Shown here one piece after another: positions 1-64,000 of a stretch of 64,000 nt of DNA. Numbering within the stretch: the first letter of the stretch is position 1; the number at the start of each line of letters is the position of its first letter. The notes under the pieces are model-generated. The model did no database searches and had not been told where the DNA came from. It saw nothing but the letters and a program-made list of their open reading frames with translations. The DNA is taken from assembly GCA_033398695.1 (NCBI GenBank), contig CM065802.1, positions 202,449,096 to 202,513,095 of the forward strand, read 5' to 3'. This stretch comes from Orobanche coerulescens. Taxonomy: Eukaryota > Streptophyta > Magnoliopsida > Lamiales > Orobanchaceae. Both the position numbers and the translations under genes were made by a program.

Positions 1-229
1 TATCTGTAATTGTTGCCTAGACCCGTTTCTTGGTCGCGTATGACTAATTATGGTATTATGTTTTCATTTCGGGCCGTTGACGTTGTCCGCGAACTTTTCG
101 TCGTGTTCGCCTGCGCGCTTAATCGGTCGCCGAGCCCTGACGGTTGCGGGATCGCCGGTGGCGGGATCGGCCGGACGATTGCGGCACCGGACGGTGGGGC
201 AGAACCGGCGAGCGCACGCCACGGGCCGG

Positions 230-620
230 AAGGCTGCGCACGCTAACCGGCAGGTGTAGCGCACGCCGCCGGTGGCTAGCCAGCGACGTTATCGGCCCGG
301 GCAGAGGGATTACGAGGTTCGGACTCGGTCAGATCGGCAGTAGCGCACGCCGCTTCGGTCATAGCGCACGCTTACCGGCAGGGTAGCGACGCCGGCTGCC
401 AACTAGCGACGTTACTGGGTAAGTTAGTTAGTCCAGTGGCTACCGGGCCAGTCGGCTAGCGCGAAGCTTCCGGCCGTAGCGCACGCTAGCGGGAGTCGGG
501 TCGACAGGTTTGGTCGGCAGGGTTGGTCGGTGATGCCGGGTCGTGTGGGCCCTGGCCGAGGGTACTCGGCTGATACCGGCCGATAGCGCACGCTAGTCCG
601 GGAAGGCTAGCGCACGCTAG
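230..620 (+). repeat. GC-rich TAGCGCACGCT motif cluster upstream of TATA
   Basis: Copies of TAGCGCACGC occur near 257, 340, 363, 477, 585 and 609, in GC-rich sequence ending just before the TATA box at 630. The motif is the complement-strand form of the TAGCGTGCGCTA unit found in several other LTRs of this window. The spacing is less regular here. Confidence 0.7.
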
Positions 621-629
621 TCTGCCTAG

Positions 630-637
630 TATAAATA
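630..637 (+). promoter_or_regulatory. TATA box of LTR1
   Basis: TATAAATA directly follows the motif cluster, the same arrangement seen in the other LTRs. This is a prediction from sequence. Confidence 0.6.
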
Positions 638-1738
638 TGGCTGAGCAGTCACATTTCACTTCGTTTTTCACTTCCTTCCTTCTCCGTCCGCGGGTGGCGA
701 TTCATGGGTCACGAAGCCATGTTGTTTAACAACAAATCCTTGAAGTTCTTGAGTCCATAACATCAATCAATCGTCCGTTATCATCCTTTGATCCAGCGAA
801 TCAAGGTAATCTTCCTTAGAACCCTAATTTCGTGAATTTGGGGATTTTTGCATTTTCGTCCGATTCGTTCCGTGTTGTTGATTAATTCATGATGGGTATG
901 ATTAATCTTGGTAGTATTCTCGTGTTTAACATCATTTAATCCATTGTTCTTTGTCGAATCGAAGTATATTTCTTGATTTCCTTCGAATTGACTTTTTGGG
1001 GGATTTGTCCCCGATCTCGTTTTTCATCCGTTTTCGATGGATCGATTATGGTTAAATGATGTTGTTAAACATATTCTATGGATTGTATATCCATATTTCA
1101 ACTTGGAATTCCGTTTTCGGGTTTTGACGGAACGAATCGTGTTCTTGGCCGTTTTGGGGGAAATCCGTGAACTTTCGTCATTCGTTCTTTGAATTCAACG
1201 GCTTTGAGTCGTGTTATGGAATTCATTTCATTGTTATTATTTGTCCTTCGTAGTTTGTGAACGTGAGTTGGCGTTCGGTGGAGTCGGCGGGTTCGTAGTC
1301 GGTTCGGGCCAACCTATTTCGGTCGATTCTCCGCGTTGTTCTTATTCGAGGCAAGTACCTTGCCCATACTTTTCTCGTTTTATGGATATGATGATCGGTG
1401 GTCGTCTTGATGCGTTTGTTTGGTTAATTGAAATGAAGTTTCAAAAGATTTCGGTTTGGCCTCGTTAAAGGCTCTCTTTCAAAACGCGTGTGTGTTTTGT
1501 GAACGTTGTGTTTTGGGAATTTATTATGATTTGATTATTTTGAACGTTGAAGGATTTGATGATGATACTCCTATTGTTTAAAGTTATGGAATCGTGTATT
1601 CCGTATTTAATCCTGTTATTGTGTTTTGAAGAGTTTGATAATGGTGTCGAGTTAATGGCCATCTCTAGTGAGTATTCTTAATGAACTTACATTCTTAGCA
1701 TATTAGTATTTCATGAGTAACGTGTGTGTGTGTATGCT

Positions 1739-1868
1739 CACTACGGGTTAGATCCGACGGGGTCTCGGTAGGGGTCCACAGAGACGTGGATCGACGAGCT
1801 TGCTTTTAACCACTACGGGTTAGATCCGACGGGGTCTCGGTAGGGGTCCACAGAGACGTGGATCGACG
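1739..1868 (+). repeat. Two direct copies of a 58-bp LTR module (72-bp period)
   Basis: CACTACGGGTTAGATCCGAC begins at 1739 and again at 1811. Each copy runs about 58 bp to GGATCGACG. The same pair, nearly identical, lies in both LTRs of element D, whose flanking LTR sequence is different. Confidence 0.85.
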
Positions 1869-2878
1869 GTTAATTGTGGTGCATTTTACAAATGTGATTT
1901 TGATATTGGCATTTCCGGAAATGAGTGCTTTCGAACGGTTTTCATGATTGCATGCATTGACTAAGTGTGTAAGAGGTAAGTTGTTCGTTTGGCCTACTTG
2001 GCTAGGATGGCTATAGAGTATTTTGTTGGTTGTTCTAAATCCTTTATTTGTGGATTTTGATGTTGGAAGACGAACCTTGTTGTCGTTCTTGTGTACTGTG
2101 AGTTGCTAAGATTTGGGGCTAAAATCTCAATGGTTTTGTAAAAGTCGTTTTACGGATTTGTGGCTAAAATCCCAACGGTTTGGTTAATGTCATTTTTCAG
2201 AAAGTAAACCTTTGGGGCGGTGACCCCTTTTTGCCTTTTGGATTTTGAAAAGTAGGATTTGATAATCCTAAATTGTTTTCTATTAAAACTCTCGATGGCA
2301 TTCTAAACCGTTTTATAAATTACTTCCATTGATTAATGATATTTCGATTTTGAAATGTTTTCTCAAACCCTTGCCTCGGGAAGTACTTTTCGTTTTGTTT
2401 GGATCTTTGAGGATCCTCGGTTATTGTTATTCGTGGAATGTGAATTGTATGGCTCGTATTTGCACTTTGTTCTTGCACTAGCAAAACAGTGGAGTTTTGC
2501 TAACCCCCGAGTATTCGGGGGGTGGATGTCTTTTTTTGCATTCAGGTTTTGGAGCATAACACAGGGTCGGCACGAAGGATGATGAAAGATGATCGATACT
2601 AATCACATTAGGAACCGTACATCGTGTGTTGGTTCAGTTGTACTTTATTTTCCGCTGCTATATTGTTCCCGTTGTACGGGTGTGGTTGTATTTTGTCCCC
2701 TGCGTGGGCATGAGTTGTATTTGATTTGTATGTATTTGTGGAAAGACCAAATCGGTCTACTGAGTCATTTTAGCCTTGAAAGCATTGTCGAGATGTTAAA
2801 TGTTGTTACCAGCCTGGTAGATCCTCGAGGAGAGGGTCTACGGCGTGTAATATCCCTGAGTGGATTGGGGGTGTTACA

Positions 2879-3011
2879 ATGTCTTCAAACTGCTTGTAGT
2901 TTTCTTTTTATTTACTGATTTTGTTTTGAGGCTCTTGATCGTAATTTGTGTGATATTATATGTAACCCGAAGCATATAATGAGCCATCTGTGGATAAGGT
3001 TACTGTATTTG
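2879..3011 (+). pseudogene. Helitron Pif1-like helicase fragment, copy 1
   Basis: The short stretch matches the start of the helicase relic at 28967-29106, including the codons for CFEALDR, and then stops abruptly at GTATTTG where the truncated LTR begins. It lacks seven bases (GTCAAAG) present in the other two copies, which shifts the frame. It is a remnant without function. The Helitron assignment rests on the longer copy at 28967. Confidence 0.6.
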
Positions 3012-3938
3012 CATGACCACATGATCATATGTCATGCGTCACCGTAGACCCCGCTCATATACACACATTCACACACATAACACAGCTCGGCAAGGATATC
3101 AAAACAATTCACTCAAAGGCAACAAACACACAGCACGACACGAGTATCAAATCACAACACACCGAAATGAGATAATATATGAATCTATATTATCAAAGCA
3201 CAACAACAACACCAAGCGTACTCACAGGATTCACATAATCGTTTACGAAAACACCAATCACAAAATACACAGTTTTGAAAGAGAGCCTTTAACGAGGCTA
3301 ACCGAATCTTTTGAAAGTTCATTTCAAACAACCAAACAAACACATTTAGACGATCACCGATCATCATATCCACAAAACAAGAAATGTATGAACAAGGTAC
3401 TTCCTCGAATAACCACAAACGCGGATAATCGACCGAAATAGGTTGGCACGAACTGACTACGAACTCGCCGACTCCGCCGAACGCCCACTCGCAATAATAC
3501 ACTACGAAGGACAATAACAACAATGAAAATGAATTTCATAGCACGACCTAAAGTCGCTGAATTCAAGGAACAAACGACAAAAGTTCAAGGTTTCCCCCAA
3601 AATGGTCAAGAACGCGATCCGTCCGACAAAACACGAAAACGAAAATCCAAACCGAAATATGGATATACAATGCATAGGATATGTTTAACAACATCATTAA
3701 ACAACAATCGGTTTATCAAAATTAGATGGAAAACGAAATCAAGAACAAAACTCCCAAAAGTCAACTCTAGGGAATCAAGAAAAATACTTTGATTCGGCGA
3801 AGAACAATGTATTAGATGATGTTATAATCACCTAGGATACCCCAAAACACCTTTGTATGAAACAAAATTGGCAAGAAGTTCGGACCCCAGTCGCCCTTGT
3901 CTCAAACCCGTGGAGAGGAGAAGAAATGAAGGGGAAAT
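3012..3938 (-). mobile_element. Truncated minus-strand LTR B1, first part
   Basis: The sequence matches the R/U5 portion of LTR E1 (about 45171 onwards) and lacks the first kilobase of that LTR, so B1 is truncated at its R/U5 side. It is interrupted at 3938 by element D and resumes at 12607. The bases at 3772-3776 are the uninterrupted equivalent of the site where element C sits in copy 2. Confidence 0.75.
3934..3938. repeat. Target-site duplication of element D, left
   Basis: GAAAT precedes the LTR and GAAAA (12602-12606) follows the right LTR, one mismatch apart. The empty site in the other duplication copy at 25998-26002 reads GAAAT. Confidence 0.7.
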
Positions 3939-4184
3939 TGTAATATCCGCATTTTTCCTTCCCTTGTATTTTCATTTTTGGTGTATTTCTCGATCGTAGT
4001 GACCCTCGTGTACCTTTTAGTGTGTCCTTCCTGTCAACTGTTGAACTGTATTCTCGTTATTGTTGTGCGGAACCGCTGTTTCGGGGTTGCCGTGGATCCA
4101 TTTCGTGTTATTGGTTCCCAAATATTGATTCCTATCGTTTTCATTCTCTTTCCGAATCATTTTTATCATTTTGGGACCCAGAAG

Positions 4185-4480
4185 GGGTGTGGGCCGCGGC
4201 ACAAGGTGTGTGCGCCGCGGCACACAAATTTCTCCAGTTGTTGGTCGAGCGAACTGTACTGTGTGCCGCGGCACACCCATCCGGTGCCGCGGCACAGTGC
4301 CGAGTCAGTGCCGTGGCACACCCGTCCGGTGCCACGGCACACCCGTGTGACATCTGCGACCAAAACCCGATCAGACGGTGCCGCGGCACACACGCAGTCG
4401 CCCGCGGCACACTGCCGAACCCTGGGAGTAAATTTTTGGCCTGTGCCACGGCACACTTCGGCTGTGCCGCGGCACACAAA
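4185..4480 (+). repeat. GTGCCGCGGCAC palindrome array in U3 of D
   Basis: About ten copies or near-copies of a perfect 12-bp palindrome occur here. The CCGCGG cores sit at 4194, 4215, 4266, 4287, 4311 (CCGTGG) and 4332 (CCACGG), giving pitches of 21-24 bp inside clusters and about 50 bp between them. Further copies lie near 4380, 4405, 4445 and 4467. The array ends just upstream of the presumed TATA. Confidence 0.9.
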
Positions 4481-4491
4481 GCGGTCAACTG

Positions 4492-4497
4492 TATAAT
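4492..4497 (+). promoter_or_regulatory. Putative TATA box, D 5' LTR
   Basis: TATAAT lies about 20 bp past the last palindrome, where the other LTRs have a TATA box. The consensus match is weak. Confidence 0.4.
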
Positions 4498-5135
4498 CTC
4501 GTTCTTATTAGACGAGATCGGCCATTTTCCTTCATTCTTCACCTGCGCGCGAGAGAGAGAGAACTAAGGGGGAGAACTTCTCAAGCATTCATCAATTGGG
4601 GGTTGATTTTCATCATTTTCCTTCGGTTGTGAGGCCCGAATAATCAATCTAATGCGCGTTCTACGGATCTTAGTACTTGAATCTCCAAAGGTAATATCTC
4701 TTAGAACCCTATTTTCGATTAATTTGGGGGTTTTGGGTTTTTCTTCCGATTCGTTCCGTTTTGTTGGTGGATTCATGATGTATACGATTAATATTGTTAG
4801 TATCTTTAGTTTTCCTACGGATTCATGGATATTTTGTGGGTTTTTATGGAATCGAGAGGGTTTGGTTGTGGTCCGCCCTCGTTGTTATTTTTGGTACGAA
4901 TATACATGAATCGTAGGCGGGTTTCGGGTGTATTCCATTTCCGTATTCGTTTAGAGTTGGTTGTGATTGTGTTATTCGAATCGTTAGGTTCATTTCCGCC
5001 GGTTCCTCGCGGTCGTGTTCGATTCTTCCTTTCCGTTCGTATCACCGTCTATTAACCGAGGCAAGTATCCTTATGAACTTACAATCTTGACATAGTAGTA
5101 TTGTATGAGAAATGGTGTGTGTGTGTGTGTATGCT

Positions 5136-5265
5136 CACTACGGGTTAGATCCGACGGGGTCTCGGTAGGGGTCCACAGAGACGTGGATCGACGAGCTTGC
5201 TTTTAACCACTACGGGTTAGATCCGACGGGGTCTCGGTAGGGGTCCACAGAGACGTGGATCGACG
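5136..5265 (+). repeat. Duplicated 58-bp module in D 5' LTR
   Basis: Direct copies start at 5136 and 5208, essentially identical to those at 1739-1868 in LTR1. A GT dinucleotide run precedes them. Confidence 0.85.
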
Positions 5266-5837
5266 GTTAATTGTGGTGCATTTTACAAATGTTATTTGAT
5301 ATTGGCATTTCCGGAAATGAATGTTTTGGAATTATGTTCTCTTGAATTGCATGCATTACTATTTGTGTAAGATGTAAGTCGTTCATTTGGTTACTTGTAC
5401 TAGCGTAATTGCTAACCCCTCTGGGGACCCGTTTTGGGGAAATTCGTTTTATGAATTTTAGGTCAGGTTCATCGAGACGAGCGGGTGCTGGACCAGTATG
5501 CGGATGATGGCCGTGCGTGATGATTGTGCACGAGTGGTGTCTTATTACTTTCTATCTTTTTATTTTTGTGGTCTTTAAACTAGTAGAAGTACTCGAGTAC
5601 TTAAGAACTTTTACTCTTCGGGATTGTATCGTTGTTTATTATGTTTGTGTCGGATTATGGTATTATGTTAAACCTGTTGAACCGGGTGGATTATTTTGTT
5701 GGGCGTCTTTATGACGAGATATTTTTCTGTTGCTTCTGTGAGTCGATGAGTATGATGCTTGATCAGCCTGGTGGGTCCCATATAGGGATTCACGGTGCTG
5801 TAATATACCTCGGATATCCTGGGGGTGTTACATAAAA

Positions 5838-5849
5838 TGGTATCGGAGC
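5838..5849 (+). other. Primer binding site of element D
   Basis: TGGTATCGGAGC lies five bases after the LTR end. It matches the plant initiator tRNA-Met primer site TGGTATCAGAGC with one mismatch. Confidence 0.85.
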
Positions 5850-6070
5850 CCTAGGTTTATGGATACCTAGGCTTGTCGATTTATTGGGTCTTGTTGTATT
5901 TTGTTTTGCACATCATCATCACGCTGCCATGATTCCGGTACTACCAGTGCCCGTAAGTTTTCTTTCCTCTGTTCCTTATACTCTTGTATCGTACCTCTAG
6001 TTCTCGATTTGCGATCGTTCTTTTCTTGTACTTACCATCGTATGGCTTTTGCTACTTATTTAACTCCAGT

Positions 6071-7145
6071 ATGGATGCTGGAAGAGGTCGTGGTCGTGGT
6101 CGCGGTCGTGGTCGTGGATGCGGCCGGGGACGTGGGGCAGCCGGTGGGGCGGCCACGTCACAGTCTTCGGGAGCCAGCAGTATCGGCGACCGTCACAGTC
6201 ATGCTTCTTCTCAGGAGCGCGCCGACCTTGGTATTGCGGCTGTTATGCAGCAAATGGTGAACCAAATGGCGGCAATAGCTCAGGCGGTTCAGAATCCGGA
6301 TCCGGCCCATGCTAATCGGGGCGGAGCGGATCGTTGGCTTCAGGATGTCATCAAGATGCATCCTCCTCAGTTTTCGGGAGCTTCAGACCCGATCGGCTGG
6401 GAAGGGTGGATCAAAGAGATATCTAAGGTCTTCACTGCTACCAACTGTCCCGAGGACCGTAAAGTCCCTATTGCCCAGTACTTTCTCACAGGGGACGCTA
6501 CGGATTGGTGGGAGGCCGTTGGGCCCAAAGACCATGTTGCTTCGTGGACCGAATTCCAAGGACTGATGGAGACTGAATATTGCCCGTGGCGTCGGCCGAT
6601 GTGCTCGAGTACATGCTTTCTATGATGCTCAACCACGGGATATCCCCGTATCTCAGGCTATTGCCGACTTTAATAAGGAGTTGGGTTATGTGAAGACCCA
6701 AGTTGTCGAGGAGAGCGACAAAATTTTTCATTTTTCCAGACGGATGAAATTGTCGATTCGGGACTATATGTCGGGGCTCGTCTGTACTACCTTGAAGGAT
6801 TATCAGAGTAGGGCCCTTGCTTACGATATGTCAGTGACAGCTAGCGAGGCGGCCCGCGAGAGCAAGAAGCAGAAGTCTGCCGGGAATTTTTCGGGCCACA
6901 AGGGTGGGGGTCAGCAGAAATCCCAATCTGCTAACTTCCCCGCCGGTGGTGGTCCAGCTCGTTCCGCTGGGGGTCCTCGTGGAACTACCAGTGCTCCTTT
7001 CCGTGACGTGAAGTGTTTCAATTGTGGCCGTATAGGCCACGTCAGTCGTACTTGTTTGAGCCCTTTGCTGACGTGTAATCGGTGGCCACCGGTCACAAGG
7101 CCGTCTGGCCGAGAGGGAGAAAATCCTTGGTGCCCGGGCTTCCAT
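6071..7145 (+). pseudogene. gag: Gag of element D, frameshifted
   Basis: Gag would form the particle that packages the element RNA. The ATG at 6071 starts [10 protein letters not shown], an arginine-glycine-rich N-terminus, and matches the Gag start of element C. The capsid-like region includes WEGWIKEI and TDWWEAV. Around 6590 an extra base relative to C moves the rest into another frame, which continues through LGYVKTQVV and MKLSIRDYMSGLV to a CCHC zinc knuckle (CFNCGRIGHVSRTC, about 7014-7055). After the knuckle the frame is lost again, and a second knuckle seen in degenerate form in C is not readable. The break near 6590 lies in CAG/CCG-rich sequence and could be a consensus error. Confidence 0.85.
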
Positions 7146-7167
7146 TCCAGCGCCTAGGGAACCAAGT

Positions 7168-8748
7168 GTGAATCAGGGATCGTTTGCTCCTCAATCTCCG
7201 CCGAGTGCTGGTCGGGGGAGAGGTCGGGGTCAGCCCTCCAAAGGGGGAGCTTCCAGCGTCGGCTCAGCCCACCCGCGTGTCTATGAGATGCGGAGAGCCG
7301 ATGATCCAGCGGCGACCGTAGCGACAGGTACCGTTCATATTCTTTCTCATCCTGTCAGTGTGCTTTTCGATTCTGGTGCAACGCATTCATTCATATCTCT
7401 GGATTGTGTGCGCCGTTTGAGTCTCGACTGTTTGACGCCTTGTGAGCCCTTCATCGTTAAGATTCCTAGCGGTGATAGGATCGTTGGTGATCAGGAGGTT
7501 CGAGACTGTTCTGTGTTTATTTGTGAGAGGGCTTGGCCCTCTAATCTTATTGTTGTGGGTATTGAGGGTGAGGACTTAATTCTCGGGGATGATTGGCTCG
7601 AGCGTCATGGTGCAATCATGAACTACCGCACGAGGATCATCACCATGTTAGCCGATGACGGCACCGAGCACTCTTTCGCCGGGCGAAAGAGGGGGAACCA
7701 GAAATTCATTATTAACTCCTTGAAGGCGATGAAACTCCTGCGAAAGGGGTGTATTGGCTATTGGTGCTACGCCTTGAAGGCGGAGAGTGGTGGAGTCGAA
7801 CCTTCATCGATTCCGATCGTTAATGAGTTTCCTGATGTATTTCCTGACGAGTTACCGGGATTGCCACCGGATCGTGAGGTCGAGTTTGCTATAGAGTTAG
7901 AGCCGAGTGCGGCTCCTATTTCGAAGGCGCCCTATCGCATGGCACCTTCAGAAATGTCCGAGTTGAAGAAGCAGTTGAGTGAACTTCTTGAGTCGGGGTA
8001 TGTTCGACCGAGCGCCTCGCCTTGGGGCGCACCGGTCCTGTTTGTGCGGAAGAAGGATGGTTCACTACGTTTGTGTATTGACTATCGCGAACTAAACAAG
8101 GTGACCATCAAAAACAAGTATCCTTTGCCGAGAATTGACGACTTGTTCGACCAGTTGCAGGGAGCTGCGGTATTCTCGAAGATTGATTTGAAATCGGGGT
8201 ACTATCAGCTCCGGGTGAGAGAGTCCGATGTGCCGAAAACAGCTTTTCGGACGAGATACGGACATTATGAGTTTGTAGTTATGCCTTTCGGGTTAACTAA
8301 TGCGCCGGCGGTGTTCATGCAGTTGATGAACAAAGTCTTTATCGAGTATTTGGATAAGTGTGTCGTCGTCTTCATTGACGATATTCTTATTTATTCGAGG
8401 AACGAGGAAGAGCATGCCCATCATTTGCGGATAGTGTTAGACATTTTGAGAGCCGAGAAACTCTATGCGAAGTTCTCGAAATGTGAGTTCTGGCTGAAGG
8501 AAGTGATGTTTCTAGGTCACGTGATTTCAGCCGAGGGAGTTAGAGTGGATCCGCAGAAGATCGAGGCAGTGTTGGATTGGGCACCGCCCAAGAATGTGAG
8601 AAAGCTCCGTAGTTTCTTGGGTTTGGCTGGTTACTATCGTAGGTTCGTCGAGGGTTTCTCGAAACTAGCTCGGCCACTTACGCAGTTGCTCCAGAAATCC
8701 GAGAAGTTGTCTGTAATGACGAGAAGCAGTCGAGTTTTGAGGAACTGA
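7168..8748 (+). CDS. pol: Pol of element D: protease and reverse transcriptase
   Basis: This open frame of 526 codons holds the aspartic protease and reverse transcriptase that process Gag-Pol and copy the element RNA. The protease motif DSGATHSFI lies at about residues 68-76. The RT domain at about 255-430 has [29 protein letters not shown] and the catalytic FIDD near 402-405. [11 protein letters not shown] near the end marks the RT thumb/RNase H link. The first ATG is only the start of the open frame; in this lineage Gag and Pol are normally one polyprotein. Compared with element C, the frame is disturbed near 8705 just before the RNase H domain. Confidence 0.92.
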
Positions 8749-8756
8749 AGAAGCGT

Positions 8757-10712
8757 TTGACTTCAGCTCCGGTTTTGGCGTTGCCATGTGGCAACGAGGG
8801 ATTTTCCGTTTATAGCGATGCTTCGGGTCAGGGTCTTGGGTGCGTATTAATGCAGCACGACAAGACCATTGCCTTTGCGTCGAGACAATTGAGGCCGTAT
8901 GAGCTTAACTACCCTACTCATGATTTGGAGTTAGCGGCAGTGGTTTTCGCGCTCAAGATTTGGCGTCACTATCTTTTCGGCTCTGCATGTCAGATTTTTA
9001 CCGATCATAAAAGTCTGAAATACATATTTACTCAGCGGGAGTTGAATATGAGGCAGAGGAGGTGGTTAGAGCTGATTAAGGATTATGACCTCGAAATCCT
9101 TTATCATCCGGGCAAGGCGAACGTCGTGGCCGACGCCTTGAGTCGGAAACCGATTGCATTGCGATCGCTTGAGATCCTTACGCCTCAGTCCGGGCTTCGG
9201 CGAGCTTTGATCGAGTTAGATGTTGAGGTTCTGTTGCCGGGAACTGTCGGGCAATTTTGTGCTTTGGAAATCTCGTCGTCTTTGATCGATGAGATTAAGC
9301 TGAAGCAGTTAGATGATCCGATGATTACTCAAATCCGAGAGAACGTTCTTAAAGGAAAGTCTCCTGGGTTTGTGATTCACGAAGATGGTGTTTTGAGATT
9401 TCGGGGTCGGCTTTGTGTTCCGAACGACTCAGAGTTGAGGCAGAGTATTTTGCGTGAGGCCCATGCTACACCTTATTCCGTTCATCCTGGTTCGAGTAAG
9501 ATGTACAAGGACCTGAGAAGGAATTTCTGGTGGAATGATATGAAGGAGGAGGTCGCGCAGTTTGTAGCAAGGTGTTTGACTTGCCAACAAGTCAAAATCG
9601 AGCACCAGCGACCGGCTGGGCTTTTGCAGTCACTTCCCGTTCTGGAATGGAAATGGGAATATATATCGATGGATTTCATTACGAGTTTGCCGAGATCGAG
9701 GTCGGGCATGAATATGGTATGGGTGATTGTTGATCGTCTGACCAAGTCGGCACATTTTCTGGGCATCAAGGACACTTGGGGCCCGGAGAAGTTAGCTCGT
9801 GTGTTTATCGCGCAGATTGTGAGGCTTCACGGTACTCCGAAGTCTATTGTTTCGGATCGTGATGGCCGTTTTGTATCGCACTTCTGGCAGGCGGTGCATA
9901 AGGCGTTGGGTACCCGTTTGCGTTTGAGTACCTTTTTTCATCCCCAGTCAGATGGACAGTCGGAACGCACTATGCAGACGTTCGAGGATTTGTTGCGTGC
10001 CTGTGTTCTCGATTGGAGTAGTGACTGGGAGGAACATTTGCCATTGATCGAATTCACGTACAACAACAGTTGGCACGCGTCGATTCAGATGGCACCGTAT
10101 GAGGCACTTTATGGGCGGCGATGTCGATCACCGATTTGTTGGAATGAGGCGTCCGATTTGGTCGGGACCGAGCCGGATGTCGTTTTAGAGACGAGGCGGA
10201 AGATAGAATTAATTCGGGAACGGATGTTGACTGCCCAGAGTCGACAGAAGTCATATGCCGACGTCCGTCGTCGACCTTTGGAATTCGAGGTGGGAGACCA
10301 CGTTTTGCTAAAGGTGTCGCCGACGAAGGGAGTTTTTCGTTTCGGGAAGAAAGGGAAGTTGAGTCCGAGATTTATCGGCCCCTTTGAGATCCTCGAGCGA
10401 GTCGGTTGGTTGGCATACCGTTTGGCGTTACCTCCGGCCTTGAGTCATGTTCATAGCGTTTTTCATGTTTCCCAGCTGAGGAAATATGTCCCGGATCCTA
10501 GTCACGTCATCGATTAGGGTGAGATTGATATTGCTGAAGATATTACTTTTGAGGAGCGTCCTTTGAAGATTTTGGAGCATCGTGAGAAACGATTGAGGCA
10601 TAAGACCATCCATTTGGTCAAAGTGCAGTGGTCGAGACACGGTGTCGAGGAGGCAACTTGGGAAACCGAGGATAGCATGCGTGCTAGGTACCCTGAGTTG
10701 TTTGTTTCTTAA
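8757..10712 (+). pseudogene. pol: Pol of element D: RNase H, integrase, chromodomain-like tail
   Basis: RNase H begins with [10 protein letters not shown] (about residue 19) and includes TDHKSLKY. Integrase follows with a zinc-binding region (H near residue 236, CLTC near 271), then the catalytic triad: D in MDFITSLP, D in SDRDGRF and E in DGQSERT, spaced as in D,D35E integrases. The first frame closes with TAG at 10515-10517. Beyond it the same frame continues to 10712 with VKVQWSRHGVEEATWE, the type of chromodomain tail carried by Tekay/Del chromoviruses. That tail is thought to guide insertion into heterochromatin. The stop separates tail from integrase, so the copy is probably defective. 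Confidence 0.88.
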
Positions 10713-10734
10713 GTTTCGGGACGAAACTTATTTT

Positions 10735-10747
10735 TAGAGGGGTAGAA
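10735..10747 (+). other. Polypurine tract of element D
   Basis: The purine run AGAGGGGTAGAA ends directly at the TG of the 3' LTR, where plus-strand DNA synthesis would be primed. Confidence 0.85.
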
Positions 10748-10989
10748 TGTAATATCCGCATTTTTCCTTCCCTTGTATTTTCATTTTTGGTGTATTTCTC
10801 GATCGTAGTGACCCTCGTGTACCTTTTAGTGTGTCCTTCCTGTCAACTGTTGAACTGTATTCTCGTTATTGTTGTGCGGAACCGCCGTTTCGGGGTTGCC
10901 GTGGATCCATTTCGTGTTATTGGTTCCCAAATATTGATTCCTATCGTTTTTATTCTCTTTCCGGATCATTTTTATCATTTTGGGACCTG

Positions 10990-11255
10990 AAGGGGTGTGG
11001 GCCGCGGACAAGGTGTGTGCGCGGCACACAAATTTCTCCGATTGTTGGTCGAGCGAATCAGACTGTACCGCGGCACACCCATCCGGTGCCGCGCACGATG
11101 CCAGTCGGGCCGCGGCACACCGTGTGACATCTGCGACCAAAACCCGATCAGACCGGTGCCGCAGACACGCAGCCGTGGCCGCACACTGCCGAACCCTGGG
11201 AGTAAATTTTTGGCCTGTGCCGCGGCACACTTCGGCTGTGCCGCGGCACACAAAG
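10990..11255 (+). repeat. GTGCCGCGGCAC palindrome array, eroded copy
   Basis: This is the counterpart of 4185-4480. Several palindromes have lost 1-4 bases, and some CAG-containing spacers read differently (CCAGTT on the left, CCGATT here). A TATAAT-like site follows at 11266-11271. Confidence 0.8.
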
Positions 11256-11905
11256 CGGTCAACTGTATAATCTCGTTCTTATTAGACGAGATCGGCCATT
11301 TTCCTTCATTCTTCACCTGCGCGAGAGAGAGAGAGAACTAAGGGGGAGAACTTCTCAAGCATTCATCAATTGGGGGTTGATTTTCATCATTTTCCTTCGG
11401 TTGTGAGGCCCGGATAATCAATCTAACGCGCGTTCTACGGATCTTAGTACTTGAATCTCCAAAGGTAATATCTCTTAGAACCCTATTTTCGATTAATTTG
11501 GGGGTTTTGGGTATTTCTTCCGATTCGTTCCGTTTTGTTGGTGGATTCATGATGTATACGATTAATATTGTTAGTATCTTTAGTTTTCCTACGGATTCAT
11601 GGATATTTTGTGGGTTTTTATGGAATCGAGAGGGTTTGGTTGTGGTCCGCCCTCGTTGTTATTTTTGGTACGAATATACATGAATCGTAGGCGGGTTTCG
11701 GGTGTATTCCATTTCCGTATTCGTTTAGAGTTGGTTGTGATTGTGTTATTCGAATCGTTAGGTTCATTTCCGCCGGTTCCTCGCGGTCGTGTTCGATTCT
11801 TCCTTTCCGTTCGTATCACCGTCTATTAACCGAGGCAAGTATCCTTATGAACTTACAATCTTGACATAGTAGTATTGTATGAGAAATGGTGTGTGTGTGT
11901 ATGCT

Positions 11906-12035
11906 CACTACGGGTTAGATCCGACGGGGTCTCGGTAGGGGTCCACAGAGACGTGGATCGACGAGCTTGCTTTTAACCACTACGGGTTAGATCCGACGGG
12001 GTCTCGGTAGGGGTCCACAGAGATGTGGATCGACG
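11906..12035 (+). repeat. Duplicated 58-bp module in D 3' LTR
   Basis: Copies start at 11906 and 11978 and match the pair in the 5' LTR. Confidence 0.85.
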
Positions 12036-12629
12036 GTTAATTGTGGTGCATTTTACAAATGTGATTTGATATTGGCATTTCCGGAAATGAATGTTTTGGA
12101 ATTATGTTCTCTTGAATTGCATGCATTACTATTTGTGTAAGATGTAAGTCGTTCATTTGGTTACTTGTACTAGCGTAATTGCTAACCCCTCTGGGGACCC
12201 GTTTTGGGGAAATTCGTTTTATAAATTTCAGGTCAGGTTCATCGAGACGAGCGGGTGCTGGACCAGTATGCGGATGATGGCCGTGCGTGATGATTGTGCA
12301 CGAGTGGTGTCTTATTGCTTCTATCTTTTTATTTTTGTGGTCTTTAAACTAGTAGAAGTACTCGAGTACTTAAGAACTTTTACTCGTCGGGATTGTATCG
12401 TTGTTTATTATGTTTGTGTCGGATTATGGTGTTATGTTAGACCGGTTGAACTGGGTGGATTATTTTGTTGGGCGTCTTTATGACGAGATATTTTTCTGTT
12501 GCTTCTGTGAGTCGACGAGTATGATGCTTGATCAGCCTGGTGGGTCCCATATAGGGATTCACGGCGCTGTAATATACCTCGGATATCCTGGGGGTGTTAC
12601 AGAAAAGACGTTCCATGACTGTTGTCCGG

Positions 12630-12637
12630 TTTATATA
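12630..12637 (-). promoter_or_regulatory. TATA box of LTR B1
   Basis: TTTATATA on the plus strand reads TATATAAA on the minus strand, directly downstream of the array at 12648-13008. Confidence 0.55.
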
Positions 12638-12647
12638 CACTGGACAG

Positions 12648-13008
12648 CTTAGCGTGCGCTATCGTGGCACCGAAACAAACTGCCTGACCAAAACACAGTG
12701 TTAGCGTGCGCTAACCACAAGTGTTAGCGTGCGCTAACGAGACCTCCAGACCCAGTCAAGTAGCTCCTGGACTGCCCCTGAACAACCAGGTAGCGTGCGC
12801 AATCCTCACCCTAGCGTGCGCTACTAATGCACCCTAGCGCGCGCTATGTTACCAAATAGCGTGCGCTAACCAACGTTCTAACCCAGTCCAATAGCCTCTG
12901 GACTGTTTCTGCACCACCCGTTAGCGCGCGCTAAATACAATTCTTAGCATGCGCTAACTACAGCACCTTAGCGCGCGCTAGCCAAAAATTATAGCATGCG
13001 CTATCAAC
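12648..13008 (-). repeat. TAGCGTGCGCTA palindrome array with groups of four
   Basis: Motif copies start near 12650, 12701, 12724, then 12790, 12812, 12834, 12856, then 12921, 12944, 12968 and 12991. The pitch inside groups is 22-24 bp. The groups are separated by spacers containing an imperfect inverted repeat of the type CAGTCCAATAGCCTCTGGAC. Group starts are about 131 bp apart. Confidence 0.9.
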
Positions 13009-13398
13009 TCAGAGAGACAGCAGCAAAACATCTCAGAAATGGGTATGACGACGGATATCCCCAAGTTTGGGAAATTACAAAACGGTCCTAAATGTCCGAA
13101 AATCACGATATGGCAAAGAATAACCAAACCGAAGCTCACAACATGTTTAACAACGTTGAATGAACTTACGAGAAACCCGAAACAACATTTTCGAATGAGT
13201 TTCGCAAGAATCGAACTCAAGCGCGGAAAAGTCGGTTAAGAACACGGAACTCAACAAAACGACATCGAAATGAATTCGGATGTCAAAAAGTGCAGAATTA
13301 ATCATTCTCAGAATGACGAAATGGTCACAAGCATGTCGTCAAAACTCCCGCCGAAAAAAAAATTACCAAAAATCGAAATTGCGGATATTACAATTTCT

Positions 13399-13812
13399 TT
13401 TATTGATACACCTAATTATAGTGACTAACTAATATAGAAATATATAATATTTCCACGAGATTTAAGGTTTAAATTTTTAATATATAGTGCATGCTACTAT
13501 ATTAAATTTCTCTTTGTTTGGGATTTTTATTTCTTAATTAATGAAAACCTGAAATATTTATGTAAACATAATCAATTCCTATTTATTCGTAATTCATTCC
13601 TTAATTTGTAAAAATTAATAAGGTAGGTAGGAGTTATTTGAGGTATAATTATAAATATAATTAATGCAATGATGATTAGGCCAGTAATTGATTATGTGTC
13701 AGTTGAAGCATGAGAGGCTGACACATAAGCACACGAAGCACCAGCAAAAGACATGTGGCAGCCGAAGCATGAGAAGCTGCCACTTAGGCTCAACGTATTC
13801 TGCATTAGTATA
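13399..13812. repeat. 0.4-kb direct repeat, first copy
   Basis: It starts TTTATTGATACACCTAATTA and ends around CTGCATTAGTATAT. It recurs at 14149-14560, with the same pair at about 26797-27210 and 27540-27955. Confidence 0.8.
13695..13787. repeat. Two adjacent stem-loops with a shared loop
   Basis: TGTGTCAG pairs with CTGACACA, and TGTGGCAGC pairs with GCTGCCAC. Both loops contain GAAGCATGAGA. The pair is conserved in all four copies of the 0.4-kb repeat, with slight decay in the last copy. Confidence 0.7.
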
Positions 13813-14148
13813 TAGGTTATGTATTTAGAAATATCTCTTTGAAAATTTATAAAATCAGTAATTATATAATTTAGTAAATATGAGTTTTTTTATTTATTTT
13901 GTTATTTTATATTAATTAAATAGGATTTAAAACTAATATAGACAAATTGATTTATCCCATAGTTTCTTTGATTGTTTATAGATAATAATTAAAACCATTG
14001 TTTCTACACTTTTAATAATATTTTTTTAATAAGATTATTTCGATTTATTTAATTGATTAGGACTTCGAGTACTTTTTAATTAAATATATTGAACACTTCT
14101 TTTGCAATACCCTCAGACATCTTTCATTTCATTTGATATTTTTATTAT

Positions 14149-14560
14149 TGATACACCTAATTATAGTGACTAACTAATATAAAGTAATTAATTAGTAGAA
14201 ATATATAATATTTTCGCGAGATTTTAGGTTTAAATTTTTAATATATAGTGCACACTGCTATATTAAATTTCTCTTTATTTGGGAATTTGATTTTTTAATT
14301 GATGAAAACCTGAACTATTTATGTAAATATAATCAATTCCTATTTATTCGTTTGTAAAAATTAATAAGGTAGGTAGGAATTATTTGAGGTATAATTATAA
14401 TATAATTAATGCAGTGATGATTAGGCCAGTAATTGATTATGTGTCAGTTGAAGCATGAGAGGCTGACACATAAGCACACGAAGCACCAGCAGAAGACATG
14501 TGGCAGCCGAAGCATGAGAAGCTGCCACTTAGACTCAACGTATTCTGCATTAGTATATAT
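14149..14560. repeat. 0.4-kb direct repeat, second copy
   Basis: This is homologous to 13399-13812, with small indels and the same two stem-loops near 14440-14530. Confidence 0.8.
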
Positions 14561-15177
14561 GGGAGATTCTTGATCACGTCTGGTCATAAGATTATTTAGT
14601 GATTTTTAGAGCAATTTGTTATTTGATGAAGGAATTATTTGATAAATGAAATTGTATTTTAGAGCAATCATCTTCTTCATTTCAAAATTCATTCTCAAGG
14701 AATTATTTGATGAAGGAAATTGTTTAATGATTAAGAATTCTTAATCACGTCTAGTCATAAGATTATTTAATTGTGCTGAATATAATGAATTTGTTTAATC
14801 TTACAATATTTTTTTTAACGGGCCAATTCACTACTATGCGATATTATGAAATTATAACAAACATAATTGGATTAGATTCATAAGAATTGAATTTTTGGGC
14901 CCAAAAATCCTTCGACGGAGTAGGAATTAAATAATAAAATATAAATTTGAGAAATCTTGCTCTAGACATGCAGTTCAAATAAATTAAGTTTAAACTTGTC
15001 ATATACTCAAAATGATAATTAGGCTTGGGGCTTTTCAAAGCGAGAATCGCTGAGCCGATCCGAACCGTGCAGAAACCGAAGTTTCGATTCGGTTCCTAGA
15101 AGCAAAATTAATATTGTTTAGGCGATTCGGTTCCTTGATTTTATAGTGGTTTGGTTCGCGGTTCCTATTAATTTTTT

Positions 15178-15444
15178 GAAAAAATGACTGATTTAGGCCA
15201 TGTACTTTGGTCCAATTAACAGTTATGGATATGCACTTTTTTATTAACAGTTATAAACATCTACTTTAAATCGTTAAACACGTCGGGACAACACAGTAAC
15301 TCCGTCTTTGACTTGTTTCACGGAGTTACTGTTTTATCCCAATGTATTTAACGGTTTAAAGTATATATCTATAACTATTAAAAAAATAAGTGTCCATAAC
15401 TGTTAATTGGACCAAAGTACATAGCCTAAATCAGTCATTTTTCC
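15178..15444. mobile_element. MITE with long terminal inverted repeats
   Basis: GAAAAAATGACTGATTTAGG at the left is the inverted repeat of the right end. Pairing extends about 60 bp, including TGTACTTTGGTCCAATTAAC. The element is about 265 bp. No clear target duplication is visible, so the superfamily is unassigned. It would fold into a long hairpin RNA. Confidence 0.7.
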
Positions 15445-15572
15445 TTATTGTTTTGATATTATTGTTTTGTTATGTGCTTTATGCCCGTGATTATTATTCT
15501 TTTTAATGATGCTCATGTCATAAAAATTGTAATATAATTAAATTTGATTGTGATTTTTTTCTTATGAATACT

Positions 15573-15712
15573 ATGTCTTCAAACTGCTTGTAGTTTTCTT
15601 TTTATTTACTGATTTTGTTTTGAGGCTCTTGATCGTAGTTTGTGTGATATTATATGTAGTCAAAGACCCGAAGCATATAATGAGCCATCTGTGGATAAGG
15701 TTATTGTATTTG
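15573..15712 (+). pseudogene. Helitron Pif1-like helicase fragment, copy 2
   Basis: It is nearly identical to 28967-29106 and ends at TATTTG, where truncated LTR B2 begins. The readable codons include CFEALDR and RPEAYNEPSVDK. It is a remnant only. Confidence 0.6.
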
Positions 15713-16474
15713 CATGACCACATGATCACATGTCATGCGTCACCGTAGACCCCGCTCATATACACACATTCACACACATAACACAGCTCGGCAAGGATAT
15801 CCAAACAATTCACTCAAAGGCAACAAACACACAGCACGACACGAGTATCAAATCACAACACACCGAAATGAGATAATATATGAATCTATATTATCAAAGC
15901 ACAACAACACCAAGCGTACTCACAGGATTCACATAATCGTTTACGAAAACACCAATCACAAAATACACAGTTTTGAAAGAGAGCCTTTAACGAGGCTAAC
16001 CGAATCTTTTGAAAGTTCATTTCAAACAACCAAACAAACACATTTAGACGATCACCGATCATCATATCCACAAAACAAGAAATGTATGAACAAGGTACTT
16101 CCTCGAATAACCACAAACGCGGATAATCGACCGAAATAGGTTGGCACGAACTGACTACGAACCCGCCGACTCCGCCGAACGCCCACTCGCAATAATACAC
16201 TACGAAGGACAATAACAACAATGAAAATGAATCTCATAGCACGACCTAAAGTCGCTGAATTCAAGGAACAAACGACGAAAGTTTAAGGTTTCCCCCAAAA
16301 TGGTCAAGAACGCGATTCGTCCGACAAAATACGAAAATGAAAATCCAAACCGAAATATGGATATACAATGCATAGGATATGTTTAACAACATCATTAAAC
16401 AACAATCGGTTTATCAAAATTAGATGGAAAACGAAATCAAGAACAAAACTCCCAAAAGTCAACTCTAGGGATTC
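15713..16474 (-). mobile_element. Truncated minus-strand LTR B2, first part
   Basis: This is the duplicate of B1 (3012-3771), interrupted at 16474 by element C and resumed at 25841. It is truncated at the same base as B1, so truncation preceded the duplication. Confidence 0.78.
16470..16474. repeat. Target-site duplication of element C
   Basis: GATTC stands here and again at 25836-25840, a 5-bp duplication typical of LTR element integration. Confidence 0.88.
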
Positions 16475-17031
16475 TGTAACACCCCGAGAAATTCGGAATA
16501 TGTTACAGCGTCGTAGACCCCTACATGGGACCTACCAGGCTACAATAGAAAAACTCCACTCGACTAACCATCTTGGTTAGCGAGGATACACAATTAAATA
16601 ATATGACATATAAAGATACGCCCGGAGCAACCGGCAAAATAAGCATCAACCAACAACGTGACAATTTAAAGCAATACAATACGGAGTTTGAAACAAAAAG
16701 CCTAAGTACTCGCGAGTACAATCTATAAGTTTAAAACTGTGGGAACAACCATATCGAAATGGACAAAGGAAATAAATAGACCCAAATGCACATGTCAACG
16801 ACTCGGCCAACATCCTCGTCTTGTCCCGGTGCCCGCCGTCAGGATAATCATAACCTGAAATCCATAATAAGAATTTCCCCGAAACGGGTCCCCAAAGGGG
16901 TTAGCAATTACGCTAGTACAAGTAATCAAGGCAAACCAATCGCTTACACATTTCATAGTACATGCATCAATATCATTTCAAAAACCAAAACTAGACATGT
17001 CCTTTCCGGAAATAAACAGTCAAACAATTTT

Positions 17032-17194
17032 GCCTTGGGAACAGAGTCATATCATAAATTCCCGCACGAGGCCTCTAAGGACCCTCCCGCACTGGCTATG
17101 TTATAAAAACAAAACACGCACATGCATCGCCTTAGGAACAGAGTCATATCATAAATTCCCGCACGAGGCCTCTAAGGACCCTCCCGCACTGGCT
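17032..17194 (-). repeat. Duplicated 66-bp module in C LTR (97-bp period)
   Basis: Direct copies beginning GCCTTGGGAACAGAGTC and ending GCACTGGCT start at 17032 and 17129. The position in the LTR corresponds to the duplicated module in D, but the sequence differs. The pair recurs near 24166-24328. Confidence 0.82.
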
Positions 17195-17875
17195 AGCTAG
17201 ACAAACTCATGAATCCGGGACGCAAACCTTTGGATTCCCTCCTTGATCCCGTCGAACCGACACGAGGTGAGCAAATCACACACAAAATACATTACCATTC
17301 CACGTTAAGCATAAAGGTTTCCAAGAATACTTGCCTCGAATTATTGACGACGCGAAGAACGGAAAGGAAAGTCACCGACGAACGCTAGGAACCAATGAAA
17401 CCGAACCTAACGATTCGAAGAACACAATCACAACCGTTTCTAAATGAATACGGAATTGGAATACACCCGAAAACCCGCCTACGATTCATGTATATTCGTA
17501 TATAAACAACAACGAGGGCGGACCACAACCAAACCCTCTCGATTCCGTAAAAATCACGAAATATACCATGAATCCGTAGGGAAACTAAGAATATCAACAA
17601 GATTAATCATATTCATCATGAATCCATCAACAAAACGGAACGGATCGGAAGAAAATCCCAAAACCCCCAAATTATCCAAAAGTAGGGTTCTAAGAGATTA
17701 CCTTGGATTTAGGATGAGAAACACAAGTGGATGATGTTAATCTACACCAAGAACTCAAGCAAAAGAATCTCGAAGTGATTGGAAGAAGAAAATCGCCTCA
17801 AATCGCCTCTGGAGTCGCTCGGCCGCGGAAGAAGGAGAGAAATGAGAAATTGTGTTTATCTCGGTCAACTCCTGG

Positions 17876-17883
17876 TTTATATA
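17876..17883 (-). promoter_or_regulatory. TATA box of C 3' LTR
   Basis: The minus strand reads TATATAAA, immediately downstream of the palindrome array. Confidence 0.6.
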
Positions 17884-17884
17884 G

Positions 17885-18460
17885 CAGGAGTGTTAGCGTG
17901 CGCTAATCCTCAAGGTTAGCGTGCGCTAACGAGAAAAATTACAGCCAAAATAGTTAGCGTCAGTCCAAAGAGCTGACTATTGGCGTTAGCGTGCGCTACT
18001 CAAACGTGGCGTGCGCTAATAACCTCGGTAGCGCGTGCTATCGACCCGATAGCGCGGCGCTACTGGACATTAGTCGAGTCGGTGGCGTCGCCCGAACCCA
18101 CCTGATACGTTAGCATGCGCTACCACACAAGCGTAGCGTGCGCTAACGGATCCGTTAGCGTGCGCTACCATACAAACGTAGCGTGAGCTAATGGCGCCCG
18201 ATCAGGTTGATGAGTAAAGCGTCGATCTTTGGACACTCACGCTAGCGCACGCTAGCGGGCATCATCGGCGTGCGCTAGCCTCAACATTAGCGTGCGCTAG
18301 CATATGTAGCGTACGCTAATACGATAGTCGAGAAGGTGGAAAACAAGACCTTTGCCACTCCCGGGGCTACTGCAAGCGCGCGCTCTGAAACAAGCGTAGC
18401 GTGCGCTACTAAGGGACCCCTAGCGCGCGCTATGCAGAAAAAATAACGTACGCTAGGTAT
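17885..18460 (-). repeat. TAGCGTGCGCTA palindrome array in C 3' LTR
   Basis: There are more than fifteen copies or variants, many at about 23-bp pitch in groups of four, separated by longer spacers with CAG/CTG-containing inverted repeats. The array lies between the TATA box and the conserved outer U3. Confidence 0.9.
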
Positions 18461-18698
18461 GAAATATGAACGGTTCAAAACACCGAAAGGTGAACGAAAC
18501 ATCCAACGGAACATCTCAACGGGTATCATAACATAGAATGGACCCACGGCAACCCGAAACGGGCGTTCCGCTCAACAATAACGGGATAAAATCTATAAAT
18601 AATAGAAAAGATACCTTTGAAAGATACACGAGGGTCACTACTATCGGAAATACGCCGAAAAGAAAAAATACAAGGGGAAGAAAAATGCGGATATTACA

Positions 18699-18715
18699 TT
18701 CTACCCTCTAAAAAC
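18699..18715 (-). other. Polypurine tract of element C
   Basis: The minus strand reads TTTTTAGAGGGTAGAA up to the LTR start, matching the tract of D. Confidence 0.85.
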
Positions 18716-18731
18716 AAGTTTCGTCCGAAAC

Positions 18732-19516
18732 TTAAGAAACAAACAACTCGGGGTACCTAGCACGCATGCTATCCTCGGTCTCCCACGTTGCCTCCTCGAC
18801 ACCGTGTCTCGACCACCGCACCTTGACCAAAGGGATGGTCTTATGCCTCACCGTTTCTCCCGATGTTCTAAAATCTTCAAAGGACGTTCCTCAAAAGTAA
18901 TATCCTCGCAACGTCAATCTCCCCATAGTCGATGATGTGACTAGGATCCGGACATATTTCCTCGGTGGGAAACATGAAAACGTTATGAACATGACTCGGG
19001 GCGGGCTAACGCCAACCGGTATGCTAACCCACCGACTCGCTCGAGAATCTCGAAGGTCCAATAAATCTCGGACTCAACTTCCCTTTTTCCGAAACGGAAA
19101 ACTCCTCTCGTCGGTGACACCTTCAAAGAAACGTGGTCTCCCACCTCGAATTCTAAAGGTCGACGACGGACATCGGCATATGACTTCGCCGACTCAGGCG
19201 GTCAACATCCGTTCTCGAATTAATTCTATCTTCCGTCTCGTCTCTAAAACGACATCCGGTTCGGTCCCGATCAAATCGGACGCCTCATTCCAACAAATCG
19301 GCGATCGACATCGCCGCCATAAAGTGCCTCATACGGTGCCATCCGATCGACGCGTGCCAACTATTGTTGTACGTGAATTCGATCAATGGCAAGTGCTCCT
19401 CGATCGCTACTCCAATCGAGGGCACAAGCACGCAACATGTCCTCGAATGTTTGGATAGTGCGTTCGACCGTCCATCCGATCGGGATGAAAAGAGGTACTC
19501 AAATGCAAACGGGTAC
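18732..19516 (-). pseudogene. pol: End of Pol of C: integrase C-terminus and chromodomain tail, broken
   Basis: Beyond the end of the long frame, the three minus frames together still show [39 protein letters not shown] and the final LFLKFR region, parallel to D 9900-10712. Several single-base indels break it. At several of the breaks CAG in D corresponds to CGA or CGG here (for example CCCAGTCAGATGG versus CCCGATCGGATGG). This may be real decay or a consensus artefact. Confidence 0.8.
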
Positions 19517-22243
19517 CTAACGCCTTATGCACCGCTGCCAAAAGTGCGATACAAAACGGCCATCACGATCCGAAACAATAGACTTCGGAGTACCGTGAAG
19601 TCTCACAATCTGCGCGATAAACACACGAGCCAATTTCTCCGGGCCCCAAGTGTCCTTGATGCCCAGAAAATGTGCCGATTTGGTCAGACGATCAACGACC
19701 ACCCATACCATATTCATGCCCGACCTCGATCTCGGCAAACTCGAAACAAAATCCATCGATATATCTTCCCATTTCCATTCTGGAATGGGAAGTGACTGCA
19801 ATAACCCAGCTGGTCGCTGATGTTCGATCTTGACCTGCTGGCAAGTCAAACATCTCGCCACAAACCGTGCGACCTCCTCCTTCATATCATTCCACCAGAA
19901 GTTCCTCCTCAGGTCCTTGTACATCTTACTCGAACCAGGATGAACGGAATAGGGTGTGGAATGGGCCTCATGCAAAATACTCTGTCGCAACTCTGGATCG
20001 TTCGGCACACAAAGCCGACTCTGGAATCTCAAAACGCCATCCTCGTGAATCACAAACCCAGGAGACTTTCCCTTAAGAACGTTCTCTCGGATTTGAGTAA
20101 TCATCGGATCCTCTAATTGCTTCAGCTTAATTTCATCGATCAAAGACGATGAAATCTCTAGAGCACAAAGTTGCCCGACAGCTCCAGGCAACAAAACTTC
20201 AACATCTAACTCGATCAGAGCCCGCCGAAGCTCAGACTGGGGCGTAAGGACCTCAAGCGTTCGCAACGCAATCGGTTTCCGACTCAAGGCGTCGGACACG
20301 ACGTTCGCTTTGCCCGGATGATAAAGAATTTCAAGGTCATAATCCTTAATCAGCTCTAACCACCTCCTCTGCCTCATATTCAACTCCCGCTGAGTAAATA
20401 TGTATTTCAGACTTTTATGATCGGTAAAAATCTGACATGTAGAGCCGAAAAGATAGTGACGCCAAATCTTGAGTGCGAAGACTACCGCCGCTAACTCCAA
20501 ATCGTGAGTAGGGTAGTTAAGTTCATACGGCCTTAACTGTCTCGACGCATAGGCAATGGTCTTGCCGTGCTGCATCAATACGCACCCAAGACCCTGACCC
20601 GAAGCATCGCTATAAACGGAGAATCCCTCGTTGCCACATGGCAACGCCAAGACCGGGGCTGAAGTCAAACGCTTCTTCAGCTCCTCGAAACTCGACTGCC
20701 TCTCATCGGTCCAGACGAACTTCTCGGATTTATGGAGTAACTGTGTAAGTGGCCGAGCTAGTTTTGAGAAACCCTCGACGAACCTACGGTAGTAGCCAGC
20801 CAAACCCAAGAAACTACGGACCTCCTTCACATTTGTGGGCGATGCCCAATCCAACACTGCCTCAATTTTATGCGGATCCACACGGACTCCCTCGGCTGAA
20901 ATCACGTGACCCAAAAACATCACTTCCTTTAGCCAGAACTCACATTTCGAGAACTTCGCATAGAGTTGCTCGGTCCTCAAAATGTCTAACACTATCCGCA
21001 GATGATGGGCATGCTCTTCCTCATTCCTCGAATAGATAAGAATATCGTCGATGAAGACGACGACACACTTATCCAAATACTCGATAAAGACTTTGTTCAT
21101 CAATTGCATGAACACCGCCGGTGCATTAGTTAACCCGAAAGGCATAACTACAAACTCGTAATGTCCGTATCTCGTCCGAAAAGCTGTTTTCGGCACGTTG
21201 GACTCTCTCACCCGGAGCTGATAGTACCCCGATTTCAAATCAATCTTCGAGAATACCGCAGCTCCCTGCAACTGGTCAAACAAGTCATCGACTCTCGGCA
21301 AAGGATACTTGTTCTTGATGGTCACCTTGTTTAGTTCGCAATAGTCGATACACAAACGTAGTGAACCATCCTTCTTCCGCACAAACAGGACCGGTGCGCC
21401 CCAAGGCGAGGCACTCAGTCGAACATACCCCGACTCAAGAAGCTCACTCAACTGCTTCTTCAACTCTGACATCTCTGAAGGTTCCATGCGATACGGCGCC
21501 TTTGAAATCGGAGCCGCGCCCGGCTCTAATTCTATAACAAACTCAACCTCACGATCCGGTGGCAGCCCCGGTAACTCGTCCGGAAATACATCAGGAAACT
21601 CACTAACGACTGAAATCGACGAAAGCTCGACTCCACCATTCTCCGCCTTCAAGGCGTAGCACCAATAACCAGTACACCCCTTTCGCAGGAGACTCATCGC
21701 CTTCAAGGCATTAATGACGAATTTCTGATTTCCCCTCCTTCGCCCCGCGAAGGAGTGCTCGGTGCCATCCTCGGCTAACATGGTGATGATCCTCGTGCGG
21801 TAGTTCATGATTGCACCATGCCGCTCGAGCCAATCGTCCCCGAGAATCAAATCCTCACCCTCAATATTAACGACAATAAGATTAGAGAGCCAAGCTCTCT
21901 CACAAATAGACACAGAGCAGTCTCGGACCTCTCGATCACCGACAATTCTATCACCGCTAGGAAGTTTAACGATAAAAGGCTCGCAAGGTGACAAACAGTC
22001 GAGACTCAAACGGCGTACACACTCTAGAGAAATGAATGAATGCGTAGCACCCGAATCGAAAAGCACACTGACAGGATGGAAATGAATGTGAGCGGTACTG
22101 CCGCCACGAGGCGCTGGATCATCGGCCCTCCTCATCTCATAGATACGCGCCGAGCAGAGCCGACACTGAAGCTCCACCCCTAGCGGTGACCCGACCCCTA
22201 CCTCGGCCGGCACTCGGTGGAGGCGGCGGAGCAAATGAGCCAC
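19517..22243 (-). CDS. pol: Pol of element C: protease, RT, RNase H, start of integrase
   Basis: This open frame of 908 codons is the longest in the window. The protease motif DSGATHSFI lies near residues 63-71. RT has CIDYCELN (a cysteine where D has arginine), MPFGLTNAP and the catalytic FIDD near residue 397. RNase H has [10 protein letters not shown] and TDHKSLKY. Integrase has the zinc-binding region and the first two catalytic aspartates ([15 protein letters not shown]). The frame is lost at FWQRCIRR, where D reads FWQAVHKAL, because one base is missing next to a CAG. The catalytic glutamate and chromodomain tail therefore lie outside this frame. The ATG at 22243 is in degraded gag-pol linker and probably not the natural start. 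Confidence 0.93.
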
Positions 22244-22310
22244 GGTTCACACTCGGCTCCAACGGCATCTTGGTTGGGAAGAGCAGGCGCCGAGAAGCTG
22301 TTTGAACTGC

Positions 22311-23348
22311 TCACAAAAAGGGGCCTTGTGGCCCAGTGTCCCACAAGTGTGACAAGTAAACTTGACGAGGACAACTGCCGGTTCCTATGGCCACGCACAC
22401 CACGATTAAAACATGTGGGTTCACGGCGGAGGTTCCGGCGGCACCCGAAAGCTCCCGAGAAACGCAGCGTAACCGCCGTTGAAATATTTGCGGCTTGAGA
22501 TTTCGCCGGCCTCCACTCTTGGGACCAGAAAAATTTCCGACCGACTTCTGCTTCTTGCTCTCACGAGCCAAATCGCTAGCCGTCACCGACATGTCATAAG
22601 CAAGAGCTCGACTCTGATAATCCTTCAAGGTAGTACATACGAGCCCAGACATATAGTCCCGAATGGACAGTTTCATCCTCCTGGAAAAATGGAAAATTTT
22701 GTCGCTCTCAGCGACAACTTGGGTCTTCACATAACCCAACTCTTTGTTGAAATCAGCAATAGCTTGGGATACGGGAATATCCCGAGGTTGAGCATCGTAG
22801 AAATCATGCACTCGAGCCTGTCTGACCGGCCACGGACAATACTCGGTTTCCATCAACTCCTGAAACTCGGCCCACGAAGCAACATGATCTTTGGGACTAA
22901 CGGCCTCCCACCAATCGGTAGCATCTCCCGTGAGAAAGTATTGAGCAATAGGGACCTTACGGTCCTCGGGGCAGTTAGTAGCAGTGAAGACTTTGGATAT
23001 CTCCTTGATCCACCCTTCCCAGCCGATCGGGTCCGAAGCTCCCGAAAACTGAGGAGGATGCATCTTGATGACATCCTGAAGCCAGCGATCCGCTCCGCCC
23101 CGATTAGCATGGGCCTAATCGGGGTTCTGAACCACCTGTGCTATAGCCGCCATCTGGTTAACCATTTGATGCATGACAGCCGCAATACCAAGATCGGCGC
23201 GCTCCTGAGAAGAAGCATGACTGTGACGGTCGCCGGTACTGCCGGCTCCTGAAGAGTGCGATGTGGCCGCCCCACCGGCTGCCCCACGTCCCCGGCCGCG
23301 TCCACGGCCACGACCACGACCACGACCACAGTTTCCTCCGGCATCCAT
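22311..23348 (-). pseudogene. gag: Gag of element C, with in-frame stop and frameshift
   Basis: The ATG at 23348 begins MDAGGNCGRGRGRG, as in D. A TAG follows VVQNPD near 23115, and the same frame continues through MHPPQFSGASDPIGWEGW, YCPWPVRQARVHDFYDAQPR and IRDYMSGLV. Near 22500 the frame is lost. The zinc-knuckle region is readable only in another frame as CFNR.. and HTCGTLGH. Gag would coat the RNA; this copy could not make it intact. Confidence 0.85.
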
Positions 23349-23589
23349 ACTGGTGTTAAAAGATAACAAGAGCATGTCGAGGATGAGTAAGGAAAACTAC
23401 GATGATAAGCAAAAGAGGGAGAATAACCACGGTTCAAGAAACGGAATACAGTATGTGAAAGCAAACAATCGGGTAAGGAAACTTACGAGCACTGGAAGTA
23501 CTGAGATGGCCGGCAGCGGCGTGACAATGTGCAAAACAAAACACGACTAGACCCAAATAACCGACAAGCCTAGGTATCCATAAACCTGG

Positions 23590-23601
23590 GCTCTGATACC
23601 A
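23590..23601 (-). other. Primer binding site of element C
   Basis: The minus strand reads TGGTATCAGAGC, an exact match to the usual initiator tRNA-Met primer site, five bases inside the 5' LTR. Confidence 0.92.
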
Positions 23602-23606
23602 TTTTC

Positions 23607-25835
23607 TGTAACACCCCGAGAAATTCGGAATATGTTACAGCGCCGTAGACCCCTACATGGGACCTACCAGGCTACAATAGAAAAACTCCACTCGACTAAC
23701 CATCTTGGTTAGCGAGGATACACAATTAAATAATATGACATATAAAGATACGCCCAGAGCAACCGGCAAAATAAGCATCAACCAACAACGTGACAATTTA
23801 AAGCAATACAATACGGAGTTTGAAACAAAAAGCCTATGTACTCGCGAGTACAATCTATAAGTTTAAAACTGTGGGAACAACCATATCGAAATGGACAAAG
23901 GAAATAAATAGACCCAAATGCACATGTCAACGACCCTGGCCAACATCCTCGTACTGTCCTGGTGCCCGCTCGTCCGGATAATCATAACCTGAAATCCATA
24001 ATAAGAATTTCCCCGAAACGGGTCCCCAAAGGGGTTAGCAATTACGCTAGTACAAGTAATCAAGGCAAACCAATCGCTTACACATTTCATAGTACATGCA
24101 TCAATATCATTTCAAAAACCAAAACTAGACATGTCCTTTCCGGAAATAAACAGTCAAACAATTTTGCCTTGGGAACAGAGTCATATCATAAATTCCCGCA
24201 CGAGGCCTCTAAGGACCCTCCCGCACTGGCTATGTTATAAAAACAAAACACGCACATGCATCGCCTTGGGAATAGAGTCATATCATAAATTCCCGCACGA
24301 GGCCTCTAAGGACCCTCCCGCACTGGCTAGCTAGACAAACTCATGAATCTGGGATGCAAACCTTTGGATTCCCTCCTTGATCCCGTCGAACCAACACGAG
24401 GTGAGCAAATCACACACAAAATACATTACCATTCCACGTTAAGCATAAAGGTTTCCAAGAATACTTGCCTCGAATTATTGACGACGCGAAGAACGGAAAG
24501 GAAAGTCACCGACGAACGCTAGGAACCAATGAAACCGAACCTAACGATTCGAAGAACACAATCACAACCATTTCTAAATGAATACGGAATTGGAATACAC
24601 CCGAAAACCCGCCTACGATTTATGTATATTCGTATATAAACAACAACGAGGGCGGACCACAACCAAACCCTCTCGATTCCGTAAAAATCACGAAATATAC
24701 CATGAATCCGTAGGGAAACTAAGAATATCAACAAGATTAATCATATTCATCATGAATCCATCAACAAAACGGAACGGATCGGAAGAAAATCCCAAAACCC
24801 CCAAATTATCCAAAAGTAGGGTTCTAAGAGATTACCTTGGATTTAGGATGAGAAACACAAGTGGATGATGTTAATCTACACCAAGAACTCAAGCAAAAGA
24901 ATCTCTGAAGTGATTGGAAGAAGAAAATCGCCTCAAATCGCCTCTGGAGTCGCTCGGCCGCGGAAGGAGAGAAATGAGAAATTGTGTTTATCTCGGTCAA
25001 CTCCCTGGTTTATATAGCCAGTGAGTGTTAGCGTGCGCTAATCCTCAAGGTTAGCGTGCGCTAACGGGGAAAAATTACAGGCCAAAATAGTTAGCGTCGA
25101 TCCGGTAGCGGACTATTGGCGTTAGCGTGCGCTACTCGAAGCGTAGCGTGCGCTAATAACCTCTCGGTAGGGCGTGCTATCGACCAATAGCGTGCGCTAC
25201 TGGACATTAGTCGAGTCGGTGGCGTCTGCCGAACCCACGATACGTTAGCGTGCGCTACCACACAAGCGTAGCGTGCGCTCACCGAGCCGTTAGCGTGCGC
25301 TACCATACAAACGTAGCGTGCGCTAACCGGCGCTGGCTGGGTTGATAGTAAAGCTGTCGATCTTGGACACTCACGCTAGCGCACGCTAGCGGGCATCATC
25401 GGCGTGCGCTAGCCCTCAACATTAGCGTGCGCTAGCATATGTAGCGTGCGCTAATACGCTAGTCGAGAAGGCCGGAAAAACAGCCTTTGCCACTCCCGGG
25501 CTACTCGCTAGCGCGCCATTTAAACAAACGTAGCGTGCGCTACTAAGGGACCCCTAGCGCGCGCTATGCAGAAAAAATAACGTACGCTAGGTATGAAATA
25601 TGAACGGTTCAAAACACCGGAAGGTGAACGAAACATCCAACGGAACATCTCAACGGGTATCATAACATAGAATGGACCCACGGCAACCCCGAAACGGCGG
25701 TTCCGCTCAACAATAACGGGGATAAAATCTATAGATAATAGAAAAGATACACTGAAAGATACACGAGGGTCACTACTATCGGGAAATACGCCGAAAAAGA
25801 AAAAATACAAGGGGAAGAAAAATGCGGATATTACA
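23607..25835 (-). repeat. 5' LTR of element C
   Basis: It is about 2.23 kb with the same ends as the 3' LTR. Differences between the two LTRs are concentrated in the palindrome block. The TATA box is at 25009-25016 on the minus strand. Confidence 0.92.
25025..25570 (-). repeat. TAGCGTGCGCTA palindrome array in C 5' LTR
   Basis: This is the counterpart of 17885-18460. One clear group of four starts near 25245, 25268, 25290 and 25313. In the first spacer, GTCAGTCCAAAGAGCTGAC of the other LTR reads GTCGATCCGGTAGCGGAC here. Confidence 0.88.
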
Positions 25836-25840
25836 GATTC

Positions 25841-26790
25841 AAGAAAAATACTTTGATTCGGCGAAGAACAATGGATTAGATGATGTTATAATCACCTAGG
25901 ATACCCCAAAACACCTTTGGATGAAACAAAATCGGCAAGAAGTTCGGACCCCAGTCGCCCTCGTCTCAAACCCGTGGAGAGGAGAAGACATGAAGGGGAA
26001 ATGACGTTCCATGACTGTTGTCCGGTTTATATACACTGGACAGGTTAGCGTGCGCTATCGTGGCACCGAAACAAACTGCCTGACCAAAACACAGTGTTAG
26101 CGTGCGCTAACCACAAGTGTTAGCGTGCGCTAACGAGACCTCCAGACCCAGTCAAGTAGCTCCTGGACTGCCCCTGAACAACCAGGTAGCGTGCGCAATC
26201 CTCACCCTAGCGTGCGCTACTAATGCACCCTAGCGCGCGCTATGTTACCAAATAGCGTGCGCTAACCAACGTTCTAACCCAGTCCAATAGCCTCTGGACT
26301 GTTTCTGCACCACCCGTTAGCGCGCGCTAACTACAATACTTAGCATGCGCTAACTACAGCACCTTAGCGCGCGCAAGCCAAAAATTGTAGCGTGCGCTAT
26401 CGACTCAGAGAGACAGCAGCAAAACAACTCAGAAATGGGTATGACGACGGATATCCCCAAGTTTGGGAAATTACAAAACGGTCCCAAATGTCCGAAAATC
26501 ACGATATGGCAAAGAATAACCAAACCGAAGCTCACAACATGTATAACAACGTTGAATGAACTTACGAGAAACCCGAAACAACATTTTCGAATGAGTTTCG
26601 CAAGAATCGAACTCAAGCGCGGAAAAGTCGGTTAAGAACACGGAACTCAACAAAACGACACCGAAATGAATTCAGATGTCAAAAAGTGCAGAATTAATCA
26701 TTCTCAGAATGACGAAACGGTCACAAGCATGTCGTCAAAACTCCCGCCGAAAAAAGAAAATTACCAAAAATCGAAATTGCGGATATTACA
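25841..26790 (-). mobile_element. Truncated minus-strand LTR B2, second part
   Basis: This continues 15713-16474 and ends in GGATATTACA. It keeps the uninterrupted site GGGGAAATGACG (25995-26006), where element D is inserted in copy 1. The TATA box is at 26026-26033 on the minus strand. Confidence 0.78.
26040..26402 (-). repeat. TAGCGTGCGCTA palindrome array in B2
   Basis: It matches 12648-13008 with the same grouping and only a few base changes. Confidence 0.9.
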
Positions 26791-28966
26791 ATTTCTTTTA
26801 TTGATACACCTAATTATAGTGACTAACTAATATATAAATATATAATATTTCCGCGAGATTTAAGGTTTAAATTTTTAATATATAGTGCATGCTACTATAT
26901 TAAATTTTTCTTTGTTTGGGATTTTTATTTTTTAATTAATGAAAACCTGAAATATTTATGTAAACATAATCAATTCCTAGTTATTCGTAATTCATTCCTT
27001 AATTTGTAAAAATTAATAAGGTAGGTAGGAGTTATTTGAGGTATAATTATAAATATAATTAATGCAATGATGATTAGGCCAGTAATTGATTATGTGTCAG
27101 TTGAAGCATGAGAGGCTGACACATAAGCACACGAAACACCAGCAGAAGACATGTGGCAGCCGAAGCATGAGAAGCTGCCACTTAGGCTCAACGTATTCTG
27201 CATTAGTATATAGGTTATGTATTTAGAAATATCTCATTGAAAATTTATAAAATCAGTAATTATATAATTTAGTAAATATGAGTTTTTTTATTTATTTTGT
27301 TATTTTATATTAATTAAATAGGATTTAAAACTAATATAGACTAATTGATTTATCCCATAGTTTCTTTGATTGTTTATAGATAATAATTAAAACCATTGTT
27401 TCTACACTTTTAATAATATTTTTTTAATAAGATTATTTCGATTTATTTAATTGATTAGGACTTCGAGTACTTTTTAATTTAATATATTGAACACTTCTTT
27501 TGCAATACCCTCAGACATCTTTCATTTCAGTTGATATTTTTATTATTGATACACCTAATTATAGTGACTAATTAATATAAAATAATTAATTAGTAGAAAT
27601 ATATAATATTTTCGCGAGATTTTAGGTTTAAATTTTTAATATATAGTGCACACTGCTATATTAAATTTCTCTTTATTTGGGAATTTGATTTTTTAATTGA
27701 TGAAAACTTGAACTATTTATGTAAATATAATCAATTCATATTTATTCGTTTGTAAAAATTAATAAGGTAGGTAGGAATTATTTGAGGTATAATTATAATG
27801 TAATTAATGCAGTGATGATTAGGCCAGTAATTGATTATGTGTTAGTTGAAGCATGAGAGGCTGACACATAAGCACACGAAGCACCAGCAGAAGACATGTG
27901 GCACCCGAAGCATGAGAAGTTGCCACTTAGACTCAACGTATTCTGCATTAGTATATAGGAGAGATTCTTGATCACGTTTGGTCATAAGATTATTTAGTGA
28001 TTTTTAGAGCAATTTGTTATTTGATGAAGGAATTATTTGATAAATGAAATTGTATTTTAGAGCAATCATCTTCTTCATTTCAAAATTCATTCTCAAGGAA
28101 TTATTTGATGAAGGAAATTGTTTAATGATTAAGAATTCTTAATCACGTCTAGTCATAAGATTATTTAATTGTGCTGAATATAATGAATTTGTTTAATCTT
28201 ACAATATTTTTTTTAACGGGCCAATTCACTACTATGCGATATTATGAAATTATAACAAACATAATTGGATTAGATTCATAAGAATTGAATTTTGGGCCCA
28301 AAAATCCTTGACGGAGTAGGAATTAAATAATAAAATATAAATTTGAGAAATCTTGCTCTAGACATGCAGTTCAAATAAATTAAGTTTAAACTTGTCATAT
28401 ACTCAAAATGATAATTAGGCTTGGGGCTTTTCAAAGCGAGAATCGCTGAGCCGATCCGAACCGTGCAGAAACCGAAGTTTCGATTCGGTTCCTAGAAGCA
28501 AAATTAATATTGTTTAGGCGATTCGGTTCCTTGATTTTATAGTGGTTTGGTTCGCGGTTCCTATTAATTTTTGAAAAAATGATGATTTAGGCCATGTACT
28601 TTGGTCCAATTAACAGTTATGGATATGCACTTTTTTATTAACAGTTATAAACATCTACTTTAAATCGTTAAACACGTCGGGACAACACAGTAACTCCGTC
28701 TTTGACTTGTTTCACGGAGTTACTGTTTTATCTCAATGTATTTAATGGTTTAAAGTATATATCTATAACTGTTAAAAAAATAAGTGTCCATAACTGTTAA
28801 TTGGACCAAAGTACATAGCCTAAATCAGTCATTTTTCCTTATTGTTTTGATATTATTGTTTTGTTATGTGCTTTATGCCCGTGATTATTATTCTTTTTAA
28901 TGATGCTTATGTCATAAAAATTGTAATATAATTAAATTTGATTGTGATTTTTTTCTTATGAATACT
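26791..28966. other. AT-rich non-coding segment of duplication copy 2
   Basis: This is the duplicate of 13393-15572 with scattered substitutions, including the 0.4-kb direct repeats and stem-loops. No gene is seen. Confidence 0.6.
28573..28838. mobile_element. MITE with long terminal inverted repeats, second copy
   Basis: This is the duplicate of the element at 15178-15444, carried along by the segmental duplication. Confidence 0.7.
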
Positions 28967-30835
28967 ATGTCTTCAAACTGCTTGTAGTTTTCTTTTTATT
29001 TACTGATTTTGTTTTGAGGCTCTTGATCGTAGTTTGTGTGATATTATATGTAGTCAAAGACCCGAAGCATATAATGAGCCATCTGTGGATAAGGTTATTG
29101 TATTTGGAGGCAATTTTGGTCAAATATTGACCGTCGTTCCTAAAAGTACGGCACAAGATATCGTACACGCTACAATTAACTTATTGGCTATTTGGCGAAG
29201 TTGCAAGGTATTGAGCTTAACTGAACATGAGGTAACAAAATTTGCGTAATGCACATGATGCAGATAGTTTGACAACATTTTCTTGAATGACAACCATAGG
29301 TGATGGAACTTTGGGTGGTGGCAATAATGGTGAGGTTCAGGTTGAGATTCCTAATGATGCCACCTTGTGATAACTGAATCTAATGATTATATTTGTTCCA
29401 TTGTCGATGCGACTTATCCTTCATTTGGTGATCATATTGGAGATTTATCGTATTTGCAAGGAAGAGCAATTTTGACACTTACTTTAGATGAAGTTGGTCG
29501 TATTAATGAGTACATGATGTCTATGCATGATACAGATGAAAAAATTTATCTCAGTACATATTCAATTGCTACAAGGATAAGTGTGTTTGAGCAAATGCAT
29601 TCCGTAGAGTATTTGAATAACATAAAGTGTTCGAGTGTGGCGAACCATCAACTGAAATTAAAGGTTTATATTCTGAATCCTATAATTTTATCTATGGAAA
29701 ATAATTTAAATTTACAATATTTTTATTTATGAAAATCAAAACTAATTGTTCATTTTTCTGAAATTTGGTGTTCTTAATGTTGTTACGGAATATTGATCAC
29801 ACAACTGGTCTGTGTAATTCAAGGAGGTTAGTTATTAAGAAGTTGGGATCTTATGTTCTTGAAGCAAGAGTATTGGAGGGAATTAATGTAGGAGATAGAC
29901 CTAGCAAAGCAGTCTCAAGCCCGCGGGTCGGGATGGGGGGCATTTGCACTCCACTTTGTTGGCCCAAAAAGGCCTTTTTGGCCCGGCCCAATTTTTACCC
30001 GCCCGTGGAGGCCCAGGCCGTGGGCTGCCCTCCCGACCCAGTTTTTTTTTTTATTTTTTTAAGTTATGTGTAATTATAATATTTAGATCTTTTTCCTTAT
30101 ATATTTTGTTAGATATATTACATCTATATCTTAATTGCTGATGTAAATTTATTTTTTATGTGACTTTGTGGTTATTTTGTAGTATATCATATCACTATAT
30201 AATATTTTTTTTGGATGATAAACGATATAATGATCAAATAAAATATTTGTATATTTATTTTTTGATTGTGGTAGTGTAGTAAATGATGTAATGATCAAAT
30301 AAAAATAATCGTATATTTATTTATTTGATTGTGGTAGTGTAGTAAATAATATAACGATTAATAATCTACAAATATTTGTACATTTATTCAGAATATTCTA
30401 TTTCATACTTAAAAAAAAAACTTAAGGCCCGTCCTGGGCGGGCCACGGGCTTCATGTTTTAGGCCCAAAAAAAACGGGCCTTTTTTGGCCCTACCCGGAA
30501 AAGGCCTGACCGTTTTTTGCTCTGCCCATTTGAGCGAAGCCCGCCCATTTGACATGTCTAGCAGGAGATATCGTTTATATTCCTAGACTCACTCTTAGTC
30601 TATCTGATGCAAGATTGTCTTTTCGTTTTCAAATGAGACAATTTCCTCTTATGGTTTCCTATGCTATGACGATAAATAAAAGTCAGGGATAATCTGTTTC
30701 AAATATCAGAATATTTTTGAGGGGGTCGATGTTTACTCACAGACAATTATTTGTGGCAATTTTCAAAATAACTAATAGAAGTGGTTTGAAGATATTAGTT
30801 TGTGACGAGAATGTGAGCAGTAAAATTCTAATGTA
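28967..30835 (+). pseudogene. Helitron Pif1-like helicase, C-terminal relic
   Basis: The translation follows Helitron helicase order: CFEALDRSLCDIICSQ, KVIVFGGNFGQIL (the Pif1 GGDFRQ-type motif), STAQDIVHATIN; then SIVDATYPSF, YLQGRAILT, FLNNIKC-like, NHQLKLK; then LLRNIDHTTGLCNSRRL and LGSYVLEARVLEGINVGD; and after the inserted element GDIVYIPRLTLS, QFPLMVSYAMTINKSQG and TINKSQG's usual downstream THRQLFVAI. The ATP-binding N-terminal part and Rep domain are absent. Stops and frameshifts occur near 29240-29370, an AT-rich insertion of about 110 bp near 29660-29765, and a stop follows TINKSQG. The helicase would unwind DNA for rolling-circle transposition; this copy is dead. Confidence 0.85.
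29898..30562. mobile_element. hAT-type non-autonomous insertion
   Basis: The 8-bp direct repeat AGGAGATA (29890-29897 and 30563-30570) flanks 665 bp that split the helicase frame exactly between GINVGD and IVYIPRL. The right end, read inward, is GACATGTCAAATGGGCGGGC, resembling plant hAT ends, and both ends carry imperfectly inverted GGCCC/GGGCC blocks. An 8-bp duplication is the hAT hallmark. It contains no transposase. Confidence 0.85.
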
Positions 30836-30839
30836 GACT

Positions 30840-32840
30840 ACAAGTAGATTTTCAAAATTTTTAATATTTTTTGTACATGAGATTATGTAATAATTTATTA
30901 TCAATACATAATAAAATATAATTTGGAAATCTTTTTAGTTGCTTTAATATATACTTTAGTAGTTTAATATATAAAAATAAAAAACCTTGTGCTCTAACAC
31001 TAGTATAATCAATTGTATTTATACGCATTCATTTTTTTTAAGAAAATAGCCATATATGAATTGATTTTTTGTTCATATTCTACAAACATTATCCTTATAA
31101 GATTTGGTACTTTATGTTTGAACACGAGAGATATTGTTAACAAGAAAATGCAGACATGAATTTGTCTCATCTACAAATATAATGTTAATTTCAATTGTAC
31201 TAGAAGCCATTAATGTATGTGTTCCATGGTTAAGCAAAAAAGTTGAGAATATTCTTATATGACGATGCTGGTTCACTTAATTGTTTGAAATTATATCCTC
31301 CATTGTTTATTTATTGAATCAAGGATTCATTATCATTATATGTAAATGATATCATTAACAAGATATAAGTATCACACCTGCAACTCATAATTTTATGTTG
31401 TTTCTCAAGAGTCGAGCTTCGTACTTTTAGGTCTAGGTAAGATTCATGACAAGTATGGTACCAAACACTGATGGTACTAGATTCATTTAATACTGAACTT
31501 GTCATGGTTTTTTACGATAATTTCTACAATTCGACAATATAGTGCATTGCACGGCATAATGTATTATTCGCACCAAAAATATTATTACATGTCCGTTGTA
31601 GTACCAACTAGATGTTCTCCGGTGCGATGCACCGCATAAGATATTCTTTTATTAGAAAATTATTTCTCGATCTCTAAATTTATTTTTGATGATCTTCGAA
31701 ATGAGTATCATATTAGCATAATATTTATAAAAGATTTATTGAGTGTATTGTGGGGTGTAATATAATTTAAGAAAGAATACCACGTTAACGGAGTGTTAAG
31801 TCAATTAGTGTCCATTACATGAACAAATTTCATGGACATACCGAAAAAAAATAGGAACAAATTTTGGGAACGAAAGTAATATGTGATTAAGTCTTAATAT
31901 ATGTGTGTGTGCAGTGTATGTTTTATTATATTTAGTTATTATAATTAAATAAATATCATATTTTATTTTTTATGTAAGCAATAAATGAGTTAATATATTT
32001 TTATTTTGCATCAATTAATTTTACTGAAAATAAATATTCATATTTTTTCTAATATAATTTTTTTGTGCAATCGGTCATTATTGTAAATCCATCAAATTTA
32101 TTATATTGATATGGATGTCTAGTTGAAAATTATTAAATAAAAATTAATATGATATATTTTTTCATTAAAAATAAACTTGATTTAAAAAATTATAAATATT
32201 TAAAAATTTTAAGCTAAAAAAATAAAGGAAGGATTTTTTTATTGGTAGATGAGTGTAAGTTGTGGAATAAAACTCCCACAATATATATTTAGATTTTTTT
32301 GAGGAAATTTAAGAATACATCTCTATATATAAACTATATTTTAAAATAAAAAATCAAAAACCTTACAAAGTGACATGTGTCACGACTCTCTTTTAATAGA
32401 AGTATAGATTATTATAATATTATTACCGATCACTATTACAACCGCTCTCCGCGGCGCTACTACCCCATTACTCCTGCCCCCACCGTCTCAAACGAGTCCG
32501 CCCACCATGTTTTCTTAATAGAACGAATCACTTAAATTGGTTAAAAAGGTCAAATAAGGAAGATTTCCGGTGCCTTAATGCCACTGCAAGGTACCGTAAC
32601 GTAACAATCTTGGTCCTTCATTCAATATCTTTTAATCTAGCCAATAATATTATATATTTATAGAAAAAAAAATCTTTATTAAAACTTAGTTAAATAATCA
32701 GTAATTAATATAAGTTGTTTTACATCAATGAACAAGAAAACTAAAATATAATAAAATTTACAAAAAAGTTGGAAATATTATAAATGAAGCATTTTAAATT
32801 ATAAAACTAAAATATAAAAAGTGTGGAAAAATCGTAAATA
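30840..32840. other. AT-rich intergenic DNA, no gene seen
   Basis: No coding frame with recognisable similarity is visible. Two short hairpins with GTGC/GCAC arms lie at 31540-31560 and 31618-31640 (GGTGCGATGCACC), similar in style to Helitron 3' hairpins. A GC-richer patch at 32430-32530 is unidentified. Confidence 0.5.
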
Positions 32841-32842
32841 TA

Positions 32843-33057
32843 TTATTCCCTCGGTTCACAAACAATTTACTCTTTTGATTTGACATGAGTTTTAAGAAAT
32901 TAATTCAGTGTGTTATGTAATTAGAATAAGGGTCATATTTTTATAATAGTTTTAAAGTGAAATGTGTAGGATATACTTACTAAAATTATAGAGATAAATT
33001 TTTTGTGGACGGACCAAAATAACAAAAGGAGCAAGTAGTTTGTGACCGGAGGAATTA
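32843..33057. mobile_element. Stowaway-like (Tc1/mariner) MITE
   Basis: The left end ATTCCCTCGGTTCACAAAC is the inverted repeat of the right end GTTTGTGACCGGAGGAAT. The terminal CCTCCGGT(C)ACAAA type, length of about 215 bp and flanking TA are typical of plant Stowaway MITEs. The exact ends are uncertain by 1-3 bases. Confidence 0.8.
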
Positions 33058-33146
33058 TAATAATACGATAAATACTAAAAGTAGAAATCAGTTAAATAAA
33101 ATTTAAATATTTATTATATATATATATATTTATTATATATATATCA

Positions 33147-33658
33147 GAGAGAAGGTAAGAGTTGTGTCTATAGAAGACAAGATGATGGAGAATCGATTAC
33201 GATGGTTTGGTCATGTGAGAAGAAGACCTATTGATGCCAGGTGAGGAGAAATTTAGAAAGTTGGGAGCAAATAATGTTGTGAAAGGTAGAGGAAGACTCA
33301 AGAAAACTTGGATAAAGATGATTGAAAATGATATGCGGTTTCTTGGAATTGGAGAAAGTATGGCGATGGAGAGGCAAATGTGGCGGGAAAGAATACGGAT
33401 GGTGGATGGAGTCTGATTCCTTTTTTTTTTTTCTTCTTTTTTTTTTTTAAATTCCTATTTTATTTTATTTCATTTTATCTTTTAATTTATTTTTCAGGAT
33501 TTTTTTTTTTTACATTCATTCTCTTTTTTTATTTGCTTTTTTCTCTACTTTTTCCCTCTTGTTTCCTTTTATTTTATTTATGTAACGATTATTGTGGTTT
33601 AAAGTTTGATTCATTAAATTAACCCCAAATCATTTTGGGGTAAAGCGCTAGATGTTGT

Positions 33659-33660
<2 letters not shown>
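33147..33660 (+). pseudogene. 5'-truncated RTE-clade LINE, RT C-terminus and 3' tail
   Basis: The translation reads [22 protein letters not shown], then after a one-base frameshift near 33240 GRGRLKKTWIKMIENDM and MERQMWRERIRMVDGV. This is the conserved C-terminus of plant RTE-type LINE reverse transcriptases. The stop is followed by T-rich 3' sequence, a GGGGTAAAGCGC stretch and a TTGTTG/TA simple-repeat end. Only the last roughly 90 codons survive, as expected for an aborted target-primed insertion. Confidence 0.85.

Positions 33661-33701
<41 letters not shown>
33659..33701. repeat. (TA)n microsatellite
   Basis: About 20 TA units follow the LINE tail. A shorter TA run lies at 33113-33143. 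Confidence 0.95.
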
Positions 33702-33706
<5 letters not shown>

Positions 33707-34735
33707 GCCATTGGGAACCTATGTTAAAATGTATATCCAAATTACGATAAATGGCGTTTGAAATTTAATGGTTAATGAGATAATATTTTTAGTTTTCTAA
33801 ATTGACAATGTTAATGGTATTAGTTTAATTTCCTAAATTACTATATTAAGGATTGATCTTGATTATCCATTTCTGTTCATCAATGGTTGGAATTTGGCCC
33901 TACATTTTCTATTATAAGGATATGTTCCTAATAGATCTAATATACGATATTAACTAAATTTACAATCGGCTTTAGGATTTGTTCTTTTGAGCTGAATAAC
34001 TATGAACTAAATTGAAATTACTGAATAATAATAATAATAATATATGTAACAATAACAATACATATATAACAATAATAATAATATAAATAATTATAATAAT
34101 ATCAGATAACAATAGAGATAACGGTAAAATTATTTTTATTACAATAACAATGATAATAATAATAATAGTAGTAACAACAAAAATAATAATAATAAGTTCT
34201 TCATAATACTACAAATAATATATAATACTATTGATAATATTAATAACAATAATAATAAAATTATTAATAGTACTACAAATTATATAATACTATTAAAACC
34301 TCGATACTAACAATACTAATAATAATAAAATAAAATTGATATTAATTTATATAATAATTATAATTTATATTACATTACATCAGCATTAAAATATTAATAA
34401 CAATAAGGTAACATTCATAATAATCATTATATATAATTATTGATAATATTAGTTATTATCAACATTTCTCTTAGTAACTAATCATGTTAGAAAATGATAT
34501 AAGAACAATAATAATTATTACTTGTATTATCACAATAAAATAACAATAATAAAATAAACAATTTTTAATAATTATTATATATAATAATTAACTTGAATAA
34601 TCAGAAAATGCTAAAACAAAAATTAAATCTAAAAATACAAATTATTTTTCGCGTACTACTTTGAAAAACATGATTTAAGATAATAAAATGGGTTGAACAA
34701 CACCCTTTTTATACTAGAGTTTAGGATTCAAAATG
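33702..34735. other. AT-rich DNA with degenerate AAT repeats, no gene seen
   Basis: The region is dominated by AAT/ATA triplet-like runs (for example 34027-34090 and 34150-34195). No coding or element ends are recognised. Confidence 0.6.
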
Positions 34736-34739
34736 TTAA

Positions 34740-36499
34740 TCTTATCTTATCTATCTATCTATTATATATAAAATTTATCCGTCTTAATTTAATGTGCGAG
34801 GGAGTTGTGCACAAAAATTAATACCCCTTAATTTAATGTGCAAGGGGCTATTTTAATTGTAACTTTTAATATAAATAAACTAATTTAAATACAAAAGTTA
34901 TGATAACATCACAATTAAATCCTCCAAAATAAATACAATACAAATTCTCTAATAGGCATCTAAATACCGTCATATGCCCATTCAAGCGTCTGCAACCAAT
35001 GCTCATTCAAGCGTCTGCAACTAAAGACCGTGCATCGCACGGGTTGGATCAAGCCTCGTACTATATAATACTTATCCCCTTAGTTTAATGTGGAAGGGGG
35101 ATTTAATTGTAACTTTTAATTATAAATATATGAAGAGACTATTTTAATCGTAACTTTTAATGTAAATAAACTAATTTAAAAACAAAAATTATGATAAACA
35201 TCACAATGCAAATGCACCTTCTAATACACAAGGTGATTAAAATGAACTTTTAAATGATAGTATAAATTACAAGATGGTTAAATTTTAGCTATGAAATCTT
35301 AGATACAATCGGTGCATCGCACGGGTTGAATAAACCAAAAACAACCCCGGAGCAACATACGGGTTAGTAAAGCCTCATTTCATATAACTAATTACATAGA
35401 CTAAAATAAAAGGACAATAACAATAAAAAACATATAAACTTCTCTAAAAGGCATTTAAATTCTGACATCTGCTCATTCAATCGTCTGCCCCAACATTACA
35501 TACAAAACATGTGCACCTTCTAATACACAAGGTGATTACAATGAACTTTTAAATGATAGTATAAATTACAAGATGGTTAAAATTTTAGCTATGAAATCTT
35601 AGATACAATCGGTGCATCGCACGGGTTGAATAAACCAAAAAAAACCCGGAGCAACATACGGGTTAGTAAAGCCTCATTTCATATAACTAATTACATAGAC
35701 TAAAATAAAAGGACAATAACAATAAAAAACACATATAAACTTCTCTAAAAGGCATTTAAATTCTGTCATCTGTTCATTCAACCGTCTGCCCCAACATTAC
35801 GTACAAAACACGTAGATATTCAACCAAAGACCGTGCATCGCACGGGTTGGATAATGCCTCGTACTATATAATACTTATCCCCCTTAATTTAATGTGGAAT
35901 GGGGATTTAATTATAACTTTTAATTGTAAATACTATATAATATATAATACTTATCCCCCTTAATTTAATGTGGAAGGGGAATTTAATTGTAACTTTTAAT
36001 TGTAAATACTATATAATACTTATCCCCCTTAATTTAATGTGGAAGGGGGATTTAATTGTAACTTTTATATGAAGAGACTATTTTAATTGTAACTTTTAAT
36101 ATAAATAAAAATAAACTAATTTAAATACAAAAATTATGATAAACATCACAATGCAAATGCACCTTCTAATTCACAAGGTGATTAAAATGAACTTCTAAAT
36201 GATAGTATAAATTACAAGATGGTTAAATTTTAGCTATAAAATCTTAGATACAATTGGTGCATCGCACGGGTTTAATAAACCAAAAACAACTCCGGAGCAA
36301 CATACGGGTTAGTAAAGCCTCATTTCATATAACTATTTTCATAGACTAAAATAAAAGGACAATAACAATAAAAAAATATATAAACTTCTCTAAAAGGCAT
36401 TTAAATTCTGCCATCTGCGTATTCAACTGTCTGCCCCAATATTACGTACAAAACACGTAGATATTTAACCAAATATCGTGCATCGCACGGGTTGGATAA
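34740..36499. mobile_element. Nested or tandem Helitron-like non-autonomous units
   Basis: A hairpin of the form CCGTGCATCGCACGG recurs at 35028, 35311 (GGTGC variant), 35611, 35831, 36256 and 36478. It is followed each time by GGGTT and in several cases by GCCTCGTACTATATAATACT, where a new unit seems to start with TTATCCCCCTTAATTTAATG. Plant Helitrons end with such short GC hairpins and start TC-TATA-like. A 0.3-kb block (35208-35500) recurs at 35512-35800 and 36156-36450. No clear CTRR terminus was found, so the class is inferred. Confidence 0.5.
36495..36499. repeat. Target-site duplication of the 36.5-kb LTR element
   Basis: GATAA here and at 41534-41538 flanks the element exactly. Joining the flanks recreates the GGTTGGATAATGCCTCG text seen intact near 35846. 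Confidence 0.92.
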
Positions 36500-36662
36500 T
36501 GTTAGGCGTATTTTTATACGCTTATTTATCATTATTTTATATTCATTTGAGGTCTAAATCTACTTAAATGAGCTTTTAATGCACTATTCTTCTATGTTTG
36601 GCAGGAAATTGGAGTCCGGAAGGTCGAACGATGAAAAACGGGCGAAAACAGCGATTTTTGGC

Positions 36663-36846
36663 CTGGGGCCGCGGCACGAACCAAGTGAGCCGCGGCACAC
36701 GTAAGTGACCTGAAAGTCCCGAGGGAACTGTACCCTGTGCCGCGGCACAAGGATGCTGAGCCGCGGACCAGGAGGAAAAATAAGCGCCCAGGTATAGGCG
36801 CTGAACAACGTGAGCCGCGGCACAGATTAAGTGAGCCACGGCCCAC
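36663..36846 (+). repeat. GTGCCGCGGCAC palindrome array in a different LTR clade
   Basis: CCGCGG cores lie at 36669 and 36690, 36740 and 36761, and 36815 and 36836 (CCACGG): three pairs, each exactly 21 bp apart. The last inter-pair spacer holds another inverted repeat, AGCGCCCAGGTATAGGCGCT. The motif is that of element D, which belongs to another lineage. Confidence 0.92.
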
Positions 36847-36941
36847 GGGGCGGTTTTTGATGTTTTGGCCGCGGTTCTGGGCCGTTTTTGGAACCTGTTC
36901 CCAACCTAATTCCCGGACGCGTTTTGGAGGCTGATGATAGT

Positions 36942-36949
36942 TATAAATA
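36942..36949 (+). promoter_or_regulatory. TATA box of the 36.5-kb element, 5' LTR
   Basis: TATAAATA lies about 100 bp after the last palindrome. The same box is at 40700-40707 in the 3' LTR. Confidence 0.7.
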
Positions 36950-37779
36950 GGGGTTTAAGGGCTGAAGACATCATCATCAGATCGAGGAGGAAGATATCGC
37001 GGGATCAAAGAACACAAGGAGAAGATTTGTGGGCGACGACAAGACCACGGATCCCTACGGTTTTTCTTAATTTTTCCGCATCTTAGTTTCTAGATCTTTT
37101 CGAGTAGGATTGTGATTGTAGCCGATTACATGACGATTTGATTTATTTATTTTTATTTCAATTTACTCGTTATTCGTATTGAGTTGGATTTTTCTCATTG
37201 TTCTTAATGCTTTTTAATTGTGTGGCCAACAGTTGAATTGTTATGAATGTCTTTATGGATTCGGGAGATGAAATTTAGGCATAGTTCTTGTGAGAAAAAT
37301 CATGATTGTCGTGAGATAGAGATATACTCATGGGAATTGTGAAGCCTATTTATTGTGGGGATTCTTGAACTGTTTTAGCTATTAATTATCTAATTCGAAT
37401 AGGGATATATCGGGTTAATAATTCGTAGTATTTTCTCTCGACCTTGGGAAAGGCTTTAGAATAATTTAGGAATTCCTAGCTTACAATCAATTGAATAAAG
37501 GTGAATTGAATTAAATAAACATCACTCCTGATTATTTGAGGTGAAAATCATAATCCTACACCCTTATTTATTACTATTATTATTTTCTATTTATTTTTCT
37601 GTAATTAGTTTAGTAATAAATTCCATATAATTGTTCTTCAAATAAAATTGTGAGTTGACTATAATTTGGTACTTAGTGAAATCAGTCCTCGAGGGAACGA
37701 TATCTTACTTATAACTTTATTACTTGTTGACACCGTGCACTTGCGGCATAGTGTGAGGGATTTCCTCACAACAAGTTTT

Positions 37780-37796
37780 TGGCGCCGTTGTCGGGG
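37780..37796 (+). other. Primer binding site, tRNA-Asp type
   Basis: TGGCGCCGTTGTCGGGG is complementary to the plant tRNA-Asp 3' end (usual site TGGCGCCGTTGCCGGGG) with one mismatch. Confidence 0.88.
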
Positions 37797-37885
37797 ACTG
37801 ATTTTTCGCTAATATCATTACCAAGCGACTCTAATTTTAATTTGAAGTTTTTTTTCTTTAGTCTCTATATTTTTATTTTTTCATT

Positions 37886-38623
37886 ATGTTTTCCTTTGAT
37901 TATCGTGACCCTTGGCATTTCATAAATTTCGATGATCTCAATAATTTGTCTAATAGGGTCAGTCAGCCCCCTCCCCCAAAACAAAAGACCATGCTTGAAC
38001 AATGTGTAGACGCTCTCAAAAATCCTGATAGTACCCCTCTTGAGCGAGAATGTGCACGTCGTGGTCTTGAGATTCACTATGGTTATTTTCGAGCTCATAT
38101 ATTTAGTAGTGAAGTTGAGGGGGAGGTTGAGAAGAAAGACATGTTGAGTTTTAGGGTCGATCCCCCAGCACCTGATAATTACATAAAGCGTGATGAGCCT
38201 GTAGAAGAAGTTACCATTGATGATGTTTCCAAAGAAATCTCATTAATTTGTCATCAAACTTCGAACAATAAGGTGAACACTTTTGTGCCTAAAATTTTAT
38301 TAACGGTGCCGCGCATAATTTTTCCTAAATCCATAATGGGAGAGATTGACCCCATTACTCTTGATTTTGTTGAGGCTGATTCCTTGAGTTCTAATGAGGT
38401 TGTTCATGATATGTCCTTATTATCTACCCATTCGAACTCTGCTTATTTTTTCATGCCTTGTCATTATTATATTCTTCCACTATTTTTTGGTTGTCCGCAT
38501 AATTATTCTTACTCACTAATTTTGGCAACCAGGCATGAACCAAAGCCTCCCTTGTGGAATAAGAGGCTTATAGATTGTAAGAAGGGGGTATTTGGAAATC
38601 TCCCTAGAAAGAAGCCACGTTAA
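37886..38623 (+). CDS. Uncharacterised ORF of the non-autonomous element (245 aa)
   Basis: This is the only intact ORF in the element and starts about 110 bp after the 5' LTR. I do not recognise a domain. It is not an obvious Gag: no zinc knuckle, no RT, protease or integrase motif. Features visible: an N-terminal stretch rich in D, N and F, a proline run with lysines (PPPPKQK, residues 32-38), a predicted helical segment (MLEQCVDALKNPD to IHYGYFRAHI, about 40-75), an acidic middle (EVEGEVEKKD, DEPVEEVTIDDV), a hydrophobic aromatic stretch near 190-215 and a basic C-terminus (NLPRKKPR). The open frame in an element with near-identical LTRs suggests recent activity or selection. It may be a degenerate gag remnant. 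Confidence 0.6.
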   Translation: MFSFDYRDPWHFINFDDLNNLSNRVSQPPPPKQKTMLEQCVDALKNPDSTPLERECARRGLEIHYGYFRAHIFSSEVEGEVEKKDMLSFRVDPPAPDNYIKRDEPVEEVTIDDVSKEISLICHQTSNNKVNTFVPKILLTVPRIIFPKSIMGEIDPITLDFVEADSLSSNEVVHDMSLLSTHSNSAYFFMPCHYYILPLFFGCPHNYSYSLILATRHEPKPPLWNKRLIDCKKGVFGNLPRKKPR

Positions 38624-40242
38624 ATTTTTTTGCCACGTCATGCTCAAGACGTAAAATAGAGCGCTTGATGGGAGGCAACCCATCATTTTTACTTGCTTTC
38701 TAGTTAGTTGTTTTTATTTGATTTTTTTCGTTAATAATTTTCTTTTCTTTGTTTTGTTATTTCGTTTGGATTCGTGTATTCTTGTGGCCCTGATTTCTCT
38801 AATATTTTGTTTTACCCCAATGAGTATTATCCTTCATATTCTAGTCTTTCTTGACTTAATGTCTACAGTTATTTAATGACTAGAGACTAAGTTTGGGGGT
38901 TCCTGGTGATGTTGGGCTTTAATTGAAGTATGGATTGACATACGATTCCACTCAGACATGTGCTGGCGTTCAAGAAGATATTTGGAAAAAGATTCACTTT
39001 TCCTTATCTCTTTTATTTTCACATGAGTTTTATTTTTGATGATTTTATGTGTAGTGGAATAAATTGAAGCATGCGATATTCTCTTAATTTTTCTTGGTTA
39101 TAAATTGTGATTTCATCAGTACTTTATTGTCCTTGCATGTTGTTGATGGTTTTTGCTAAAAACGTGAATTTTTCGTGAATTTTTCGTGCTTCTTTTTGTG
39201 TAAAACTGATGTTACGATACTGATTTCTCGGGGAAGAAACGGTTGAGTTTTAGTTGAGCTGTAGTCAGCGATATCTGTTTCTGTTGAGTATTCATTTAGG
39301 TCCGAAATTTTTTCGTTTTTGTAGAAATCTTAGCAGATAAGAGAGGAGACATACGTGTTTTCAAATCACCGTCTATATGTTTGGTTACACTTTTCGCGTA
39401 GCTAGTCGTCCAGTAACATAAGTCTTGTGGGCATTTAAATTGAGTTTAGAGTCGGACAGTTTTTCCCAAAAAGTCGAGATATTATTTGTTCTATGATGGG
39501 AAGTCTAGTAACCGGGGGTATTCACATGACCCGTTGTTTACTCTCGCGTAAAACGACAACCCTGATTAGACTAGTGGTTTAGAGATTTCGCATGTGCCGG
39601 TGATGGGGAGTCTAGTAACCGGGGGTATTCGCGTGACCCGTTGTTTACTCTCGCGTAAAACAGCGACCTTGAATCAGACATGCGAGAATAGCTATTCGAG
39701 TTGTTTCTCCGCTGTGGAGGGGGACTTAGTAACTAGAAGCATCCATGTGCCCCATGAGTGTCTTTTACGTCAAACGGTTCCCCAAGACATGAGAATGGAA
39801 TTCCACCCCAGGATTATCCCGATGAAACATCCCGAGATCCGAACCTAGTGGTTAACTCGAATCATCTTATTGATCATATATAAGGGAATACTGTCTGAGG
39901 GTTATTTTTGATAATGAAACTCTTGAAATTTTTGCCACTAGATTGTGGATCAAGTAGTTGGCTCGTTTATTTTAACCCTTCATATTGGCGGTCGGTTAAA
40001 TTCACGCTTGTTAATCTTTGAGCTTGATTTTCTTCATGAACGATTGATTAGGACTGAAATTGGTTACTTTGTGGAATCAGTGTCCTGGACGTGACTCACT
40101 ATTACGATACTTGTATTATTCTTTGAAATTTTCAGGATAGTATTGATTAGGTTGAGCACTATGAATTTGCACGATTATTCTCGATTACTCACGATACTTT
40201 TTGTTTGAAATTAATTTTTTGCTTGAGGACAAGCAAAGGCTC
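38624..40242 (+). other. Non-coding internal region of the 36.5-kb element
   Basis: Shortly after the ORF lies GCGCTTGATGGGAGGCAACC (about 38660-38679), a block I recall as common after the gag-side ORF in Athila/Tat-type plant elements. The rest has no domain. Near the end is CTTGAGGACAAGCAAAGG, also typical of the region before the polypurine tract in these elements. Confidence 0.6.
39495..39780 (+). repeat. Three diverged copies of a ~65-bp module (107-bp period)
   Basis: GATGGG(G/A)AGTCTAGTAACCG begins at 39495 and 39602, and a diverged copy begins near 39712. Each includes a TGACCCGTTGTTTACTCTCG-like end and a GTAAAAC or GTCAAAC. Confidence 0.75.
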
Positions 40243-40257
40243 AAGTTTGGGGGTATT
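40243..40257 (+). other. Polypurine tract of the 36.5-kb element
   Basis: AAGTTTGGGGGTATT directly precedes the 3' LTR, as in Athila/Tat-type elements. Confidence 0.85.
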
Positions 40258-41533
40258 TGTTAGGCGTATTTTTATACGCTTATTTATCATTATTTTATAT
40301 TCATTTGAGGTCTAAATCTGCTTAAATGAGCTTTTAATGCACTATTCTTCTATGTTTGGCAGGAAATTGGAGTTCGGAAGCTCGAACGACGAAAAACGGG
40401 CGAAAATGGCGATTTTTGGCCTGGGGCCGCGGCACGAACCAAGTGAGCCGCGGCACACGTAGGTGACCTGAAAGTCCCGAGCGAACTGTACCCTGTGCCG
40501 CGGCACAAGGATGCTGAACCGCGGCCCAGGAGGAAAAATAAGCGCCCAGGTATAGGCGCTGAACAACGTGAGCCACGGCACAGATTAAGTGAGCCGTGGC
40601 CCACGAGGCGGTTTTTGATGTTTTGGCCGTGGTTCTGGGCCGTTTTTGGAGCCTGTTCCCAACCTAATTCCCGGACGCGTTTTGGAGGCTGATGATAGTT
40701 ATAAATAGGGGTTTAAGGGCTGAAGACATCATCATCAGATCGAGGAGGAAGACATCGCGGGATCAAAGAACACAAGGAGAAGATTTGTGGGCGACGACAA
40801 GACCACGGATGCCTACGGTTTTTCTTAATTTTTCCGCATCTTAGTTTCTAGATCTTTTCGAGTAGGATTGTGATTGCAACCGATTACATGACGGTTTGAT
40901 TTATTTATTTTTAGTTCAATTTACTCGTTATTCGTATTGAGTTGGATTTTTCTCATTGTTCTTAATGCTTTTTAATTGTCTGGCCAACAGTTGAATTGTT
41001 ATGAATGTCTTTATGGATTCGGGAGATGAAATTTAGGCATAGTTCTTGTGAGAAAAATCATGATTGTCGTGAGATAGGGATATACTCATGGGAATTGTGA
41101 AGCCTATTTATTGTGGGGATTCTTGAACTGTTTTAGCTATTAATTATCTAATTCGAATAGGGATATATCGGGTTAATAATTCGTAGTATTTTCTATCGAC
41201 CTTGGGAAAGGCTTTAGAATAATTTAGGAATTCCTGGCTTACAATCAATTGAATAAAGGTGAATTGAATTAAATAAACATCACTCCTGATTGTTTGAGGT
41301 GAAAATCATAATCCTACACCCTTATTATTATTACTATTATTATTTTCTATTTATTTTTCTGCAATTAGTTTAGTAATAAATTCCATATAATTGTTCTTCA
41401 AATAAAATTGTGAGTTGACTATAATTTGGTACTTAGTGAAATCAGTCCTCGAGGGAATGATATCTTACTTATCACTTTATTACTTGTTGACACCGTGCAC
41501 TTGCGGCATAGTGTGAGGGACTTCCTCACAACA
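40258..41533 (+). repeat. 3' LTR of the 36.5-kb element
   Basis: It matches 36500-37773 with few differences, so the insertion is recent. The palindrome array is at about 40427-40605; some CCGCGG cores read CCACGG or CCGTGG. Confidence 0.93.
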
Positions 41534-42402
41534 GATAATGCCTCGTATATATAAAGATTAAGTCCTCCTAATTAATGTGGAGTATTAAGGTTTAAATGTC
41601 ATTATATCAAATACATAATTTTAATATATAAAATGTGGAGTCATAATAATCTATACTACTTCCAATCAATGTTTGAAGAATTTCGAAAGACACATCTCTT
41701 TATCATAAGATTTTAACGTCTATCTTTTGGTGTGTAATAATTGAATTCAACAATAAATGAACGATTAAACTACTCACCCATCTTTTCATTTGCTTACAAG
41801 CTAACGTTTCTCATGACTATATATAGTCCATTTTATTGTCTTCACCGATTACATAATGCAAATTAATACACAAATGATATATAACCCGATTAATTAATTG
41901 TTGTCTCATATCACTTATATCATATAACTAAAATATTAAGTCCTAAAATTTATTGTGGAGTCATAATGACTTTAATTTTATGTATTTTTATGTATAAAGT
42001 TAAATGATGGGAATGTGAAAGATGTAGTCCTCCTAATTAATGTGGAGTATTAAAGTTTAAATGTCATTATACCAAATACATAATTTTAATATATAAAATA
42101 TGGAGTCATAATAATCTATACTACTTCCAATCAATGTTTGAAGAATTTCGAAAGACACATCTCTTTATCATAAGATTTTAACGTCTATATTTTGGTGTGC
42201 AATAATTGAATTTCAGCAATAAATGAACGATTAAACTACTCAGCCATCTTTTCATTTGCTTACAAGCTAACATTTCTCATGACTATACATAGTCCATTTT
42301 ATTGTCTTCACCAATTACATAATGCAAATTAATACACAAATGATATATAACCCGATTAATTAACTGTTGTCTCATATCACTTATATCATCATCATATCAT
42401 AT
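41534..42402. repeat. Two ~365-bp direct repeats in AT-rich Helitron-like DNA
   Basis: The block starting AAGTCCTCCTAATTAATGTG (41565) recurs from 42025 to about 42390. Both contain GAAAGACACATCTCTTTATC. The leader AAGATT-AAGTCCTCC resembles the start at 42403. No gene is seen. Confidence 0.75.
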
Positions 42403-42743
42403 CTATTATACTAAAAGATTGAGTCCTCTTATTAATGTGGAGGCTTCAAGAATTGAGTCCCCTTATTAATGTGGAGGCTTCAAGAATATTATTTAATGTA
42501 GAGTCTTAATGAATTCAATTTTTACCTAAAAATTTATAAAATCTCAATTTTAATAATTTGAAAGTCTCTTCTTAATCATTTGAAAAGTCTATTAATAATT
42601 TGAAAAGTCTCTTCTTAATAATTTGAAAAGTCTCAATTTTTATCCCATCTTACTATTACAACTTCCACACTATAATTTAAGGGTGATCACCTTTTAAGCT
42701 TACGTCTGTTTGTATTTCCATTGGTTACAAGTATACCATCACC

Positions 42744-42776
<33 letters not shown>

Positions 42777-43665
42777 AGCTTCACTACATGGAGCTTCGAT
42801 TAGTATGTTGCAATACAATTTGTGCCAATTAGTTGTTTGTTGTCTCATGCTATAATTATTATATCACAATTGCTGAAACTGATCTAAATGATTTTTTGTT
42901 TTGTTTTGTTTCAGACTTTCAGGAGCAAAGAATTCAAAAATCAAAGGAGGCACTCTTCAATTTATATATAATGTTTACCTTCTCTAAAGGTAAGTCTCAA
43001 ATTTACGTTAGAGCCTACAAGTTCGATCATTCTCTTTAAACGAGCCGTTTAAATATTGTAATCATGAAAGCATGTTACAAAATTCAAGTTTGGGTGGCGG
43101 CAGAAACACTTCGACCCAACTACTATGCTGACAATATTTTCGTATTGATCTTGATTTGTAGTTCTATAGGGTTTTGATGAAAGGAGACGAGGAAGATTGG
43201 ATACAATATTCATAATTTTTCTCTATGTGTGAGTTTTTGCTTCTTAAGGAAGACATGGGAGGGAGGAGGAGATTGTCTTTTTATAGTTATTGTTTTGCTA
43301 AAGAAATTAATCAATAATATAAATTTATAATAATGTTAAAACTTATTTTGAGAATTCAAAATATTATAATTTTCATAGAGTCGTATGCGTTTGATTTTCG
43401 GTTTGGTTTGTTTAAGTTTATCGAGTATTTGTGGATATCAAACTACGCTACGTGAATTGATCAAGTCGGTTTGGGACTTAACACTTAACGGTTATGTTAG
43501 ATTCGAGGTCAACTCAATTTATCTTAAAACTATTTGGCTAAGAATTGCAATACACGTTTCAATGAGATGCACCATTAGATTTACACTTTAATGGTTTACG
43601 CTGAATATTGCGTAAGGAACAATTTTTATACAAACTGTGTGCATCGCACGGGTCTGAACGCCTCG
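42403..43665 (+). mobile_element. Candidate non-autonomous Helitron
   Basis: The left end TCTATTATACTAAAAGATTG resembles plant Helitron 5' ends. The right end holds the hairpin GTGCATCGCACGGGTC (43637) followed by GCCTCGTATATT, where another AAGATTGAGTCC unit begins. It contains a 37-bp tandem repeat (GAGTCC..TTATTAATGTGGAGG) near 42420-42490 and an AT run at 42749-42774. No Rep or helicase is encoded. The terminal CTRR is not clear. Confidence 0.4.
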
Positions 43666-44173
43666 TATATTGAAAGATTGAGTCCTAAAAATGATTAAGG
43701 AGTATTAATGACACCAATTTTGAAGTGAAAATATATGCAGATTAATCGTTAAACGTTTCAAGAGAGTTACAGGGAATGTACCAACTCAATGCATTCAGTC
43801 CTGTGAATTTAATGTGGAGTACAAATAAACAAATTTATTTGTAGCAAGTGAATGTTATCACGAAGATGAAGATGAACTGTTGTATAGTTACAACCAAAAA
43901 CTCTCAATCTTTTCAGTTGCTTACAAATAAATGTGACTTTTCAGTTGAATTTTTGAACATTATAAATAACAAATTATCACCATTTTACCACTCACAGGTC
44001 CAAATCAAAACAAAAAACGAAAAGAAAAAAAGAAAGAAACGAAAATGTATTTTGCTTATCAATGGGTGAAACATGCAAATGGCGTGAAAGTCATCCACAA
44101 ACCGATCTACAAACCACTATAACAAATCCCATCGCCACAATCCACAACTACAAATCCATCCCCATCTCATAGT
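43666..44173. other. AT-rich DNA, no gene seen
   Basis: It begins like another Helitron-style unit (AAAGATTGAGTCCTAAAAAT) and has no recognisable end or coding sequence before LTR E1. Confidence 0.5.
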
Positions 44174-44985
44174 TGTAACACCCCCAATCCGCTCAGGGAT
44201 ATTACACACCGTAGAACCTTTCCTCAACGATCTACCAGGCTGGTAACAACATAGAACAACTCAACAATGCCTTTAAGGCTAAAATGACTCAGTAGACCGA
44301 TTTGGTCTTTCAATAAATACATACAACTCAAACTCATTACATGCCCACGCAGGGGTCGAATACAACACACTCCCGTACAACGGGAAAGAATACTGCAGCG
44401 GAAAATAAACTATAACTAAACCAATGACATCATACAGATCCTCGTGTGATTAGTATCGTTCATATTTCATCACCCTTCATACCGACCATGTGTTATGCTC
44501 CCAAACCTGAATGCAAAAACAGACATCCACCCCCCGAATACTCGGGGGTTAGCAAAACTCCACTGTTTTGCTAGTGCAAGAACAAAGTGCAAATACGAGC
44601 CATATAATTCAAATTCCAAGAATAACAATAACCAGGAATCCTCAAAGTTCCAAACGTAACGAAAAGCACTTTCCGAGGTATGAGTTTGGTAAAACATTCC
44701 AAAACCAAAAGATCACAAATCAAGGGAAACAATTTATAAAACAGTTTAAAATGCCATCGAGAGTTTTAATAGAAAACAATTTAGGATTTCCGAATCCTTC
44801 TATTTCCAAAAATCAACAGGGGTCACAGGGCCAGAGCCCAACATCACGTGTCATCGACGGACATAAAAATCAACACAACGTAATCACGCACGCGCATCGC
44901 CTAGGACCGGGACGAAGCCACAAATCCCACTCGAGGCCTCGAAGGACCCTCCCGAGCTGGCTAGCGAAACAAATCACACACATCT

Positions 44986-45205
44986 CACGGTTGGATCAAT
45001 CGCTTGTTACATCATGGCCACATGATCGCATGCCATGTGCCACCGTATATTATCTTTGGCGCTCACGATTGGATCAATCACTTGTTGCATCCTGGCCACA
45101 TGATCGCATGCCATGTGCCACCGTAGTTTTTATTAGGCTCTCACGATTGGACCAATCGCTTGTTGCATCCTGGCCACATGATCGCATGCCATGTGCCACC
45201 ATAGG
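44986..45205 (-). repeat. Three tandem ~62-bp modules in E1 (78-bp period)
   Basis: Copies start at 44986, 45064 and 45142 and share TTGGATCAATC and GGCCACATGATCGCATGCCA. B1 and B2 are truncated inside this module. Confidence 0.85.
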
Positions 45206-46143
45206 CCCCGCCCACATCCATATATTCACACACAGCACAATACAACACATATATTCAAACAATTCACCCAGAGGCATCAAATACTTAGCAAAACACCACG
45301 TCAAACCACAACGCACCGAAATGAAATAATATATGTCCACACGCAATACCAAGTGCAACATCAATACCAAACATATCCATAGAATTCACATAGTTATTCA
45401 AAAACCACACCATTCACAAAACACACGCGTTTTGAAAGCAAGCCTTTAACAAGGCTAAACCGAATCTTTTGAAAGTTCAATTCAAACAACCAAACAACCA
45501 CATTTAGACGATCACTAATTATCATATCCATAAAACAAGAATTATATGGACAAGGTACTTGCCTCGAAATCGGCACGCAAGTATTCCGACGAACACGGCT
45601 CAACCGGAAAGCTTTGAAACGCTCGATGCTATCGAAAAGGAAGACGACAACGAACGAAAGGGTTCAACTCAGTTTTTTCACAAGAAACTCGATCCTAATA
45701 ACATATAATTAATAAATCAACGATCATAAGAGGAAGAATAATCGTAGAACGTCAGAAAACCCCTTTATGACATTCTACCGGACACCTTCAAGGCGTCGAC
45801 CAAGAACTCGACCAAAACAATGAATCGATACGATTTAACTATGGAATAATAAAGGAAATGATATAATACATCTAAATAATCATCAATCCATCACAATCCT
45901 AAGTTAAATCGGATTAAACGGACGAAATCGAACAAAATACCCAAAATCCCCAAAATTAGATTTCTAGAAAATCTGACCTGATTCGCTCGATCAAAGGATG
46001 TTATAGGACAGATGATTGATGATATGAACGTCAAAACTTCATGGATTCATTGTATAACAACATTCCTCCATGATTAACCAAGCTCCATCCGCAGAAGGGA
46101 AGAAAACGAGTGAGAAAATGGCTGAAGAAAACGTCTGCTGGCC

Positions 46144-46150
46144 TTATATA
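46144..46150 (-). promoter_or_regulatory. TATA box of E1
   Basis: TTATATA reads TATATAA on the minus strand, immediately downstream of the TTACGTACGTAA array. Confidence 0.55.
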
Positions 46151-46159
46151 GGCAGCCTG

Positions 46160-46330
46160 CCGGCCGCCTTACGTACGTAACCGGCCATGGCCGAACTCGC
46201 TGCCTAGAAATGCCGGAAACGTTACATACGTTACCGGCCAGGGCCTTACGTACGTAACCGGCCTTACGTACGTAACTGCCGAGCACTACCGGCCGTAACT
46301 CGGCGATCTTGGCTGAGCCTGACGCCGGCC
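46160..46330 (-). repeat. TTACGTACGTAA palindrome array in E1
   Basis: Perfect or near palindromes lie at 46169, 46222 (TTACATACGTTA), 46246 and 46264, joined by CCGGCC blocks. This occupies the position that holds TAGCGTGCGCTA in the related LTR B. Confidence 0.85.
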
Positions 46331-46841
46331 ATGACTCGGCCGGGGCCAACTCCGACGGCCCGATGGACCCCGAAACCCGAACCTGAATACGAATCGAAGA
46401 TATGGTTACGAATATCTCGCAAAGACGAATTCGAGCACTAAGAGAACACACGATTCCGACCAGCCGAAGGCTCAAAATTCGACAACGGAGAGTAATTACC
46501 CCAAACTTTGGGAAATTACGAAAATGGCCCAAAACACCCGAAAATCACGATACGTGATCGAATAACCAAACCGAAGTTCACAACACGTCTAACAAAGTTA
46601 AACAGACTTACGGGAAACTCAAAACAGCAGCTTTGAACGAGATTCGCAAGATTCGAACTCAAGTGCGGAAAAGTCGCTAAAAAGCACGGAACTCAACAAA
46701 ACGACACTGAAACGAACTCGGATGTCAAAAAGTGTAGAATTAATCATTCTCAGAATGACGAAACGGTCATTAGCGAGTCGTCAAAACGAACTTCCATCGA
46801 AAAAAAAGAAATTACCGGAAATCGAAATTACGGGTATTACA

Positions 46842-48472
46842 TTCTACCCTCCTTAAAAGAAGTTTCGTCCCGAAACTTAAAACAAGTAGGGAGAAGCAAT
46901 ATCCACTGTCAGGAAGACTCGACGAGATACACAAAAACCGAAAACTCGCGCCCAACGGCGAATCGCTGCAAGAAACGCAAAGAGACATACGGCGTGAAAA
47001 CACGCTCCACGACGACCAACACAACGCCACCGATAGAGACATAATAAAACCAACAAGTAACAAGCGTCATCAAACAGATAATACAACCAAGTCGATTATC
47101 CGAACAATCACAAAACATAACGAACGAAAATCAATATGATTGACCACCCCAACGGTACATTAATCAAAACGCGAGCCAAACGCTGAACAAATACGGAATT
47201 CCACCGCCCAAGGGTTGGAAGATCGAAACGAGACTAATTTCCCGAACATAAGGAAATTAGGAAGGGGTCTGAATGCTCAACAATCACGAAACGGGGTCAA
47301 CAAAATCTGAACAATCAATGATCGAACCACAACGACTGAACAACAATGATCAAATAACAATGATTGAACAACAATGATCAAATAACAATGATCGAACAAC
47401 AACGATCGAAAAAACAATGATCGAGTAACAACGATCGAACAACAATGATCGAATGACAACAGCCGAACAATGACTCCGAAGTCCCCACTTCAACTCCAGA
47501 CATTAAAAGAACTGGTAGAAAGTGAAAGATGTTACTTCCAAACAAGGTTCACAAGAATCGAACCGAACTCGGAAAAGTCACGATGATAAACAGATCGATC
47601 TGAAACAAGGTCACAACCAGTTCGAACGATGACAACCGAGACATCAAACAAGTTCAAAAAGTATCGACGAACACGTGCAAGTCGATAGAATTTAGAAGGA
47701 GAAACTGCAGAAGTCAAAAAAATAGTACGTGTATTACATCCGACCTCTTATAAAAGAAATGTCGTCCCCGCAGCTCACAACAACGGAAACAAGGTAACCA
47801 CACAAAAAGCAACCGACAGAAAAATCTCCACTGGGCCTCTCAAAACCGATCCACGATAGGGTCTTTGAAGCGCGAACTCAAAGTCTCGGTAGCGATTCGC
47901 AAAGCGAATCGGTGTCCCTCGAGTCCGCACTTGAAACGCGTTACTGACGAGAAGGACAATTTACACGTGCATGCCCCGGCACATCACGGTTGAAACGCCT
48001 CGGCTCGGCATACCGAATATACAAATGCTAGATACAATGGGGTATAACGTCACAAAACAACATAGCGGAGATGCCAACTCAGCACAACAAGGAATCATAA
48101 CACATATCATATACAACGATTACCATCATAAATTAATATACACACAAACACTACAGCAACGATGGTATCGTTCGGCGGCCTCAACGGCCCGGACGATAAA
48201 CAACACATAATTACAACCATCATGAAACAATCACACATGTACACAAATGTACAAGCCCAAGCTTCAACAGCTCAGTCGTGCGACAACACGCAAATCACCA
48301 CGAGACGATAAACAGTAAACACCAGTTCACACCTCTCACAGAGGGCTAGTACAACAAATGCGTGGCAACGTCTCGACGTTCATGCCACCAATTCGATCAT
48401 ACTCGGGAGCAAACATCATAACAACAACGCGAACATCATACATACATACCCAGCCCTCAAACGGGAATGGAT
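46842..48472 (-). other. Element E internal region, right of E1; no coding domain
   Basis: It starts with the polypurine tract complement (TTCTACCCTCC, 46842). Near 47738 the minus strand again shows a purine tract followed by TGTAATACACG, the look of another LTR start, so 46842-47738 may include an old U3 fragment. 47739-48472 is GC-moderate and unrecognised. No Pol domain is readable in any frame. Confidence 0.5.
47322..47475. repeat. Minisatellite of AACAATGATCGA units
   Basis: About a dozen variants of a 12-17 bp unit (AACAATGATCGA, AACAACGATCGA, AATAACAATGAT) run head to tail. Confidence 0.85.
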
Positions 48473-50070
48473 TGTAACACCCCAAACTAGGCGGATATTA
48501 CAGTGCCGTGGACCCCCGACTGGGACCCACCAGGCGAATGAAAATGAATGAATTACACAGGTAAATGTAGTACCGAACCACATTACAACATCAATTACTC
48601 CGACGAGGAGTTTTATACAACACACCCAGGATGAAATAGAATACATGTGTATTTTATGTGACGATAAAATACACCACACTGAATGAAATGAGCATTCAAA
48701 CGGAATGTCTGCAGCGGAATAAATAAAGGAAGCACAAATGACTGAATAAATGACTGAACAGACTGGGGCCCCCTACTAGTATCACTGGGACTCCTCGCCG
48801 TCACCGTGCTCTCCCCGTGCCTTAGCCTTGCCATGACACAGCAGCATCCCCAACGAAATCGATTTACTGAACAACAATCCTCAAGGGTTGAAAATACACA
48901 ATCATGATATATCGAAATTATGAATTATTCTGTCAAAACATACGCAATCAAACATGCTATATGAATCGACTAATCGATGCGGCTCAAAGGAATGGCGCCA
49001 CACTACGCCGGGATGGAAATGTGTCCGTGCACAAGCCACCAACGATCAAACACGCGTGGTCTTGTACCTAATCGGTCTCACGAGCAATCGACTCGTGTGC
49101 ACGATCAATGTGAGGCCACCAACCAACACACGACTATAATGTGCCCGACATGAAAATCCTACACATACCAAGCACGCCAAGATATGACCCGGAATGCCAC
49201 AATATGACAAAAGTGACAATGAAAATGAATAATGACTCACCAAGATTGAATGATGGTGAAATGAATGATAGCTCAATGAAATGGTCGGAACCGTCGTTCC
49301 TTATGACTGAGGTGATTAATTGACAATGACGAGTTTTGATACGATTAATACAATGATGAATGAGTTATGATTATGAATGAACAACGACAAAAGGAATGAA
49401 TATCCTTTTAACCGAGTAAGAATTAACTTACACAATACCGATGATGAATGTCCGTCCACGAACAACGTCCTAAATGAAATATCGGTCGCTCGAACAACCT
49501 TGAATAACACAATTACCAATAATCCGATCATTACGCAAATCAAAAACGATCATAAACGACTCAAACATCGACACAACGATATCCGAGTTCGAATGAATCG
49601 AAACCAACTCCAAGATGAGTATTCCAAACCATCAAAACACTTTCAAGGATATCAATAATCCATTAGGAATCCATAACTCATGATTACAACAACATCAATC
49701 GGAAAATCCGCAATTAACCGAAGTCAACCCCAAGGGTTCTTGGAATAATTCCGAAAATAACCGTTTAAATCCGTAGGAATATATTTATCCAAGTTAGATA
49801 ATCCATAACTAACATATTCCAATGATAATCCAAGCTTACACGAAGAAATCGGAAGGAAAACCCAAAAATCCAAATTCTAGATCCAAGAGTTTAATACCTT
49901 TGATTCGATGTGATGAAGATGATGAAATGATGATCAATCCGAAAGATGAGCTTGAAGATGATGATTGATGATTACACCTCGAAGAATCCTCTCCGAATCG
50001 CTCGAAATCGCCCAAAACTACCGAAGGAATGAAATGAGATGGAAAATGACGAACTCTGACTAAACTGTCG

Positions 50071-50077
50071 ATTTATA
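50071..50077 (-). promoter_or_regulatory. TATA box of G 3' LTR
   Basis: ATTTATA reads TATAAAT on the minus strand, next to the palindrome array. The counterpart is 57612-57618. Confidence 0.6.
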
Positions 50078-50085
50078 CTCGGTCC

Positions 50086-50660
50086 ATGTTAGCGTGCGCT
50101 AGCCCTTGTGCATAGCGTGCGCTAACGTGTAATTTGGGTAGTCCGGTACCCTGTCCGAAACGCGGTAGCGCGCTACGTACCTATTTGTAGCGTGCGCTAC
50201 GGCCATACTACTAGCGTGCGCTAATATCCATTGTTAGCGTGCGCTAGCGAAATATTTGACGCCCAGTACTGGAGTCCAGAAAACCGTCTGCCCTCTGATC
50301 TAACCTCGATAGCGTGCGCTAAAACAACCGATTAGCGTGCGCTATAATATTGATTGCGTACGCTGAACATAACTCATAGCGTGCGCTATGAATTACTCCG
50401 GTGCAGTCCAGTAGCCACTGGACTCAACCTGATCCGTCCCTAGCGCGCGCTACTCCACACATATAGCGTGCGCTACTACAACCCGTTAGCGCGCGCTACT
50501 TACCACTCGTAGCGTGCGCTACAAATAATCTCACCTGCAGTCCAGTACCTTCTGGACTGCAGCCAGGACAACCTTAGCGTGCGCTAAAGCTGAGTGGTAG
50601 CGTGCGCTACCTATACCCAATTAGCGTACGCTAAAAGGAGTATGTAGCGTGCGCTACTCC
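50086..50660 (-). repeat. TAGCGTGCGCTA array with ~133-bp higher-order unit
   Basis: There are eighteen copies or variants. After a first pair (50088, 50113), four groups of four follow: 50164/50188/50211/50235, 50308/50331/50353/50375, 50440/50462/50484/50507 and 50573/50596/50619/50644. The pitch is 22-25 bp within groups, and group starts are 132-144 bp apart. Spacers carry inverted repeats such as AGTCCAGTAGCCACTGGACT. Confidence 0.93.
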
Positions 50661-50899
50661 TCAAGCACAGCTTGCAACGAAAATGACAATGATGATAAAC
50701 ACGGCACGAAACTCCAATCAGATTAGTGATGAATGACGATTGATACACGATACAATTACTCTGAATGATGAATACCATGGTGAATCGAGTGATAAATGAT
50801 CAATAATGAAATTCGAGTACCAATTCTTGAATGATAAATCTTGAATGATAATTCTGGGTATTACATACACCCCCTTAAAAGAGTTTCGTCCCGAAACTA

Positions 50900-53800
50900 A
50901 GGGTCAAACAACTCGGGATAACTCTCGCATACTATCCTCGGTTTCCCAAGTAGCCTCTTCGACTCCGTGTCTAGACCACTGAATTTTAACCAAAGGAATC
51001 ATCTTATTCCTCAACCGCTTGATTATTGCTCTAAAACTCGTATAGGGCGTTCCTCATATGAATGATCGTCGGCGATCTCGATTTAAATCGGCCGAAGTAT
51101 GTGACTCGGGTCGGCAACATACTTCCGCATGGGGAGACATGAAACACATTATGAATTCGGCTCAGCCGGAGGTAAAGCCAATCGATAAGCTAACTCGCCT
51201 ACTCGATCCAAAATCTCAAACGGTCAATGAATCTCGGACTCAACTTCCCTCTCTTCCCAAAGCGGAAGATACCACGACTCGGGGATACCTTGACCAACAC
51301 GTGGTCACCGGCCTCGAACTCTAATGGTCGGCAGCGATTATCGCATATGATTTGCCGACTCGAATTGTCAACAAGCGACTCGATCAAAGCTACCTTCTCA
51401 CGGCGGCTATAAGCATATCGGGCTTGGTGCCCAATGATTACGATAAGTCGTCCCAACACAACGGAGATCGACAACGGCGACCATACAAGGCCTCGTAAGG
51501 TGCCATCTTGATCGAAGCATGCCAATTTGTTATTATCGTGAACTCGATCAATGGTAGTTGGGCTTCCCAATCGTCTTTCAATCGAGGACGCATGCCCTCA
51601 ACATGTCCTCTAATGTCCGAATGGTCCTCTCGATTGCCGTCGGACCGAGGATGAAAAGCTTGCGAGATTAAGCCGAGTTCCCATAGCGCGATGGTGATTT
51701 CCAAAGTGCGACACAAACCGTCCGTCACGATCGGAAGCGATACTTTTAGGAGTACCGTGCGATCGACTATCTCTTTGATGAACGATTGAGCAAGTCTCTC
51801 GGGACCCCACGCTTCCTTGATCTCAAGGAAATGAGCTGATTTAGTTAAGCGGTCCACGATCACCCAGATCGTGTTCATGCCTGACGACTCGTCGGCAAAC
51901 TCGTGATGAAATCCATAGAAATGTCTTCCCACTTCCACTCGGGAATAGGAAGAGGTTTCGCATACCCGCCATGTTGATGTTCAATCTTAACTTGTTGTGA
52001 GTTAAGCATCTCGAAACAAATTCTGCGACTTCTCGCTTCATATTACTCCACCGGTAATTTTGTTTCAAGTCCTTGTACATCTTACTAGACCCGGATGCAC
52101 GAGAATAAGGGGTAGCATGAGCTTCTTTCAAAATCGAGTTTTTCATTTCGTCATTCGCGACGCACAACCGATTCTTAAACCTCAAAAGTCCATCCTCGTG
52201 GACCACAAATCCAGGGCTTTCCCAGGCCACATCCTCTCGGATGCGCAACAATGATGGGTCCGAACCACGATTCTCTCGGATTTCCTCCTCGAGTGACGAT
52301 GAAATCTCTAACATACAAAGCCGCCCGAACTCGCTGGCCGGACCTCGATCTCGGGTCTAAGGAATTCTCTTTGAAGCTCCTTCGAATTGTTAAACGGGCA
52401 AGCATATGCTCTGAACGGACTTACGACTCAAGGCGTCGGCGACAACATTCGCCTTGCCGGGTGGTAAAGGATCTCGATATCATAATCTTTGATTAATTCC
52501 AACCACCGTCTCTGGCGCATATTTAACTCCTTCTGAGTAAATATATACTTTAAGATCTTATGATCGGTGAATATCTGACAGGTAACGCCATAAAGATAAT
52601 GACGCCAAATCTTCATCACGAACACCACTACTGCTAACTCCAGTGTCGTGGGTCGGATAATTAACCTCGTAAGGCCTCAATGCCGTGAAGCATAGGCAAT
52701 AACTTTCCCGTTTCGCATGAGTACACATCCGAGACCCTGTCCGGACGCATCACTATAGACCACAAATCCTTCCGTCCCCTGCGGCAAGGAAAGTACAGGT
52801 GCTGACATTAACCGACTCTTGAGTTCCTCAAAACTCCGTTGACACGCGTCGGACCACGTGTATTTCTTATCCTTCCGCAAAGGTTCGTTAAGGGTTGAGC
52901 GATTCGAGAAAATCCCTCTACAAATCGCCGATAATAACCCGCTAATCCGAGGAAACTTGGATTTCCTTAACATTCTTCGGAGGTAGCCAATCTCGAATAG
53001 CCTCCGTCTTCGAGGATCGGCGAACTCCGTTTGATGAAATTACGTGTCAGAAACGTCACTTCGGACATCCAAAACTCACATTTGGAAAACTTCCCATAAA
53101 GTTGTTCTCGCCTCAACACGTCGAGAACTAGATGAAGGTGAGACTCGTGTTCCTCCCGGTCACGAGAATAAATCAAAATGTCATCAATGAAGACAACAAC
53201 AAACCGATCCAAAAGTCGATGAAGACCCGATTCATTAACTCCATGAATACCGCAGTGCATTAGTCAAACCGAACGGCATAACCACAAACTCATAATGACC
53301 ATAGCGTGTTGAAACGCCGTCCTCGCGATATCCGACTCTCGGATCCGCATCGATGATATCCGGACCTTAAGTCGATCTTGGAGAATCTTGAAGCTCACGA
53401 AGTTGATCTAAGAGATCATCAATACGGGGTAAGGGATACTTATTCTTGATTGTCACCTGTTCAACTCCCGATAATCAATACATAAGCGGAATGAACCATC
53501 CTTCTTCTTGACAAACAACACCGGTGCTCCCACGGGGGCGCACTTTCGGTCGGATATAACCTTTCTCGAACAACTCCTCAAGTTGGTTTTAGTTCTGCAT
53601 TTCGGTCGGGGCCATCCGATGCGGTGCCTTCGATATCGGGGGCGTACTGTGCTCCAACTCAATCGTGAATTCCACATCCCTCTGTGGAGGCAAACCAGGT
53701 AGCTAAATGCGGAAAAACATCGGCATATTCCCTCACCACCGGAATATCCGTTAACATTCTTGATGACTTCTCGGTTTTGGCCATATAGCACCAATAACCG

Positions 53801-54400
53801 ACACATCACGATTGAGTAACCTTACCGCTTTCATTGAATTAATGACCTTACGAGCAGTAGGGATTACCTCCTGAAACACACATTCAACTCCATCGTAAAT
53901 GCGAAATGATAGTGACCATACGCTTACGGACATTAATGATGGCATCATGACGATCCATCCAATCAATACCCAAGATGACGTCGTCTCTCGGCAAATCTAC
54001 CACGATTAGGTCCGTGGCCATACACGACCATGGCCAGATCGGACAATTACGAATCTCACGGTTCCGATAATGCGTCTACCATCGGGTAGGCCAATGACAT
54101 ATGGCTCACAACTAGTAGCACTACCTGGGCGTAGTCTACTCAAACATGACTCGGAAATGAATGAATGAGATGCACCGGTATCAAAAAGGGTACACACGAG
54201 GTTGAGATAGAATAACGAGTGTACACGAGATCATCCGGCCTCGGGATCATCGGTCTTCTTCATCTCATAAATTCGGGGCTTGCGGCCCGAACCGGATGCT
54301 CCGTCGATAGCTCTTGGCTCCGCCTTTAGCTCTGTCGTCTTGAACGACGCCGAGTGAGTGGCCCGATTACGCACCTGAATGACACGGGGCTTGAGATGAC
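50900..54400 (-). pseudogene. pol: Pol of element G, multiply frameshifted
   Basis: The domains remain in order on the minus strand. Protease has FDTGASHSFIS near 54160-54190. RT has LCIDYREL near 53460-53490 and [11 protein letters not shown] near 53180-53210. RNase H has [13 protein letters not shown] near 52730-52770 and FTDHK near 52560. Integrase zinc-binding residues lie near 52060-52190. The integrase core [14 protein letters not shown] is at 51830-51870 with [12 protein letters not shown] near 51480-51510. KVSPSRGIFRFG lies near 51240-51290, and the chromodomain-like VKIQWSRHGVEEATWE near 50950-51000. Indels occur roughly every 100-300 bases, so no protein could be made as read. The sequence is related to, but clearly distinct from, Pol of C and D. 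Confidence 0.85.
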
Positions 54401-54419
54401 GCCGGAGTGGGTTTAGAGT

Positions 54420-55516
54420 CCCTACGGCAAAACGGGCCCTATGCCCGGCAATCCCACGGTTGTGGCACGTGATGATTTCGGACACTTGGTGCTGAAATGA
54501 CCTGTTCCTCACAGTTGAAACAAGTGATGGCAGGCGCGCTCGCGGCCCGAGATTCCGCGGGTTTAGGCGCGGGAGTCGCTCGAGAAAAAGTAGAGCCCGC
54601 ACGTGGTTTCTTGAAAGTGGCACGACTCCGTCGGTGATTACGGTTCTTGGACTTTTGCTAGCGACGAAGGTTCTTTGCTTAGCAATTTCCTTAGCCGTAA
54701 GCTCGTAAGTAAGAGCCTTCTCAATGAACTCGGCAGTGGCACGATTATGATTAAGTGGCGAAGTCTCATACGGGGTTTCGACCTCTTCTTTGAAATACTT
54801 GATCTTGTCCGCTTAGAGTGAATGATAGATGAGGCGACGGAAGAAGTTCTGAAATTTTTCGGCGATGGCGAGAACGTCATCATCCGCCGAAAGGTCGGGA
54901 GTGAGTAATTCCGACAACTTGGCCTCCCGAGTGGGGCCGGATAGTACCTCTCCATCATGAGAGTCTTGGGCGATCCCAAGTACATGTTCCGTCAGTGGGC
55001 CTCAACGATAACCACCATGAATGAGCGCTCTTACCTAGATAGTAAGCCATGAAACTTTATGCCCTTGGGGCAATCCACCATAGCAAATAACTTCTCAAAA
55101 TGCTCAAGCCGGTGAACAATATCCGCCGGCTCGGATGAGCCCTCAAAAGTAGGTGGTCGGCAAGAGAGATATCGCTAATGATATTGCTTACACCTCTCTT
55201 GCCTCGAGGTGGCGGCGGAGGAGCCTCGCTGATTTTGATTGACGGAGTTATGCATCGTCTCCATCAACCGAGCCATCCGGGTCATTTGGGCCATCATGCC
55301 ACTGCATAAATGCGAGTGGGTCGACCCGAACACCCTCGACCGAGCCGTGTCAGTACGACTCACTGACGATGAATGATCGCGTCGGTGAGTGAGTGGCGGC
55401 GTCTTGCTCGATGAGTTAGCATTATTCCTGGCATTTGCACGGGTATTCGCACGAGTTCTCGGGATTCGGCCCGCTCCACGGCCTCGTCCTCCACGTCCTC
55501 TGCCAGCCCTTTCCAT
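54420..55516 (-). pseudogene. gag: Gag of element G, frameshifted
   Basis: The ATG at 55516 starts MERAGRGRGGRGRG, an arginine-glycine-rich N-terminus like those of C and D. A downstream region includes MMAQMTRMARLMETMH (about 55240-55290). The capsid part is readable only across frames (DLSADDDVLAIAEKFQNFF-type text near 54840-54900). A CFNC start of a zinc knuckle lies near 54510-54530, with the rest garbled. Confidence 0.75.
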
Positions 55517-55996
55517 ACTGAAGTGGAAAGTCATATGATGATTATACATCTCGCATGAGTATCACATTATGATTATATTATGAAATGATGAAAATGAGCA
55601 TACGCGCTCAAATACAGCGATTACATGAATGATTGATTGACGTGACATGATTATCTGATGAAGTTACTGAAATGATTATCTTGAACAATTTAACAAGATC
55701 GATGCTATGATCTTCAAGATCAACAACTGAGTAATGGAATGAATTGAGTGATTAATGAGTTAACATTATCGACTTGATCACAATTGAAATTGATGAATGA
55801 GGATTGTTAACTGATGAATTATGAATGAATGATTAATGCCAGAAATTATACCATGGCGTTAGAAGTCTTACAGTTCTTTCGGTCTGATTGGCTCGGCATC
55901 TGCACAGGTCACACGTGACGCGAAAGTCCAATGATACTAGTCCGATGACGATGATTTCAAATGAGACATGACTTGGAGGGTAGTATTCAAAACCAC

Positions 55997-56008
55997 GCTC
56001 CGATACCA
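55997..56008 (-). other. Primer binding site of element G
   Basis: The minus strand reads TGGTATCGGAGC, four bases inside the 5' LTR. It has one mismatch to the standard initiator tRNA-Met site, the same variant as in D. Confidence 0.85.
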
Positions 56009-56012
56009 ACTC

Positions 56013-58402
56013 TGTAACACCCCAAACTAGGCGGATATTACAGTGCCGTGGACCCCCGACTGGGACCCACCAGGCGAATGAAAATGAATGAATTACACAG
56101 GTAAATGTAGTACCGAACCACATTACAACATCAATTACTCCGACGAGGAGTTTTATACAACACACCCAGGATGAAATAGAATACATGTGTATTTTATGTG
56201 ACGATAAAATACACCACACTGAATGAAATGAGCATTCAAACGGAATGTCTGCAGCGGAATAAATAAAGGAAGCACAAATGACTGAATAAATGATGAGCAG
56301 TGGGGCCCCCTACTAGTATCACTGGGACTCCTCGCCGTCACCGTGCTCTCCCGTGCCTTAGCCTTGCCATGACACAAAGCAGCATCCCCAAGCGGTCGAT
56401 ACTGAACAACAATCCTCAAGGGTTGAAAATACACAATCATGATATATCCGAAATTATGAATTATTCTCACAAAACATACGCAATCAAACATGCTATATGA
56501 ATCGACTAATCGAGACGGCTCAAAGGAATGGCGCCACACTACGCCCGGGATGGAAATGTGTCCGTGCACAAGCCACCAACGATCAAACACGCGTGGTCTT
56601 GTACCTAATCAGTCTCACGAGCAATCGACTCGTGTGCACAGTCCAATGTGAGGCCACCAACCAACACACGACTATAATGTGCCCGACATGAAAATCCTAC
56701 ACATACCAACCGGCACGCCAGTATGACACGGAATGCCACAATATGACAAAAGTGACAATGAAAATGAATAATGACTCACCAAGATTGAATGATGGTGAAA
56801 TGAATGATAGCTCAATGAAATGGTCGGAACCGTCGTTCCTTATGACTGAGGTGATTAATTGACAATGACGAGTTTTGATACGATTAATACAATGATGAAT
56901 GAGTTATGATTATGAATGAACAACGACAAAAGGAATGAATATCCTTTTAACCGAGTAAGAATTAACTTACACAATACCGATGATGAATGTCCGTCCACGA
57001 ACAACGTCCTAAATGAAATATCGGTCGCTCGAACAACCTTGAATAACACAATTACCAATAATCCGATCATTACGCAAATCAAAAACGATCATAAACGACT
57101 CAAACATCGACACAACGATATCCGAGTTCGAATGAATCGAAACCAACTCCAAGATGAGTATTCCAAACCATTAAAACACTTTCAAGGATATCAATAATCC
57201 ATTAGGAATCCATAACTCATGATTACAACAACATCAATCGGAAAATCCCCAATTAACCGAAGTCAACCCCAAGGGTTCTTGGAATAATTCCGAAAATAAC
57301 CGTTTAAATCCGTAGGAATATATTTATCCAAGTTAGATAATCCATAACTAACATATTCCAATGATAATCCAAGCTTACACGAAGAAATCGGAAGGAAAAC
57401 CCAAAAATCCGAAATTCTAGATCAAAGAGTTTAATACCTTTGATTCGATGTGATGAAGATGATGAAATGATGATCAATCCGAAAGATGAGCTTGAAGATG
57501 ATGATTGATGATTACACCTCGAAGAATCCTCTCCGAATCGCTCGAAATCGCCCAAAACTACCGAAGGAATGAAATGAGATGGAAAATGACGAACTCTGAC
57601 TAAACTGTCCAATTTATACTCAGTCCATGTTAGCGTGCGCTAGCCCTTGTGCATAGCGTGCGCTAACGTGTAATTTGGTAGTCCAGTACCCTGTCCGAGC
57701 ACGGTAGCGCGCTACGTACCTATTTGTAGCGTGCGCTACGGCGTATTACTAGCGTGCGCTAATATCCATTGTTAGCGTGCGCTAGCGAAATATTCGACGC
57801 CCGATCGGAGTCGAGAAAACCGTCTGCCCTCTGATCTAACCTCGATAGCGTGCGCTAAAACAACCGATTAGCGTGCGCTATAATATTGATTGCGTACGCT
57901 GAACATAACTCATAGCGTGCGCTATGAATTACTCCGGTGCAGTCCAGTAGCCACTGGACTCAACCTGATCCGTCCCTAGCTCGCGCTACTCCACACATAT
58001 AGAGTGCGCTACTAAAACACGTTAGCGCGCGCTACTTACCACTCGTAGCGTGCGCTATAAATAATCTCACTGCGGTCGGTACCTTCCGGTGCGGCCAGGA
58101 CAACCTTAGCGTGCGCTAAAGCTGAGTGGTAGCGTGCGCTACCTATACCCAATTAGCGTACGCTAAAAGGAGTATGTAGCGTGCGCTACTCCTCAAGCAC
58201 AGCTTGCAACGAAAATGACAATGATGATAAACACGGCACGAAACTCCAATCAGATTAGTGATGAATGACGATTGATACACGATACAATTACTCTGAATGA
58301 TGAATACCATGACTGAATCTGAGTGATAAATGATCAATAATGAAATTACTGAGTACCAATTACTGAATGATAAATACTGAATGACAATTACTGGGTATTA
58401 CA
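56013..58402 (-). repeat. 5' LTR of element G
   Basis: It is about 2.39 kb, closely similar to 48473-50865. Many of the differences cluster where one LTR has ACTG or CAGT text and the other has TCG or CG. Confidence 0.92.
57625..58190 (-). repeat. TAGCGTGCGCTA array in G 5' LTR
   Basis: It has the same grouping as 50086-50660. The spacer inverted repeat near 58072-58095 is altered (CGGTCGGTACCTTCCGG) relative to the other LTR. Confidence 0.9.
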
Positions 58403-58407
58403 TGGAT

Positions 58408-59427
58408 AGGTTTTAAAAACGAAAACCTCCTTTTGAAAATAATTTAGAAAAACACCGGTTGATCTTGAGTATCACCTTTCAAAAAAAAAGTACAAACGTG
58501 AAACATATTTATCGAGACTTTGGAGAACCATTTCGCATTTGATAAAAATGAGGACACTTTCTCTTAGTGAAAAACTTTCAGAATATTCGACCCTCGGGTC
58601 TAAGTAAAAGTGTTTATAAAACATTGAAAATATCTCAAAACATTTTGGGTCCTCGAGGTAGAAGAATTTTGAAACATATTGTGGCACCTTGGATGTACCA
58701 CGAGAAAAAAATTCATTTTAAAAGTACATCTCGAAATTTATTTTCTAAGATACTCAAGGTGTTCGAAAATAATTCAATGGTCTAGAATGCTAAAAAATTT
58801 TAGGTAATTACACAGAACAATATAGCGCCGTGGGTCCTGCGCCGGAACCCACCAAGCTAAAAACCATTTATAAAAATGCCAAGAAGGCCGATGACGGTAA
58901 TATTTCAAAAAAAAACTCACAAAATTCATTTACAAAATACTAAATACCGTCATAAGAATTTCGCCAAAACGATCAAGGCCATAATGCCAAAAACTCGGTT
59001 AAGGGAATCGGTTTTCGAAATGAAACTCAGTCGGTAAAATACCGAAAGCCATTACAAAAGAACTCACGCGGCGGATAAAAGAAATACAGTCCAACATGCA
59101 CAATCCAGCAACACTACTCCTCATATGAATGAAATATGAGAGTCAAATAACCACATATCACGAAATCAAAATCCATAAGAGGATTCCGTCAACTAACTCA
59201 TAATACCTGTAACTCGCATCAGACGAGGCACAAACACAAAGAAGGGAGACTTACATCCACAGGTCGCACGAAGATGATGATCGCCCCACGATACTAATCA
59301 CGACAAACCAACTCAGACGACGCGTCGCGACACGACTTAGTCAGACAAAATCCGATGAGACAAAGCTCAACAGACACCACTGACCCGACAGCTTAGGTTT
59401 CCACAACCTAAGCTCTCATACCATTTA
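58408..59427 (-). other. Element E internal region, primer-site side; no coding domain
   Basis: At 58803-58860 the text resembles a diverged LTR start (AATTACACAGAACAATATAGCG, then CCGTGGGTCC and CACCAAGC), so an old related LTR remnant is likely. The rest has no recognised domain. Confidence 0.5.
59412..59423 (-). other. Primer binding site of element E
   Basis: The minus strand reads TGGTATGAGAGC, one mismatch from the initiator tRNA-Met site, four bases inside the right LTR. Confidence 0.8.
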
Positions 59428-60286
59428 TGTAACACCCCCAATCCGCTCACGGATATTACATGCCGTAGAACCTTTCCTCAAGGATCTACCAGGCTGGTAA
59501 CAACATAGAACAACTCAACAATGCCTTTAAGTCTAAAATGACTCAGTAGACCGATTTGGTCTTTCAATAAATACATACAACTCAAACTCATTACATGCCC
59601 ACGCAGGGATCGAATACAACACACTCCCGTACAACGGGAAAGAATACTGCAGCGAAAAATAAACTATAACTAAACTAATGACATCATACAGATCCTCGTG
59701 TGATTAGTATCATTCATCTTTCATCACCCTTCGTGCCGACCATGTGTTATGCTCCCAAACCTGAATGCAAAAACAGACATCCACCCCCCGAATACTCAGG
59801 GGTTAGCAAAACTCCACTGTTTTGCTAGTGCAAGAACAAAGTGCAAATACGAGCCATATAATTCAAATTCCAAGAATAACAATAACCAGGAATCCTCAAA
59901 GTTCCAAACGTAACGAAAAGCACTTCCCGAGGCATGAGTTTGGTAAAACATTCCAAAACCAAAAGATCACAAATCAAGGGAAACAATTTATAAAACAGTT
60001 TAAAATGCCATCGAGAGTTTTAATAGAAAACAATTTAGGATTTCCGAATCCTTCTCTTTCCAAAAATCAATAGGGGTCACAGCCCAAAGGTTTTGTTTTC
60101 GCAAATAAAAAACCGACAACAGTTCACAGGGCCAGAGCCCAACATCACGTGTCATCGACGGACATAAAAATCAACACAACGTAATCACGCACGCGCATCG
60201 CCTAGGACCGGGACGAAGCCACAAATCCCACTCGAGGCCTCGAAGGACCCTCCCGAGCTGGCTAGCGAAACAAATCACACACATCT
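59428..60286 (-). repeat. 5' LTR of element E (E2), truncated by insertion
   Basis: It matches 44174-44985 nearly base for base, with an extra stretch near 60078-60125. It is interrupted at 60287 by a G-family LTR, and its far end is not in the window. Confidence 0.85.
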
Positions 60287-60967
60287 TATAACACCCCAAA
60301 CTAGGCGGATATTACAGTGCCGTGGACCCCCGACTGGGACCCACTAGGCGAATGAAAATGAATGAATTACACAGGGTAAATGTAGTACCGAACCACATTA
60401 CAACAATAATTACTCCGATGAGGAGTTTCAGACAACACACACAGGATAATACAGAATACATGTATATTTTATATGGAGATAAAATATACAACACTGAGTG
60501 AAATGAGTATTCAAACGGAATGCCTGCAGCGGAATAAATGAAGGAAACATAAATGACTGAAAAGACTGGGGGCCCCTTCTAGTATCATTGGGACTCCTCG
60601 CCGTCAACGTGCTCTCCACGTTCTTTCGCCTTGCCATGACCTGAAAAACAATATCCCCCAATGGGGTCAGTTACACAGAACAACAATCCTCAAGGGTTGA
60701 AAATACACAATCATGATATATCTGAAGTTATGAAATATCCTGTCGAAACATACGCAATCAAACATGCTATATGAATCAACTAACAGTACGGCTCGAAGGA
60801 ATGGTGCCACACTACGTCCGGGATGGAAATGTGTCCGTGCACAAGCCACCAACGAGTATCGATCGAATACACGTGTGGTCTTGTACCTAATCAGTCTCAC
60901 GAAGCAATCGACTCATGTGCACAGTCCAATGTGAGGCCAACAACCAACACACGAATTAAATGTGCCC
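60287..60967 (-). mobile_element. G-family LTR fragment (G2), interrupted by H
   Basis: TATAACACCCCAAACTAGGC (first bases mutated from TGTAAC) and the following 680 bp match the start of the G LTRs with more divergence. It stops at 60967, where element H begins. Confidence 0.8.
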
Positions 60968-61648
60968 TGTTGCTACCCAAAATATTATCCGGAGATAGAT
61001 ATTGCTGGAATGGATGGGATAGCAAACAAATGCAAGAGCACTTCCGTGAGAAAGATAAATAACACAAGATTTGCCGGGGTTGTTAGTCCCGGGCTTGAAT
61101 GCTCTCGCGAGATATTATTAATACCGATATTCGGGGATACAAGTACTAATGTAAGAATACAATTACAATGAGTGTAAAGTTTCTTGTTATCTTAGCTAGT
61201 GAGCGTGTAGATTGCCGGAAGAACCAGATTTGATGCTCTGTGAGTTCTTGTAACAAAGGTGATGAACAGTCGCGGCGGTGAGAGATCGACCACCTCTCAC
61301 GGCGAGTATTTAGCTGGATGTTTGGGCTTCTGGGCTTATGAATCCCTTGGAATCTGTCTAGCGGAGACTTGCTGCTTCTGCCGATCGTCTACTAGACGAG
61401 AGATTTGGAGAGAGAAGTCACAGGATGGATTCGGTGAGATAGTAGGAGCTTGATGATATGTATATTCTTGATATTTAGTGAATGTATCGGAATGTGAGAG
61501 AATGAGCTCGGCGTAGGTCGAGAATGAATTGGAGCGAGAACCTTTTTGGTGGAATGTATTTGGACGTAAGTCAAATGAATTCCGAACCGTAGTGGATGAG
61601 TTCTGAACAGAGAACTGAGAACCTTTTTCCAGTAGGAGGAGGTTCTCT

Positions 61649-61656
61649 ATTTATAG
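61649..61656 (-). promoter_or_regulatory. TATA box of LTR H
   Basis: TATTTATA reads TATAAATA on the minus strand, within CCTATAAATAG. Confidence 0.6.
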
Positions 61657-61669
61657 GACTTGGATATGC

Positions 61670-62175
61670 AGGGCGATCGCCTTTACTGCAATATAATAAT
61701 CGGGTGATCGTCTTTTAGCACATGGGCTGTCCTCAAAGCTGTAGGAGTTGTTGGCGATCAGTATGCGGTCGATAGGGGAGCTTACACGCGTCTGAGTTGC
61801 CGCGGGTGGTCCCAGACAACTTTCGGCGCGCATCTTGGTAGGTGAGGTAGGTGACAGGCTGTGGTCAAATGTCTTGTCTGTCAGCAAAAGATCTTATCTG
61901 CTGGCGAAGATCTCGTCAGCGCCTTTGGTGGATCTGCACGTGGGTGCTTTCCTGAGATCCAGTCCTTGATGGTTTAGACGGGCGATCATCTCTGCTCGGG
62001 CGCAGTTGATTGCCCTCGGCCGGTTAGTAGAGCAGATCGCCGGTACGCAAAGGCGATCGCCACAGGAGTCGATCGCTAGGTGCACGATGGTGGTTTGATA
62101 TCTTCGACTTGGCGAGCTAGTCGAGGTTTGACCGGAGTTGACTTGGTCGCTCGGCCTTATAGTCGATCGCTGTCG
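61670..62175 (-). repeat. GCGATCGC-type motif cluster upstream of the H TATA box
   Basis: GATCG-centred palindromes or near-palindromes lie near 61675, 61706, 61984, 62034, 62053 (GGCGATCGCC), 62070 and 62164. The position mirrors the palindrome arrays of the other LTRs, but spacing is irregular and the motif also appears outside the LTR. Confidence 0.55.
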
Positions 62176-62544
62176 GGATGAATAAATCGTGACACAACAA
62201 TTGCCCCGGCTCGCTCATACGTTGGAAACGTGGGGTGAGGTGGCTCTCTTAGCGATCGCCGAACTATTGACGAGCGACATCGTGTTTAATGGAGCGCGAT
62301 CGTCTTTGGTGATATACTCTGGATTTGGACGACTGGATGGCGGCCGAATGCGGGAAAAAGCATCGGGCGTTGAAAAGTCTCGCGCACGTGTCGAGGCTTC
62401 TCTTGGAGGACGCCAACGGTCATTAATGACTCCTCGGGCGCGCGTCCTCGAAAGACGCGTCGCGGGTCTCGAGGAGTCAACCGTGCGCCGTTTGAGATCC
62501 GACCCCGAGGTTTTCCTTTATTGCAATCGGGTCCCCGCTTTCTC

Positions 62545-62550
62545 TATAAA
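62545..62550 (+). promoter_or_regulatory. Putative TATA box of the plus-strand gene inside H
   Basis: TATAAA lies in CTCTATAAAAGGGCGCGG, about 150 bp before an ATG at 62693. A splice-donor-like GGTAAGA follows at 62657-62663. Confidence 0.45.
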
Positions 62551-62692
62551 AGGGCGCGGGGCTGCGATCTTACTCACGCGTACGCATTGGAGAAAGAAGG
62601 TCCTGGCCGAATTTTACGAAGATCTAAGCGCCGATCGTCGATCGATTTCACTTTAGGGTAAGAAAAATCCTTCTCTTCCTTTCTAACTCGAA

Positions 62693-64000
62693 AATGGCGG
62701 AACCTCATCGTCGTTTGGAGCGGAACTAGTTACGCCGGGACATCGGTGCCAGGAGAAACTTCTTCCGTCTTCCACTGAGAGGCAGTGAAAGCCATTCGGC
62801 CGGAATCGACCAGTGAAGTTGAGGCTTTGTTCAATGAGGCCGATGTTGCTAGGAGTCGAGCTGCGAGGAGAGACGATCGCAGATCGAGAGAGATCTCGCG
62901 ATCGGGGCTTCTTGGGAGCAACATAGTGATTTTGGACGGGCTATAGGGCCTTTCTTGAAAATAATGGATAGATTGGCGGTCCTACTCCGCGATTCGATTT
63001 GAGGATATTCGGTCGCTTATCCCTATGTGCTCCCCAAGCGGTCGCGATATCGTGCCGCGGCGTGATCGTTGTGGTCGCTCGGCCAAATCTGAGCTCGGCG
63101 TCCGGGAGAGATCGGCCGTCTGGAGGACAAGATTCCATGTTCCTTGAGATGTGGACATGTTCGCGCCGCGGAGAATGAACGAGCCGACCCGACCTCGATG
63201 GGTATGGTCGCGATGAGTGAGGCCGTTATGGAGGCCGGCTGCGCTTCCCTCCGTCCTGCGGTCTCCCATCTGTTGGCCGCTTGGAATGTGGCGCCACTTG
63301 GCCGCGAACGCCCGGCTCCAAATCATATGCACTTTCACCTATTCGGCGGTCACCGCTGTGCGAATCTCCGTCGCCGTTGGAGATGAACTATTTGTTTAAG
63401 CGGCACATAGAGGGTTGGTCGGCGGTTACCATATTCAAGGCCGATCTGGCCGGGTGATTCATGGAGTTCGAATAAGATACGGGCGATCGAGACGAAGTGG
63501 TTGCGGGTCGGCAAGTGGAGAGCTTCGGCGGCGACAATCCCACAGTGACTGGAGATCCCAGAATTTCGGGAGAGAAATCCCGGTAAGGGTTTAGACTCTC
63601 CCTTCGCTTGGATGCGTGTTGGGTGATCTAATTTGATTTCTATTTTGCAGGCTTTCATATCCGTGATCGGAGGCGCCTTTCGACTTCCTCGTTGTTTGGG
63701 AGCGAATTAGGAGCTTGTCGGACGGCGACCTAGACGCCACTCGGATCAACAAGGAGAGTCGGCGGTTGTCGGCTCGACTATTCCGCTTCCCGAGACATCT
63801 CGCGGTGCAGGTATGACTTTATGCGACCTTGATTTCTAGCGATCGCCTTATTTGAAGATAGTGTCGACCGTTAGTCGATCGTCTTTAAGCTGCAGAGGTT
63901 CGTTTCCCTCGCTTTTTGGAGCCTCCACGTGATCGCTATGTCGAACCCGGGAGTCTAGGCCGTCTTCACGCGAAGAGGTCGACTCGGGTTCCACCGTCGC
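62693..64000 (+). pseudogene. Candidate antisense accessory ORF of element H (PF04195-like), broken
   Basis: The text starts MAEPHRRLERN and continues across frames with stops. The best block, about 63200-63370, reads AMSEAVMEAGCASLRPAVSHLL and then APNHMHFHLFGG. This resembles the pattern of the plant putative gypsy-type transposon domain PF04195 (an E-A-hydrophobic-EAG motif, then an APN-W-hydrophobic segment). A compact intron is suggested at 63583-63650 (CG/GTAAGG to TTTTGCAG), and another donor stands at 63811 (GCAG/GTATGA). The family assignment is from memory of the pattern only. It could instead be unrelated sequence. Confidence 0.35.

Follow-up and report, generated by a model that had tools for sequence, protein, structure and literature searches.

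The palindrome arrays that lie upstream of a TATA-like box in the long terminal repeats (LTRs) of this 64-kb window, by which we mean the whole stretch of DNA analysed, are real, and they occur in all seven LTR types named in an earlier note: LTR1, B, C, D, E1, G and the 36.5-kb element, here called H. Arrays of this kind are already known from Sireviruses; here, two unrelated kinds of element appear to share one array. We consider it reasonably probable that the arrays would serve as U3 enhancers, composed of oriented 12-bp dyad sites of a dimeric DNA-binding protein, and that an array built on GTGCC cores would have been exchanged between D and H.

Palindrome arrays and the elements that carry them

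Twelve LTR copies, from the seven types, carry arrays, and three core types were distinguished: T1, TAGCGYRCGCTA (TAGCG); T2, GTGCCRYGGCAC (GTGCC); and T3, TTACGTACGTAA. Core counts per LTR allow up to two mismatches to the consensus unless three are stated.

210..619, plus strand: LTR1 array, T1, 8 cores, 3 of them exact TAGCGYRCGCTA; TATA at 630, gap 10 bp
4191..4475, plus strand: D 5' LTR array, T2, 9 cores (12 at up to three mismatches), pairs 21 bp apart
4492, plus strand: TATA-like TATAATCT of the D 5' LTR
11065..11249, plus strand: D 3' LTR array, T2 with an internal deletion, 4 cores (5 at up to three mismatches)
12650..13003, minus strand: array of the truncated LTR B1, T1, 11 cores in groups 4-4-2-1; TATA at 12637-12630
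17894..18455, minus strand: C 3' LTR array, T1, 17 cores
25029..25589, minus strand: C 5' LTR array, T1, 17 cores in groups 3-4-4-4-2; TATA at 25016
26046..26399, minus strand: array of B2, the tandem-duplicated copy of B1, 11 T1 cores
36666..36844, plus strand: H 5' LTR array, T2, 5 cores (6 at up to three mismatches), pairs 21 bp apart; TATA at 36942
40424..40602, plus strand: H 3' LTR array, T2, 5 cores (6 at up to three mismatches)
46169..46275, minus strand: array of E1, the 3' LTR of E, T3, 3 exact cores and one with 2 mismatches; TATA at 46150
50090..50656, minus strand: G 3' LTR array, T1, 17 cores in groups 4-4-4-3-2; TATA at 50077
57631..58188, minus strand: G 5' LTR array, T1, 17 cores

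Exact T1 cores number 72, all within LTR arrays, against a mean of 0.01 and a largest count of 1 in 100 shuffles; the 11 exact T2 and 3 exact T3 cores also fall entirely within arrays, and neither occurs in 100 shuffles. A dyad scan free of any motif (5-bp arms, at least three copies in 700 bp) returned 17 rows, several of them from the same array, where none of the 40 local shuffles yielded a row; its rows cover nine of the 12 LTR copies, the D 3' LTR and both H LTRs being missed. Consensus matches and shuffles thus confirm the arrays and motifs that the earlier note had described in all seven types. Its word palindrome holds for the arms, which are symmetric, the symmetry of TAGCGTGCGCTA being broken by two centre bases. 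Its placing of the arrays directly upstream of TATA holds for six types, in which 10-18 bp separate the last core from the TATA (10-12 bp in LTR1, B, C and G; D and E have 16 and 18 bp), and fails in H, where the distance is 97 bp, and this counts against reading the H array as an enhancer at the TATA. B1 and B2 do not count as independent cases: a single LTR, truncated at its 3' end, was copied when about 4 kb were duplicated in tandem. The H LTR pieces analysed were one base short of the LTR end, which leaves the arrays unaffected. The TATA of the G 5' LTR is mutated.

Exact cores are few in two of the elements: the H LTR has one exact T2 copy and five with one to three mismatches, and E only three exact T3 copies. 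GC content is 0.53-0.67 in the arrays vs 0.34-0.42 in the rest, and CpG observed/expected is 1.03-1.52 vs 1.14-1.38 (1.21 for the whole window). Scans of the window found no Rfam match and no tRNA gene. A pair of T1 cores gave no match in viral contigs and one in genome contigs, a bacterium, which we take as chance; neither a T2 pair in viral contigs nor the D array in plasmids gave any. The string TAGCGCACGCTA occurs, in the part of the literature available, in one paper, on let-7 in brain and retina.

The pol pieces of C and D have gypsy-type domains in gypsy-type order (protease, RT, RNase H and integrase in C), and their homologues, among the best 120 of 8000, are plant pol proteins, designated ty3-gypsy or Ty3-I where a superfamily is named; a pol piece had no match in viral contigs. 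D, C, G and E have LTRs of 1.85-2.67 kb, and in each the 5' LTR is followed by TGGTATNNGAGC, which we take to be a tRNA-Met-like primer site. Gypsy pol order, this primer site and long LTRs are found together, as in Tekay/Del chromoviruses, presumably the lineage of elements of the D, C, G and E type. No chromodomain was found in the seven ORF pieces scanned, which cover the pol frames only partly and yielded retroelement domains, one weak DUF5320 match below cut-off, or nothing. H has a tRNA-Asp-type primer site and no assignable coding, its ORF having no homologue at E 0.001.

Site architecture and the proposed enhancer

Short spacings between TAGCG cores (LTR1, B1, the C 5' LTR or C5, and the G 3' LTR or G3; n = 35) average 22.7 bp (sd 1.2), and 29 of the 35 are 22-24 bp. 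These cores stand in groups of up to four, whose starts lie 107-142 bp apart, mostly 122-142, with the exception of one 75-bp step in B; GTGCC cores are spaced at 21 bp. A second dyad occurs in the linkers:

50405..50424, minus strand: dyad AGTCCAG-n-CTGGACT between G tetrads, read from sequence and alignment
50539-50558 (G), 12885-12904 and 12754-12773 (B1), 430-449 (LTR1): dyads related to it

Positions 1-12 of T1 are nearly invariant in the 53 cores with up to two mismatches in LTR1, B1, C5 and G3, each base of GCG and CGC being kept in at least 51, and the flanks of the same cores are mixed. The sense centre of the 40 cores with exact arms (LTR1, B2, C5, G3) is CA in 33, CG in five, TG in one and TA in one; cores with an asymmetric centre share one orientation in 33 of 34 cases. 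When B and G tetrads are laid in register, 89 of 96 core positions are identical vs 21 of 64 in the short spacers, and within one array spacer likeness is at the shuffled level in B1 and about 2 sd above it in C5, G3 and the D 5' LTR (D5). Since spacers are hardly alike within arrays and cores are conserved, T1 cores outlive their surroundings; that conservation may come in part from a shared duplication history. Complementarity between T1 flanks (n = 40) is weak at ±1 (p 0.097) and ±2 (p 0.072) and disappears from ±3 to ±5, a pattern closer to a fixed footprint than to selection for hairpins.

A conserved 12-mer, regular spacing, a single orientation and proximity to TATA together fit the sites of a dimeric protein. 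We posit that rows of oriented, dyad-symmetric 12-bp sites near the LTR TATA box, regularly spaced at about 23 bp for TAGCG and 21 bp for GTGCC, would be bound by a sequence-specific dimeric protein, most likely a host transcription factor, and that the effect on the LTR would be activation, not repression. Against this, the window holds three motif types and perhaps a fourth, more than a single host factor would lead one to expect, and none of the searches matched a factor to the motifs. The T1 core contains what we take to be a BRRE-type CGTGCG, and T3 a presumably NAC-like TTACGT. Because site, spacing and orientation are fixed, the binding factor is directly testable.

We regard it as unlikely that hairpins, of RNA or DNA, are the main means by which the arrays act, feeding small-RNA silencing of the sort proposed for palindromes in LTRs of maize Sireviruses, with the arrays as its target or by-product and not as a binding platform. 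Array RNA is indeed more stable than 60 shuffles in G (z -10.2), D (-6.4), C (-4.3), B (-3.8) and E (-3.1), with downstream controls at -1.3 to +0.5, and less markedly in H (-1.8, control +0.1); the LTR1 array, at -2.2, only equals its own control (-2.35). Such z-scores are, however, expected from any row of self-complementary words, and the cores have no loop, a fixed length of 12 bp, a single orientation and no clear flank complementarity. Palindromes of maize Sireviruses are described as hot spots of small RNAs and of sequence evolution in what is available through PMC5311732 and PMC10760457. They resemble our arrays as fast-changing, palindrome-rich regulatory LTR regions and differ in superfamily and motifs.

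The earlier note knew of no named description of such arrays, and here it was mistaken: according to the available part of PMC2829016 (Bousios et al. 2010), LTRs of Sireviruses, which are Ty1/copia elements, carry a repeated motif (RM) of high-copy palindromic boxes, mostly in the upstream LTR half and shortly before TATA. The RM is GC-rich, its array making up a CpG island upstream of TATA, varies between elements and is near-identical in elements with little other homology, with at least eight copies per element and 3-14 in the 3' LTR (Table 3); one RM, in Tnd-1, is listed without the CGG-CCG core, and the motif is called Sirevirus-specific, yet the data set is Ty1/copia. The arrays here share the GC-rich, high-copy palindromic boxes before TATA (cores per LTR: LTR1 8, B 11, C 17, G 17, D5 9, D 3' LTR 4, H 5, E 4), with an asymmetric T1 centre, and they too vary in motif between elements and recur in elements that are otherwise little alike. 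They differ in their hosts, which are Ty3/gypsy (C and D pol) and the tRNA-Asp-type H, not Ty1/copia, and in their cores, which are GCG..CGC in T1, CCG-CGG in T2 and ACGTACGT in T3, not CGG-CCG. Tetrad spacing of about 23 bp, the linker dyad and the single orientation do not figure in the available part of the PMC2829016 account of the RM. The same part describes tandem cis-acting boxes of classic plant LTRs, two or three repeats to an array, to which DNA-binding factors attach; these too are LTR repeats, but here up to 17 cores per LTR form a higher-order pattern. Should promoter arrays of palindromes be present in Ty3/gypsy as well as Ty1/copia LTRs, they would be a general solution of plant retrotransposons and not an oddity of Sireviruses.

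LTR kinship, motif change and the D-H array

Downstream of TATA, the LTRs of B, C, D, E and G and LTR1 itself form one related group. The earlier note took B and G to have nothing in common beyond the array; yet in this downstream part their alignment scores 95, where 60 shuffles reach at most 73 (z 6.4), with no similarity in the first 170 bp (z 0.7), and this kinship rules out transfer of the array between unrelated elements in their case. Given this relationship, the TAGCG core common to B, C, G and LTR1 needs no transfer and can be ordinary descent; TAGCG would be the simplest ancestral state in this Ty3/gypsy group. Core-masked gapped local alignments of the C array with B or G were not significant. 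The earlier note was right that motif type is not strictly tied to LTR family: D differs from C, and E from B and LTR1. The E array region aligns with LTR1 despite its new motif (z 7.1), and the change there looks like replacement in place, not a moved cassette. With other site types gained by D and E, the activating factor would change as well.

Such switching of motif type between related LTRs, D and E included, is what one would look for if the arrays were docking sites of a fast-evolving, VANC-like silencing or anti-silencing protein, encoded by element or host, and motif change an arms race. VANC targets in Arabidopsis VANDALs are, in the available parts of PMC5735166 and PMC10398659, often short motifs repeated in tandem in noncoding sequence, and they differ from one related element to another. 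VANDALs encode their binding protein, however, and no extra DNA-binding domain was found in the seven ORFs scanned of 21 (at least 150 aa); we therefore hold this account to be distinctly improbable. VANDALs are also DNA transposons.

The enhancer reading includes an exchange between D and H, which are unrelated downstream of TATA (z 0.2) and have in common the T2 motif, its 21-bp spacing and words outside the motif:

4246..4259, plus strand: 14-nt non-core word CGAGCGAACTGTAC, 3 bp ahead of a core; exact in D5 and the H 3' LTR (H3; 40478-40491)
4432..4443, plus strand: word ATTTTTGGCCTG, adjoining a core and reaching into the D core by its last base; present in the two LTRs of D and the two of H
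4433, 11207, 36655 and 40413: 11-mer TTTTTGGCCTG in the D and H LTRs
25078, minus strand: C5 counterpart TTTTGGCCTG, upstream of the C5 TATA

The 11-nt spacer word is found in all four D-H LTR pairings (P 0.002-0.008), though it includes a T run, part of which is present in B1 (AATTTTTGGC). The 14-nt word, exact in one of the two LTRs of each element, has one mismatch in the H 5' LTR (H5; at 36720) and is absent from the D 3' LTR; for D5 and H3, with H3 preferred after the word had been seen, P is 0.0002 for a word of 14 or more, and both words occur in none of 5000 shuffles. In-register D-H spacers agree at p 0.004 with H3 and 0.011 with H5, and a gapped local alignment of the core-masked D5 and H5 arrays is not significant (p 0.07). 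An alignment of D with H over their first 170 bp reaches z 4.9; it is T-rich and is not counted as evidence.

The earlier note's claim that D and the tRNA-Asp-primed H share a motif while otherwise unrelated is therefore borne out, and the array probably moved between the two lineages, judging from these words. The exchange would have come about through recombination, for example template switching between co-packaged RNAs. The earlier note's idea of a modular cassette passing between lineages is partly supported: the D-H words beyond the motif speak for it, the kinship of B and G and the apparent in-place replacement in E against it. If true, the D-H case would show one lineage of elements acquiring promoter control from another, a matter of interest for how silenced elements come to be expressed again. 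Only tentatively would we go further and propose a composite, oriented enhancer module, with tetrads of 12-bp sites at 23 bp, a period of about 130 bp and a second dyad in the linkers, set against the TATA of Ty3/gypsy LTRs and switching site specificity within families; an array of another type would have moved between a gypsy LTR and a tRNA-Asp-primed element unrelated to it, and promoter control could thus be swapped independently of the rest of the element.

Differences between paired LTRs

Target-site duplications match in C, G and H, and nearly so in D (four of five bases). Differences between 5' and 3' LTRs are concentrated in the array in C (56/555 vs 23/1658 elsewhere, p 3e-18), D (28/354 vs 17/1500, p 1e-10) and G (23/558 vs 37/1819, p 0.0085), less clearly in H (7/179 vs 24/1094, p 0.19). 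Grouping the differences into events that lie over 10 bp from one another leaves a modest excess: 2.3-fold in C (p 0.02), 2.8-fold in D (p 0.018), 1.4-fold in G (p 0.39), 1.5-fold in H (p 0.38) and 0.3-fold in B (p 0.14). In C, D and G the differences cluster as multi-base changes, which could be consensus errors, and one might suppose that such errors in GC-rich repeats, or neutral tandem-repeat growth, made or distorted the arrays. We think this very improbable: the B1/B2 duplicate lacks the excess (5/354 vs 23/1356, p 0.82), cores are conserved and spacers are not, and arrays recur upstream of TATA in seven LTR types, although the paired LTRs of D differ in cores too. Array changes in C and G fall mostly in linkers, with few in cores; in D, cores are the most affected by count (31/132 columns, gaps included).

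Local template switching was rejected as a source of these changes in the form tested, an exact reverse-complement copy within 80 bp in the other LTR: the 19 multi-difference clusters (nine in C, five each in D and G, none in H) gave five short matches, none of which beat shuffled replacements. One striking case is left over: in the C 3' LTR, positions 18141-18160 form a 20-bp palindrome without a mismatch, and C5 departs from it at three bases.

Regular palindrome arrays upstream of LTR TATA boxes

The window consists of plant LTR retrotransposons nested in one another. Protease, reverse transcriptase, RNase H and integrase zinc-binding domains follow one another in the gypsy order in the pol pieces of the elements C and D; the C piece has pol proteins of plants as homologues (best 120 of 8000 scored), with Rumex salicifolius the best named near-full-length match among the matches listed (66% identity, 96% coverage). 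Target-site duplications of 5 bp are identical in C, G and the 36.5-kb element H, and match at 4/5 bases in D. The primer site TGGTATNNGAGC, which we take to be tRNA-Met-like, is found in D, C, G and E; H has a different site, presumably tRNA-Asp-like. B1 and B2 are a single truncated LTR copied in tandem. E1 is probably a 3' LTR, belonging to an element with G inside its internal region, since a purine-rich tract precedes it and an LTR end 92.5% similar, with primer site, lies at 59428.

Motif types and, for T1, grouping of cores
T1, TAGCGYRCGCTA: LTR1 (3-2-1-2), B (4-4-2-1), C (3-4-4-4-2), G (4-4-4-3-2)
T2, GTGCCRYGGCAC: D, H
T3, TTACGTACGTAA: E

That such arrays exist, as the earlier note had read from the sequence, is borne out: they are real and regular. 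Exact consensus matches (T1 72, T2 11, T3 3) are confined to LTR arrays, and shuffling gave means of 0.01, 0 and 0. A motif-free dyad scan returned 17 rows, none of them outside these arrays; the rows reach 9 of the 12 LTR copies (the exceptions being the D 3' LTR and both H LTRs), and 40 shuffles yielded none. The 12 T1 positions are nearly fixed and their flanks free (n = 53 cores), the asymmetric centre is in sense orientation 33 times and opposite once, and 29 of 35 short T1 spacings (LTR1, B1, C 5' LTR, G 3' LTR) measure 22-24 bp; in D and H the T2 cores are paired, 21 bp apart. Some linkers, two each in G and B and one in LTR1, contain a further dyad, AGTCCAG-n-CTGGACT or a variant of it. 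The claim that the arrays adjoin the TATA box holds for LTR1, B, C and G (last core ending 10-12 bp away), D (16 bp) and E (18 bp), but not for H (97 bp).

The closest known kind of LTR array is that of Bousios 2010 (PMC2829016), palindromic repeats upstream of TATA in Ty1/copia Sireviruses, and the present arrays are a Ty3/gypsy variant of this regulatory kind. No report of them in Ty3/gypsy LTRs was found among the titles and abstract openings listed for open-licence papers, which is not proof of absence, nor in passages of PMC6911290 and PMC11963269. The arrays are probably functional, and we suggest that each would act as an enhancer for a dimeric factor.

A possible further array, degenerate and in minus-strand sense, occupies 61673-62303, with GCGATCGC upstream of a TATAAATAG box (TATA near 61655): 3 exact copies and 6 within one mismatch, against shuffle means of 0.03 and 0.6 and maxima of 2 and 5.

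Motif history and possible exchange between lineages

Downstream of TATA, LTR1, B, C, D, E and G resemble one another in all 15 pairings, each of which exceeds the maximum of its own 60 shuffles (z 3.0-98), the weakest being G-E (80 vs 73) and G-D (78 vs 72), and H is kin to none of the six (z -0.3 to 2.1). Over the first 170 bp, likeness is strong only for C-D (z 39) and B-E (z 41), moderate for B-C (6.1) and slight between G and the others (0.7-3.0). Because the six are kin outside their arrays, T1 is most simply taken as their ancestral motif, the D and E motifs being putative replacements. With cores masked, the alignment of LTR1 with E persists (z 7.1), and E's T3 therefore sits within LTR1-like sequence. 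Tetrads of B and G, set in register, are identical at 89/96 core positions, 21/64 in short spacers and 29/52 in one linker; their core-masked arrays still align (z 14.6), in part via the linker dyad, and the core-masked C array aligns with neither B (z 0.5) nor G (z -0.2).

The earlier note had proposed that motifs move between unrelated lineages. For B and G this does not stand, the two being kin downstream of TATA, but for D and H, which share words and no such kinship, one case of array exchange is credible. The D 5' and H 3' LTRs have in common two words beside cores, the 14-nt CGAGCGAACTGTAC and ATTTTTGGCCT, of which 11 nt lie outside the core; among 5000 shuffles a word of at least 14 nt arose at a frequency of 0.0002, and two of at least 11 nt in none. 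The 14-mer is exact in these two copies only, with one mismatch in the H 5' LTR and absent from the D 3' LTR; the 11-mer occurs in 4/4 D-H pairings (P 0.0023 for D5-H5, 0.0080 for D3-H5, 0.0077 for D3-H3). Among the other 20 pairs of the seven arrays, one word of at least 11 nt was found in LTR1-G (the linker dyad) and one in LTR1-E, and none in the remaining pairs. Against exchange count the core-masked gapped alignment of D5 with H5 (p 0.07), the choice of H3 for the word comparison after its match was known, and the presence in B1 of ATTTTTGGC, part of the 11-mer. If exchange occurred, the D lineage would be the likelier donor, because D's relative C carries TTTTGGCCTG upstream of TATA in its 5' LTR (one base missing in its 3' LTR).

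Divergence and folding of the arrays

By site counts, differences between 5' and 3' LTRs are commoner in arrays than elsewhere in C, D and G. Counting events instead leaves a modest excess in C and D and one short of significance in G; in H the excess is significant by neither count. A general error of the arrays could produce such an excess, but the B1/B2 duplicate, with no array excess, speaks against it, though not decisively. Template switching, tested as the origin of the difference clusters, explained 0 of them. The C 3' LTR holds a perfect 20-bp palindrome at 18141-18160; three of its bases are different in the 5' LTR.

In G, D, C, B and E the RNA of the array folds with unusual stability; for H the effect is weak (-1.8 vs +0.1 for the control), and for LTR1 stability is no greater than in its own control. 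Such stability does not decide for hairpins, because rows of palindromes yield it automatically.

Further features of the window

2875-15568 and 15569-28962: tandem duplication, ~4 kb without nested D and C, including truncated LTR B; longest block 98.5% identical
15180-15442 and 28575-28836: ~263 bp in the B flank, matching its own reverse complement at 81-83%; fold-back or MITE-like repeat
44984-45204: 2.8 tandem copies of a 78-bp repeat, in the downstream portion of the E LTR

Across the whole window (1-64000), CpG observed/expected is 1.21, which is high for plant transposon DNA. The D insertion point (12602 / 3938) lies ~30 bp downstream of the LTR B TATA box, near the likely transcription start; nested insertions do not commonly target LTRs, according to PMC6911290.
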